Positions 1 to 64,000 of a DNA stretch of 64,000 nt are shown here, in pieces. Made by a program: the position numbers and the translations under genes. Within the stretch, counting starts at the first letter, position 1. Each line of letters opens with the position of its first letter. The DNA lies in NCBI GenBank assembly GCA_018287875.1, contig JAGVVL010000027.1:1488001-1552000 (forward strand). Direction: 5' to 3'. The notes beneath the pieces are model-generated. The model was not told the origin of the DNA, did not search any database, and saw only the letters and a program-made list of their open reading frames with translations. The DNA comes from Nigrospora sphaerica. Lineage: Eukaryota; Ascomycota; Sordariomycetes; Amphisphaeriales; Apiosporaceae.

Positions 1-3000
1 GGGGGATATCTTCTGGATGGACAGGTCCGCGAGAGAAGACGACGCCGCCAGCTCTTCGGAGGTAAGCAAGAACTTGATCGACGCCTGCTCGATGATCAAG
101 TTGAGACGGCTGACGGGATGCTGGGGATCCAGCGCCACAAAAGCTGCGCCAGCCTGGAGAATGGCGAGCATCATCACCGGCACCCATTTCGATTTCGTGT
201 GGCTCAGCGCCACGAAATCCTGCTGGGGCCCAGCGCCGACCCCCAAACTGCGCAGGTGGTGGGCGAGGCCGCTTGAAAGCGCCGTCAGCTCGGCGTAGGT
301 CAGATCCCCATCCCACGCACTCACGGCGGGGGCATCTGGTTGGGATTTCGCAAAGGCGCCAATGATGTCGTGCACCGCTGTCTGCGTGGGCGCCTGGTGG
401 CCCAGCGCGTTCCAATGGCGAATGAGCGACACGTCGGCGGGCCCGGCCAGATCCAGCCCAGATACCGGGGTATAGGGGGACTTGAGCAGCAGGGACGCAA
501 TGTGGCCGAGCTGGGTCAACATGCGGCGCAGCGACTCGGTGTCGACAACGCTCGAGTCGAACGTGGACGACAGGCGGAGCTGTTCCTTGCCGACGTGGAC
601 CTCGACGGCGAGGGGATAGGTCAAGGAGGCCGGAGATTCGGCAGACTTTGGGTGTCTGACCTCGTGGAAAAGCCGCGCACACTCGGCGCTTTCTTCGCTC
701 CATTCAGGCTGCACAACGAAGAGACTCAGGAACTGGCATGCAGCTTTGGCCGACTCGCTCAACTTGGAAATGGCCCGCAGCCCGACTTGCTCAAACGGGA
801 TCATCTCGGTCGCTTGGTGCTGCGCCCGCGCGAGAACCTCCTGGACCGTCATATCCTCCTCCCAGCGCAGGCGCAGCGGCACCGTCACGATGGTGGGGCC
901 CATCATGGCCTCAATCATGGGCACCGGAGCGTTGCGGCCACTGAGCGTGGTTCCGAAGACGACGTCGTGGGACCCGGTGTAGGCACCGATAAGGAGGGCA
1001 TACGCCGTGCGCAGGAGGGTGGAAATCGTGATCCCTTCGGCCGCCTGGGTTTTCCACGGGATGACAATCTCCTCGGCTCCATCGGCTGTGTACTCGGAGA
1101 CGGGAAAGTTCAGCGCCGGGGGGAACTGCGAGGCACCGGCGCCGTCCAGGTACGACTTCCAGAAGTGGTTCGCCGCCGCAGTGTCCAGCTGTTGCACGTA
1201 CTGGATGAATCGGTTGAAGGCCGGCGTCCTGGGGGCGAAGAGGTGGTTGTAAGCCTTCGTCACCGCCTCTTTGATGAGCGGCATCGAGCAACCGTCGTAA
1301 AGGGCGTGGTGGATGGTCCACACGAAGTAGGCATCAGCGTGCGGGTCCGCCGAGCTGATGAGTCCGTAGCGCGTCAGAGCGGTGCCGAGGTCCATCTTGC
1401 GCTGTTCGTCCTCGGCGAGGTAGGCATCCAGAGACGAAGCCGTCCGCCACTCGAGGGCCGCATCGGTTCTTAGCACGGCTTGCATGGTACCGTACGCCTC
1501 AAGGTGGACCAAGCGCGTGCGAAGAACGGCGTTCGCGTCCATGACGTGCTCCCAAGCCCGCTTGAAGCGCTCCGTGTTCACGCCCCGGAGGCGGAAGACG
1601 TCGCGGACGATGTAGCTTCCCTCCTCCTTAACCGACAACGAGACCAGCCCTTGCTGCAGGGCAGTGGCTGGGTAAAGGTCCTGGATCGCCTCCAGTGGCA
1701 CTTTGCACTCGTTGGCCGCCTCCTGGTGGACCAGGGCGTCGAACGCGGTCACGAGCGAAAAGGGGGCGATGGCCGCGCCGACCTCGGTTTCCACGCCCTC
1801 AACGCCCGCACACAAGTCCGCAAGCACAGGCGACTTGAAAATTTGGGCCACGGTGATGACCAGCCCAGCCGACCGCGCCGCCGTGACGAGCTTCATGGCG
1901 GAGATGGAATCGCCACCAAGCTGGAAGAAGTTATCTTGAATGCCAACACTCGACACGTCCACCTGAAGCACCGCCGCCCAGGCCGACTGCATGGCTCTCT
2001 GTCTGTCGTCTTGCGGGGCTGTCTTCTCCTCACTGCCCGTAAGCTTGTTCCGCGCACTGCGGAGAATTTCGAGACACTTGTAGGGAATCTGGGAGGCCCG
2101 ACGTTTGAGCGTCAGCCGATCCGTTTTTCCCGAGGGCGTGAGAGGCACAGCGTCAATAGGGATGAAGAGGGCTGGAACCATGTACTTGGGGACGGAACGG
2201 GCCAGATGCGGCAGTACGATGTTTGATATCTCCTCAAGGCGGGAGACTAACGCCTGACTGATGCTGCCAGTCGCGAGATCGAATTCGAAGCCTTCACACA
2301 CGACAAACGTGGCGAGTGTGGGCACCAAGTCACCATCGGCGCGCTGCGGCTGCAGATGCACAATCTCAGACCGCACGGTGCTCTCCGGCAAGCTGCCGGA
2401 AACATGGAAATCGACTTCGCCGAGCTCGATTCTTTGGCCGCGCAGTTTGACTTGCGTATCCTTGCGCCCGAGATAGATGAAAGAGCCGTCGGGCAGTTGC
2501 CGTACCAAATCACCTGTTTTATAGAAGCGACGGTGTGTGCTTGGGACCGCCGCGTCTTCTGGATCGTACAGCTGAGTCTTGGCGGTCCAGGCAGGGTCCA
2601 GAATGAAGGAGGCATTTGTGCGCTCCGGGTCATTCATGTAGCCAATCGCAAGACTGGGGCTCTCGATCAGCAGCTCTCCCGGGCTGCCGGCGGTAACGAG
2701 CTGATCGGAATCATCCTCTCGCACCACCCAAGCTCGGCAGCCGGTGGCATAGCCGATGATGCCTCCGTGCCGCAAGTCTGGATTGGTGACGCAGACGACG
2801 GTACATTCGGTCGGCCCGTAGCCGTTCTGAAGTCTGCGGTGGCCAGCCCACCGGCTGATGTCGGACTCGGTGACCTGCTCGGCGATGAAGATGATGCTCC
2901 GTATAGTCGGCAGCAGCGCGGGCTCGAGCAGGGCCAGGACGGATGGCGTCAACATCACCGTGTTAATCTTCATATTGTTGAGGGAGTCGGTGAGGTGGTT

Positions 3001-6000
3001 GAGCCGCTGGTCCTCCGAGGGGATGCAGATACAGCCCCCCGTCGCCAGGGTGGTGAAGATCTCGAAGATGCTGGCGTCAAAGGTGAGCGAGGCGAACTGC
3101 AGCGTGCGGCTGGTCTCGTCGACGCCGAAGGCAGCGCCGTGCGACACGATGCTGGAAGCGGCCGCCCGGTGGCTGATCATGACGCCCTTGGGCGTGCCGG
3201 TGCTGCCCGAGGTGAAGATGATGTATGCCAGGTCCTCGGGGCGTGCGGCGTCGCCGACGTCGAGAAGCGCATTGCTGCTGGAAAGCTGGCTACCAGCGAT
3301 ATTCCCCTCGCCGGCGACCAGGTTGGTGGTGCACGCGACCGTGGGCGTGTCCTTGGTCAACTTGGTCAGCCGCGGCGCCAGATCTTCCGAGGTTAGCAGG
3401 ATACGGCCCTTGGACAGCTGCATGACAGCCAACAGTCGGTCGTCCGGCTGAGAGGGATCCAGGGCCACAAAGGCCGACCCAGCTTTGAGGATGGCCAGCG
3501 CCGACACGATGGCCCACAGGGACTTGTCGAAGCAGAGAAGAACGACCTCTCCACGGCCCGAGACGCCGAGGCTCCGGAGCCGGCCGGCCACCTGCGACGC
3601 CGCTACCTCTAGCTCCGCGTACGTCATGTCGCCATCCCAGGCGTGAACGGCCTGACGGTCGCCGTGGCCCAAGGCGGCCTCGGTGAACAGGCCTTGCATC
3701 GTCTTGTCCACCACATTGATGCGGCCCTTGTTCCACTGGCAGAGTCGTCTGTAATCGTACGGGCTGACCAGCTCCAGATCTTGCAGGGTCCGGTGTCGTA
3801 GGGACGCATTCGAGAGCTGCAATACCAAGTACTTGAACTGCTCCATCATGGCACCGACAAGCGGGGTCTCCAAGAGCTTGCCGTCGTAGCGCATGCGGAC
3901 GCGCACCGCGTCGTGGGCCTCGTCCAAGGTACACTCGACCAGGAGCGGCTGGGTGGTCGTTTCCTCGAAACTGTCCTTGGCCTTGTCGAACGGCTGCATC
4001 ATGAGGGCCACTTCCTCGTTCTCGTCGTCGTCCGGCTGGACGACAAAGAGGGTCCCGAACTGGCAGGAGGTGCGGGCGTCTGCGCTAACGCGCGCGATGT
4101 TCTGGAGGCCAAACTGCTCGTAGGGCACCATCCGGGCCGTCTCCTCCTGCAGGTCCCGGAGCCAATCGCCGACCCGCCGCGGCTTGGAGGCGTCCCAGCG
4201 CACCCGGAACGGAACCGTGGCGATGGTCGGGCCCAGCATGTCCTCGATGCCGGGGACCGGGGCCGTGCGGCCACTGACCGTCGTCCCGAACAACACGTCG
4301 CTGTCGCCCGTGTAGCTGCGTGTGAGCAACGCCCACGCGGCACGCAGTGTTGTCGTCGCCGTGATACCCTGGATGGGCTTAGGCGACATATCGACGGTGT
4401 CGCGCAAGACAGCGTTTGGATGCGCGGCCACGGCGACGGGACAGCTCGGAAAGATGGCAGGAGAGCCCTCCAGGTAGGAATGCCAGTAGTTCTCGGTAGC
4501 ATTGCGGTCCAGACCCAGCAGATACTTGTTGAACTGGTTGAAACCCGGTGCAGCAATGGGCCCAAGGGTGGCTCCGTGGTACACCTTGGCTACTCTCTGC
4601 AGAACCAGCGGTAGCGTCCAACCGTCGTAGAGGCAGTGATGGGCAGTCCAGACGAAAAAGAACCTTTCGTAGTTGGGGATGATGGCGAAGCGACTAAGCG
4701 GGTCGCCGAACCCGAGCGTCCGCTCACTGTCGTGATCAAGGTAGTGACGCAAGTCGATGCTAGTCTCCCAGGAGGGCTGCTTGCCCACGACGGCTTGAAG
4801 CATCTGGGAGCCCACCGCTACGATTCTCGTCCTCAAAATGGGATGGGCCTCGCCAACGATCTCCCACGCGCGGTGGAAATCGGCCATGCGGATGTCTTTG
4901 GCCAGCACCATGACCTCCCGCATGACGTAGGACCCGGGTTGCTTCGCCGACAACGAAATTAATCCCTCCTGAAGAGCCGTGCAAGGATACAAGTCCTCGA
5001 TATCATCGGGGCGGACGGCGCATTGCACTGCGGCCTCCCGGATCAGCGTTTCCTTGTCCGACCCGATGAGGGAGAAGGGGTCGACGGCCCCCGTAAGACC
5101 ACCGTCTTCTGTCACTGGGGTAATCTGGGCCGCAAGTTGCCTGAGCACCGAGTGGAGGACCACGTCTGCCACGGAGCACTGTAGACTCTGTTGTCGCAGC
5201 GCCGTCACCACCTTCATGGCCGAAAGGGAGTCGCCGCCGATACGCAGGAAGTCGTCGTCCAGGCCGATCTCAGCCGGGGCGATTTGGAGCGCTTTGGCCC
5301 ATGCGGCTTGCACCTTTCGCTCGATTTCCGACTCGGGCTGCTTTTTAGCGCCATCAAGGCCTTGCAGCGAGGTGATTTCCTCGTTCGTCAAGGCCTCGGC
5401 GAGCGCTCGCAGCTTGCGGCGGTCCGTCTTGGCCGAAATGGTTAACGGCATCTTGGAGATGGGAACGTACATCGATGGGAGCATGTAGGACGGAAGCGAG
5501 CGAGAGAGTACCTCGGCAGTTTGGGCGCGCAGGGCGGACAACTGCTGGACGCCCTCTTCATCCAACCGCACGGTGGTCTGCTCCGAGTCGGCGTCGGGCT
5601 TGGGCAACACGACGAAAGCAACCACCGCCGGGGACTTGTTGCTCCCCGACCGGAGTGACGGTACCTCGACGGCGACCCGGTGGTCCGGCAGAGCGCGACT
5701 GAGCTGGTGTTCGACCTCGCCCAACTCCACACGCTGGCCGCGAATCTTGACCTGGGAGTCTTTGCGGCCCACGTACATAACGGCACCGTCTTCGAGGTAG
5801 TGCACAATGTCGCCCGTCCGGTAGAATCTGCGGTCGGAAGGCCCCCCGCGGGCCCAGGCCGGATCGACGATGAAGAAGGCCGCGGTGCGCTCATGATCAT
5901 TGAGGTAACCACGCGCCAGACCCGGGCCTTCGATAAGGAGCTCGCCAGGTGCGCCAACGGGGACCAGCTTGTTGTAGTCCTCAGGGTGGACGATCCACAG

Positions 6001-7707
6001 ATTGCATCCGACGCCGAAGCCGATGGGCGGGTCGCCGTCGCGGCGGTGGCGCATATCGACCAGCGTTGACGTGACGGAGGCTTCCGTACATCCGTACGAA
6101 TTGAACAGATCGACACTGGTGGGCCAGCGCCGGACATCGCTACCATGGGACCGGTCGCCACCCAGAATGATGGTCCGCAAAGTTGGGACTTGCTCCGGAT
6201 CAAGCAGAGAGAGAACCTTAGGGTTGAGCTCGGCCCAGTTGGTCTTGGTTCTCTGGATTTCGCCACTGAGGTCGTTCATTCGCGCCCATTCGGACGGGAT
6301 GTGCAGTGTCGCGCCCGCGAACAAGGTGCAGAACGTTTCCTCCAGGCTGGTGTCAAAGCTGTAGGACGCAAACTGCAGTGCGTGGCAATCGGGCCCCATG
6401 TTACTATCTCTTCCAAACTCATACATGGACGAGCAGAAGGCCCAGTGCTCGGTGATGCAGCCCTTCGGTACGCCCGTGGAGCCCGAGGTGAAGATGACGT
6501 ACATGGCATCCTCTGGACTGCCCGTCTCTAGTCGTGCCGGGGGAAGAGGCAGGTCGTTGACCAACTCGTCGCACGTAACGAGAGTCTCCACGCAGTCCCG
6601 CGGAAACCGCTCCTTGGTAGAGCGGGCCACGACAGCGACGCGGGCTTTGAGCTGCCCTACGATCATGACCTTCCTCTCACTGGGATGTGAAGGTTCAATG
6701 ACAGCAAAGGCGCCGCCGGCTTTGAGCACGCCCAACATGGCTACTACGGCCCAGATGGACTTTTCAAAGCAGATCGGCACGAGTGTTTCTTCCCTAACGC
6801 CCAGGTGATGGAGGCGGAAGGCCAGGCGCTCGGAAACTTCATCCAGCTGGGCATAAGTCATCTGCCCATCCCAGGAAGATAGGGCAATATGGCTCGGACG
6901 CAATTTGGCTTGTCGGTGGAAAAGCGCATGAGCCGTTTCTCTCACCACTGTTGGTTTCTTGGCGTTCCATTGGCTGATCTGGCGTTGGTCCGCCTCGGTC
7001 AGGAGCGCCAGGTAGGAGATGGGCTGGGCAGGGTCCTCCATCATCAGAGTCACGCATCGTTCCAGCACGGCAACCACGCGCAGTAGCAGGTCTTCATTGA
7101 GAAGGGCCCGGGAAAATGAAGCCTTAATGCGCAGTTCTGCATCCGATACCTCGAAATCGATGCAAAGAGGCACGGAAGTCTTGTCGCTTGTGTTGCCGAC
7201 CCCTGAATCACCCTTTCGGAGCCCACACGATGGTTTCCGGTGTGCGTTGACGACGCACGTGAAGCCACAGGCGGCTTGAAAATCGGCACAGGCTTCCGCC
7301 AATTGCGCGACACTGGCGTCTCCCAAGGCCATGTCCCGGGTGTTTTGCTCGACCGCGGCAATGAGCGCCGAGACGGTCATGTCCGGGGTCCATTTGATGC
7401 GCACAGGTACGTTGGGCCCGGCGGCACCAGCTGCACTTGGGCTCCGTAAACGTGTGCCGAAGAGCACATCACTGGAGCCCGAGTAGATGCCAGCCACCAG
7501 AGCCCAGGCAACATGAAAAAATGCAGCTTCATCCAGCGAGCTGCTGGGATCCCAGGACCAACGGAGCTTCTGTATGACGACACCGTCGAGTTGGATATCA
7601 TCCAGTTGTGAGCCAACAGACGGGAAGAATGAAAGATTTGCGCCGTCAAGATACAGGGACCACCAAGTCGGCGACCCGCTGGTCGGATGTGAGGCATCGG
7701 AATCCAT
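1..7707 (-). CDS. Multimodular nonribosomal peptide synthetase, N-terminal part (runs off left edge)
   Basis: One uninterrupted frame reads from the ATG at 7707 to the window edge: 2,569 residues, no intron. Domain order: a truncated condensation domain (residues 1-255, only its second half, without HHxxxDG); A1 (core YVIFTSGSTG near residue 400); T1 (GGDSLSAM near 823); C2 (HHCLYDG near 1022); A2 (YIIFTSGSTG near 1493); T2 (GGDSISAM near 1930); C3 (HHALYDG near 2131); A3 beginning near 2430 and cut. By alignment with the GrsA pocket I read specificity lines DTEEIGSVTK for A1 and DAFMIIGVVK for A2; I do not recognise a substrate for either. A1 core A5 reads NSYGCTE instead of the usual YGPTE. 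No epimerase or methyltransferase domain is visible. NRPSs load amino acids as adenylates, hold them on phosphopantetheine and condense them. Neighbouring precursor-supply genes suggest one A domain takes a chain-elongated amino acid. The total module number is unknown. Confidence 0.97.
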   Translation of the reverse strand, partial: MDSDASHPTSGSPTWWSLYLDGANLSFFPSVGSQLDDIQLDGVVIQKLRWSWDPSSSLDEAAFFHVAWALVAGIYSGSSDVLFGTRLRSPSAAGAAGPNVPVRIKWTPDMTVSALIAAVEQNTRDMALGDASVAQLAEACADFQAACGFTCVVNAHRKPSCGLRKGDSGVGNTSDKTSVPLCIDFEVSDAELRIKASFSRALLNEDLLLRVVAVLERCVTLMMEDPAQPISYLALLTEADQRQISQWNAKKPTVVRETAHALFHRQAKLRPSHIALSSWDGQMTYAQLDEVSERLAFRLHHLGVREETLVPICFEKSIWAVVAMLGVLKAGGAFAVIEPSHPSERKVMIVGQLKARVAVVARSTKERFPRDCVETLVTCDELVNDLPLPPARLETGSPEDAMYVIFTSGSTGVPKGCITEHWAFCSSMYEFGRDSNMGPDCHALQFASYSFDTSLEETFCTLFAGATLHIPSEWARMNDLSGEIQRTKTNWAELNPKVLSLLDPEQVPTLRTIILGGDRSHGSDVRRWPTSVDLFNSYGCTEASVTSTLVDMRHRRDGDPPIGFGVGCNLWIVHPEDYNKLVPVGAPGELLIEGPGLARGYLNDHERTAAFFIVDPAWARGGPSDRRFYRTGDIVHYLEDGAVMYVGRKDSQVKIRGQRVELGEVEHQLSRALPDHRVAVEVPSLRSGSNKSPAVVAFVVLPKPDADSEQTTVRLDEEGVQQLSALRAQTAEVLSRSLPSYMLPSMYVPISKMPLTISAKTDRRKLRALAEALTNEEITSLQGLDGAKKQPESEIERKVQAAWAKALQIAPAEIGLDDDFLRIGGDSLSAMKVVTALRQQSLQCSVADVVLHSVLRQLAAQITPVTEDGGLTGAVDPFSLIGSDKETLIREAAVQCAVRPDDIEDLYPCTALQEGLISLSAKQPGSYVMREVMVLAKDIRMADFHRAWEIVGEAHPILRTRIVAVGSQMLQAVVGKQPSWETSIDLRHYLDHDSERTLGFGDPLSRFAIIPNYERFFFVWTAHHCLYDGWTLPLVLQRVAKVYHGATLGPIAAPGFNQFNKYLLGLDRNATENYWHSYLEGSPAIFPSCPVAVAAHPNAVLRDTVDMSPKPIQGITATTTLRAAWALLTRSYTGDSDVLFGTTVSGRTAPVPGIEDMLGPTIATVPFRVRWDASKPRRVGDWLRDLQEETARMVPYEQFGLQNIARVSADARTSCQFGTLFVVQPDDDENEEVALMMQPFDKAKDSFEETTTQPLLVECTLDEAHDAVRVRMRYDGKLLETPLVGAMMEQFKYLVLQLSNASLRHRTLQDLELVSPYDYRRLCQWNKGRINVVDKTMQGLFTEAALGHGDRQAVHAWDGDMTYAELEVAASQVAGRLRSLGVSGRGEVVLLCFDKSLWAIVSALAILKAGSAFVALDPSQPDDRLLAVMQLSKGRILLTSEDLAPRLTKLTKDTPTVACTTNLVAGEGNIAGSQLSSSNALLDVGDAARPEDLAYIIFTSGSTGTPKGVMISHRAAASSIVSHGAAFGVDETSRTLQFASLTFDASIFEIFTTLATGGCICIPSEDQRLNHLTDSLNNMKINTVMLTPSVLALLEPALLPTIRSIIFIAEQVTESDISRWAGHRRLQNGYGPTECTVVCVTNPDLRHGGIIGYATGCRAWVVREDDSDQLVTAGSPGELLIESPSLAIGYMNDPERTNASFILDPAWTAKTQLYDPEDAAVPSTHRRFYKTGDLVRQLPDGSFIYLGRKDTQVKLRGQRIELGEVDFHVSGSLPESTVRSEIVHLQPQRADGDLVPTLATFVVCEGFEFDLATGSISQALVSRLEEISNIVLPHLARSVPKYMVPALFIPIDAVPLTPSGKTDRLTLKRRASQIPYKCLEILRSARNKLTGSEEKTAPQDDRQRAMQSAWAAVLQVDVSSVGIQDNFFQLGGDSISAMKLVTAARSAGLVITVAQIFKSPVLADLCAGVEGVETEVGAAIAPFSLVTAFDALVHQEAANECKVPLEAIQDLYPATALQQGLVSLSVKEEGSYIVRDVFRLRGVNTERFKRAWEHVMDANAVLRTRLVHLEAYGTMQAVLRTDAALEWRTASSLDAYLAEDEQRKMDLGTALTRYGLISSADPHADAYFVWTIHHALYDGCSMPLIKEAVTKAYNHLFAPRTPAFNRFIQYVQQLDTAAANHFWKSYLDGAGASQFPPALNFPVSEYTADGAEEIVIPWKTQAAEGITISTLLRTAYALLIGAYTGSHDVVFGTTLSGRNAPVPMIEAMMGPTIVTVPLRLRWEEDMTVQEVLARAQHQATEMIPFEQVGLRAISKLSESAKAACQFLSLFVVQPEWSEESAECARLFHEVRHPKSAESPASLTYPLAVEVHVGKEQLRLSSTFDSSVVDTESLRRMLTQLGHIASLLLKSPYTPVSGLDLAGPADVSLIRHWNALGHQAPTQTAVHDIIGAFAKSQPDAPAVSAWDGDLTYAELTALSSGLAHHLRSLGVGAGPQQDFVALSHTKSKWVPVMMLAILQAGAAFVALDPQHPVSRLNLIIEQASIKFLLTSEELAASSSLADLSIQKISP

Positions 7708-9879
7708 GGTTGAGGTTTGGAGTGCGGATGGCGGGTGAGAAATGAAGTTGTAACGGGGTATCAATACGCAAGAGGAAACTGCTGGTGACTGCAGCTCAGC
7801 TAGATGCATCCAGGACAACAATGAGCGCGAAGAAGACGTCGCGGGATATTTGCACGCAGATCTGATATATCATTCATGCTGTCTCTTGAAAGCTGGGGTT
7901 GTGTGACAGAGGCTGCTGCTGGCTGTCACTAAACGTGGAGTATGGAGTCCAGCAGTTTCTAGCGAGAACTCTAATCATCATGTCATTTCGGAGCCTATGT
8001 TATCGATCCTCCATGCCTCATGTGTAGGACGATGGCTAGAATGATGGTCAGCAAGCCGCGTATCCACACTACGGAAGCAACGGGAGCCATTGCTTGGCGC
8101 GGCAAGTTTAAGGGTCGACCTTCCCCCCCCTCTTTTTACCCTTGTGCGGCCCGCGGCTCCCAAGGACCCATGCATCCCTGATTTGTTAGCTGGCCCAACG
8201 AAGACTTGGCTACCAAAACGGGGGTGGAAGAGGTGGAGAAGGAGCAGGGCAAATTACATCCCATATGATGTACATGCATCCTCGCATGGTTAGTACAACG
8301 GCTGAGGCTCCACCCCCTCCCTGCTCCATGCGAACGGGGCCTCCATTGCTGCAGTGTCCGACCCATGGATCCCTGTACAGTTGTGACCTTGCAGGAGACA
8401 AGCTGCTAGTGTGTTCCCGTGTCATAGAATCCGGGGGGGGGTGGAACGACCCTACGACGCCAATACCCCCCAAAAAAGTCGGTGGAGACAAGTACTGGGC
8501 CCACCCTGTTTTTACTTGTGGATGTACATATTTTGCATAAGATAAGCCTATGCTCTCTATCCTCCCTCGTAGACACAAGCCCACTTGTAGCTCGTGGGCC
8601 CACCCGAACTCACTCCCATATATTTGAACGTCCTACAGCAAATTACACGAGTAACATATCCCTACAGGCCCGAAAAATGCGCATTTTAGCGTGAAGTTTA
8701 ATTTGACCAATTACTGTCCGTGTTACTTATATCTTTTAAAAGCTATTGAAAGATATCTTAGAGGTGAAGTGTTAAATAACTTATATAAACAATAATAAAA
8801 TCAAAATTTTTAACGATTAGTATTAAGCTATAGTCTGAGTAAGAAATATCATTTAAAACAAAGTTACAAGCTTAAACGCAGAATAAATACATTTATATTA
8901 ATTTATTAAAACAACTTCTTTAACAGTAAATATACCTTGTTTTTATAAACTTAATTTTATATAATGTCATTTTACGTTATTATACTTTTATGTATAATTA
9001 TGTATAAAACGCTTGAGATTTTCATATTCTATAACTAACACTCAAGATACGTTAAGTGCTTTACTTCACAGCATTAACTACAATATATCTCTGCTTATAT
9101 AAAAGAAATTAATAAATATTTGATTTTTTCTTTTTCTTTCCTGTTTTCAAAGTTATATATACTTACGTTTTTATACTATAATCTTTCAAGCTTCAGCTTT
9201 TCACTAACTCCATTTTTATCACCATCTAAATATGTTTTTATTTGTATTGATAAATTTTTCTTTCTTATAAGTCTTGAATTTCTTTTAGTTTATAATACTA
9301 AATTTCGCTGTATGTGATGTAACGGAAACTTTTATCCAGTCACTACATTGCAACACTAAATCTACAAGCCTCAAGCTATGTATATTCCCCTTAAATTCTT
9401 TGTGTTCATATGTGATGGCCGTACTGGAGGGTAGTCCTGAAATAGAGAATTCCTAGTTGCTCGTGAATGAAAAGCCACGGTACTGTCTTACATTGCCCTG
9501 TTACGTAGACGCGAAGCTGGGGAGTATGAATGTACCTATCGCCGCGCGTCATTTTTCGCTTCGGGCCCACTAAATATATATCAGTAAGCGCATCCCCATC
9601 GGCTTTAGGGGGGATGCCAAGGCCCGGCCAACCCGGCCGTGTGAGTTTCATGCCGTTCCCCCCGTGGCAAACCGTTCGTCGCGCATGGTTGATAATCAAA
9701 CTCGGTACTCTCCGTACTAAGTCATATAAAGCTAATGCAACGTGTCGCCCACACCCTCTCTTTTCTATGTCACTATTTGATAAGGTCTCTGACCTAATTC
9801 CTGAAGTATCATCAAGAACCAGTACCAGACAGTCTTGGTCTTCCTGCTACTGTGCTTTGGGCCCGCAAGTCACCAAAAA
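7708..9879. other. Divergent intergenic region between NRPS and MFS genes, with A+T-rich island
   Basis: No convincing gene. The stretch 7708-8690 has ordinary base composition and must hold the NRPS promoter. About 8690-9350 is strongly A+T-rich with many stop codons in all frames, which looks like old repeat-induced-point-mutated DNA. 9350-9879 returns to mixed composition and would hold the transporter promoter. Short open frames here show no family signature. Confidence 0.7.
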
Positions 9880-11844
9880 ATGGACAATGCCGGTCAAGCT
9901 GATGGCAGCAGCGTCAGTATGCGCCAGAGAGCGAAGCTCTGTTTTGGTTTAACTATTTCCGATTGGTTCGTATGTATCACACTGTCTTTGACTGTTGCAC
10001 TCATCGGCATGGTATGTGGCCCATCCTTAAGATTGCCTTCCTTCATCTCCGCCCTTCTCCCAATCCGAAGACACTCAAGTGAGGTCGTCCAACCGTTCGC
10101 CTAGCTGATAGGGTGCGTCCACTAGGACATGACGATCGTCAGTATCGCTATTCCGAGCATCACAACTCAGCTTGGCAGTCTGAGTGACGTTGGATGGTAT
10201 GGGTCCGCATAGTAAGTACACTGCTTCCTAGCAATCATGAGAGCGGAAGCCATTTGGCCTGTTTCGGATCCAAGAAATGCTGACAGGTTTTGGATAGCTT
10301 CCTTGCCGCCGCTGCCTCACAGCTTGCTTTCGGAGCGCTGAACCGTGTTGTACCCCACAAATACGTATTTCTTGCCGGCGTTGTACTGTTCGAATTCGGT
10401 TGCCTCCTTACCGGCCTTGCGACTTCCTCTGTCATGGCTATCATAGGTCGAGCCTTCACCGGTCTGGGTTCTTCCGGGGTTGTATCTACGGCCGTCGTGT
10501 AAGTGGTCCTCCCTGGGCTCTTCTGCACGAAAGTCTCCCTTTTCGACCGCTGATTGACTCTGAACCCCAGCATTATCACACAGATTGTGCCACCGCCGCA
10601 TCTTCCCTTCCTAATTGGAGCCCTGGGCTCCTTGGAATTGCTCGGACAGATCCTCGGCCCTCTGGTCGGCGGCGCCATCACGGACCACATCAGTTGGCGC
10701 TGGTGCTTCTTGATTAACGTGCCGTTCGGCTTTTTATCCGGCATCGCCGCATTTTTCTGCTTGAGGACATACCGAACTGAGCCATGGGCAGAAACACTGA
10801 AGGGGCTCAAAAAGCTCGATGCTATTGGCATCGCCATCTTACTTCCTGCTATTATAGCTGTCCTGTACGTGATCCAATCTGGAGGCAACTCCATTGAATG
10901 GAACAGTTCAGAGGCGGTGGGTACCTTGATGGGCGGCCTCGTACTCTTCATTATCCTCTACTTTCGTGAGAAACGCAGGGGTGACGACGCTGTCTTACCG
11001 CTCAGGCTCTTTAAGGACCGGAGTATTCTTTTCGGGGCAGCATTTGCCTTTAGTGCGAACATGTCCGTGTCTCTTTTCGATTACTTTGTAAGTGGATTCT
11101 TTAGCCTTGGCGAAGGGGGTTGTTTATGCTAACGATATTGGACTTCAGGTTCCATTTTGGAACCAGGCTATCAGGGGCCTCTCCGCCGAGCGTGCTGGTA
11201 TTTTGCTTTTGCCCCTCAACGCGTGTTCCGCATTTTCCGTCGTGGCTGCCGGTGCTATTTCAAATTTTCTCCGGCGGCCCAACCCGGTGATGATCTGCGG
11301 TGGTGCTCTCACCATAGCAGCGGCCATTCTCTTCAGTACAATCGACATAAACGCCACGGATAGCAAGATCTTGGGTTACTCGGCGCTGGCAGGATTTTCT
11401 GCCATGGCAACGCAGCAACCGCTCGTTGTTGCGCATAGTGCAGTCGACAAGTTTTTATCCCCGGCCGCCATCTCTCTGATGCTATTCAGCTCCATGTCGG
11501 GAGGTGCTTTAGGCCTTGCCGTGGCTCAAGCCATTTTCGTCAACGAACTCCAAGACAACTTGGCCCAAGTTCCCGGTGTGAACGCGGATGCCATCATCGC
11601 TAGTGGCGCCACCGAAGTCCGGAGTGTCGTGAACCCAGCCTTACTTGGGGAGGTTCTTCGGTTGTACAACCTTTCTCTAGTACAAGTGTTCTTTGTACCG
11701 GTGGGAGCCGCCTGCCTCATGCTAATTTCAGGTTGCCTCGTCAGCTGGAAGAAGTCGAACCTCGAGCACGGTAGCGAAAACACCTTGAGCGGAGAATCCG
11801 TGACTGAGGTGCCTGAGAACACGGACGAAGAAAAAGCCCATTGA
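9880..11844 (+). CDS. MFS multidrug exporter (DHA2-like, 14-TMS type)
   Basis: Five exons: 9880-10011, 10126-10211, 10298-10498, 10571-11087, 11149-11844. They join without phase errors to 543 residues, the usual size of fungal 14-TMS drug:H+ antiporters. Exon 2 encodes the family signature DMTIVSIAIPSI followed by DVGWYGSAY. Exons 3 and 4 carry further membrane helices with the GQILGPLVGGAI motif and the SWRWCFLINVPFG loop. The charged C-terminal tail is cytosolic. All introns have GT..AG ends; intron 4 has a GCTAAC branch site. Such pumps sit in the plasma membrane and are common in NRPS clusters, where they export the product or protect the producer. It is divergent from the NRPS, so it is inferred to serve that peptide. 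Substrate cannot be read from sequence. Confidence 0.95.
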
Positions 11845-12413
11845 AAACAAAAAGAAGCATTTTCAGAGGCTGACATAGCAGTAGCATAAGTGGCAACCTA
11901 CTGCTGCTAAATATAGGAAAGATATCTGTCTCTGAAGGACGAAGTGTTTACAATATTTGCCGTATATACTATGCAACTGATCCAATAGACTCAATAGATC
12001 GTATCTCAAAAACGCCTATTACGTTTCCACTTGAATGTCGCATCAAGGGGATTATGGCAAGGGCTTCTTCAAGGTTTTCGTGAGAAGGAAGGCAGTGAAA
12101 AGATGTGTCACGTATGATAGGCTATATAATCCCAGTATTCAGCGTCCTTACCACGCTTCACAGCTCAGCATCCACCCCGGCGGTTGGTTCCCCTTGCGTG
12201 GCTTGAGCGGCAACCTGGGCGAGGATTTTTAGCAATAGCCTCATCTCCGCAAGATGAAACACATTGGAAACAAGAGGAACTTAATCATTGCCGTGAGGGA
12301 AGTAAAAATCGTATTCTGATTCCAAAACCATAAACCAGGAGCCCCAAGCATTTGTAAAGAAAATCAAGCAAGTAGATTTTAGGTGTTCTTTACCATCAAA
12401 AACTCTGAGTCAA
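11845..12413. other. Intergenic region between convergent MFS and IPMS-like genes
   Basis: No gene recognised. It should hold the 3' ends of the transporter and of the minus-strand synthase-like gene. A 65-residue open frame on the plus strand shows no family feature and is not supported. Confidence 0.5.
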
Positions 12414-14378
12414 TCATCCTACTACCGCCAAACTGTCAATAGTAGTAGGTACCGATAAAGTCAGCTGCCGCTGGGTGGTATTGGGTATTCCCGAAAGATC
12501 AAGCGATCCCGACTTCATGCAATATAAGCGCTAAACACCATCAGTTAGTTGTCATTCCAAATACGCCAGTATATGTCGAGGTACATTTGGAAGGGTTACG
12601 AAGGAAAGGCTTACTAAAGCTGCTGCGATGACGGCCAAAGCCTCGGCTTTTTCCTTGCTCTCGTCGATAAAGAAACCCCACATAAGATTGCCGCCCGCAT
12701 CGCACGTGGCCAGCGCACAGTAACGACCCCTTCCGAAGTCATTAGAGAGTTTTTGGATGGATTGCGCCTTGGCGACCACGGTGTTGCCCTCGCTGTCAAG
12801 GCGAAGACTCCGGAGCGCGGCGGTAGCGAGGTCATTGGCCGACCCGTCAATGACCAGGGTCACACCATGGGAGGGGTTTATGACGCCCTTGACGGTTTGC
12901 ACGCGCCCGCTGCTCTCAATGCTGAGGTCGCCGAGCCGGACTGCGGAACCGTGGTTCACATCGGTGCCCATCGTGTAGGTGGCGATAAACAGGTTCACCA
13001 CCTCCTCGTGCGTGATCTCGCGGGCGAGAGCCTCGCACATCATCTGCACCCGCTGGCCAAAGTCCACCTGCATCTCGACGGGAAGTTCCAGACCCCAGCG
13101 CCGGCTGAGGATCCAGGTGGCGGCCGCCTTGCCGCTCTGAGAATTGACACGGATGATCTGGTCCAAGGGGATGCCCAGGTCTTCCGGATCGACGGGGAGG
13201 TACGGAATATCCCACATGGGGGCCTGGAGCCCCTTGGCCGCGGCCTCTAGTCTCAGGCCCACGCCCTTCCGGATGATGTTCTGGTGGCTTCCACTAAAAG
13301 CCTGAAGCGCGTACTCGCCGGCATACGGCATGCGGGGACCAACGGTCAGGCCCGTCAGCTTCTCGTACTGGCGCTTGATGTAGTACAGGTTGGAGAAGTT
13401 GAGCCCGGGATGGATGCCTCGGGAGTAAAGGTTGAGGGCAAGGGTGACGAGGTCAACGTTGCCGCTGCGCTCGCCGTTGCCGAAGAGGCATCCCTCCACC
13501 ATGTCGGCGCCGGCCAGCATGCCCAGCTCGGCCGCAGCCACGCCGCATCCGCGGTCGTTGTGTGTGTGTATGGAGATTTGGATTTTTTCCGGCGTGGAGA
13601 GAGAGGCGCGGAAAACTTCAACCTGGTCGGCAAAGACGTTGGGCGTAGCAACCTCGGTGCTGGTGGCCAGCACCACCACCATGGGTTCCTCGACCGTCGG
13701 CTCCCAGGCGCGCATGACGGCCTCGGTGATCTCCACGGTAAACTCGTGGTCGGCCTCGTTATAGGACTCGAGGCCAAATGCCATAGTCCAGTGCGTCTTA
13801 GTTTTGGGGTCATCCTTGGTGATGGACCGGAGATAGCGGACCGACTTCACCGCCTGGTCCACCGCCTTCTCCCGCGAGAAGCCCTGGTACTTCAGTTGCT
13901 TGTCGCTCACGCAGATGTAAGTGCAAACAGATGCTGTATGGGCGCCCTGTAAGGCGTCGACGGTCCGTTTCAGGAAATCCTCGCGCGTCGGCGCCAGGCC
14001 CCGCAGCCGCACATCGGTCGGGACAGCCCCTGGTGTCTCAACCAGCCGTCGGGTAAAGTCGAACTCGACCTTGGAGGCAGCGGGAAAGCTGACCTCAATC
14101 TCTTTGTAGCCAATTTCGATGAGCATCTGGAAGTATTCCCATTTCTGCTCGGCCGTCTGGAGATGACAAGGCGTAATCAGCAGCGTTTCCGGAGACAAGG
14201 TTGAGTCGTTTCTACGTACCAGGGGGCTTGTCAAAGACTGATTTCCATCGCGAAGATCAGTAGAAAGCCAAATAGGCGGCTTTTTCATGACCTTATCAGG
14301 CCATTGGCGGTTTGGGTTCTTGATTTGCTGAAACCCAGTGTACTTGTTCTGCGGTTGAGAGAGCCTATATGGTATGTC
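12414..14378 (-). CDS. 2-isopropylmalate synthase-like enzyme (LEU4/HtyA type)
   Basis: A long frame (14288 to 12552) has the isopropylmalate/homocitrate synthase TIM barrel: STDLRDGNQ near the start (metal and substrate site), the HTHND metal-binding motif and the GNGERSGN motif, then a C-terminal LeuA-like allosteric-type domain. Homology continues upstream of the ATG at 14288: residues matching NPNRQWPDKV are open back to 14378, so the true start is in a 5' exon I could not place. A 63-nt intron (14219-14157, GTACGT..CCAG) divides evenly by three; removing it joins SPL to TAEQKW, the normal family spacing. A second likely intron (12614-12531, GTAAGC, CTAAC branch, TTTAG) would replace the C-terminus and end the gene at 12414 rather than 12552. 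No mitochondrial targeting peptide is seen. Known family reaction: acetyl-CoA plus a 2-oxo acid. Here it is inferred to perform the first chain-elongation step for the NRPS precursor, as HtyA does for homotyrosine. A leucine-pathway duplicate is the alternative. Confidence 0.9.
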
Positions 14379-17017
14379 TTAATGAACAGTCTCTGTCAAT
14401 GTATCGAATTTTGGACTTACATCTTGGCGACTTCTCAATACGCTGTACAGATCTTAACGATCCCAGATATTTGTACGAGGAATTCGAGAAAAAAACGAAA
14501 CAGTTCAAAAAAAAAAAAAAGACTCGTTGGGGATCTGGGGCTCATGCCTCTCAGAGATTCATGCCAAGTGAGTTGCCTTTTATCTTCCACTTTCCACTTG
14601 TTACGTTTATTACCCTTCAGAGACTTGCACTGCAGATGGTAACCCGTATACCGAATAACCAAGCCTAAGCGCCATGGCCTGTATCGACTCGCTTCCCAAG
14701 TGGAAATCTGCGTCTCTGTCACAGCAGATTGACCCTGGACTTTGGAAAAACAGAAAGGGGTTTACCTCTTTGGGAAAGCGTACCAGGGTAGTATGACACG
14801 GGCTGAAACTGGATCGGCTACAGGGACAGGATGGGTCAGGCCACGTACATTAAGAGTGTACCTGGCTCCGAAGTAGAAAACGTTGACGGAGTTCGCGGAA
14901 CAACCATACGATCGGACTACTCTCAATCAAGTCAGGTCGTAAGAATAGTCCGGCAACATCGTATATCGAGGGCGGCAGACGTAACCTCAGTGGTACGTAC
15001 GACTGAGTCGTGTAACTTGCATTTTACTGAGCACTACTGCAATGTAACCGATGCACATGGCTTACTGTCAGCAATTCTGGGAGTACAGTCAGTCATTCGG
15101 GGCCGCAAAATATGCAGGGACTGTGGGGCGGTTCGCAAAGCGAAGTCTCGGGTGCGGGTAGGATGCCACGAGTTTGCTCGCTAAGGCCTTACGCCGTTGA
15201 GATTTGCCGGGTTCCGACGTAGTAGGTTACCAAAATAAATGGATCGGCGGGAGAAACGGTGGAGTGTGACCATGCATGAAGCAATGTCATACTTGCGGGG
15301 ATGGTCGTTATGGGTCACGTATCAAGACTTCCCGAGGTTCCCGACGTGCCCACGAATGACTCGCAGACAAAAGATCCCACACGCTCTAAAGTATCTTTTC
15401 AGAAATGTAACCTAATCCATCTGTCCCTGGAGAAAAGACTGTACGTTCAGTGGGACTAGACGGCTTCCGAGGCCATGGTCTGTCTTTGCGGGCCCCATTT
15501 GGTGGATCGGCAAGGATGCAAGGATATGGATTCTTTTAAAGTCTTGACAGGAGAAACACGTCCCGCTCTGAAGTCGAACCTCCTGCATATTAGAGGCCCG
15601 AGTGTATGTATACTTGGGGATAATTACATAACTAATTCGATTAAAAGAGTACATACCTAAGAATAGAGAATCTTGTTTTACTCGGTATGAAAGGTATGCT
15701 AGGCCACTGACTTAAAATTGGTAGCGCTCCTATGAATTATATAGTACGTAGAACTGAGCTATCAACGCTTAGAATGAATGACGGGGGGGCTTACGGACCA
15801 GTGACCACCATGGGGCCACTCACTGTCGAATGTCACAACAGTAATTATTCAAACAGCATGGACTTGGTAAGACGTAGTGTGTGGTTAAAATAGCATTTAG
15901 TGTGAGTAGAGTTCGTCTGACTGATCCACTACATGTGTATCGGCGTGTCCTCATCGTTCGATCACCTCTACGACGTACGTGTTTGGACCGAAAATGGCGC
16001 CAGACAGCGCCGACCCCAGGAAAAGTAGAAGCCCACTCTTAAAATTCCATCTGGACGCAAGAGAACCAACCTCCCTTGGGAACACCCCATCTCGTTAGAC
16101 TCTGGTAACTAAACCTTTGGGGAGAAGTCTGGGACCATACATATGGCGCGCGGGACCATGTTTTCATCGCTTCGCACCAGGCCAAAATGGGTCATCGTAT
16201 GTGTTCTGGGCCGTCAACTTAGGCTCCGGATCAAACATTAGATTACCCGTGTAGGCCCTGGTCCAGCAGTTTGAGGGATGAGGTTAGGTGAGCACAGTTG
16301 CTTATCCTTTCCATGCGGAGGTTTTCCAGCCGTCTTACCCGAAATGGACGGCCATTACTATTCCTTGTATGTCTGGCGTGGGTAAATCTATGTCTCAATG
16401 GCCTGTTATGCCATGTTCAGAATATGAACTTCCAACAAGCGGGACAAGTAAACCAGAAACCCTGTACTATAGTTGAAGTCGAAAGTGAGCGGCCCCGTGG
16501 TGGGTACCAACCCACAGGCTCCCCACAGCCTAGTCTAACCGTAGAAAGTCCAGGTTCTTCTGATCGTTCATAGAGCGCCAGTTATTATAAGAGCGCTACT
16601 TACTCTCTTTAACGCTAGAGCATTCATAAGATAAGGTTTTGTACCAAAGGTACGTACTTTGTACTAACTCTATTAGTTATGTAAAGAGCCCCATATACGC
16701 ATACACGAGCCACTCACTTACCGTGGTGTACCAGTATGCAGACATGTCTAGAAGATTAGAGTTTGACGGAAAATTCTGGGTGGAGGACCCTAAGCACGTT
16801 GTAGCGTGACCAAGGTGTCGCTCTGTTCGCGAGGGAACGATATACGGCGAGGAATCCTTAAAAAGGAGGATATCACAGGGGTATAGGCTAGGCACACACT
16901 CAGCTACTTAATAAGCCGAAATCGCCGTATAAACAAAGCAATATTTCAATGTTGAGTATCGAAAGAGACGATCAACATCCCTAGCCAACCCCAGTGCCAC
17001 TGGAAACGCATGCAAAG
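14379..17017. other. Long gene-free stretch between IPMS-like and P450 genes
   Basis: About 2.6 kb with no recognisable gene on either strand. It contains an A14 run at 14507-14520. From about 14.75 to 16.95 kb the sequence is of mixed composition, without long open frames, repeats or transposon signatures that I can recognise. The 5' exon and promoter of the IPMS-like gene must lie at its left end and the P450 promoter at its right end. Confidence 0.55.
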
Positions 17018-18914
17018 ATGGCTGTGCTCCTTTTCAAAGATAACCCTCGGATGAGTTCCTATCTCATCTTCGGCCTCGTATGTCTATTCGCCGCATTCGT
17101 GGCGAACCGTTTGCGGTCGACCGCATTCCACCGACTTCCCTTGGCCCATTGGACTTGTTCTTTCAGCCCCGTCTGGATCCTCTGGCAGAGATACAAAGGG
17201 AGAGAGCTGAAGGCGGTTCTTGCCGCGCACCAAAAGCACGGCAAGATTGTGAGGGTGGCACCTAGCGAGCTCAGCATCAGCGACTATAACAACGGCGTGC
17301 GCCAAGTCTACAATGCCGGGTTTGAGAAGCCGCATTACTTTGACTTCTTTCAATACTACGGGTAGGTTGTTATCATGTGCTCTCGTGCCGGTCACCAGAA
17401 GCGGCTGATATGTACTCCAGGCAACGAAACTCCTTCGCCAGCCGATCGCGTGCTGACCACGCCGCCTGCCGCCGACGCATCTCCACATGCTACTCCAAAA
17501 CGACGCTGGTCAACAGCAAGTCTTTGTCCAAGCAGATGCAAAAAATCCTCTACGGACGGCTCCTGCCTGTCCTAGAAGAACATGCCGTTCTGGGTCAGCC
17601 CGCCGAGCTCCTCCGGCTCTTCTATGCGGCCGGTCTGGACATGCTCAACTGCTACATCTTCGGCCTCGACGCCGGCCCCAATTTCACACAGGATCCCGAG
17701 TTCACCAACCTGTGGCTGCACCATTACGAGAACCGCTACGCTCCTCAGTCTTTCTGGCTCCAGGAAGCCCCCTGGCTCGCGGCCGGCCTCAAACGCATCG
17801 GCTGGGACGTTATGCCCCGTGAGCATTATACTTCGACCAAATGGATTGAAGATTGGATGTTGGGCATCTGCAGTGACGCCGAGTCCGTGTACCGAAAGAT
17901 GCTGAACAACAGGGAGGATGTAGCGGACGAAGATGTTCCCATCGTATATTCACAATTACGAAAGGCCATGTCCAACATGAAGGACGATCAGTTCTTGGGT
18001 ATGCCCATCACCGAAGCCTCGACGCGCTTGTCCATTGCCAGTGAGGTTTTCGATCATATGTGTAAGTCAATCTCGTCACTACCCGGTCTACAAAAACACC
18101 TCATACAACGCCTGGAAAGAATGAAGCTAACATATGTAACCTTTCTATTATGATCTAGCCGGTGCACGAGAAGTTTTTGGTGAGATCACCTGTCCTTTCA
18201 TTATGCCTCGATACGGTATTGATCGCGTTATTCTCCAGGACTCGTTTTCTCCTATGCTCTCTACTACATCGCGCAGAACCCGGAGCAACAAGCCCGCCTT
18301 CAGCACGAGGTGGCGCACCTGGGGCTGCACCTGGACCAACAGCGCGACGCGCAGGACCTTCCCGCGAGGGCGTCACCACAGGCCATCGAGGCCCTCACCT
18401 ACCTGCAAGCCGTTATCAAGGAGTCGCTCCGCATGCGCCCCAACAGCACGCCGCTGCCCCGCATCACGCCGGCAGACCAGGCGGTGAGCATTGCGGGCTG
18501 CGACGGCATCCCACCCAACACGCGCGTCAACTGCTTCCAGTGGTTCCTGCACCGTGACCCGGCCCTCTGGGCCGAGCCGGACCAGTGGGTGCCCGAGCGC
18601 TGGCTTGATGAGCTGACGGGTCAGGAGAAGCGACCCAGCGAGATGCCGCAGCTCTGGGCCTTCGTCACGGGGCCGAGGGCTTGCGTCGGTATGCAAATGA
18701 CATACTACTGTGAGTCTGGTATCTTGCAGCTGAGAAAACCGCGTGTGTTAACACTCCCTCTACAGTGTTCGGATATGCTCTCGCCGCCATCTTTTCCAAC
18801 TTCACGGTCGAGGTAGCAAAACCCGAAACCTATGGCAAGCATTATCCAGGCAGCTTGGAAGATGAGTTGTGGCTTAACTTCCATTCGCTGAAGACTAAGG
18901 AGGGGAGCTTTTAG
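17018..18914 (+). CDS. Cytochrome P450 monooxygenase
   Basis: Five exons: 17018-17361, 17421-18061, 18159-18179 (only 21 nt), 18239-18709, 18766-18914, joining in phase to 541 residues. An N-terminal membrane anchor (SYLIFGLVCLFAAFVA) indicates the ER. The I-helix, formed across the 21-nt exon, reads SGAREVFG, so Val stands where most P450s have the proton-delivery Thr. The ExxR motif is KESLRMRP, the PERF-like region is PERWL, and the haem loop FVTGPRACVG has the Cys ligand. An in-frame ATG at 17051 could be the start instead. The family uses O2 and NADPH-P450 reductase to oxidise substrates. In this cluster it probably hydroxylates the peptide or its special amino acid; echinocandin clusters use oxygenases in the same way. 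The exact substrate is unknown. Confidence 0.95.
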
Positions 18915-19230
18915 TGTAAAGAGTTTGTGGTTTCTTGCCTTCTGCACCGGCGGTCCCAAGGCCCATCAACAATTCAGGAAATCGTGATCAGGTTTATAAA
19001 TAAGGTAGACCAGTGGAGTTGTGCTTTCTTTCCGCAAAATTTTATACATTTTGCTATGAATTGATGTGTCGAGATGGTGGGATTCAAGGCATCACAAGCA
19101 GGAGGTCGGATCCTGACGACACTTCTCAGATTTCACCGGAGTAGTGCAGTGGCTGCATCTTCAGGCAGTCGGTGCCGCCGATCTATGCAAAACTGAATTA
19201 TATCATATAACTCTAGTTGGTATCGACTTA
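18915..19230. other. 3' flank of the P450 gene
   Basis: About 300 bases of mixed sequence between the P450 stop codon and the decayed transposon. It should hold the P450 3' UTR. Nothing else is recognised. Confidence 0.4.
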
Positions 19231-21180
19231 TTCAGACCTCAACGGTAGCAATTGTAGCCCTGTCAGCTGACTGTGCGGTTAGCAGCAGCAGCGCGCCAAG
19301 CAAAACAACAACTTCACGATTGTCAACACGATCGTGTACTATTTTGGTCGCATATGTAGAGCCACTAGAGCGCTCCCTCACGAAGTCTCTACCCAAAGTA
19401 TTGCCCAAGATATTTAGCTGGCCCGAGGCACAGGTGCTGCGCTACTTCGTCGAAATCCGGAAAAAATGTCGTCGCAATCGAGCCCACAAAGGCAGCATAG
19501 ATGGTATGACTAAACTCCAGGATATCATTTCTCCGCACTTACTACAACTTGGTTAATGTTGCGTTCGGTAATAACTATGTGAACAAGTTTTTCGTCAAGT
19601 TGGGGAAGGTGACTGACAAATCGCATTAGGCTAGAGCAATCCTTCAAACTCAATGCTAAGCTCAAGCATCCCTTGGCGCGCCAGGCCCCTTCGCGGGACA
19701 CTAGGTTCAGTGATATCTCGAGATGCTTCAAGTGAGGTCACTCAACGATACCTAACACACCGATAGTCCTACAGCCATAGTGTTGGACTCTCAAGAGCAG
19801 GAGCTTGTCGACCATATGTTGATGCGGGCCAGACTGGGCTGGGCTCCTAATGGCCGCTTTCGCCTCTTCGACCAACGAATCTATCGCCAGTCCGGAGGCG
19901 AAAAGCACCTTGGAAAACACTGGCACCTTGCTTTTTTTGACGCTATCCCGAAACAAAGTCTTTTAGATCCACTTGAATCGATTTCCTTCCCGTTAACGGT
20001 GCCTCACGGGCTATTATCGAGGAGTTCTTCGATCACCTTGATCATCCAAACTTGACGAAGGTGATACTGGAGGACAGCTGGAACATTAATAACGTTGGGC
20101 ATGATGGTTGGTCTTAGAGATAATCCCTTAGTCGTCGACCCAACTGCGGTGAGGAAGACCTACACCATGGATTCGGAAACCGCGAGTGGGTGACGGTCTC
20201 CGAGTGCATCAATGTTGCGGATCGCGTCCCACCGCCCTTGGTCATCTTCAAGGGCGTTAAATTCCAGCAGTAAGGGTTCCAGAACCAAACAGATGACGAA
20301 GACTTCGTCGACTGGCGGTTCTCCAGTTCAGTGAAAGGCTGAAACAACAACTTGATTGCGCTAGGTTGGCTAAAGGAGATGCTTATCCAAGAGACGGCCC
20401 CTACAGACGCTTCAAGATGGAGACGTCTTATCCTCGGCGACCATACAGCCACGCCGACTAGAGCTTCATGCTGGCCTGTTTAGAGGCGAATATCTGGCTG
20501 GAACTCCTCCTTGCACATACCTCGCAGGTCCTGCAGCCGCTGGACCTAGGGTCCTTCTTGGTGTTGAAGAGGGCATACCGAAGAACCTTACGTGCGACTT
20601 GCGCGTCCAATTTAAGAATGTTCCCAAGCAAACCGGAGTCCCTAGAGGCTTGGAATAACACTAGGGAGCTTTCCTTCACCCCAGAAACATCACAGGAAGC
20701 TGGCTGGCTACTGGCATATTTCCAAGGCACCGGAACAAGGCGCTCATAAGCATACTGGTTCTTCAACGTGACCAGGAACGTCTGGAGAGGCCCTCGACGC
20801 CAGAAAGAAGACCTCCAGAGTTAGATACTCCGGTGGCGGTGTCTGTGGTGATGTTCCAGACCCCAAGTAACGCATGTCGGTTGACAGATATTTTGAGGGA
20901 CCTGCGTGGCGTCGACGAGGCCTACGCCAAGCAGAAATTTCGTCACCTGACGCGTAAGCTCTATAAGTCACTTGACGATAGTTGGATGCAGATCGCCAGC
21001 CCCATAGAGGAACGAGATCGAATGGCTGCTGCGCTAAAATACCAGAAGCCTCAGAAACGCCAAAAAGTGAGGCCGTCTGCGCAGGACCTCTTCGTGAGTA
21101 TGCGAGACGTTGCACTAGTCAAGAGGAAGATAGGAGTCTTGCCAGATGTGCCTGACTTAGACTCCGACGGAGAAGGATAG
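19231..21180 (+). pseudogene. Decayed pogo/Fot1-like DNA transposon (transposase remnant)
   Basis: Pieces of a Tc1-mariner superfamily transposase (DDE_1, pogo/Fot1 group) lie in order on the plus strand but in different frames with stops between. A helix-turn-helix CENP-B-like piece (QELVDHML..GWAPNGRFRLF) is at 19.78-20.0 kb. The catalytic core starts at about 20.17 kb (REWVTVSECINVAD, VPPPLVIFKG), continues with LILGDHTATPT where the family has LILDGHGSH, and then AHTSQVLQPLDLGSF near 20.52 kb. A C-terminal piece ends at the stop at 21180. The first catalytic-loop Asp-Gly-His pattern is altered to GDH, and frames are broken several times, so the element is dead. I did not find its terminal inverted repeats. 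It splits the metabolite cluster between the P450 and the dehydrogenase. Confidence 0.85.
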
Positions 21181-21502
21181 GTAGACCTTGCGTATCCAAG
21201 GGAAGAATACAATATTGAGGTAAATTAGTGCACAATGGCCTCTTAAAGACAACTATCTATTTCTGAAACTATCTGGTTATGGAGATGTGTGTCTTTTCGA
21301 TGGCCGAAGGTATCGTGAGACGCCTCTGAAACTAGTGTCTCACGAAAGGTCTGGCTCGCCAGTTAATGCTTGAGCTTACGCTGGTAAATGGCAAGTATAA
21401 TGAAAGATTTTCTGATTCGAAATGTATTGATGGCTGTCGCTATTACCGCCTCTTTGGACTTTGGAGCGGCGGCTGCCACTATACGGCACCGAGTGCGATC
21501 CC
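21181..21502. other. Flank between transposon remnant and dehydrogenase 3' end
   Basis: About 320 bases without a gene. It contains a short inverted pair around the words TATCGTGAGACGCCTCTGA and ACTAGTGTCTCACGA near 21.31-21.35 kb, which may be an old transposon end or a 3' hairpin. Nothing else is recognised. Confidence 0.35.
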
Positions 21503-22931
21503 TCAGCTAACCCGGGAGAGCATCCTGACAACATAGTCACCCATCTCACCCGTGGTGGCGTGGCCTCCCATATCCCTTGTACGGACTTCAGCCTCGATAG
21601 TTTCTTTGACCGCCTCTTCAATTAATTCCGCTGCCTCGGGCATACCCAGGGAATACCGAAACATCATAGCCACGGAAAGAATCATGCCGATGGGATTAAC
21701 GATCTGCTTTCCTGCAATGTCGGGTGCGGAGCCTGGATGCATATTGGCGTTAGCGGGCAAGGGAAGAAAAACCGGCGTCAAGGAGAACTGAAGTAATCAG
21801 AGAACGTACCATGAATGGGCTCGTACAAGCCCTTAATAGTGCTGGACCCGACGGTAGGGATGCCGCATAGGCTGGCGCTAGGCAAGAGCCCAATACTTCC
21901 AGCGATGGCACTGCCCTGGTCGCTGATAATATCACCGAATAAGTTGCTAGCCAGGACGATGCCGTTCAGCTTCGTCGGGTTACAGGCTAGGAGCATAGCG
22001 GCGCTATCAGCCAGCTGGTGAGTGAGAGGAACGTCCGGGAATTCGCGGGCAAACACCTCGCTAACAACCTGGCGCCAGAAGGCACCGCAAGCCATTAGAA
22101 CGTTCGCCTTATCCAGGCTAATAACGGGCAGCGGAGGCGCATTTTGGCGTGCAAGGCTACCCGCTAGCCGGGCTACACGCTCGACCTCCTCGTAGCTATA
22201 CTGGTCCGTATCGAAGGCGGCCCGCTCGTCGCGCCCTTTCTTACCAAAGTAAATCCCACCAGTGAGCTCGCGGATCATAAGGATATTGGTCCCGCGGACG
22301 ACGTCAGCTTTAAGCGGCGAGTCATCGACTAGCGAGGGGGCGGGGAAGTTGATAGGGCGCAGGTTGCCATAGAGCTGCAGCTCGCGGCGGAGGACACCCA
22401 GACTTTCGTACTCGACCGAAGGTACCCGGCCGTTCCATTTCTTTTCATAGATTCATTAGGCATCGCTATCTCGCGCATCTGACAGAGAGAGGGAATGGGG
22501 ACACGGGCGCTAAGGCTGGTGCTAGGGGGTTTCCACTTACAGGCCCGCCCACAGCGCCCAGCAGGACCGCGTCGGCTTCCTTGGCCGCCTTCAAGGCCTC
22601 CGGTAGAATGGCCTGGCCATGCAGGTCGAAACTAGTCTGGATAAAAGTAAGACGGTGTCAACAACGAAAATTCCAAGCCGCCCTTCATGACTACTGTGAA
22701 CTCACCCCGCCCAATTCAAACGACTGGATGTTGCATTGGACATTGGGGTATAGACTCAAAGTTTGATGCAGGACCTTGAGTCCTTCGGACATGACCTGTT
22801 GGTACAAATCTCATGGGGTCAGCAAAGCCGCGGGCGGGAAAACGGTACAGGAAAGCGTGCCCCAAGATGCGTACCTCAGGCCCGGCATAGTCTCCCCCGA
22901 AAACAACGATTTTAAAAATCTTGCCAGGCAT
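21503..22931 (-). CDS. 3-isopropylmalate dehydrogenase-like enzyme (LEU2/HtyC type)
   Basis: Five exons on the minus strand: 22931-22875, 22795-22706, 22636-22541, 22440-21810, 21732-21503. They join in phase to 367 residues, the normal size of fungal isopropylmalate dehydrogenases. The start encodes MPGKIFKIVVFGGDYAGPE, the family N-terminus. Later come GAVGGP, RELTGGIYFGKKG (the substrate Arg and the conserved GGIYFG), the catalytic Lys/Asp region LASNLFGDIISDQG, and GLYEPIHGSAPDIAG (NAD-binding His loop). The enzyme oxidises and decarboxylates a 3-alkylmalate with NAD+, giving the 2-oxo acid one carbon longer. No targeting peptide is visible. It is divergent from the aminotransferase, which would use its product. 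Inferred role: third step of the cluster's chain elongation, as HtyC. A spare leucine enzyme is the alternative. Confidence 0.95.
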
Positions 22932-23974
22932 GGTAGCGACCTGTGGTGTATCCAAGTGTAGAATGATGGCTCCCGTTCCTCCGACGTGGTTATATTTTCC
23001 CCTGCTGTTCTCCCTACAAATATGACAAGAGTCAGCCGAACTTCTGTTCTCGTTTGAAAACCGTCCTGTCCCTTGCGGCTATGCGATTCAACGGCGAAAC
23101 GGCCCTGCTGTCACAACACAGCCCGGGAGACTAGCTGGGGATGGCTGACACGTGGGGCGCCAGGACAAACCGCCTGTCCCACGTCTTGGCAGCGCATGCC
23201 AAGTTACGCGGCTCGGGCCATGAGGGCGAAGTAATGGAGAGGGGCCGGAGAAGCGGGGCTGTGATCAAAACGGGCCGCACCGTCAAAACTCAATGGAGTG
23301 GGGGTCCCATGTACAAGGAACCAGACGAATTTATGGGTACATGTACATTTGTATACATCCTAGGTACTTATGTACTCATGTACATACTTACCTACCCACC
23401 AGTGCAGTGTCATAACCATAAAATACGGGGCAAATGCGATGAGTTGGTCTGAGGCACTCATCATGGAGGAAGATCGGAGTATCCGCATGATGGCAACAGC
23501 TCCTTAGCCTCACCTACACTGGGGACCTCCGACACTTACAGCCCTCGCCAAGGTCGCCGAGGTGTCTTGCAGCTTTTGCGTGGATTTTGTGGGCTCAGCT
23601 CGGCAAGCCGCGTTTTCACCACGAAGGCCCGAAGTCAACGTTGAGGATGAGTCGGAGCAGGGTGCAACGTTCAAACACCCGCCTCAGGGGCATGCATTCA
23701 TAGCCAAACGGGAGACGGGGATTCCCAAGACAGTTAGACATGAGGCAAACCTAGGCCAGATCGCAGGAGGAACGAACATTAGATGACACGCCAAGGCACA
23801 GAACTCCTTGCGAAGCAGATGGGCAGAAGCATGTGTTCCCCCGGAGACCCGTCTATTGAGCTAAGATGAAGCGCATAAATATCTGGACTTGCTCCAATAC
23901 TTCTTAGACCCTGGCGCAAGCGGCCTATTACAGCATCGAATCCTCATTCACACCGTAATAGAAACAGCCAAAAA
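22932..23974. promoter_or_regulatory. Shared divergent promoter region, dehydrogenase / aminotransferase
   Basis: About 1.04 kb separates two head-to-head pathway genes, so it probably serves both. At 23336-23390 the tetramer GTAC occurs five times within about 55 bases (around TGTACATTTGTATAC and CTAGGTAC), giving nested palindromes. No gene is supported; the plus-strand open frames have no family features. Regulatory sites are not proven. Confidence 0.5.
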
Positions 23975-25316
23975 ATGGGTTCCTTGCAACAGACGACCGA
24001 GTATGGCGATGTACGAGAGCCGAACTACAGCGTGGACTGGCAGAGCGTGGGATTTACACCCTATCCTGGTACACCCATCTCTTTCTCTCTCCCCCTTCCC
24101 AGCGTCCACGCTTCCGGTCACGGAGGGCCGTGATGCCGTGAACGGAGACGCGTGCTAACCGAGTGCTCGTGCGGTGTGTAGTAAACGGCCGCGTCCAGAG
24201 CACCTTTACCACGGGTACCGGGTGCTGGAGCCCGCCAGAATGGGTCACGAACCCCATGGTGCAGATCCACGGCCTGGCGCCGGCGCTCAACTACGGGCAG
24301 CAGGCGTTCGAGGGCCTGCGCGTGTTCCGGAACGAAAATGGCGCGATCCAGCTCTTCCGGCTAGCGATGCATTCGGCACGGTTTTCGCGCTCGGCGGCGG
24401 CGGTAGGAATCCCGCCGCTGCCGGCGGAATTGTTTGAGCAGGCGGTACGGCTAGCCGTCTATCTTAACAGCGAGTTCGTGCCGCCGTTTGCGAGCGAGAG
24501 CTGCTCCATGTACATCCGGCCTATCGTGTTTGCAAGCAGCCCTACTATGAACCTACAGGCGGCCGACGCCTACACTATGACGATCTTGGTAACGCCCGTA
24601 GCCACGCTATATAAGCCCGTCGGCCTTAAGGCCCTCGTGGTCGAGGGCTTCGACCGTACAGCACCGCGCGGCACCGGTAGCTTCAAGATTGGCGGCAACT
24701 ACGGCCCAACCCTGCGTGTTATGCAGCAAGCCCGCCAGCGCGGCTTCGCCCTTACCCTACACCTAGACTCGCAGACTAACTCGCTTATACACGAGTTCTC
24801 AGCTAGCGGCTTTGTTGCCCTTAAGACGCGGCCGGGGCCCTCGGGCTTGATCCGCACCCTCGTCTTACCTAAGGACGAACATATTCTGCCCAGCATCACT
24901 GTGGACAGCGTCGCCACTATTGCCGAGTCTCTGGGCTGGGAAGTCGAGCGTCGAGAAGTATGTACCAGAAAAGCCCCCCCTAGCCCCCTTTTCTTCCATA
25001 CCTCAGCCCTTCTCTCACTCACACTCGCTCACAGATTCCTGTCGGCGACCTCGCTACCTTCACCGAGGTCTACACCGTAGGCACCGCGTCGTCCCTTGTC
25101 CCGGTCAACACCATCGTCCACGAATCTACGGGCAAGCAGTTCGACTTCCATGTGGACCCTGCGTCGCCCGAGGCTGCATTCAACATCTTGAATACACAGC
25201 TTCACAACATCAAGCGGGGCATTGATCCCGAGCCTTGGGGATGGGTGGAGGAGTTGAAGGCGGAAAAGGTTCTGTCCGACGTTCAGAGGATGCTGGCGTC
25301 CCAGAAGCGTGTATGA
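23975..25316 (+). CDS. Branched-chain-type aminotransferase (fold-type IV PLP enzyme; HtyB/TOXF-like)
   Basis: Three exons: 23975-24068, 24182-24957, 25035-25316, giving 383 residues. Intron 1 has a GCTAAC branch site. The protein has IHGLAPALNYGQQAFEGLR (substrate pocket of fold-type IV aminotransferases), the PLP lysine in GSFKIGGNYGP, the loop SLIHEFSASGF that corresponds to the glutamate-bearing EE/EF loop, and a C-terminal TVGTASSLVPV segment binding the cofactor phosphate. The reaction is reversible transfer of an amino group between glutamate and a 2-oxo acid. The lack of an N-terminal mitochondrial extension suggests a cytosolic protein. Head-to-head with the dehydrogenase and tail-to-tail with the isomerase, it would convert the elongated 2-oxo acid to the amino acid used by the NRPS. 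It belongs to the same family as HtyB and the HC-toxin cluster protein TOXF. Confidence 0.94.
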
Positions 25317-25919
25317 CTCTCTACGTGAACCGAATTGAAATCAAGCTGTCATACGTGTATGAAACACGGTGGCATCCGTCACCTAGGCTTCTTTTTGAGT
25401 GGATTGATTCCCCTCATACCTATGGACAAGCTTATGGGGAGATTGGCCGTTCTGGACCCGTAGAGACCATTACCGTGAAGTGTGGCAGCGGCGGCGCGGG
25501 TTGAATGTGCGTTGCTACAACATTGTGCATGAGAAGTGCCCTTAACTGAGAGCATTCTTGACGGCGTCCTCACGATAAACGAAACTGATGGTACCCTCTG
25601 GAGAAGAGGACCAACGACGCCTCCAGAATTCCCCGGCTGGAAATTCGGACTGATGGCGGCAAAGCTTGGTGTAACTTGAAACCCTCTGTAATCATTGCCC
25701 GGCTCTTCTGCATCCCGTCTCGAAACCCCCAGCCTCTCGATGAACCAAGACACCTGAAGACTACTGAAGCTGGCTATAAGGGCTTGGTCATGCCGCTGTC
25801 AGGGCAATGGTACCTCGCCCATACTTTTATACTACGGGGTATGTTAGTTCAAGTGATATCTGTAAGGCTATATTAAGTATATGGATTCATTTCCTACCGC
25901 CGATGTCTTATTGCGATAT

Positions 25920-26140
25920 CGACCTCCGGCATCGCAAGGGTTCCGAGATGCGAGATTTCGGGGACTGGTCGGGGTTGGGCGGCTCGATTTCGACGAACTC
26001 CAGCCCTTTCCGACGAAGTGGCTGGGAAAGAACTTTCGGGTCAACCACAGTTTCTTGGCAGTACTTACTTTGGGTGGGGAAATCGATACTTCCGGTGTGG
26101 AGCGCCCAGGCGCCGATCTTCGCCCACAACAGCTAACGCG
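25920..26140. repeat. Dispersed repeat copy A (partner near 35.84-36.03 kb)
   Basis: Words such as CGACGAAGTGGC and TTTGGGTGGGGAAATCGATA (26069-26088) recur at about 35.84-36.03 kb as CGTCGAAGTGGC and TTTGGGTGAAGAAATCAATA. The differences in the second word are G-to-A transitions. The element type is not known; I see no terminal repeats or coding signature. Confidence 0.45.
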
Positions 26141-26246
26141 CGTTGAGGTCTTAATTGGCAGTTATCTTCGTCTTGGTTAGCCAGTCCAGCCAGTCCAGGC
26201 TTAGCGCGCGCACGCGGAAAAAAAAAACACTAAGCGTTGAGACTAC

Positions 26247-26580
26247 TTGGTTCACCATGGTAAATGAGGGCCGCAGTCAGCGTACCGACAAGGGTATGGG
26301 GCAGGAAACCGAACCGTAATTGGCCCAGCTGAATTTAGTGGCAGGGATACGATGGAGACGTCGCTCTATTGATAGAGGTACGTAATTAAGTACCTCAGTA
26401 CGTAGACCCATTTTGGTTAAAGATGGATCAATTCGGCATAGTGGAGATAGTGGTAAGGATACGATGAAGACGGCAGGGATATAATGGAGACGTCTCTACT
26501 TAGTTCACCTAGTAATTAAGGGCATAGTCAGCGTACCAACAAGGGCATGGTGGAGATAGTGGGTACGGTACAAGGTATGG
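26247..26580. repeat. Imperfect short direct repeats
   Basis: The phrase containing GTTCACC, a gap, GGGC and AGTCAGCGTACCRACAAGGG occurs at 26250-26300 and again at 26500-26552. Between them ATRATGGAGACGTC-like words recur (26349, 26480). This looks like a locally duplicated, diverged non-coding sequence. Confidence 0.5.
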
Positions 26581-27037
26581 ACGCCCTCACTTTCGATGTG
26601 GACCACAGTAAAACACTACCCTAGCTCAGTACCTGAGCCCATCCGCCTTTCTTTACTGTACCCCAGCATATGTCCGGAGCCAGAGAGGGTCCCTCTATTT
26701 TCCAAGGGGGGGACAAGGGCGTCAGGAACTAGGGAGCACCCCCATGCCAGCTCAGCTTCGGCGTTGAGCTGACCGGAGACCGAATGCTTGGCGCTGAAGC
26801 ATGGAGGAGTAATAGAGCCAATCCTGCAGCCATCACAGGATTATTGAATTGGACAGGATGGTGGCCCCAGCATCATCCTTGTTGCTTCAGGGTAGAAGAT
26901 GGGCAATTAAGCACTTTGTTATGAGCAAAAAGTAGATTTACAAGCTGAAAAACATTGCTTTGGTACGAATTCTCCAAAGTGTCCCGTGCATGTCCTAGGA
27001 GGTAACCGATGAAAGAAAGGGTCGAGTGGCATGTTCA

Positions 27038-30000
27038 TCACCACGCCATTACGGCGGTCGCCTTGGGCACTGCTGCCGCTTTGGGAACCCTGGCCGTGGC
27101 CACAGCGCCTCCTCCCGTCAAGACGTTGTAAATTCGCTTTCCAAATTTGGAGAAGGCATTCGTCATGCCGCCGATTTCCGTCAGTCGCTTCTCTAGAGGC
27201 GACAGCGCAAAGGAGAATTCCTCGCCGCCAATACGCAGGATGTTGTGGCCCAGGTCGATCTCAATGGCAGCACCCGTCTCGGCCAGCTCGTAAAAGCGCT
27301 CGTCGGTGACGGTGAAGCCCAGGAGTCCCAGCGACGGCATGTTGCGGGCGAAGATGAAGGCAAAGCTCTTCGCAATTATGCATTTGGCACCGACACCTAG
27401 ACGAGCAGGTACTTAGTACAACTTTCTTGCCTTGGAAGAGAAGGTCGTTGGGGTGAAGGACAGCAGAGGCATAAAAGGACCGACGCCGTGAGATAAGGTT
27501 TTCTCTGGGAGAGACTTACCGAGCAAAGCCTGAACAGCTTCCTGGCGACTTGATCCGCAACCAAACGCCTTCCCGCCTACAACAACTTCGTGACCAGCTT
27601 TGACGGCGTCGCGGAAACTGGGATCATTCCTTTCCATGCAGTGTGTGCCGAGCTCTTCGTTGTTCTTGGACGTGAGCAGGAATTGAGCCGGCGCAAGCTA
27701 TCGTGGGGGTGAAACAGTCAGCCTCAGGCGGGAGACAACGTAACGGCCCTACGGGAAGGGGGGAGGGCACTGTAGCCCCGGGGATTTTGAGCCTCCGGGA
27801 CCAAGCCTAGCGGGCTACGCTTATGCTTACCGCGTCCGTATCGACAAAGTCACCCATGCGGTACACCTTGCTCTTGATGGTGGCCAAGGCTGAGCTCTCG
27901 GCGCCCGACGGAGCATTCGTGGCGCCGCTGCTCGAAGCAGCATCTGCGGCACCGCCTGTGGTCGCGTCGGCCTCGAGGACACTGTCCCGTCCAGGCGGTT
28001 CGACCCACATGGGCTCCTCGAGGGCACCGGTAGGCAGTGAACCTTTTCCTTTGACGCTAAACCATCTGTCTTCGGGAATGAGGTCGATCAACTCGTGTGG
28101 CGACCTGACCGTCATTTCAAACGAAGACGCTGCCACGGTAGCAGCCGAGGCCAAGGAACCAATCGCGCCTAAAGGGAGGGGTACAATTATTAGCAGGAAC
28201 TTGACGACTCCGTTTACCGAGGAGAGCGGTCGGTGGCAGAAAAAGCGCCATAATCACCTACCCTTGCCCATGCGGTTCTCAAAGTTGCGGTTCTGACTGC
28301 TCAGCCATACTGAGTCGGGCGCGGCCATATCTGCGCCCATTCCGACGCAGTACGAGCAGCCGGGAATGCCAATAGTGAAGCCGGCGCGCTCGTAAATATC
28401 GGCTAGGCCCGTCTTCCTTAGGTGCTCCTCGATAGGCCGACTACCGGGCACTACATGGCGCTTACCATGGCCGACAGGCTTGAGTCCGGCGTTTAAGCCG
28501 GCTTGGAGAACTAGGGCCCCTACCACTAAGTCCTCCTCGGCTGTGGTGCAAGCGCCGATGAAGACGCCGTCTAGCTTGGTCCCCGCAACCTCGGTTATAG
28601 GCACGACGTCGTCCGGGTTGGGATACCGCGCTACGAACGGCTCGGCCTTAGATAGGTCGATTTCGTATGATTCGGCATAAGGACATCCTTCGTCGGGCTT
28701 GAAGTAGTACGACGCCTTCTTATAGTGGGCAGTCTTACGAGACTCGATGAAGTGCTTTGTGACCGTATCGGCCACGAAGATTCCCGTGATGCCACCGAAT
28801 TCCTAACCAGGTAACATTAGACTATGCTAGGCAAATATCCCACGTCGTCTCCGGAGGGGGGAGAGAGGGGGAAGGGGATTCGTTACCACCTACCGTAGTC
28901 ATGTTAGCAACGGCGAAGCGCGCATCCGAGCTGAGCCATCGGCAACCGGGTCCTGTGTACTCGACCACCCTATCGGCCGCGACTGTATTCCGTTTCAGCT
29001 GTTGTAGGATATATAGGATAACATCCTTTCCACCAACGCCTCGAGCCGGTTTACCGGTGAGACGGATCTCAATGACCTCGGGCACCTTGAACCAGATCTG
29101 GCCTGTTACTAAAGCCATTGTCACCTCGGTCGCACCGAGACCGATAGATAGACAGCCGTTAGCGCCAGAGCTACAAGTATGCGAGTCGGAGCCGATAATG
29201 ATCTGGCCAGGCTGCGCACGCTCGCGATAAAACTCGGTATGCATGATAGTATAGTTACTGCCCTGGAATTGTGTCATTTTGAACTTCTTACGCGCAAAGT
29301 CCATTTCGCGTTCCAGGCTCTGAACTAAGGGCGTGTCGGCTAGCCGCGGGTCGACAACATGGTCACCAGCCAGCCAGAAACGGTCGTTTCGGAAAACGCC
29401 GGGGTCGCCGAGCTTATTATACGCTTGGAGCATGCCCTGTTCCAGTTTTCGTTCGTTTAGAACGTGCTTTAAAGTAAACACGGCTGGGAGATCGCAAGGA
29501 GAGAGGGAGATGGCAGGGCTAGGGGGGCGACTTACATGCCAGCTAGCTTCGCTCGCCATCACCCAGTCCACCGAAATACTGATAATATCGCCAGTCTTCA
29601 CGTAACCAGCACGGGAAAGATCGTGAAAAGCAAAAATCTTCTCCGTCACATTCATAGGCGGACGGCCAGCGGGGACCGCACGAAGTGGGGCGCTAATAGC
29701 TCCATCGTATCGCTCGGACGAGTTCAGCGACTCGAGCCCTAGGGTGGGATGGAATTAATTAGCTTGGATGCTCCTCTACGGGATAGTCTGAGGAACTGGC
29801 CGGAGAAACACAACTGGCCACAAGGTTAAGAGAGGACGGGAGGTATGCGTACATGCAGAGGTTAGAAGAAGCAATTCGTCGGCTTGCTCGGCTGTGACCT
29901 CGTCGGTCCACGATAAGGCCATGCCGCCCAGGTTGGTGGGCGCCGTGGCGATACTCAGCGTCGTCTGGATAGCATCGCTTTCTTTCTCGTGTCCATTGCG

Positions 30001-30159
30001 GCGCAAATAAGCATTGAGAGCGGAACAGATGGTAAGTGGGTGGAGGGACGGCTGCTCTTCGCTGGCTTGAATCGCCGCCCACGCGTCGCCGCCAAGTTGT
30101 ACGCCACGAATCGTCCACAAAAGCTGGCCCAGACGGGCGTGGAGGGGTTGGGAGGCCAT
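27038..30159 (-). CDS. Aconitase-family isomerase, single-chain isopropylmalate isomerase-like (LEU1/HtyD type)
   Basis: Seven minus-strand exons join in phase to 822 residues: 30159-29853, 29738-29536, 29436-28894, 28802-28262, 28168-27831, 27697-27520, 27396-27038. The LeuC-like part has [23 protein letters not shown] and [11 protein letters not shown]; the Cys of GACTT and the two of GCSYC are the expected 4Fe-4S ligands. [11 protein letters not shown] follows, then a linker and the LeuD-like swivel domain with VDTDA and [15 protein letters not shown] (substrate-binding loop). The first ~170 residues precede the usual [13 protein letters not shown] start and have no domain I recognise. The family isomerises 2-alkylmalates to 3-alkylmalates by dehydration and rehydration. 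Inferred job: step two of chain elongation, as HtyD. An earlier ATG in the same frame at 30303 is possible but lies in sequence without homology. Confidence 0.94.
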
Positions 30160-31275
30160 GGGGGAAAATGAAGCCCTGAGTACTGTGTTCAAAGATGGGG
30201 AGGTATGCAGGGCCAGGGCAACGGATTGATTGGCATATCCCTCTTTTAAGCGGTTGTAACGCTCTACATGCGTAAACGGCGCCGTGTTACAGAACACGCC
30301 CACGCATCTTGCATAAACCAGGCTTAGTCAAGCTCTGCAGGTATGAAGCTTACAGATCTGCATCGGATGACCGCTAAGGGGACGCTGCAGTCATGGGCAT
30401 AGGTTCCAGGGTCAATCAAGGTTCGTGACCCAGGCGTGGGGTTCCGACTTGTTGAAGTTCGCGCCACCAATAAGTGGCCCATGTCATGACTGAGCACTGT
30501 CCATGGACGCGTACACAGTACATGAAGCTCCCCACAATGCTTTTGTACTTGTGACCACGCATAAGTGGACCTGTACTTCCATGCAGCAGCCTTCCATATA
30601 TGTTCGAGTCTACGATTCATTTTCTGGATTCGGTTGTACAAAGGACCCCTTCAAAAATTCTTGTCGCTGGTCCGTGGCACTCTGTTGCCTTGCCAGTCGG
30701 CAGCACCACCATCATGAGGCTGGTGCCAGGGCTTCAGATAAATGTTGTGCTTTAGGAACACAGGGTCTTCAGGGACCGGTAAGGTTGGATTGATATGCGA
30801 GAAGTAATACTTCAGAAGGAAGGAGGGGCAGTTTTCGAAGTGGGAGGCAGAGCCCCTTTGATACGTGAAGTCCCTAGTCAATATGCGTATCACCCTACCT
30901 GTCCCAAATCCCTCTTATTGGCCATAACTACCCAAGGCTCTCCTTTATAGAGGCCTTTGTCTTGTAGGTGCCTGTTTCCTTTGTCTCGTATTCTCTGCAT
31001 TATCCCTTTTTTCCTAACACCAGGTGCTCCCATCACCTTCGAGGTCCTGCTCTGACTTCCCCAATCTGTCCTGCTTTGTCGTATCTTGTCATGCCGTAAC
31101 AAACTTTTGATTATATAAGTATTTGTAAGAGTACGATTTCAGACTGCACGTGTTATGTCGGACCTGTAAACATGGCACCTAGGCAATACAATCGCATTAG
31201 AGAGGGTATGGTATGCTGGTGGTACAAGTTATCATTTATAGGGCAACAAAGGAAACTACTGCCAGTCAAGGCGAC
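30160..31275. other. Intergenic region upstream of the isomerase gene
   Basis: About 1.1 kb with no recognised gene, repeat or transposon. The proximal part must contain the isomerase promoter. Confidence 0.5.
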
Positions 31276-32456
31276 CTATACGCTGTAGCTAGCCAAGGCC
31301 CGGATGGTCCTCCAGTTAGGCATGGTCCACTTATAAACCGTCTCAAATGACTTTAGGAGCGTCAATTCCTCGCGGATAGGCTTATTTTTGCGGCAGATAG
31401 GCATTCGTCTCTGCACCATCTTCGTATAGGGCCGTCCCCAGGGCCGTCCCCTTCGCCATGCCGTCGAGCGCAAGTTCGAGCAAGGCGCTGTATGATCCGA
31501 AAAATGTATCCAATAGAAGATCATCGCTGAACCACGCATCTACTCCGAGATGGAGTCGGTCTAAGGCAACTGAAACATATTGCATCGAAGCGCTGTCCAT
31601 AGTGACATCGACGCGTGCTATGCCAACCGGCATAAGAAAGGCTTGTAGCGTTGTCTGCAATTTTTGGGCCAGGTAAAGGGCAAAGGCGCCATTTTTCAAC
31701 GCCTTTGGCGTAACCCCGAGGTCCCGTTGGATGCTAGGGTGACGATCCCGCGGGTGATGACCCCCTCACGTTACCTAGATACTCCACTGGCCCTGCCAAG
31801 AGCGGAGCGCTCTGGGGTACGCTGACAGCGAGGAAGGTGTAGTGGCGATACCTTGTACTCCACTGCAGCGCCTGCAAGCTGGCGGTTCCGTCTTCGGCAG
31901 AGATCAGTGGCATTCGGCCCCGGGGAACGTGTACCACCTGCTGGCCGCGGGAGTGGAGATATTCCGATGTGGAGGTCTGATGTGGCGTCTTGTCTGGCCG
32001 GAATGCCTGCAATGCATTGTCAGCCTGCATCGAAGGACGTGGCTTATGCATGTAACTCTGGGTGGTTGTACCTCCACGTCGACGAACAGGTCGAAGCCTT
32101 GTTCGATGATATCACTAAGTGTCCGCTCAAACCCCGCACGCCCCACCTCTCTGACCACAACGGCATAGCGGCGGACTTTGAACAGATTCCGGATCCGAAC
32201 CTGTTGTCTTGTTCAGCGAGTTCGTTATTTTTAAGACACTTGGCAGTGGTTCTAACCACAAGGAAACCGTGGGCTTCTGGCCCGGCGGCGTCGTCCTCGG
32301 CCGCACAGTGCAGCACACATACACGGGGTTTTGACGCCATGATGGCTTTAAGCAAGCTGGAGGTGGAAGTAGTGATGGAACCCGCTCAGTATTTGGTCGA
32401 GGGGCCACACCAAATAATATACACCAAGGATCATCCGCTTGCAGCCGCACCTTCAA
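31276..32456 (-). pseudogene. Decayed gene of uncertain family on the minus strand
   Basis: Protein-like pieces appear in order on the minus strand but in shifting frames. The first starts near 32340 (ASKPRVCVLHCAAEDDA..), the next near 32160 (REVGRAGFERTLSDIIEQGFD), and a third at 31699-31382 (VSVALDRLHLGVDAWFSDD, then LLLDTFFGSYSALLELALDG). The first two weakly resemble the N-terminus of fungal ATP-grasp (D-alanine ligase-like) proteins, where VCVL is followed by a GFD..N segment, but I would not rely on that. No intact frame links the pieces, so this is either a pseudogene or a gene with several short introns that I could not resolve. It lies between the isomerase gene and the regulator, so it may have been part of the cluster. 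Confidence 0.35.
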
Positions 32457-33200
32457 ACATTATATCATGAGCCCTCCTTGATTGGCGACTCACAGGGGGA
32501 TTCCGAACTCTGTACTCCTGGTACTCTCGACTGATGTTGACAATGGTGGGTTCAGAATTAGCAAAACCCTCCTCCACTGCAACCCCACCTTCACCCTGCA
32601 AATAGTAGTAGGAGTGTCACGAGGCAGTAAATGCGGCAGCAGAGACCGGGCTGCTGCTGGGCACCGTAGTTAATTGAACCTGCACGAGACTAGATCGTGG
32701 TCGGTCGCATCTTTGATCACTAATTGTTCCACATTTGAGGTTGTTCCGCAGTTCCGCTCAGTGTACACCGCTAGTCTTTTTCTCATTCCGGTTAGTGTCA
32801 AGATGCAACGGTACCAGGAGCGCGAAGATTGGTGCCCAGGGGACATCACGCCAGCGCACCTTACGGTGCATGCTGTTGCAGATCCTCACCAAACAAGGTA
32901 AATCGCGTGTACAGTTTTACAGTGGAATTACGTAACAAAGGCATGTTAGATAGCTCCACATGACGGATTAAGGAGTCTAAGCTCAACTACCCCTTTGTAA
33001 GCCAGCCTTTTGCAAAACAGCAGTTGCAGGGGTGCCTTATAATGCCTTCGGCCACTAAAAAGACGGATAACTCTATAACCAAGCTATTAAGACCTTTTTA
33101 AATATATTTAAGAGACGATAATACACTTCATTACCTCCTTATTGTTTTCTTCCATATAACTTATTAAGTTTGCTTATCTCTCTTTATTAGAATTCCTGTT

Positions 33201-33530
33201 TGTTACAGGTTGGGACCTGGGAGATAGGCTCAGGCGCACCTGGCCTGAGCGTCTCACGAACCCCTCATATGAGGCTCCGAGTAGGTCTCTCCATTCGAAC
33301 GCCAGGCTAGTGGTCAAGACCTAGGAGGGGGGAGCTGAGCAGCGATCCGAACGTTCCGATCCGAACGTTCCGGTCCGAACGTTCCTATCCGAACGTTCCG
33401 GTCCAGTCTCGCAAGATTTAACGAGACGCTGCGCCCGGCCTCCTGAAGACGGTTCTCTTCTCTCTTTCCCATCTAGAAAATAAACAGCATTTGGCCCCTT
33501 CGATAGTGCTTCAAGGCTCAGCCTCTCACA
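33201..33530. repeat. Solo LTR with 5-bp target-site duplication
   Basis: The 330-bp unit starts TGTTACAGG and ends CTCTCACA, the TG..CA ends of LTR retrotransposons. It is flanked on both sides by CTGTT (33196-33200 and 33531-33535), a perfect 5-bp target duplication. No internal retrotransposon sequence lies beside it, so it is a solo LTR left after LTR-LTR recombination. It differs from the 213-bp LTR of the element at 38.2-44.2 kb although both begin TGTTAC. It is G+C-richer than its surroundings. Confidence 0.85.
33344..33399. repeat. Four tandem 14-bp units inside the solo LTR
   Basis: Four copies with period 14: GATCCGAACGTTCC twice, GGTCCGAACGTTCC, TATCCGAACGTTCC, followed by a partial GGTCC. 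Each unit holds the palindrome GAACGTTC. Such arrays in LTR U3 regions often bind transcription factors; that role here is inference. Confidence 0.85.
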
Positions 33531-35839
33531 CTGTTGAGCTTATTAGCTAGTATATTTATTAGCTGTGAATTTCTTAAAAAGTTGAATTATTATAGAGCGG
33601 GTTAATATGTAGTTTTTACTTAACGGCGTCTTTAAAACATTTAGCTCTTTACCATAGCTATTTATTAATGTTGTTTAATTTAAAAGTTAATAATTCTTAT
33701 ATAATTGCTATTAAGTCTTCTGTAAAGCTTAAGTTTTAAATTAAACTAGACTATAATAACGTAAATTACATTAAAGTAGAATGCATAGGTAAATATGTAT
33801 GTACTGAGACAGAGCTAGGGTATAATGGTTTGAGCTTTGATCAAGCTAATGCACTTTAAATAGAAACGCTCAACCGTTTGTAGTTAGTGTAAGGGATGGC
33901 AGGAGGTAACCACTTGCCCACAATACCCAAAAGGCTAGCAATGTCTCCACTTATGGAGACACACCCCTCTAATCCAGACCTATATGGACATAGCGGGCCA
34001 GACATAGCTGCAACCCTTACAGTTAGATATATGACATAGCAACACACACAAGACAATTCAACCTGTTAACCACCATGCTTCATGGATACACACTCCCTTT
34101 TCTCTTGACTTTGAACCTCACTCTTTACCTCTTCATTTGCTGCGACTCTTGATCAAGACTATCTACAAGTCTTTGACTGTGATATCTTCCTTCAAAGCAC
34201 GGAACCTCTCCGTTCAGATTGACCTAACGACCGCGTCCTTCCACCAAACTTCTTTCACATAGGGTTTGTCCGTTCTACTAGATACGCTTCCAACTGCATA
34301 TATCACTATATCTAACTTGGACCTACATTTTACTTACAATACCGGCATTATTTTGGGCTATAGAGATTGCTTTATACTAGATACAACTTTTACCGACAGC
34401 AATTATATAAAGATATTATAGAGTTTAAATAATAGAAGTAGAACATGCAGTTTTAATAAACTTTAGTTATGTCAAAGAGCAGGCAAGCAAGCAAATAATA
34501 AAGTCAATTCAGGTTCTATACTACAGGTAAAAATTTCTATTTTGTCGATACAGGTTAGGCTTAGTAGATAGGAGGTAGCTTAATGAGCTACAACAAAAGT
34601 CTTCACAGTTGTAAAATTTTGTCTGAATGTCCACTGGAAGTCCGTGCAGAGCAGACTTAGCAGAACTTTATCACAGGCTAACTGATCTACAGTTAGTTCA
34701 GAATGCCTTAAAGGTTGCCTTGTAACAGTACAACCTGCTACAGTCCATCCCAGGACAATTTAAATATATTGAATATCTTTACATAGGAGTAAAGCATGGA
34801 TATATGTAGATATACTACTTAAGTTCTTAACGGTAAGATAAAATCGGCGTTAAAATTGACCTCTGTAAGTGTATATTTGCTACTAAGTGGATAGGAAATC
34901 AGTGGATAAATTATATCTACTTACTAGGTTAACTACAGTACTATGGTCGACGTTAAAAGTAAGGTATCCAGGTTTGTGTAGCGACCCACAAACCTCCACT
35001 TCCCTCGTTCGACTTAGTTCTTCATAATTCTTCTACAATTTGAGAGCCTTATACTCTATGTGGCTAGTTTCTAAAGCTATTCTAGTAAAACCAACTCAAA
35101 AATAACTTATAAACATAAAAAAAGCTATACTTTAGGTCGCTAGTCTTATGCATGTATCCACTCATACATGTGCATGGACACCTCAATAACTGTGGAGACC
35201 ACAGTAGAGTGTGGTCCCACCTACCGTGACAGGGACTTGCAGGGGAATGGGCGTCCGGTAAGGGTTAACCAAGGTGTGAGAAACTACATAGCAGTCCGTG
35301 GCCTTATGGTCAGCATGCCAGGTCACCCCATGACAGGTGGCTCGTCCCTGGAGTAGCCTGAGTAGGTGGTGGGGTTTTGAAGTAACGCCCAGCGCCCCTT
35401 TCACCTGCCCTTCAGAGCATCGTGGGGAGATAATCCGCCAGTAAGCTGACGACACCTGCGTAATTAGTTTCGCAACCAATCCACAGGGGCCAAGGTCTAA
35501 AGCAAGGCTGGTTAGCGATCATACGAAAGCTGGCGAGGCCGTGGATCACTAAAAGAGCCGCTGCGGAGTACCTTTCTAGAATTGGTAGCTAAGTCGAGTC
35601 ATCAAGGTTTTGACACGGCATCAGGGCGACTTGCGACACGCGGGCATGGAAATCGGTTTGAAAATAAATGCTCCATGCGAGAGGTACTCATCATCGCTAT
35701 TTGAGACTCGTCGGTGATTTACGGCACTTGTAAGCTTGTCCCCTCGCAATACGAAACCGCGTGAGCGCGCCCGTAGAAATCGACTAGCATAACCACAGTT
35801 GTCGTATGACGTTGTAAGGTATGGGGCTTCGGCCCCAAC

Positions 35840-36030
35840 CGCGTTTCCCGGTCACCGAAGTTGCCCGAGGTTCCGAACGTCTCGGGAATCCCAATTCCGA
35901 TGAAAATTATCCGATTCCGTCGAAGTGGCGCAGCCCTTGTGCATAAGCTCAGCTAGCGCTAGCTCGCTTTTGCGCTAGTTTGGGTGAAGAAATCAATACT
36001 TTGAAGTCACGGCGCCTAGGCGGCTTTATT
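35840..36030. repeat. Dispersed repeat copy B
   Basis: Diverged partner of the sequence at 25.92-26.14 kb. Relative to that copy, the best-matching stretch (35979-35998) carries G-to-A changes. No coding signal. Confidence 0.4.
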
Positions 36031-36886
36031 TTATTTCAATTGTACCATAGAAGCACGCGGCAGGCTTCTAGGATCGCAGGGCTGTTATTATAGTCAATTG
36101 CTTAGCGCACTATGAGGAAGATCATTTGCTAAAAGGATAATAACGTAGAGTATTGAGGTCTCAATAAGGAATCTGCTACTGCTGTAACGGCTGGCACCAT
36201 GGACCTTGGTGTGATAGCTCGTAACACGTGGCAGCAGTGCCACGCTAAGTCGTCGGAAGCAAAAATCCCATGTCGTAATGAAGGTTCGGGAGCCCCCGTC
36301 CCTGTTTTGCCGGCGTCAAGTAAGCTTCGTATAACCTTCTGCGGATGCTGGGCAGGGAACAGACCTGCATCTCCGAACCGGGGACGGACTTTTTTTTGAC
36401 CCGGAACACTTCCCCTTCTTACCCCTGAGGTTTAGGGGCCCGCTCACTCGTAGTGGATTTAGGAATGGTCTGGTTCTACCACACTGAGTAACAAGGATAC
36501 AATAGATGTCTCTTTGACTAACCGAGGAAGGTATCTCCTTCGCCTCAAAAACAGTAATTTTTAACGCAGACCCAAAATACATGGCCTAGCATGAATGGAA
36601 CCTCTAATCACAGGCTCTTATTACCATCCTATAAGTATTCGAGTGTGGCGTAAAGTACTCCTCAGCCTCCGAAGCTTATTTGTGGTGTGCTACTCTATTA
36701 CATTAAGGTTCAACAAAATATCACTGTTGTCAAGACCAAGAAGGCAGGAATGGTTCGCAAAGAGCCTCCTGGCTTACCGATGTATTATAATTTCAATCAG
36801 GTCACTAGAGCCACTTAGAGACTTGAACCCATACACTGCTGTTTAAACTTCTTGGCCACCCGGTGGCTATTCGCTGAGTTTACATC

Positions 36887-38064
36887 ATGACTTTAGATTC
36901 AAGCCAAATCCAGCCTTTATTGCATGCCGCGTCGGTTGATGCAATAGAAAGACGCCGCTTACGAAACCGGCTAGCCAAGCGCAAGTCCCGTACGTGTCAA
37001 CCTCCCCTCCCCCAGGTCATCCAGAATGTATCCCAGGTATGGTAGACCGTTAACAGTACATGGCGGCAATGAAATGCAGGCGCTGAATCGAAGAAGCGGC
37101 TGGCAGATCAGGCAGATGCCTGCGAACCAGCCACGGCTGTAATGGATATTCATACGACCACTGCCGGAACCTCGAGCGCAACGCCGAAGGCCGAAGAGCC
37201 CCGCTCAAAGGACACTTGTTTGGCCCTTCGCTACAACCAAACATCGTCACTTCCGGCACAACAACACATGGACAGCAACATGAGCACATGGGACTGCCCA
37301 CAGTTGCCAGATTGCAACCGTACCCACGACGAAACACTGGCCGGCTTCTATCATTTACAAGCACCCGAGAAACTAATGCCGAGCCCCGAATCCGATACCA
37401 CCGCAGTCCATACCACCATTTCTGGCCAAGAAGACATGCTTGGATGGTTTGGCGACGATTCAATACCATGGAACGTGAGTTCTGACCCATTCAGAAGACC
37501 CATACAGCAGACAATGCCGACGCCAGGGCAAAGAATGTATCCACCCTCCTCACTTCTCCGCTGTCTTTCCTTTTAATCCCGCGTTGCTCACACATTGGTG
37601 CACTATGTCTTGTATCCTAAACCATTCTCTTTCCTCAGCATCCCGGATCCCCGACTCGGAGTTTCTATCATTCCTTTCCCAACTGCCACGGTTCCTCCCA
37701 TTGCCTCTGTCACCACTCTTTCTATCGACCATGATATGTTGCTCACCGCTTAAAGGACAACACAATGCCAAAACAGGCCACTCCGCTGCATATCGCTGCC
37801 GCGCGTGGACACCTGAGCACAATTAAGCTTTTAATCAAGTACGGGGCTGACGTCAACGCTGTCGACGAGGCTATGCTTACACCTTTGCACCACGCTGCAA
37901 ACCACCGCCAAACTGCCGTGCTCTGCTTCCTGTTAGAGCACGGTGCTAATGTAAATTGCACCGACTCTGACGGCCGTACATTGTTATACAGGGCGGCAGA
38001 AGAAGGGAACGATGAGTTAGTGGAAACGATGTTAAGATACGGCGCAAGTATGAATGGTTCATAA
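36887..38064 (+). CDS. bZIP-basic-region plus ankyrin transcription regulator (TOXE/bANK type), possibly frameshifted
   Basis: Exon 1 (36887-36989) and exon 2 (from 37080) join in phase to make the bZIP basic region RRRLRNRLAKRKSRAESKKR with no clear leucine zipper after it. A Ser/Thr/Pro-rich middle follows. The last frame (37765-38064) has three ankyrin repeats (TPLHIAAARGH, TPLHHAANHR, TLLYRAAEEG) and a stop. A basic region fused to ankyrin repeats is the architecture of TOXE, the HC-toxin cluster regulator. Exon 2 probably ends at GTGAGT (37475) or at a weak site near 37537, and the next exon starts at 37639 after a pyrimidine-rich acceptor. The linker frame there (IPDPRLGVSIIPFP..DHDMLLTA) runs into a stop at about 37750, one base out of register with the ankyrin frame, so a single-base deletion or sequencing error is suspected. 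Inferred role: pathway-specific activator of the cluster. Confidence 0.8.
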
Positions 38065-38202
38065 TTATATAAATGTGAAGCTTTGTTAAAGATGTATAAT
38101 TGATGAAATATATTATGTATGTGGGCTTTTAGAAGGGCCTATATTGAAGGTTTGTAGTGATCTTGTGAAATCTAAAAGGTGTGAGTGTGTTATTAAAACG
38201 AG

Positions 38203-38415
38203 TGTTACGGCATGGGTACATAGGTACAAGGGCATGGGAACGCATGGACGACTTACCGCTGCCTGGCGGTACGTACCGCCGCTGGCTGGATATATTCCTG
38301 CCAAACAGTGACTGAGAGAAGCCTGTTCATCTTATTTTCCTCTTCACCTGTAGTTTTCGCATCTCAATAGAACCCTTGGGTCATCAACAGATTCTTCGTT
38401 CCTTGAACCGTGACA
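38203..38415 (+). repeat. 5' LTR of the Ty3-type element
   Basis: Starts TGTTACGGCATGGG and ends CCGTGACA; identical to the copy at 43978-44190. It contains the palindromic core GGCGGTACGTACCGCC. Confidence 0.93.
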
Positions 38416-38524
38416 CAACTACAGGTCTCCTCATCCGCCTGGGAAGGCTTCTATCAATATCCCAAACCCTACAGACATTCCGACGGGTACGCAGCTGCAA
38501 GCGCGACCCACACACACCGCTGAG

Positions 38525-39704
38525 ATGCCAGCCAAACAGGGTAGATCCCTCCACCGGATCACAGAAACTCACAAGGATGACCCCGACAATACCCGTGAGG
38601 GTTCCGCCGAGACGAATGACACCAGCGACGTTGACGACACCGAGTCCAGATTCGTCCAAGAGCGCCACAGACGCCTTGAGCTAGAGAGACAGATGAAGGA
38701 TCTCCAACAGCAGATGGCTGCCTTGATCCAGCAGACGGCAGGAAGTACCCAAGGCACACCACCGCCCGTCCTTCCCGATGTTGAGGGCTCCCGACCGGAG
38801 GTTGAGCGCCTCCCCGACCCCCGTTTTCTATAACCAGAAGTCTAAGGACACCGTCAAGTTCGAGACTTGGTTTCGTCAGGTCAAGAACAAGATCCTGGTG
38901 AACGCTTCCCGTTTCCCCACCGACCTCTCTCAGCAGGCCTATGTCGAAGGTCGCTTGGGCGGAGATGCCAGCGATAATCTCCAACCCTACCTCCAAGACA
39001 CGCACCCCGATCCGATCCAGTCGTACCAGGCCTTGATGTCGCATCGTTGGCAGCAGTACCATGACCCTAACCAAATGGAGGCCGCCTCCTTGGAATTCGA
39101 GAACCTTCATATGACCGCGGGAATGGATTTCCAAGTTTTCAAGAACAAGTTGCTTCGACTGGCCGGCGAAACTGGCCAAGTTAAGACGGATTGGAAGCGC
39201 CTCTTCAACCGAAAGCTTACGACGGAGTTGCAAACGGCACTGGCCTCCTCCTACATCAAGAGCAGCATTGGATTCGACGCGTTTGCAACTGAGGCCGCCC
39301 AGATCGCACTGGTCCTCCAGTCTGCCAAGAGTGACGACCCTAGACGTCGCGCGAACCGCGGAAACCGTGGCGGTAATCGCCGAACCCCCATCCCCGCTGT
39401 CGACCAATCGGATCCTGCCAAGCCTTCGGAGAAGCGTTACACTACCTCAGTCCTGGCCCGTCAACACGGTCCTGACAAGCTCCGTCGCCTTTGGGAGAAC
39501 CGACTTTGTCTTAACTGTGAAAAGCCTGGCCACTACGCCAACAACTGCCCAGAGAAGCGAGTCAATGTTGACCGTTCAAACCGCATCAACGCTTTAGTCA
39601 GCCAGTGGACAGGAACTCCCCGTCCCCGTTCGAACGCCGATGGTCTTGCGACCGAGATTCCTGACTCCGACCGAGTCGAAGATGTCACGGATTCGGAAAA
39701 CTAG
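38525..39704 (+). pseudogene. gag of the Ty3-type element (frameshifted)
   Basis: The frame from the ATG at 38525 ends at a stop after 102 codons near 38830, while the rest of Gag is open in another frame to the stop at 39704. The join would lie near a CCCCC run at about 38820 (LPDP to FYNQKSKDTVKFETW). The downstream part has the retrotransposon capsid-type helices and the zinc knuckle CLNCEKPGHYANNC (CX2CX4HX4C). Gag packages the element RNA. Confidence 0.85.
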
Positions 39705-39839
39705 ATACACTTAGACAAGTGGACTCCGATCCAAGGGAAGTCGTCGATGTTGAGAACACGCGGGATAAGCGATCCTCTGATTTTTTGAGCAAACACCTGG
39801 GGGGAAGACCGTTTACCTTCCCCTGTACCATAGCTTATA

Positions 39840-42800
39840 ATGGATCGTCTCTCTGCCCATGCCCTCGTCGACACCGGAGCAAGTGGATACCTGTTTGTGA
39901 GCGTGGCCTTCGCCCGAAGGCTCCTCCGATACCTACACCTCCCCACCGTTCGTGACTTTCATCCTCAACCTGTCGGCGGATTCGACGGTACCCCATCGCA
40001 ACTGGTGGACATTGCCCTGCTGGGACACCTCTGGGTCCAGAGCCGTCTCACCGCCCGAACCCATTTTCTAGTCCTTGATATGCGCCACGACATGATAGTC
40101 GGTCGCAAATGGTTGGAAACACACGATGTGACGCTGGATGTTCGTCGCCGTCGTCTTCTCTTCCCCGAGGAATGGACCCCCAGCGCATGGAACATCATGT
40201 CGCCATGGACCAGGCCGGACAGCTTCTACAGAACCCTACCTTCGATGCAGACGCCCAATGTCGTGAGCGAAAGATGGCCATCGAAGACCAGCGACGCCTG
40301 GCAGGCCGAAGATCACGACGTCTGGATTCTTCCGTGATCCGCGGTCCATGTGCGACCAACACCGATTGCGAGAAGTCGCCACCAACAATTCGATATGAGA
40401 AAATCCTAACACGACCAATGGCCGCTCGTGCGCAAGGAAAACGAAACGACGAAGGCATCGCGAAGATGAAACGCGCGTTGGCTGAACCAACCGACGCGCC
40501 GCCCCGTTGCCAACACCGCCACCGAGGCCACCGTTGTCCCCGATGGAACGCGACTCCCAAGGACCCTTCATCCGACGCCGGAGTTCGGCAGGAAGTTTTA
40601 AAGAACGTATCGACATCGCTTTTATCTCCGCACCGGCGATGGAGATGTCATACCGCCGAAACCCTCAGGATTGGCATGTCACCAGCCTCCACGCGATTGA
40701 CAAGGTTATCCTGGAGAAGCAAACGTTACGCGGGGACGTGTTGCCCTCCGACTCAGACACGCTCCGCGAAAAAGCATTGCAAGTGGTACCAAAGCAATAC
40801 CACGAGTACCTAGATGTGTTCAGCAAGTTCGAGTCCGATAAGTTGCCACCGCATCGCACCTGCGACCACAAGATCATCCTAGATGATGATGCCAAGCCGG
40901 ACGAGCTCCTGGGATACTCGGGCCTGCGGAAGATATCGCTTGAGGAAATGGAGACATGCCGGAAATATGTGACCGAGAACCTGGCAGAGGGATTCATCGA
41001 GCCAAGTGAAGCGCCTTGGGCGGCACCAATCCTCTTCGCGCCTAAAGGGAATGGAGGACTACGTTTCTGCGTGGACTTCAGAAAGCTCAGCTCCGTTACT
41101 CGCAAGGACCGACACCCGCTTCCCTTGATCGAGGAGACTATGGCCCGGATCTCCAAGGCAAAGGTCTTCACGAAGCTGGATATCCGACAACCATTCCACC
41201 GGATCTGAATGGCGCCAGGGTCAGAGGAGTTGACAGCGTTCCGTACCCGTTATGGCACTTTTCAGTATAATGTCCTCCTGTTCGGATTGACAAACGGACC
41301 CGCGACCTTTCAGCGCTTCATGAATGACACCTTGATGGACTATCTGGATGATTTCTGCTCGGCATACTTAAGACGACATCGTCATTTTTTCGGATTCGGT
41401 TCAAGAACACGGGGACCATGTGAGGAAGGTCCTGCAGCGCCTCCGCGAGGCCGGACTGCAAGCCGATACCGACAAATGCGAATTTCATGTCCGGGAGACG
41501 AAGTTCCTAGGTTTCATCATCTCTACAGAAGGAGTGGCGGTGGACCCTGCCAAGACGTCCGTCGTCCGCGATTGGGCGCCCCCGACGTCTGTCAAAGGAG
41601 TGCAATCATTTCTCGGCTTCTGTAATTTCTATCGCAAGTTCGTTCGCGAGTATGGGCGGATCGCTCGGCCGCTCACCAACCTGACGAAGCAAGGTTTACC
41701 GACGTTCCAATGGACGGAGGAGTGCCAGGAAGCTTTCAATACCTTGAAACGACGACTGTTGGAGGCCCCAGTCCTCGCTCACTTCGGCTACGAGAACGAA
41801 ACACGAGTGGAGACAGATGCTTCCGACGGAGTGATTGCCGGAGTCCTATCACAAAAGAAGGATGACGCTTCTGACGACTGGCACCCCGTCGCCTTTTACT
41901 CAGAGACCCTCCAAGGGTCGGAGCTCAATTACAGCATCCACGATAAAGAACTGTTAGCCGTGGTCCAAGCCCTCAAGCATTGGCGCGCTGAGCTCGTGGG
42001 ACTCCAGCGTCCACAGTTTACGATTGGGACGGACCACAGCGCGCTGGAATACTTCAGCCAGAAATGCCACCTAAACTTGCGACAAGCGAACTGGGCGGAA
42101 CTCCTCGCCGAATACCACTGCATGCTGAAGTACCGCCCGGGAACGCAGAATGCCGCAGCCGACGCCTTGTCACGGAAAACGGAAGATCTGAAAACGCAGA
42201 AAGAGAAAATCGAGGCGATGCGACACCTGGCCATCTTCCAGGAGGGCAAACACGGATACATACCAGCGCTTTCCATGGTGGAACCCTTGAGTGAGGTGGC
42301 CCTCTTGGAGGACGACCTGCCACCGCCACCACTCTCTGGGTCAATGCTGGTACATAGGGCCGTCGAACTCAACCGCACCGACCCCCTTCTCCAGCCGTTT
42401 CGGGACAAGACCACGTTGGAGCCGGCTGACGGCATTACCTGGACCCTCTCTGACGGAACTCTCCTGAGGGAGGGCAAGATGGTGGCCCCCGAACAAGACA
42501 ATCTGAGAACGCACATCTTGGAAGACTTCTATTCGCGCTTGACATCAGCACACCCGGGACGCAACAAGCTCCGCAAGATGGTGCAGAGCCAGTACTGGTG
42601 GCCAGGATTATCCAAAGACGTTGACCGTTTCGTGGCCAACTGTCGAGTGTGCCGATCGTCGAAAGCCCCCGGGATAAGACGCCAGGATTTCTCCATCCCC
42701 TTCCGATATCGCTTCGCTCATGGCAGTCGATTCAGATGGACTTCAAGACCATGCCCAAAGATCGAAAGGTGTTTGACAACCTCCTCGTCATGGTTTGCTC

Positions 42801-43572
42801 GTTGAGCAAGAGGAGTTGGTGCGTTCCCTGCACCCGATCAGTGACAGCCAAAGACGTTGCCAAGATGTACTACCATGGTCCATATCGCGTCTTTGGACTA
42901 CCACAGCAGATTGGGAGCGACCGTGGACCCCAATTCGTCTCCCACTTCACCGACGAAGTCTCTAAGCTGCTGGGCATCACCTGGAAACTGGGATCCTCCG
43001 GCCACTCCCAGTCACAAGGGCAGGTGGAGCGTATGAACCAGGCCATACAGCAACGGATTCTGCCTTACTTATCACACTTCCAAGACAACTGGTCGTCAGT
43101 GATTCCAGCTTTTGACGCTGTCCAGGCTAGCCTGCCCCAGGACTCGACGAGACTGTCTCCTCATGAAGTGGAGCGTGGTTTCCTTATGCCGCTGCCATAT
43201 TCCAAAGCTGACTGGACCCAAGACATTGGCAAGCTTCCAACAGAGCGTCTCGGACGACAAGACGCCCAAAAGATTGTGAAGACACTCCACCAGTACACAG
43301 AAGCGGCACGACAACAGGCTACCTTATCTCAACGCCGTATGTGCGACCAGGCTAACAAGTCGCGACGCGAGCCAGACTTCGAGATCGGAGATAAGGTGGT
43401 TATCCTTAAGGGGACATGGACGACGGACCAACCTGGCGACGCCCTGACATTCCCCTTGACGCAGAAATGCTACACTATCAAGGGGATGAGAGGACACTCC
43501 TATGAACTCGACACGCCGCCAGACTGGAGGGGCACGAACGTGTTTCATGCCGATCGCCTTCGGCGATTCTAA
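39840..43572 (+). pseudogene. pol of the Ty3-type element (several breaks)
   Basis: Order: aspartic protease with DTGASG (39.87 kb); reverse transcriptase with FCVDFRKLSSVT and LDIRQPFHRI; RNase H with ETDASDGVIAGVL (41.8 kb); integrase with the HHCC finger (HPGRNKLRK..CRVCRSS) and D,D,E core (QMDFKTMP, SDRGPQF, VERMNQ). Breaks seen: a TGA at 41206-41208 where the family has CGA of RIRM; a one-base shift at about 41370 inside the YLDD catalytic motif of the reverse transcriptase; a shift near 42690 in the integrase; and frame changes between protease and RT. It cannot make an intact polyprotein as written. Confidence 0.88.
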
Positions 43573-43620
43573 GACGACCCACTCCCGGGACAACAGGCTG
43601 AGAATCCGGAGGGCGAAATC

Positions 43621-43938
43621 GTGGATCCCTCGCTAGACGAAGAATGGGAGGTCGACAGAGTGCTGTCCTCTCGACTGCACTATGGGAAACTTCAATACCA
43701 GGTGCGCTGGAAGGGTTGGGACCCGGACGCAACGTGGTACGACGCGGAATCATTCAATAACAGCGCCACACTCCTTCAGAAATACCGCGAGGAGTACCCG
43801 GATAACGCAGGACCGCCGAAGCGACTGGCTTCATGGCTTGACGCCGCAGCCAACGACAGGATCGACCCATCTCACGCTGACGACAACTCTCCGGCTTCGA
43901 CGAACCGAACGAGAAAGAGGATTGCCCGGAAGAAGTGA
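43621..43938 (+). pseudogene. Chromodomain C-terminus of the integrase, separated by a stop
   Basis: After the TAA at 43570-43572 the same frame continues with EWEVDRVLSSRLHYGKLQYQ, VRWKGWDPDATWYDAESF and a basic tail to the stop at 43936-43938. This is a typical chromodomain with its aromatic cage residues. The stop between integrase and chromodomain would be a point change from a sense codon. Confidence 0.85.
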
Positions 43939-43977
43939 CCGAAACTTGCGGACAAGTTTCATTTTTTGAGGGGGTAA

Positions 43978-44190
43978 TGTTACGGCATGGGTACATAGGT
44001 ACAAGGGCATGGGAACGCATGGACGACTTACCGCTGCCTGGCGGTACGTACCGCCGCTGGCTGGATATATTCCTGCCAAACAGTGACTGAGAGAAGCCTG
44101 TTCATCTTATTTTCCTCTTCACCTGTAGTTTTCGCATCTCAATAGAACCCTTGGGTCATCAACAGATTCTTCGTTCCTTGAACCGTGACA
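43978..44190 (+). repeat. 3' LTR of the Ty3-type element
   Basis: Same 213 bases as the 5' LTR; preceded by the tract TTTTTTGAGGGGG. Confidence 0.93.
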
Positions 44191-44574
44191 TGCAGGCGCA
44201 ATGTACTTCGGCCTCCCAGTGTCCGAAGCGGTTGTGGTACCAGACATAGTCTCCGTGCCCCGTGACTATGTTAAAGTACCATTCGAGTATTCGTCTCGGG
44301 AGTTCCAACGCCAGGGGACATTTGCCTTGTTGGTAGCTGATGAGAGATATTGAGGTGCGTTTTCCTTGTCAGGAGAAGTTCTACTACCGCACCAGGGATC
44401 GCCCCATAAATAGATTCCTGCCCAACAGGCAACTCCGTGGCAGGCTTCACCTAATACATCCCTGTGGTACAAAAACGGACCCGTAACTGCCCTTACAGCA
44501 AATGCGCCTTATATGCGACAATCCCTCTTCTGCTACTACCCCAGTCATAGACTCATCAGTCAGCCACCTCCATC
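44191..44574. other. Flank between retrotransposon and GH31 gene
   Basis: About 380 bases without a gene; the 3' UTR of the GH31 gene lies at its right end. Nothing else recognised. Confidence 0.4.
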
Positions 44575-47500
44575 CTAACACACCTTGATGCTAAACGACT
44601 CGCTCAGCGCCTTGTCAACCTTGACGCTCGTCGAACCCTTCTCGCCATCCAGACCCAGGATCGTCACCTTTGATACCTTCACCTTAGAATCGTAGTCGAA
44701 CTGGCCTGCGGCTATCAGCGTGCCGTTCTCGTAAGTAAATTCGACTAGGGTCGTGTGCAGCTGCTCAAGGCTATGACCGTCGTCGAGGTACAGCTCGCCA
44801 CGAGCCGTGCCATCTCCGCTCAGCGGCACCAGGATCTCGAAGTCTTGCTTACGCAGATCCGTCGTCGTCATGGCCGACTTAGTGCGAAGTGGCACAATGA
44901 CACCGCCCTTAAGGTACAGGGGTAGGTCTGACCATTCCTGGTCCGCGTGCGGCACGTTCTCGCCCTGGCCCTGAACCTTCTCGTGCGTGTAAAAGTTGTA
45001 GAAGACATCCTTCGGCAGGTAAACATCGACGCTCGTCGAGTTTTCTTCTGTGACGGGTGCCACGAGTAATCCCGGGCCGTAAAAATACTGCAACTCCTGC
45101 GTCCATGTGTTCTTGTCCTCCGGGTACAAGTAGAACATAGGGCTTGCTATAGGCGTGCCGTCAACAGTCTGGCGGTGCATAGCGGTATAAATGTAGTCCA
45201 GTAGACGATAGCGGATGTCAATGAATTTCTTCGCGACTGCCGTGACAGACTCCCAACGATAGAACTCTTGAGGAACTGTAAGGTGCATATTAGTTAGTTG
45301 CTTAGAATACGCACTGATTGGTTCGGAGTTTGGTGCCGCAGATCACATAAACAGAACTTAGCAACCTACCCATCTTGTAATCATTGTGATTACGGTAGAA
45401 AGGGGCAAAGGCCCCTAATGCCGCCCAACGAGCACACAGCTGCTCAGTAACGTTGCTGCTGAAGCCACAGACGTCGGCGCCCACCATGGGGATCTGGTAG
45501 ATGGATGTGAACGCCAGCATGCTGCGGACGATGAGGCGATACTGGTCCCAGGTAGACACGTTATCGCCGAGCCAGTGTCCTACTTTTGCGCCAGAACCAG
45601 CAAATGTCGACCTGGTGATGACCAGGGGCCTTTCCGTAGGCCTCCGAGATATCATGGCTTCGCGAGAGGCGATTGACATCATGGAGCCGTAAAGATTGTG
45701 GGTATCGTACATGGCCAGGCCATTTTGGTGAATAAGGTCGGTGTCAACAGTCTTGTTGGAGATTCCTCCCTTATCCGCATTCCAGCCGTCCTTGTAAGCC
45801 GCCTTGTTGTGCATAGCGTACTTTGGGTTCAACAGGTCACGGCCAGGCAGTCCCATCTGCTTGCCTTCGTTGCCTTTGGCCTGACGCTCAGAAATTATCA
45901 CATTGTTAGAGGAAGCCCAGGAAAATCTGTCTCTGATCTCCAGGGGACCTTGAGAGGACAGGCTCTCAGTTGAGTTCTCGCAGTCCGTACCCTCTGGTTG
46001 AAACTCGCAGGGCCAGCCGGGTAGGGGCCTGGGAGGCGCCCTAACTGGCGGAGGGTGGGCGGAAGATCAACAGCTGCCTCATCTGGGTTCTCGCATGGGA
46101 AGTAGCAGAAGTTGGAGGGTTCGTTCTAAAAGCGGGATATCGATGTCAATACAATGGTCTGTTATAGTCGAGGAGGTGTAGAAGCAGGGGAATAGCTTCA
46201 CGAACCATATCAATCCATAAGAAGTCGATACCGACACCCGTCTCATCGGAAAAGAAAACTTTAAACTGGTTATTCCAGTAGTCTGTAATGTTGGCAGCGA
46301 ACCAGTCGGGGAATGCCGTGGTTCCAGGCCATACGACACCTTTCCACACGGATCCGTTAGCACGAAGCATGAAGATGTTATCTTCGACACCAGTGTTAAA
46401 GGCTTCGGGGAAGTCTTTCCAAGCCACGGCGGGGTCCACCATGACGGTGTACTTCTGGTTGTTGGCGTGTAGATAGTCCACAAGCTGGCGCATCTTAGCT
46501 AGAGGGAATCTCTCGGGGTCCAAGGAGAACACCTGCGACCTATTGATTAATGCTTCGAGCAGATATAGAGGGTGTATCCGAGCTTACCCGACGACGATAC
46601 ATATAGTCAATATCTGTCCACATCGTCCTAATATATATACATAAGCCTTAGTTGTCTTATATTCCGCGGTTAGCTTACTCCAGTGGAATTCCAGCTTTAC
46701 TGTGGTTGTAGACGACTTCGGCGACTTCGAACACGTCTTGATAACCGTAACGGCATTGGTCTGGTACGTATTAGTAGCTGCAAAGGTTGCAAAGGAGAGG
46801 AAAACGCACGGAATCCAAGGCCAGAATATGGTTGCATAACAGGGAGCCCGACGACTTGAGCATACTGCTGGGAAACCTGAATTGGGGAGGGTCCAGCCAT
46901 GAAGTAGAAATCTAGAACACCACCGAGGGTGTTGTACTCGAGATACTGTCCAGACTCCTCGGTGTTGGTAACCATAATATCCATGCCGTTCGAGTTGCGG
47001 AAAAAGACGCCATGGGAACCAGTGGAACGGTGCTCAAAGTAGACCGGGTGGCTGCTGTATAGGTTAGCGGCTTCTGGAACACCAACGGAATCCTGCGCCC
47101 AAATGGTGCGAATGTAGTCGGTAGTGTTCAGTCTAAACGGATCTGAGTGCTCGCCCAGACCGTACAGATAGGGGTTTTCGGGCAGCTTGGTTCTTAGCCG
47201 CAAGTACTGTGACTCGAATACGAGCCTAGCAGCCGAGGTATCAAAGAGGACTTCACCAGATTCTGAACGAGAAACGGTGAAGGCGAAAGGCTCCTCTGTA
47301 TAGTTGAACCTCAGAGCGGAAGCGGAGGCCTCTACGCTAGCTGATTCCGGCCGGGGAGGACCTCTTCAGGGATCTGATAGACGTTGTTACCAGCGTCTTG
47401 GATCTTGACGTGCAGGCGAGTCTCTGGTTCTCGGATTAGCACTTCTTAGGACAGAAAGGACCGGTGTTTCAGTGCCCAGCTCACCAGTGTCGTAGGAGAC

Positions 47501-47706
47501 CTCGAGGATGAGGTCTGTTAAGTCAGTTCCATAGACATCACATGCCGTTCCGGCTAGCGAAAGGTCGGCTGTGAGCCCAGTGGCGCTTGTTTGAACGTTC
47601 GAGGCTTTGTAGCCAGGACAAGAAGCCAGGGTCCCGTTGAAGGATGGTCCCTTGCAAAGATGGCAGCGGCAGAGGCTGTCGCCGCCAGTAACAGAAAGCT
47701 CACCAT
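44575..47706 (-). CDS. Secreted glycoside hydrolase family 31 alpha-glucosidase, two apparent frameshifts
   Basis: Start at 47706 with signal peptide [17 protein letters not shown]31 features in order: CPGYKASNV and [11 protein letters not shown] near the N-terminus; [14 protein letters not shown]; the barrel with [11 protein letters not shown]; the nucleophile motif WIDMNEPSNF assembled across an intron near 46.15-46.2 kb; acid/base Asp in [26 protein letters not shown] joined to [11 protein letters not shown]; and a C-terminal beta domain ending at the stop 44575-44577. It hydrolyses alpha-glucosidic bonds outside the cell. Two single-base register changes are seen: between the signal peptide and the mature part (about 47650-47690), and at about 47355 in a CCCCGGCCGG tract, where the frame otherwise hits TAG. 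Several small exons are needed in the middle. It is a recent pseudogene or carries sequence errors. Confidence 0.88.
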
Positions 47707-49018
47707 GTTAGAAAACCGTCACGATTGGCCTTGGTGTGTCTAACAAACTTCATGCTGGCGACAGCCGTCTCTCATGGCCTCTTATATAGACTGGACCAGA
47801 GGATCACCTGCGTCATAAGTGGACCGCCTACGTGTAATACCCCAACCTCAAGTACCTCTCTGTATTTGCAGGTCCTGTACGCTCAACTGCAAGGGGCAAT
47901 CGAGCTAACGCAGTGCCAGATGGTATAACCCTGGGCGACCATCGGGCCACCGGTGAACGGCTAGCAGCGGCGATGTTTTGGTAGGAAAACTGGTTTAGTT
48001 GGTTCAGGCCGGCGGCTATGGGTGTTGCGGCCTGGCCTATACGAGCCCTACTTGCTCCGCTCCACCTCGGCGGTCACTAGAAGTGTCCGTCTGGCTTTGC
48101 CGAGGACCTTGACTCGAACCAATACCCTCGATTTGGGAGAAGCCGGGCTATGGATTCGCTAGCCCGACCACGACCCCCCTCAGGTAGCATGCAAGCGGGG
48201 TTAGAGCTGACTCGAGAACCGCCGACGTGTATTTACTTGATTGTCTCCATCGCGAGTGCCTAGAGCGGGCGAGTTGAAGGGAGCTTGCGTACTCCAGCCC
48301 AGCTTTGGCCGTGTCCATCAGACCCCGTAAGATGCCATCCATTAGTTCCTTCTGCGGGATTATGGGCGATGGTGGAAGGGCGGTATCGTGGGTTCCATGC
48401 CCTTTGATTGTTAGCTCTTACGGACAGGTTTGGGAGTATGGGCTTCGAGAGCTCAAACCAGTATGCTTGGTCGTTCTGTGCCTACACTAAGAGCCCGGAA
48501 ACATTCGGCAGAGTACCTGGTATCGCTCTGATTAGGTAGGTTTCTTCCAAAACGGCACACTTCAGCCAAAGGCGGGTGCTAATGTCAACAAGCCTCGCTA
48601 GTCAGCATCTAGCCGGGATGAAAACACGGGCCCGAATTTCTTCATCGTCCTCTCGGATCTCGACCACAATGCAGGCATCTTTCTTGCGTCAGTCGGCAAG
48701 TACACCTGGAAGTGTTAAAGGCGCATCAACTGCGATACATTGGCATGATACACACCCTGTTCGCCCCTCTTTCTTTTCCTGACAAGAAATCTATCCAGCC
48801 CGGGCCTAAGCACCTCATGTGGCCCTAGACGCTGGCTCCTGTGCGAGGAAAAGACCCGTTTCTTGGGCTGCGAGTCACAACTGGAATGAAGGTCTCTGCT
48901 CTTTGCAGTCATTTATCCTTGAAGTGACAGATCAATGCTCTACATGCACTTGTGACGGGCTTCCTGCACTGCAATTGGCAGGAAACATTGATCGAGGAAC
49001 CGGACCAGGTGGCGCTTT
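47707..49018. other. Intergenic region, no gene recognised
   Basis: About 1.3 kb of mixed composition. The left end is the GH31 promoter. Open frames up to 68 codons have no family features. A tRNA B-box-like word near 48.11 kb does not fold with a proper T stem. Confidence 0.5.
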
Positions 49019-49438
49019 CCTGGTCACCAGGAACAGACTTTCGGACGCTACGTCGACCGGCATTAGGTCACATCGACAGATTGAGCTAAAGGCAGCGGAT
49101 TGCATCAGAATTCAGCGAGCGATTTAGCGAAGAGCCGCTAAATGACCCCATCTTCCTTGCCTAGTCACCAGAAACAGGCTATGGTCACTACGTCGGCCGG
49201 CGTTATGCTACATTGACAGACTGAGCTAAGGGCAGCGGATTGCATCAAAATCCAGCGAGCTATTCAGCGAAGGACCGCTTAACAACCCCGTTTTCCCTGT
49301 CTGGTCACCAGGGACAGACTTCGGACGCTACGTCGACCGGCATTAGGTCACATCGACAGATTGAGCTAAAGGCAGCGGATTGCATCAGAATTCAGCGAGC
49401 GATTTGGCGAAGAGCCGCTAAATGACCCCATCTTCCCC
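49019..49438. repeat. Three tandem repeats of about 140 bp
   Basis: Units begin at about 49019, 49160 and 49300, marked by GGTCACCAG-like starts and sharing GACAGATTGAGCTAAAGGCA and GCGGATTGCATCA. Unit periods are 141 and 140 bases. Units 1 and 3 are almost the same, while unit 2 differs at many positions. No gene runs through the array. Confidence 0.9.
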
Positions 49439-49844
49439 GCAAGACTATAGCCACGACGGCACAAGGGGCATCACCTGGTGGATCGCTACCTTGACAGACT
49501 ACTATATACCCTGCATCCTAACCTTCTCCCACTGAACTGAGCCCACGGGTCCATCTTGCAAACCTTATGCCCCGCCTGATGATACCGAGTTGCCAAGCCG
49601 TCTTCTTGACCACGATGAACGAATGCACCCAAGTGGGCAAATGAAAATTTTCTTCATTAAGAGTTGACTGTGAAGGCCCGACGATTCCTTTGTCTACGCG
49701 CCCCGCCACAACCCGTCTATTGGTGCCGTAATTTCCACATTTTGTGCCACCATCCGGCCTCCGTTCTTTTCTACGCGGCTTCGTCCATACCCCACTCCCA
49801 CGGCACAGGACACGCAGCTCACCGCACAATCTACACCCAGACAC
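49439..49844. other. Intergenic, 3' of AA9-like gene
   Basis: About 400 bases, no gene. Nothing recognised besides the presumed 3' UTR of the minus-strand AA9-like gene. Confidence 0.35.
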
Positions 49845-50640
49845 TTAGCAAATGAAATTGGCGGGCACGTGGGCGGAATCCTTGCCATCGCTATCGGGCT
49901 GGCCTAAGAAGCTGTAGATGTTGATATGGACGGAGGGGTCGTTGGCCTTGTAGGTGCCAGGGAAGCGGACGATGCTGCTGGGCGACGTGCTGCTGCCACC
50001 CGTGACGCGAAGCTGCGCAACTAAGGTGTAGAGTTATGCGTCACCCGCCGAATACACTGAATACAGCACTGGCGTCTCATTCCGCAATAGATAGTCGCAG
50101 TTGGCAACGGATGTCGGCAGGTCGAAATTAACCCTGGGGTTGCCCCGTGGTCAGTCATGCTGGCCGAGGCGGGGAGGCTCCATGGGTGTGGACACACTTC
50201 TCTATTCAAAAGAGTGGAGGGAATTGGAAATAAATGATGGAAGTCAAGAGACTCACCAGCCATTAGAGGCATTTATGCGGCCGACAACCCACTTCCGCGA
50301 CAATGTGTCAAGGGCATCCTGCCAAATCTTAAACCAGCTAGCGTCCTTAGCCGATGTAAACGCCGCGTTATCAATCTTGGAGAGGTAGGCGGTGATGGGG
50401 CCTTTATACGAGGCCGAATAGGATTTTCGGGCTGTTGGACCCCTGTGCCCCCCGGATGAGGTGCTGGTACTGGCCCAGAATGGCGTTGCCGTTCTTGACG
50501 GTGATGACGGTGCCCTGCTTCCCATGCCGCCTGGAACGCTGGCCGTTTTCTGCGGGTGTGTGCCAGGCAAGTCCAGGGCAGACTCGCACTGCGGTATGGT
50601 CCGGCCTAGCCCGCGTTCGGGGATCATATGATTAGACAAC
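49845..50640 (-). pseudogene. AA9-like lytic polysaccharide monooxygenase remnant
   Basis: The C-terminal half is recognisable. YKGPITAYLSKIDNAAF with SWFKIWQDALDT (50.25-50.42 kb) joins across an intron to NFDLPTSVANCDYLLRNE, then AQLRVTGGSSTSPSSIVRFP and GTYKANDPSVHINIY, ending with TAA at 49845-49847. These follow the AA9 (former GH61) order. The N-terminal half alternates between two frames (CESALDLPGTHPQKTASVPG, then KQGTVITVKNGNAILGQYQH), and I see neither a signal peptide nor the N-terminal copper His. The last intron would be only about 24 nt if the phases are right. AA9 enzymes cleave cellulose oxidatively outside the cell. As written it is broken. Confidence 0.65.
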
Positions 50641-51323
50641 ACAGGTTTCAGAAGCTGGAGAATAGAATGTTACATAGTGCGGGCTTCTGAGTGAATGTGA
50701 TGTCACTGGTATGTAAAGACGTCATGAGAATGGAGGTGAGCGTGTGTGTGTTGTTGAAAGGAGTGTAATTCTAACTGTCAAGTTGCCACTCACTGAGGTG
50801 TTTTTCATTCCGAGACGGCAGCCGCGTAGGCCATAGGTCATGCTCAATTTCATCTGAGACATCTGCGGCTGTCACCACCTGTCTTGTGCAACCTGTGCAC
50901 AATCCTTATGCACTGCATCAGAGATGCTACATAGATGGCCCCTGTATGGCATTTACTCTGGAACGCACAACACACTTTTCTAGGTGGCAGGGCCTGGGTA
51001 GCTGCCCTGGGGTGGTAGATTTCCAGGTCTGTCACGTATCGTGTGTTCATGCTAAGGTTGCTATTTTTCGGGCCTGTCACGGCTTTGGCTGACCTGAAGA
51101 TGAACCCTAACAAATCCCGGTCTCCCAGCCTTCGGATTCTAGTTCTTTTGCCCAGTTCCCTGGCTGGGCCGGCGTGGTGCAGTTTGTTAGGGTGTGCTCC
51201 CACTAGCGCCGTTCCAGGACCCAAGGAGATAGGTAGATAAGTAAATAAGACTAGTTAAAAGGTCTGTTACTATAATACAGCAAAAAGAAAGATTCCAGGT
51301 GTAGGGAAGCCGGCCGCGTCTCC
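50641..51323. other. Intergenic region with dispersed LTR-like repeat
   Basis: No gene. It contains repeat copy 1 (51073-51215). The rest shows nothing recognisable; the right end is the 3' region of the laccase gene. Confidence 0.45.
51073..51215. repeat. Dispersed ~140-bp repeat, copy 1
   Basis: Begins CTGTCACGGCT and ends GTGTGCTCCCACTAGC; the same sequence with scattered differences is at about 61727-61862. Shared words include CTTCGGATTCTAGT and GTGGTGCAGTTTGTTAGGG. The TGTCACGG start suggests an LTR end, but I see no flanking duplication. Confidence 0.75.
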
Positions 51324-53207
51324 TCAAATGCCCGAGTCGTCCTGCTGCACGCGGATGAGGGATTGTTGCTCGTTCCAGGCGTCGCAGTTGGCCTGCAAGG
51401 CGTCGTTGTCAACGATGGCGGCGAGTTCGCTGCGGCGTTCGACGAACTGCAGGGCGAAGCCCTGGCTCGTGTGCCAGCCGATGTGGCAGTGCATGAGCCA
51501 GGCGCCGGGGTTGTCCGTCTTGAAGGCGATGGCGAGGTAGCCGCTTGCCGGCAGCAGGGCCGTGTCGCGGCGCGGCGGGTTCGCGCGGTTTAGCGCCACA
51601 CTGGCGTTGTATTCGCCCGTGCCCTGGGCCAGTACGTAGAAATCGTGGCCGTGCAGGTGGATTGGGTGCGGCACCGCCAGCGTCGTCTGGATCACCGTGT
51701 ACGCCCACACGTCGGCCTCATCAAGCGCTAGGACGGCGTTTGACTGCTCGAACGTGCGCTCCTCATTCTTGATTTGCAGTAGCGTCGGGTTACCCCAGTC
51801 GACAATCATGGTCGTCGAGTTGAGGTACCACCGGAAGAAGCCGTCGTCGTTGATGCCCGCCGCCGCCATCTCCTTATTCAGCACGTCCTCGGCGCCCACC
51901 GACTGGGCCAGGTGCGGCACTAGCAGTGCCGTGTCCGTGTCTTCGCAGATGTTGTCGTTTTCGTGCGCGACCGTCGTGGGCGTCGCCTTGGAGGCTCCGT
52001 AGTAGACGATGCCTCGGATGTTGTCCGGGTTCTGGTTGCCGCTACACGCCGACTGCGGCACCGCCCGCATCCAGAAGCTATCGGCGACGGCTCCTGGTCG
52101 GCCTTGATGATGACGTTGTAGCGCTGGCCTGGTAATAGCCTTGTGTGTCAGCTTGCTGTCCTATCCGCCCACGCCAACTGTGTGTGCGCGCGCCCGTCGG
52201 GAGAGGAAACTTACCCATGCCGATGTTGACGACATCGGTGGTGAAGGGCTTGACGGGCACAAAGTCGGCTGCGATAACCGTCATGGTGTGGTTATCGATA
52301 GAGAACTTGAAGTGCGTGTCGACGGCCGTGTTCACCATGCGTAGACGGTACGATTTACCTTCGGTTAAGCTGAGATTAAAGCGATGACCCGTTTGCGAGG
52401 CGTCGCCTTCCTCGCCAAACACGTTGGTGCCATTGATCAGACCGGTGACCAGCTTCGGCGGCCCGGCCACCTGAGCCGTGTGCCATAGCTCGTCGACCGT
52501 CTGATGGTCCCAGTCACTCAGTGTGATCAGGCCTAGATCCTCGTCGTAGTTGGCCGTAGCGGGCCCGTTGATGATCATACCGCCAAAGAAGCCCTCCCAC
52601 GCCTGTAGCGAGAAGTGCGAGTGGTACCACGAGGAGCCGTACTGGGTCGCCCGCCACTTGTAGGTCATGGAAGAGCCCGGCGGAGTGGCACACTGCGTAA
52701 TCGAGACGACACCGTCATTGCCGACGTTATTCTGCTGGCGGATGCCGTGAAAGTGCATACCGGTACCGTTGGTCGATGTTTTCAGGGAGTTGGTGAGATG
52801 GACCACGACATTATCACCTATTAGCTCGTGTCAGTTCTCAGGGGTATACGACGAGCAGGATTTACGGCGCTGGACCAGCCCAAAGAAGGTCAGAGATACA
52901 TACCCCAGTCGGCGTGGATGGTAGGACCCGGGATACTGCCATTGATGGCCATGGCATAGCGCGGGACGCCACCCGGCGCAATGTTGACCTCGGCCAGGTC
53001 GAACCAGTACTCGCGCGTGACACCCGTGTCGGGGACGACGGAGGTGTAGTCGGTGTCAATGTCAAAGTCGCACCATTGCGAGCGCGTGTCGGCCGTGTTG
53101 CCGGCGCAGATGTCACGGCCGAAGACGTGCGGCTTGAGAGCAGCCGGGGAAGCGAGCGTGTGCTGAGCGAGCGACAAGAGCGCCAGCCAAGAGGCGAAGC
53201 GCTGCAT
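51324..53207 (-). CDS. Secreted ascomycete laccase (multicopper oxidase), one apparent frameshift
   Basis: Exons 53207-52904, 52817-52215 and 52128-51324. A signal peptide starts MQRFASWLALLSLAQHTLAS. Copper motifs: GTGMHFHGIRQ (L1), SSWYHSHFS (L2), HPIHLHGHDFYVL (L3) and MHCHIGWHTSQGF (L4, with the T1 Cys). The protein ends in DSGI, the ascomycete laccase C-terminal plug. Laccases oxidise phenols and reduce O2 to water, here outside the cell. The summed exon length is one base short of a multiple of three. The register changes near 52085 in exon 3, between KADQE and DSFWMRAVPQ, where one G appears to be missing. Otherwise it would be about 570 residues, a normal length. Confidence 0.92.
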
Positions 53208-53775
53208 GATAAGAAGAACGAGAGGACAAGGGCCAAAGGAAAGGCGCGAACGAGTCGGATGTACGGGCTGGGCGGTGATGCTGGCTGCTGAAACCCTTCA
53301 CCAGATGCGTTCTCACGCCGACTTCTTATAATTAGTCCAGGTGCCTGTTCCGTTCCTACCCTTCAATGAAGCAACACCAAGGTCACGCTGTGCTTGCATG
53401 TAACGGTCCGATTACGGCAGCCGCTGCGGCTCCTCTCATGCCCATTACGTCTCCCCTTGGTGAAAAGGAAGGGTGCCTCTCCTGCGGGGGCGGCGCGGCG
53501 GCGGAATGCGGGCGATGGCTCCGAGCGTCCGTGGCTGGAGCTCTGAGAGAAAATCCCCAGGTGGCGGATCAATGCCGAATGCTAGGCGGCTGCCTATCGA
53601 TTAATCTCCCTGCAAGTGGCGCTGCTTTTCAGCCGGCCATGACACCGTTACCGCAGAGCAGGCTCACGTTCCATGGCGAGTCAGTCGATCTCAATGCCAG
53701 CGTCGCGGGCAACCCACGGCGGGCCTGCCGGATGTAACCGACCCAGCAGCCTGTAATCTCAAAGGGTTCGGCCGA
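53208..53775. other. Laccase promoter region
   Basis: About 570 bases between the laccase start and the LINE. A 123-codon open frame on the plus strand shows no family feature. The proximal part must carry the laccase promoter. Confidence 0.4.
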
Positions 53776-54087
53776 CGTACTTTTTTATTATTGTTCTTAC
53801 ACCTAGCGACCTATCTAGGCCATGAGGACCCCTGCGCATCTTAGCCTAGGAAAACCGTTCCGGGCTGATGTCCGGCCGGGTGAAAAACCTAGGTTCCGCT
53901 GCGTCGTACCGCTTCTATCTACTCTTTGACCTGCCATACCGAGATCGGGCTCAGCGCGCCCGCTTCCTAGCTGATAAGTTGATTCGCTAGCTGGAACATG
54001 TCCAGCCTTCCGAGCGGAGTAGCCATCTTGCGATGATTCCTGCTTTTCCTGGGGTGTCGAGCATCCTGTCTGTGTCTATCGGTCCTC

Positions 54088-56079
54088 CTAGAGCTTGGAC
54101 GAGATGCTCTCGTCTTTCTCTTTCCCGTGGGCAGAAAACGAGTATATGCCGGATGGTCTCCCTACCCTGACCGCAGTCACACCATGGGCTGTCGAAGCCT
54201 GGAACCCTGCGCTTAAAAGGAAGTCTCGCAGCCCAATCTTGCCGGTCCTCGCTTGGACGAGGATCGAGCTCTCTGCCTTGTGAAGTCCTTTATGGAGCTT
54301 AAGGACGTGCTTGTCTGGAGGCTTTTTTGTTATTGCTGGAGCTCGCGATGTCTGGATTTGCCGCAGTGTCTGGCTTTGCTGCCATCTCTGGAGCCAGTCT
54401 CTCTCCTCGGCCTTGCTTGCCGACTCTCCAGCTAGCCACGTGTCTAGCCATCTCTTGCGGTCGGGGACTTCCGGACCTGTCGGTCTGCGCCGTCGAGTCG
54501 GCCTTGTTAAGATCCACCTAGCTGCCATGTCGCATCTAGCTTTGATAAGTGATGCGATACGCGGCTGTTGGAGCCTCTTTTCCGACGCCGCCACTCTTTT
54601 GTTCAGCCATACGTCTAGGGGCGATACGTAGGCTTCTGTTTCTAGTGTCGTAGCTGCTGTCGCCTTAAAGGCCCCTGTGACCTTACGGAGGCACTCGGTC
54701 TGGATATCGCCTAGTGTCTTATCCCTGCTTTTCGAGATGTGATGGTGCCATTCTGAGGCTCCGTAGCCTATAGCAGACCGTACAACCGCTGTGTAGACTT
54801 GGCGGGCTCGCTGAAGAGACGCGCCCCACGTAGAGCCGGCTATGCGGTCTAAGGCATAGACCTGTGTCGCCATCTTTTTCGATATCGACTGGATATGGAC
54901 GTCCCAGCGGAGACGCCTATCCACCTGGATGCCAAGGACGCGGCAGGAGTCTTCTGGTTCGATTTCGTGACGTTCTAAGGCTATCTTTGTGTCCGGACCT
55001 TTCCGTCTTCGAGAGAAGTGGACTAGGTGATATTTCTGGACTGCGAAGGTCATGCCATGGCTGACTGCCCATTCTTTACAGATCCTGTGAGCGGCTTCCA
55101 GCCGCTCGCAGGTCTGCTCGGGGTTTAAACCGAAGCCCACGAGGTTCGTGTCGTCTGCGAAGGCTATAGTAGCTATCCCTGGTACAGCACGGAGAGCCTT
55201 ATAGAGACCGGCTGTATAGAGGCAGAAGAGGATAGGCGATAGGGGTGAGCCCTGTGGGACGCCTGCTGGGACTGGGATCTCCTCCGATTCTTGGCCGTCG
55301 AAGAATAGCGTGGTGGACCGGTTAGATAGGAAGCTTCGGATCCAGCTGATAGTCCATATAGGGACCCTCAGCGCTCGCAGGTTAGCAATAAGCCTTCCAT
55401 GGTCGACGGAGTCGAAAGCGCCTGAGATATCCAGCGATAGAAGGGTTGCTGCGCCTCCATGCTTCCAGGCTGTACGGACCAGGTCCGTTAGCAGCCGTAG
55501 GGCCGTTTCCGTAGAGCGGCCCTTTCGGTTCCCCATCTGTTCGTCTGGGAGCAGCCCGTTCTCCTCGGCGAAGCTAGCTAGCCGTTGCGCTAGCAGGCTC
55601 TCGATTACCTTCCCTATAGTGTTAAGTAGGGCGATAGGTCTCCATCCGCCAGCTTGGTGGTACTCGTTTAACTGCTTTCCTGGTTTCCGGAGGACAACGG
55701 TCACTGCTTTGCGGAACGCTGTTGGGTAGTATCCTATACGCCAGCATGCTTCCGCTAGGGAGGCCAAGGCCTGGAAGAGGGGCTTTCCTAAGCGTTTAAG
55801 GAATCCGTTCGGAAGCTGGTCTGGCCCAGGCGCCTTCCACTGGTCTACTTTAGTGAGGACGTCTTGGACTTGTTCTGCTGTCACTTTGCTGTCCATATTG
55901 AGAGGCGCTGCGAGCCGGTTCGTTGTTCGGAAGCCAGTGTGCGTAGCCTTAGGAAGGGGATAGAACCTCTCTCGGAAGGCCTCTGTTTTCTCCTTATGGG
56001 TCCTTGCTTCGCCACGCGGTGTGTAGAGCGTAGGGACTGCGGGGGTAACGGCGTTGCTGCTCCTTCCGTTCTTGCCCAT
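54088..56079 (-). CDS. LINE reverse transcriptase (C-terminal part of ORF2)
   Basis: A 663-residue open frame. RT motifs in order: APGPDQLPNGFLKRL, GWRPIALLNTIGKVIE, LSLDISGAFDSVDH, GVPQGSPLSPILFCLY and the catalytic FADDTN, followed by the thumb with VLGIQVDRRLRW. Downstream is an RNase-H-less tail with a WLDTWLAG segment. The enzyme copies the element RNA at the target site. The matching endonuclease lies upstream but not in one frame, so the ORF2 protein is not intact. Confidence 0.9.
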   Translation of the reverse strand: MGKNGRSSNAVTPAVPTLYTPRGEARTHKEKTEAFRERFYPLPKATHTGFRTTNRLAAPLNMDSKVTAEQVQDVLTKVDQWKAPGPDQLPNGFLKRLGKPLFQALASLAEACWRIGYYPTAFRKAVTVVLRKPGKQLNEYHQAGGWRPIALLNTIGKVIESLLAQRLASFAEENGLLPDEQMGNRKGRSTETALRLLTDLVRTAWKHGGAATLLSLDISGAFDSVDHGRLIANLRALRVPIWTISWIRSFLSNRSTTLFFDGQESEEIPVPAGVPQGSPLSPILFCLYTAGLYKALRAVPGIATIAFADDTNLVGFGLNPEQTCERLEAAHRICKEWAVSHGMTFAVQKYHLVHFSRRRKGPDTKIALERHEIEPEDSCRVLGIQVDRRLRWDVHIQSISKKMATQVYALDRIAGSTWGASLQRARQVYTAVVRSAIGYGASEWHHHISKSRDKTLGDIQTECLRKVTGAFKATAATTLETEAYVSPLDVWLNKRVAASEKRLQQPRIASLIKARCDMAARWILTRPTRRRRPTGPEVPDRKRWLDTWLAGESASKAEERDWLQRWQQSQTLRQIQTSRAPAITKKPPDKHVLKLHKGLHKAESSILVQARTGKIGLRDFLLSAGFQASTAHGVTAVRVGRPSGIYSFSAHGKEKDESISSKL

Positions 56080-56099
56080 CTCGCAATATTCCAGACGCC

Positions 56100-57160
56100 A
56101 GCTGGCTGACTAGAAGCCTCGTGGAGCATGTGTCTCCAGGACGCCGTCTTGGCTTCTCGGATCGTTTTCTTTTTCGCAAGGGATGCTTGTCGAAGAGCTC
56201 GCCAGGCTGCGTCTGTCCTATCGGATAGCCATGCTCGCTGGGCTCGTCTCTCCTCCTCTATAGCTCTTTTTGTGTTGTGGTTCCACCAGGCCTTGCCTCT
56301 CCCCTTAGAGTAGCGGAGGGGGCAACTAGGTCGGCTATCCGAGTTAACTCCTTAGTTAACATCTCGGCGTAGTTATCGATTTCTTCTGGTGTCTCGAGTC
56401 GCCCTGGCTGTGGTAGGTGCGCCGCTTCTGCTTTTGCTTGGTTATAGTCAGCTGTTTTCCAGCTGCGTCGTGGTCTATCTTGGCGGTCTATATAAGGTCC
56501 GGCCACGCGTATCACCTGAGGGAGGTGATCGGACCCTGCGTACGGTGCATATCCATCATAGGCGACCCGGAGATCGTCCGTAGCCCAGGCTAGGTCGATC
56601 GTAGAGTCTGCGCATCCTTTTCGTGTCCATGTCGGTGTTCCAGGGGTGTGATCAGCTGGAGTCTCCAGGATTCTACTAGCTGGAGCAGCTTGTTAGCTGC
56701 CTTATAGGGTCGGACGTTATATCCTCCCCAGATAGGGTGGTGGACGTTGAAGTCTCCTACAAGGACTGTTCGTCTTGGCTGGGGTTCGGCATAGAGGGCT
56801 TCGATAGCTGGCAGGTCCGATCTGCTGGTGGACCCAGGGGGAGGCGAGTATATGCAGACGACCGTTATGGGGCCGTCTGGTAGTTGGATTGTGATACGAC
56901 ACCTATCTGGCTGCGCCTCGTATGTCCACTGCGCTAGGTTGTACTTCTTGTTAATGTAGATGCATGCCCTACCTCCTCTATCGCGTAAAGTAGGTGGTAC
57001 GGAGAGGATCTCGGGCAGTAGGTGGTCGGTATATGTGGGTTTCGCCAGGGCTCTTGGATAGCCAGGATGTCGTATTCTTCGGAGATGGCATCAACTGCCG
57101 GGATCTGTGCTTTCTTGCTTTTCTGCGTGTTCCAGTGTAGGATCCTTAGCGCTGTCATGG
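56100..57160 (-). pseudogene. LINE endonuclease domain remnant (APE type)
   Basis: Starts with MTALRILHWNTQKSKKAQ, then EEYDILAIQEPWRN (the catalytic Glu of the QEP motif). Later pieces corresponding to the VGDFNVHHP and DLAWA segments are seen in other frames (56.75 and 56.6 kb). The frame is shifted at least twice before the RT. Confidence 0.75.
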
Positions 57161-58470
57161 TCGAGCGTGGATGCTGTTTAGTGTTGACTCCGGTGTTTCG
57201 ATGTCCATGTCGTTTATCTCTTCGTGGGTTCTGCTACGGGCTCTGCCCGTGCTTCTAGTACGGCAGCTGGTTGCTCGACGCTTCCGCGGCTGTACTGTCT
57301 GCCAGTCTTCGGCTGTTGGCTTAGGGGTTCTTGCGAGGGCAGTGCGAATCCCTTCGGTCTCGTGACGTAAGCAGCCTTGGCGATCTGGACCTGCTCCTGG
57401 CGGACTGGACACTCCTTAGACCACGCAGTGTGTGGTCCTCGGCATGCTGGACAGCAGTACCGGCTCTTATTCTCGGCTTCTGGGCATTCTTTGTCGTCAT
57501 GCTTTGTTGAAGAGCAGAGCCCGCACCTGCGTGCGTGGCGGCAGACACGGGCGATATGTCCATAACGGTAGCAGTGGTAGCATTGCTTAAGCTGTGCTCC
57601 TTCGGCGAAGGGCTCGCATGGATAGTAGCCATACTGCCAAATAAGGCCGTCTCGGCATAGCTGTTCCGCTTGTTGAACCGTGGGTACTGCAATATATAGG
57701 GCCGTGACCTTCCTGGACGAGGTCTTGGCGTTGCGAGGAGCTTGGCCTCCAGGACGTCGATAGGGCCGCCGGGCTGGTTCCGGAGTTGGACTTCTAGCTG
57801 CCCTTGGTTTGTCTCTATGGCCTTCTTGTTAATGCCATGGGCCACCACCAGGATCTTTCTCTTCTGGATAGAGGCGTTCTCTCCGAAGGCCTCGGTGGTC
57901 CAGGCCCGGTCGGTTTCTAGCTGTCGCTTCTCTTCTGCTGTCTTACAGGTAATAGCATAGTCTCCGCTGGGAAGCTTCCGTGCGGCTATTGCTGTTTCTT
58001 TGCCTGTTGCTGCGTTGACTTTCCGCACGATCTCTTCGTAGGTGCGGCCTTCAGTTCCTGCGGCCTTGACCGTTACCTCCCGTTCGTGTCGAGCAGGTAG
58101 AGTCTTGGCTACCTGGGGGCCCTAGGCGCCGGGGTGGCGGTAGGGGCAGTAGCGGCTACAGCGTATGTCTTAGGAGCTTTAAGTTCCTTATAGATAGCTT
58201 GCAGCGTGTTCTCGATAGCATTGATACGTCTTTCGACGCTGGGCTGGTTGTCTGATTCCTTGGCCGCCGTCTCTAGGACCGGAATGGCGGCTTGAACTGC
58301 TGCGGCTAAGGCCGCAATGTTGACTTCACCAGCTAGGAAGCGTTTGAAGTCGTCTATAGTGCTGCGTATATCCTCTGGACTGCGTCCAGGTGCTGTAATG
58401 CTGTCTGGCGATGTTGTTCTTGAGTCCGGAGGTGACGGCTCGGGGGTGGAGCGGGCCTATGGCGGCTCCC
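57155..58470 (-). pseudogene. LINE ORF1 (gag-like, zinc-knuckle) remnant
   Basis: The N-terminal coiled part (SPEDIRSTIDDFKRFLAGE, 58.39 kb) is followed by a frame break near 58.12 kb, then TVKAAGTEGRTYEEIVRKVN and an RRM-like segment. A further shift leads to the cysteine-rich CYHCYRYGHIARVC and CGLCSSTKHDDKEC knuckles near 57.5 kb. ORF1 proteins bind the element RNA. Confidence 0.75.
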
Positions 58471-58480
58471 ACCACCCGCG

Positions 58481-60986
58481 CTTTGCCTCGAGGGTGGTGA
58501 ATCGACCATTTCTAGGCTAAATGAAGCCCTAGGAACAGTTTCCGGGCTATCCGGTAGCTTATAGAGTCGTGGTTGTGAAGTTATCGCTATGTGGGGTCGG
58601 TTTCGAAAAAGTTTTTAGCTTCCGGCCGACGTACAGAAAGGCATGCATGGCAGCGGAGCAGGATAGGAACAAGCCGAAATCCACGAGACGTTGGGGATCG
58701 GTACAGAGCCAGGGGCACGCCAAAGTAAAGTCGAAAATAGACGGCATCGCGAATGTGTTTCCATAACGGGAATCGATCGCATTTAGGCCGCCCCACGAGG
58801 CGTCGCAATCTATCTACGTGATCGGTTGGCTTCGGGCGGCGGTCATATTTTCCGATTGGCTTATCGTGATGGCGTATCCGACTAGACCTAGGTATTTGGG
58901 TGCTTTTTCGTCCGGTAGCTCTAGGCGAAAGCACCGATGTTAGCGTTACGTTACTACCGAGCCGTTGCATTATCGTTTTCCAGGACCCCGGTAGGCGTGG
59001 GTGGCAGGCAGTGGGAACCTAAGGGCTGGTGGGCGAGCCGGAAAGAGGCGTTCGTCCTATACATGCCCCCTCGTGCACTACTACAGCGGGTGCACAAAGA
59101 TGGACCCCCACGGCGATGCGGCGCTGACGAGCTCGGCAGTTGGACCCACAACCTCCAGGGATACTTCGTAGAAGGCATTGGGAAAGATAAACAGCCCCGC
59201 CCAGGTTACAGGCGTTTCAAACGCCTCCAGATGAATATCCATCGCCCCTCGGCACCCACAGATCCAATGCATAAAATGCCCTCGCCGATTGGAAGCCTGG
59301 GCTTCGGGCACCATGCCCACCACGCACGGTCCGCGCGAAAAAGAAGGCAGTCTCCTTTTTGACGGACCTATGCCGCCTGAAATACTGATCGGTCGGGGAG
59401 GGGCCGTTGGGCCCAATCGTGCTCCCATCTACACAGCACTGGAATCGGGTTGGGACAAATTCCACTGAAGGATACATGCATCTGCGGGTTTCGCCGAGAA
59501 ATCCCAGCTCATGCATCAGAGAGTCCTTTGAGCCTCATGCCGAAAAGTCCCGAACCCCTCGATCTGCCGGGCCATTCCACCCGAGTTCCGGGCCCCGTGA
59601 TGGCTGCCAAGGTACGTGTGCCCAAACGCGCGAGCCTCCCCCGGCGGGGCCTCGTCGCTACCACGCGATCCTTGGACCATGTGAGTCAGGAGGGCTTGAT
59701 CGAACGCGCCCGTGCCGCGGCAGGCATCCCTCTCGTGGGGGCTTTGTTTTGCATCCATTCAGCATTCCAGGCACGGCTCCTCCAACATCTATCTTCCCAT
59801 ACTACCTCTACATGGAGTCCGTCCCACTCGGCCGAACTGCGGCCGTCTTTCGTGTGCCGTGCACCGGGGGCCCGCTCAGGATATACCGGTTTGGTAAGCT
59901 ATGCAGTCAACCATCGGCGGCGAAGCAGTTCATGCGCTGCAATCCTGGGAGCATTGGCCTTGCAAAAGGATTCTCGAAAGGGCTCCGCCCAGCTGTATTG
60001 CCAACAAGCCGCTCAATTGCAAGCGTTCAAAGGAACGCGCCCAAAGAATCCCCTAGATTGGGCGGGTAGGACACTAGCAGACCCAGTTGCGCCGCCACGG
60101 CGTAAATCTTGGTTACATGCCTATCGGATCGCGCGCCCTCCACCCACCCGGAATCGGCCGCGGCATCCTGTTTCCATACCATCATGTGAAAAGATTACTA
60201 CGCACATATTTGCCGAAGTTTCTAGTACCCAGCTGGTGTAGCATCTGGCCTGTCCACATGTTCGTACCGGGCGGGGGTTACGGCAGATGAACTTGAAAAG
60301 GTATCGGCCTCCCTCTGTCCCCCACGTCGGAAGTCGTGAAAGATCCGAGCACATGAGGTCGTACCACATCACATATACAGTAGTCGCCGTGTAGATCAGC
60401 GCCCCCTCCCCCAAACCCACCCAACTACAGCCACCGGCTGCAACGGTAGTCCCGGTTTTTCTTTTCCCTTAGTGCCTCAATGGCCAGCCACTTCTTCTAA
60501 AAGCAACGTCGATGCGAGCTGTGCCCCTGGGTTGGGTGCGCGCCTCCCGGATCTTGGTCTCCTTGGGCGGGTCGTCCCGGTCATCTGCTGGGTGATAAGC
60601 CCCAGCGTGCCATTCGCAGCACCCGCACGAGAACGTTCACCGTTACCGTGACGTGTCCGCCATCTGCGGGCGCGATATTCCTCCCTGTGCGTAGCAGGGG
60701 CTGGCTGTTGCAACGACCCCTCACAGCCGCGGCTATTTCAGTGGATAACTCGGCTGCCGGTAAGGGTGACTTCTTCACGGCGGAACGGGGACTGCCCGGC
60801 TCTTCGCCTGTTGGACAGGGCCGAGTGTGTCATGTGCTATGTTTTATAAGAACCCAGGCGAGGCCCTGACTCGATTCCCCTTCGCTGTTTTCATGCCCTC
60901 CTTCCCAAACAAACCTGTGGTGCCTATCCTACCCTTTTTACTATCATTTACCGCCCACAGGCTTGCTCTGTTCCCCCTCCACCAAC
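58481..60986. other. Region with possible decayed transposon, no intact gene
   Basis: No gene supported. Minus-strand fragments at about 59.2-59.5 kb (FQCCVDGSTIGPNGPSP and nearby) weakly recall the catalytic part of PIF/Harbinger-type 'plant transposon' proteins, but frames shift and no motif is complete. The long plus-strand frame at 59450-60241 (263 codons) is rich in Arg, Pro and Ser and looks like the antisense shadow of that decayed sequence. The right end holds the promoter of the small secreted protein. Confidence 0.4.
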
Positions 60987-61716
60987 ATGATCCGACAACT
61001 GCTTGTGCCTTTGCTTTGCGCAGTAAGTGCCGCCGCCCAGCCCGTCAACTCCAAGGCCGAAGCCGAGTTCAATCTCTTTGCCTACGGCCACGGCATGGGT
61101 GGGCTTCCGGTTGTCGAAAGAGATGGTGAGGAACCCCCATACCCACCAACTGATGGGCGAAGACACCCGAAACCAAATTAGTCGATTCTAACGTCATCTT
61201 GGCAGGTGCTGCCTACATCATCGCGGCGCCTATTTCGACCGACTGCCAGAACGTGACTTGTACGTTCATCTTCCCTTATTTCCAGCCGTCCGCTCTTCTG
61301 TGCATCTGAGCCTGCTCTTATCCGAGATGATACGGCTTGCCCTCTTCCCTCTTGTATGTTCAGTCCCGCCCATACTAACGCGAAAATGGGCAGTCCGGTC
61401 CGACGGCAAGGAGCGCAGGCTCGAGGCAAGCGTCGGCGGCGGCGGCAACGCGACGAGCAGCCTTTTCGCGGTGCCCGAGACACCCGGCCCCATTGGCTTC
61501 GCGCGCGACGCGTCCAATGCGTCCATGGCGACGACAGGCTTCGGTCTGTACGACTCATTCTTGTACCTCGAGGCGCCCGGAGCCGGCAGCGGCTTGAAGA
61601 TGGACTGGTTCGCCCGGCCCGTGCCGGGTGCTGACCGCACCTGGGAGCTCGGGTGGCAGCTCGGTAGCGCCAATGCGGTGGCTGTCGCACTGCGCGACAT
61701 GGCCCCGTCCAAGTAG
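60987..61716 (+). CDS. Small secreted protein of unknown function
   Basis: Three exons, 60987-61125, 61206-61259 and 61394-61716, join in phase to 171 residues. The N-terminus MIRQLLVPLLCAVSAAAQPV is a clear signal peptide. The mature protein has a Gly-rich start (FAYGHGMGGLPV), two sites of the form N-V-T and N-A-T/N-A-S for glycosylation, a single Cys in STDCQNVT, and a region rich in Gly, Ala and aromatic residues. I do not recognise the family. It is a candidate secreted or effector-like protein; the function is unknown. Confidence 0.75.
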
Positions 61717-61726
61717 AGGCTGTGTG

Positions 61727-61862
61727 CTGTCACGGCTGTGGTTGACCAGTAGATGAACCCTAATAGACCCAAGTCTCCCAGTCTTCGGATTCTAGTCCTT
61801 TTGCCCAGTTCCCCGCTGGGACATCGTGGTGCAGTTTGTTAGGGTGTGCTCCCACTAGCACC
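61727..61862. repeat. Dispersed ~140-bp repeat, copy 2
   Basis: Same order of words as 51073-51215, starting CTGTCACGGCTGTGG and ending CTCCCACTAGCACC. It begins only a few bases after the stop codon of the small secreted protein. Confidence 0.75.
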
Positions 61863-62014
61863 GAGAACGAGCTCGCACGGAGGAGTCACGGAGACAGTTA
61901 GACCAAAGAGTTGCCGTTAGGCTTGACATGCGGGATATCTCGTGTACATGTAGATAGACTCTCGCACGCCGGATGCCCCTCGGGAGGCGGGACACTGTCC
62001 CAGTATGGCGATAA

Positions 62015-62017
<3 letters not shown>

Positions 62018-62046
<29 letters not shown>
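62018..62046. repeat. (TG)n microsatellite
   Basis: About fourteen uninterrupted TG units. Confidence 0.95.
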
Positions 62047-63297
62047 ACAGCTTTCTAATAAGGTAGCAGGTATGAATATCCTTCTACTTTCCCTATTCAT
62101 AGGTAGAAGGGCATCCTTCTTCTTTACTCAATTGACACCCTATACGGTTGCTAGTCAATATGCGTATCATCGAGGCCGGCATCGTTCAGGCTCGGGCCGA
62201 TTGCAGCTGCATCTTGCCCGGTTTGAGAGACGTGGCGAGCGATGGTCCCGGTAATGTGAAGATCTCTCCGTATGTGAGATCCTTAGTGGGCCTCGGAGAA
62301 CCGGTCCTAGAGAACCGGGTTAACTAGGGACCCATGCATCCAAAAAGAGGCGTTGCAGGGCAAATGACGCCGAGTATCGCCGCAGCGCTAAGCCCAATTC
62401 TGTATCGAGGCCACGAGAACGCCATCCTTTCCCCTCAACACTTGCATGACAAGGCATGGCGACATTCTTGGCTGTCCTTTACTGGCTGCCCGCACCTTGG
62501 CGTCACCGGATATCGAGTTGCCCCCACCCACACATGGCATAGTCCAGATCCTGCGTGTTCCGACTTCCGACCACATGGTTTTGCCGTCTTGACCTCTCGC
62601 TGTGACATGTTCGCTCATCCATCCAATCGGATCACATTAAGGAATGCACCTGCCACTCTTGACCCTTGAAAAAGTTGGGGAAAAGTATACTTTACTCAAA
62701 TGCCTATGGCCCCACTGCCTTGCTGTCGAAGAATTTTAAACACGGAATAAATCAAAACGGCTTAATGCTTCAAGGCAACATCAACTATGAGGCTAGCTGA
62801 ATATCGACATTAACTCAGCTGTGATAGAAAATTTTTAAAGGGGGATAGTTGATATTGACGAGGCACGACCCTCACAATAAAATCTTCAGAGGCGTCGCCT
62901 TAATGATGATTGAATTGGATCGTGGATTGCCACTTAGATCAAGTCGACCGGAGGATCTACCCGGAATCCCGCGCGAGGCCTTCGGTTCGCTGCATCACAT
63001 CCATGCTATACGCCAAGCCTCCTCACGGAGCTCCCGATACAGTAAGCAGCGTATGTCGTCAACAGGCAGCAATCGATGTCAAAAAATCCCTGACACCGGG
63101 ATCATGGGCCTCGGAATAACTAGCACCGTCCACTGCGTGGACTCATGTACCTGGGCCCGCTGTCTGCATTGCAACTTGAGTAATATACCCCATGCTATCC
63201 CTCGTGTATAAAGAGCGACGGCATCTGCCCAAACCGACCCTTACCACCATTTTTTGTACCCTGCAAGATCTCTCCTGTACTTTAGCCATCTGCCAAG

Positions 63298-64000
63298 ATG
63301 CATAAAGCGAGTTTGTTCCTCGGTGTTTTGACAGCTTTGGCCGAAACAGCCGCACTTGTCACTCGAGCTGATATTAATCAATGCCTCTCGGCTTCGGGTG
63401 TTCCCTATGATGCCAGGAGCTCCGATGACTGGAACATAGACTCGGCCGCATACAACGTCCGTCTTCCTTACACGCCCATCGCCATCGCTGTTCCCCGGAC
63501 AATTGAGCATATCAAGAAGGCGGTTCTGTGCGGTAAAGAACTTAAAATCAAGGTTTCTAGCCGATCCGGCGGTCACAGCTACGCGTCCTTCGGCCTGGGC
63601 GGTGACAACTCCCACCTGGTCATCGAGCTGAGCCGGATGTACGGCGTGTCACTTGACAGGCGCACACACGTCGCCACGGTAGAGCCTGGTGCAAGACTTG
63701 GTCACATGGCCAGCGTCTTGTACAAGGAACACAACCGTGCTGTCTCACACGGCACATGCCCTGGGTAAGCTGGCAATCCATCGACATTCTGTTGAAAGCC
63801 ATCTGTTGATCCATCTGTAGTGTCGGTATCTCAGGCCACTTCGCACACGGCGGCTTTGGCTTCAGTTCTCATACGCACGGCCTGGCAGTTGACTCTGTCG
63901 TGGGTGCCACGGTTGTACTCGCCAACGGTGCCGTGGTCGAGGCATCAGAGAAGAAGAACTCTGATCTTTTCTGGGCCATCAAAGGTGCTGGTTCTAATTA
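63298..64000 (+). CDS. Secreted FAD-linked oxidoreductase, BBE/VAO type, N-terminal part (cut by right edge)
   Basis: Exon 1 is 63298-63764; exon 2 starts at 63821 after GTAAGC..GTAG and is open to the window end. The signal peptide starts MHKASLFLGVLTALAETAA. The FAD domain has RSGGHSYASFG, whose His is the first covalent flavin link, and HGTCPGVGISGHFAHGGFG, whose Cys is the second, so a bicovalent flavin is expected. VVGATVVLANGAVVEAS and DLFWAIKGAG are also typical of the family. Members oxidise sugars, alkaloids or cluster intermediates with O2. The substrate-binding half lies outside the window, so the substrate cannot be inferred. Whether it belongs to another metabolite cluster to the right is unknown. 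Confidence 0.93.

What the first reader, a model, noticed from the sequence alone, without database searches (positions are those of the whole stretch)
1..38064. NRPS cluster carrying its own complete chain-elongation pathway and a bANK-type regulator
Seen: within 38 kb lie an NRPS, exporter, P450, and one each of isopropylmalate synthase-, isomerase-, dehydrogenase- and branched-chain-aminotransferase-like genes, plus a basic-region/ankyrin regulator. Known: HtyA-D in echinocandin clusters use this enzyme set to make homotyrosine; TOXE (bANK) controls the HC-toxin cluster, which also holds a BCAT-like gene (TOXF). Inference: the cluster makes a 'homo' amino acid and builds it into a peptide. 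The NRPS start (truncated C, two complete A-T modules with unrecognised A-domain codes) and the bANK regulator make it look different from the echinocandin type, so the product may be new.
Basis: partly seen in the sequence, partly recalled or inferred. Interest (0 to 1): 0.9.

Follow-up and report, generated by a model that had tools for sequence, protein, structure and literature searches.

The report
Peptide gene cluster with chain-lengthening cassette
A fungal gene cluster pairs a three-module peptide-making enzyme with its own set of leucine-pathway-like enzymes, altered at the same active-site positions as the plant enzymes that lengthen amino acids for mustard-oil compounds, so it probably builds an unusual lengthened amino acid into a small peptide; a second copy of the set sits elsewhere in the genome without a peptide synthetase.

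Summary
Window 1-38,061 (plus 3.3 kb to its left) carries a three-module NRPS, MFS exporter, P450, IPMS-, isomerase-, IPMDH- and BCAT-like genes and a basic-region/ankyrin (bANK) regulator. They are not the housekeeping leucine genes: LEU4, LEU2 and other BCATs and LEU1 lie elsewhere. The cluster IPMS belongs to its own clade, whose substrate pocket differs from LEU4 at four of the five positions that separate plant MAM synthase from IPMS (H167C, S216G, N250V, P252A: 27-28 of 28 rows, against 0 of 94 LEU4-type rows). The cluster IPMDH has lost the second leucine of its substrate-contact pair. So the set most likely lengthens a hydrophobic 2-oxo acid for the NRPS. Six NRPS relatives keep the same A-domain pockets, so a conserved peptide core is likely; its identity is unknown. 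Contig C7 holds a second copy of the four enzymes plus a bANK gene, with no NRPS found but an ATP-grasp ligase and an AsnRS/asparagine-synthetase-like gene: a portable module. Closest known: echinocandin and AM-toxin clusters. New variant of a known kind.

The parts
1..7707 (-). NRPS, first part: truncated C, A1-T1, C2-A2-T2, C3, start of A3; continues 3.3 kb left of the window (rest of A3, T3, C4 and a carrier-like domain without its serine)
9805..11841 (+). MFS exporter (several exons; start approximate)
   Evidence: Pfam MFS_1 and TRI12 on 10,554-11,132; MFS_1 below its cut-off on 11,092-11,844
12555..14378 (-). IPMS-like synthase with altered substrate pocket (open frame; exon ends not fixed)
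16985..18813 (+). cytochrome P450 (exon ends approximate)
   Evidence: Pfam p450 on 18,223-18,816; earlier exons by frame only
21506..23078 (-). IPMDH-like dehydrogenase; second Leu of the substrate-contact pair is Gly (exon ends approximate)
23879..25313 (+). branched-chain-aminotransferase-like gene (exon ends approximate)
27041..30327 (-). isomerase of the aconitase/IPM isomerase family, large- and small-subunit parts, with an N-terminal stretch (29,779-30,327) of no known family that is also present in the C7 copy
36878..38061 (+). bANK-type regulator: basic region then ankyrin repeats
   Evidence: ankyrin Pfam hits on 37,735-38,061; basic region by eye, like the one on C7

Best explanation
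A specialised-metabolite cluster. The cluster synthase condenses a hydrophobic 2-oxo acid, larger than the 2-oxoisovalerate used by LEU4, with acetyl-CoA; the cluster isomerase and dehydrogenase turn the product into the 2-oxo acid one carbon longer (possibly in more than one round); the cluster aminotransferase makes it an amino acid; module 2 or 3 of the three-module NRPS builds it into a tripeptide whose first residue is probably basic (Lys/Orn-like), and the terminal C domain releases the peptide. P450, MFS protein and bANK regulator would tailor, export and switch on. Shown: gene content, a separate leucine pathway, monophyly of the altered synthase clade, changed pocket residues, purifying selection between the two copies, conserved A-domain pockets. 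Inferred: substrate, incorporation, order, release mode, regulation. Commitment on substrate: aliphatic (Leu-, Ile- or Met-derived) slightly more likely than aromatic, because Leu143 is kept.
For: Separate housekeeping genes: LEU4 on C5 (38-39% to the cluster IPMS), LEU2 on C1 (61%), BCATs (44%, 39%); LEU1 on C12, leuC 786 and leuD 260 bits, over cut-off. Pocket of the IPMS clade (26 database hits plus C18 and C7): C152 28 of 28, G202 27 of 28, V236 27 of 28, A238 27 of 28, S240 28 of 28; the LEU4-type rows (93 hits plus own LEU4; P0029 left out of both groups) have S, N, P, T in 94 of 94 and H in 92 of 94, at positions of which four are named for plant MAM in PMC8490860 (passages). Clade support 100 (SH-aLRT) with pocket columns left out, on 70 of the 123 rows. 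IPMDH 'LG' for 'LL' in both cluster copies, the position that sets preference in plant IPMDH1 (PMC8468904, passages). dN/dS about 0.04-0.26 between the C18 and C7 copies, from dN and dS. A codes: A1 and A3 identical in 7 of 7 NRPSs, A2 in 6 of 7 with one gapped. IPMS and NRPS two locus tags apart in A. kogelbergensis; in C. tofieldiae both come from a contig of 98,511 bases, presumably the same one.
Against: No product, expression or enzyme data. In Diaporthe batatas NRPS and IPMS are about 225 locus tags apart, and the second A. kogelbergensis NRPS and IPMS lie on contigs of different length. Pyricularia has clade IPMSs but no NRPS among the 120 listed; for C. orchidophilum an NRPS is listed but no clade IPMS (capped lists). 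The C7 cassette stands without a local NRPS, so the cassette's product need not be for this NRPS. One clade member (P0023) has A/A/P at three of the pocket positions. dS is saturated. No regulator box was found. The Lys/Orn reading of A1 rests on recalled codes.
Confidence: 0.74

Rival explanations
1. A rival on the substrate only (it shares the rest with the best explanation): the elongated unit is aromatic (homophenylalanine or homotyrosine type, possibly twice elongated), as in echinocandins and AM-toxin, rather than aliphatic.
For: Both known fungal NRPS clusters with this set elongate a tyrosine-derived acid (PMC7778625; PMC8102738; passages). Bacterial HphA has Met where IPMS has Asn and Ala where IPMS has Ser in the side-chain pocket (PMC12961565), as the clade here has Val and Gly.
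Against: Leu143 is kept in 26 of 26 clade hits, where HphA has Ala73 (that this table row is the Leu143 position is my reading of it). P0029, my guess at an echinocandin-type enzyme, has Met143 and G/G/G, a different pocket. But HphA A73L still took 4-hydroxyphenylpyruvate, so Leu143 does not exclude an aromatic acid.
Confidence: 0.4
2. The cassette product is not used by this NRPS: two neighbouring pathways share a locus.
For: The cassette exists on C7 without an NRPS (none of the 38 condensation-domain matches is on C7), and in Diaporthe NRPS and IPMS are far apart.
Against: NRPS and clade IPMS are close neighbours in A. kogelbergensis and seem to share a small contig in C. tofieldiae.
Confidence: 0.13
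3. The four enzymes are self-resistance copies of leucine-pathway targets.
For: Duplicated target genes in clusters are a known resistance device (recalled).
Against: All four enzyme types are duplicated, and changes fall in substrate-side-chain positions of two of them; a resistant copy needs only the one target.
Confidence: 0.05
4. These are ordinary leucine-synthesis genes.
For: Families match LEU4/LEU2/BAT by Pfam.
Against: A separate LEU4, LEU1 and LEU2 exist; the cluster IPMS scores 525 bits against the leuA_yeast cut-off of 697 and is outside the LEU4 rows of the tree.
Confidence: 0.02

Closest known systems
AM-toxin cluster of Alternaria alternata (AMT1, AMT5-AMT8)
   Same: NRPS with three A domains, P450, and aminotransferase-, IPMDH-, IPMS- and aconitase-like genes proposed to lengthen an amino acid (PMC8102738, passages)
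   Different: AMT1 is described as ending T3-C4-T4-Ct; here the NRPS ends T3-C4 plus a carrier-like domain without serine. No 2-ketoisovalerate reductase, thioesterase or methyltransferase was among the frames scanned here. A bANK regulator is present here.
Echinocandin clusters (hty genes)
   Same: IPMS, aconitase, IPMDH and transaminase next to an NRPS (PMC7778625, passages)
   Different: Three A domains instead of a six-residue peptide line; no fatty-acyl ligase or dioxygenase found among the frames scanned; different IPMS pocket from P0029, my guess at a representative.
Plant glucosinolate side-chain elongation (MAM, IPMI, IPMDH1, BCAT)
   Same: Synthase altered at the same pocket positions and IPMDH at the same leucine (PMC8490860, PMC8468904; passages): parallel change of leucine enzymes
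   Different: Different replacement residues (H167C, N250V, P252A; Gly in IPMDH); the C-terminal domain is diverged rather than lost; Leu143 unchanged.
bANK regulators ToxE, Aps2/Apf2 and FGM4
   Same: Basic region plus ankyrin repeats in an NRPS cluster (PMC4109984, PMC6389888; passages)
   Different: The known ToxE and Apf2 binding boxes are not enriched here; here the regulator gene is also present with the elongation enzymes at a locus without NRPS.

Membership tests
LEU4-type 2-isopropylmalate synthase (NCBIfam leuA_yeast) | curated score cut-off 697.4 bits | tested here: not met
   525.4 bits; C7 copy 464.1 from a partial frame, P0003 549.3, P0029 688.9. No own positive control over the cut-off: own LEU4 was scored only in two exon pieces, 351 and 296 bits
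LEU4-type 2-isopropylmalate synthase (NCBIfam leuA_yeast) | LeuA_dimer regulatory domain (PF08502) | tested here: not met
   no hit in the cluster protein or in 26 of 26 clade hits (precomputed); present in 92 of the other 94 listed hits, absent in P0039 and P0105. The longer leuA_yeast model still aligns to position 558 of 564, so the domain is diverged rather than gone
MAM-like elongation synthase | changed substrate pocket at positions 143, 167, 216, 250 and 252 with catalytic residues kept | tested here: met
   four of the five changed, Leu143 kept; catalytic and metal-site residues aligned to MtIPMS kept in the C18 protein. Which residues these are in MtIPMS beyond the pocket is recalled
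Echinocandin-type cluster | IPMS, aconitase, IPMDH and transaminase set | tested here: met
Echinocandin-type cluster | NRPS for a six-residue acylated peptide | tested here: not met
   three A domains, no complete starter C domain
AM-toxin-type cluster | NRPS ending T3-C4-T4-Ct | tested here: not met
   ends T3-C4 plus a carrier-like domain with Asn for Ser in 7 of 7
AM-toxin-type cluster | AMT2 reductase, AMT4 thioesterase, AMT9 methyltransferase homologues | tested here: inconclusive
   none among the frames scanned, but not every frame was scanned
bANK regulator | basic region plus ankyrin repeats | tested here: met
   Ank domains; basic motif by eye only, in both copies, without Pfam support
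bANK regulator | Tox-box or Api-box in cluster promoters | tested here: not met
   1 and 1 match in the window against 1.92 and 1.96 expected
Amino-acid homologation activity | enzyme activity on a longer 2-oxo acid | not testable with these tools
   needs enzyme assay

The most novel reading that the evidence does not exclude
A portable unit of four elongation enzymes plus its own bANK regulator was duplicated and plugged into two different bond-forming machines in one genome: an NRPS on C18, and an ATP-grasp ligase with an AsnRS/asparagine-synthetase-like protein on C7. Each makes a small peptide with the same or a closely related lengthened amino acid, of which I found no description. The synthase reached its new specificity by changing the same pocket positions as plant MAM synthase.
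Probability: 0.35. Interest if true: 0.8.

Novelty: new variant of a known kind. Interest (0 to 1): 0.6.

Why it matters
It points to a further case in fungi, beside echinocandin and AM-toxin, in which leucine enzymes were turned into an amino-acid-lengthening pathway, with changes at the positions known from plants. That makes a clean test of parallel enzyme evolution, offers new biocatalysts for lengthened amino acids, and predicts one conserved peptide core in several genera. The NRPS-free twin on C7 is a natural control.

Tried and rejected
Rejected: housekeeping leucine genes. Tried without result: Tox-box and Api-box; a de novo promoter word, where ATGACACG is the most promoter-enriched 8-mer (5 of 6 copies in cluster promoters) but 48 of 150 random shifts give an equal or better word, so it is only a lead; telomere repeats at the ends of C18, none found, so nothing can be said about an accessory chromosome; Rfam and tRNA scans, no hit; literature for a described product, nine searches of a library that lacks most subscription papers, in which no listed title, abstract start or passage read names this cluster. 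The species was not identified: own LEU4 is only 66-70% like its twelve best relatives among the listed hits (one own exon stretch is missing from that sequence). No structure was predicted. Left open: horizontal transfer (cluster IPMS is 77% like the A. kogelbergensis copy while own LEU4 is 66.7% like that of another Apiospora, P0043; the Pyricularia copies sit next to C18 in the tree). Not done: trees of the isomerase, IPMDH and BCAT; comparison with HtyA, AMT7, TOXE or TOXF sequences, which were not at hand.

Full report
What is there. The window is C18:1,488,001-1,552,000 of a 51.6-Mb genome, fungal by its best relatives. The NRPS frame runs from window 7,869 leftwards for 3,731 codons without a stop and ends 3.3 kb beyond the window; a PI-phospholipase C gene follows. 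To the right lie an MFS transporter, an IPMS-like gene, a P450, an IPMDH-like gene, a BCAT-like gene, an isomerase gene, and a regulator with ankyrin repeats preceded by a basic region read by eye. Then come a retroelement, a GH31 gene and a multicopper oxidase, which I take to be outside the cluster. Only chosen open frames were scanned, not every one.

The enzymes are not the housekeeping set. Searching the whole genome by family and comparing with the cluster proteins gives a LEU4 on C5 (38-39% to the cluster IPMS), a LEU2 on C1 (61% to the cluster IPMDH) and other BCATs (44% and 39%, two more at 28% and 25%). NCBIfam scoring identifies LEU1 on C12 (leuC 786 bits, leuD 260 bits, both over cut-off), aconitases on C10 and C16 (over cut-off) and, from one piece and below its cut-off, a homoaconitase on C33; the LEU2 exon scores 335.5 against the leuB cut-off of 353.2. 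One exon of the cluster isomerase matches the homoaconitate/archaeal-type large-subunit models (121-142 bits) better than leuC (73 bits), so it is probably not a recent LEU1 copy.

A second set. The same searches showed IPMS, IPMDH, BCAT and isomerase genes within about 25 kb on C7. Fetched and compared, this locus also has an ankyrin regulator with a like basic region. IPMS, IPMDH and BCAT keep order and orientation; the isomerase-bANK part is inverted. Protein identity between the sets is 59% (IPMS), 87% (IPMDH), 71% (BCAT) and 86% (isomerase) over the aligned parts; NG86 dN is 0.08-0.34 and dS 1.3-1.8, so dN/dS is about 0.04-0.26 with dS saturated. No condensation domain was found on C7 (0 of 38 matches; the search scores only the best candidates). 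C7 has instead an ATP-grasp protein nearest to L-amino-acid ligases and D-Ala ligases and a class II synthetase-like protein: NCBIfam puts it nearer to asparagine synthetase A than to AsnRS (194 versus 114 bits, both below cut-off), but among solved structures AsnRS is the nearest (67 bits against 30-34 for the archaeal asparagine-synthetase type). An MFS-like frame is also there (below cut-off).

Specificity. Database relatives of the cluster IPMS form a block of 26 (57-77% identity; Apiospora, Colletotrichum, Pyricularia, Diaporthe and unnamed sources), then a drop to 42-50% (only the 7,999 best candidates were scored and 120 listed). Aligned through MtIPMS (my first index for His167 was off by one and was corrected), the clade has Cys, Gly, Val, Ala, Ser for His167, Ser216, Asn250, Pro252, Thr254 in 28, 27, 27, 27 and 28 of 28 rows, against Ser, Asn, Pro, Thr in 94 of 94 and His in 92 of 94 LEU4-type rows (P0029 was left out of both groups). 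P0023 is the clade's exception (A/A/P). P0029 of Phlyctema has Cys/Gly/Gly/Gly/Ser; it may be an echinocandin-type enzyme, which I could not test. A review names L143I, H167L, S216G, N250G and P252G as the MAM changes (PMC8490860, passages). Dropping eight pocket columns, the clade stays together with SH-aLRT support 100; the tree holds 70 of the 123 rows, is a quick search, is rooted by midpoint only, and P0029 is a long branch. In the IPMDH, own LEU2 reads GLLRLRKE where both cluster copies read SLGVLRRE: the second leucine, said to be phenylalanine in the plant elongation isoform (PMC8468904, passages), is Gly. Only these three own sequences were compared for IPMDH.

NRPS. Six relatives out of the 120 listed, 46-64% identical, were compared with it. 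They keep all nine pocket positions: A1 DTEEIGSVT and A3 DALAAGGVV in 7 of 7, A2 DAFMIIGVV in 6 of 7, with one gap in P0123. Comparing A1 with recalled codes for Lys and Orn suggests a basic residue. By my reading of the frame, only the second half of the first C domain is present; the two Colletotrichum relatives carry extra upstream sequence (a carrier motif in P0125; partial A and a full C motif in P0124, which has four AMP-binding stretches), so the three-module form may have lost a first module. The last C domain keeps a histidine motif; the last carrier-like domain has Asn for Ser in 7 of 7. NRPS and IPMS are two locus tags apart in A. kogelbergensis; in C. tofieldiae both are listed from a contig of 98,511 bases, presumably one contig; in D. 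batatas both from one of 2,950,914 bases, about 225 tags apart; the second A. kogelbergensis pair is on contigs of different length; for Pyricularia no NRPS and for C. orchidophilum no clade IPMS is listed.

Regulator. bANK genes are described as controlling the HC-toxin, apicidin F and F. graminearum octapeptide clusters (PMC4109984, PMC6389888; passages). The two known boxes are not enriched here, and no significant own motif was found. That a bANK gene is present in both copies of the cassette is the better evidence for its role.

Verdict. A real, probably working cluster with a dedicated amino-acid-lengthening set. It works like the echinocandin and AM-toxin systems in that part but meets the definition of neither. 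The lengthened residue and the peptide remain to be found.

Noticed in passing
L036-L038 (C7:2,870,700-2,896,000): Second elongation cassette with a bANK gene, beside an ATP-grasp ligase and an AsnRS/asparagine-synthetase-like gene, no NRPS found. The ATP-grasp protein has only three database hits at E<=0.001 among the 7,999 candidates scored: 84% on an 8.4-kb contig, 30% in Fusarium nematophilum, 25% over a short part.
   Followed up: partly
P0004, P0005, P0014-P0016, P0018 (Colletotrichum): The clade IPMS is predicted fused behind a PLP-enzyme part of about 290-380 residues. This may explain why Fgm3 of F. graminearum was described as 75% like an annotated C. gloeosporioides isopropylmalate synthase (PMC6389888); I did not check that it is the same entry. 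The genome here has an unlinked 53% relative of that part on C1.
   Followed up: partly
window:19197-21177: Frames of a repeat family between P450 and IPMDH; one (20,462-20,746) is 33% like a frame on C7, as are frames on the left flank; no Pfam hit in the three scanned; perhaps a transposase remnant inside the cluster.
   Followed up: no
window:29779-30327 and L038:2875-3324: About 110 residues of no known family upstream of the isomerase in both cassettes, 60% alike.
   Followed up: no
window:33201-33530: A 330-base stretch that is 99.7-100% identical to two places on C7 near the second cassette: a recent repeat with a 14-base tandem unit.
   Followed up: no
window:38727-43569 and 54088-56109: LTR-type retroelement (RNase H, integrase zinc-binding and zinc-knuckle hits) directly right of the bANK gene, and a further reverse transcriptase frame.
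   Followed up: no
window:49019-49437: Three copies of a 140-base tandem repeat.
   Followed up: no
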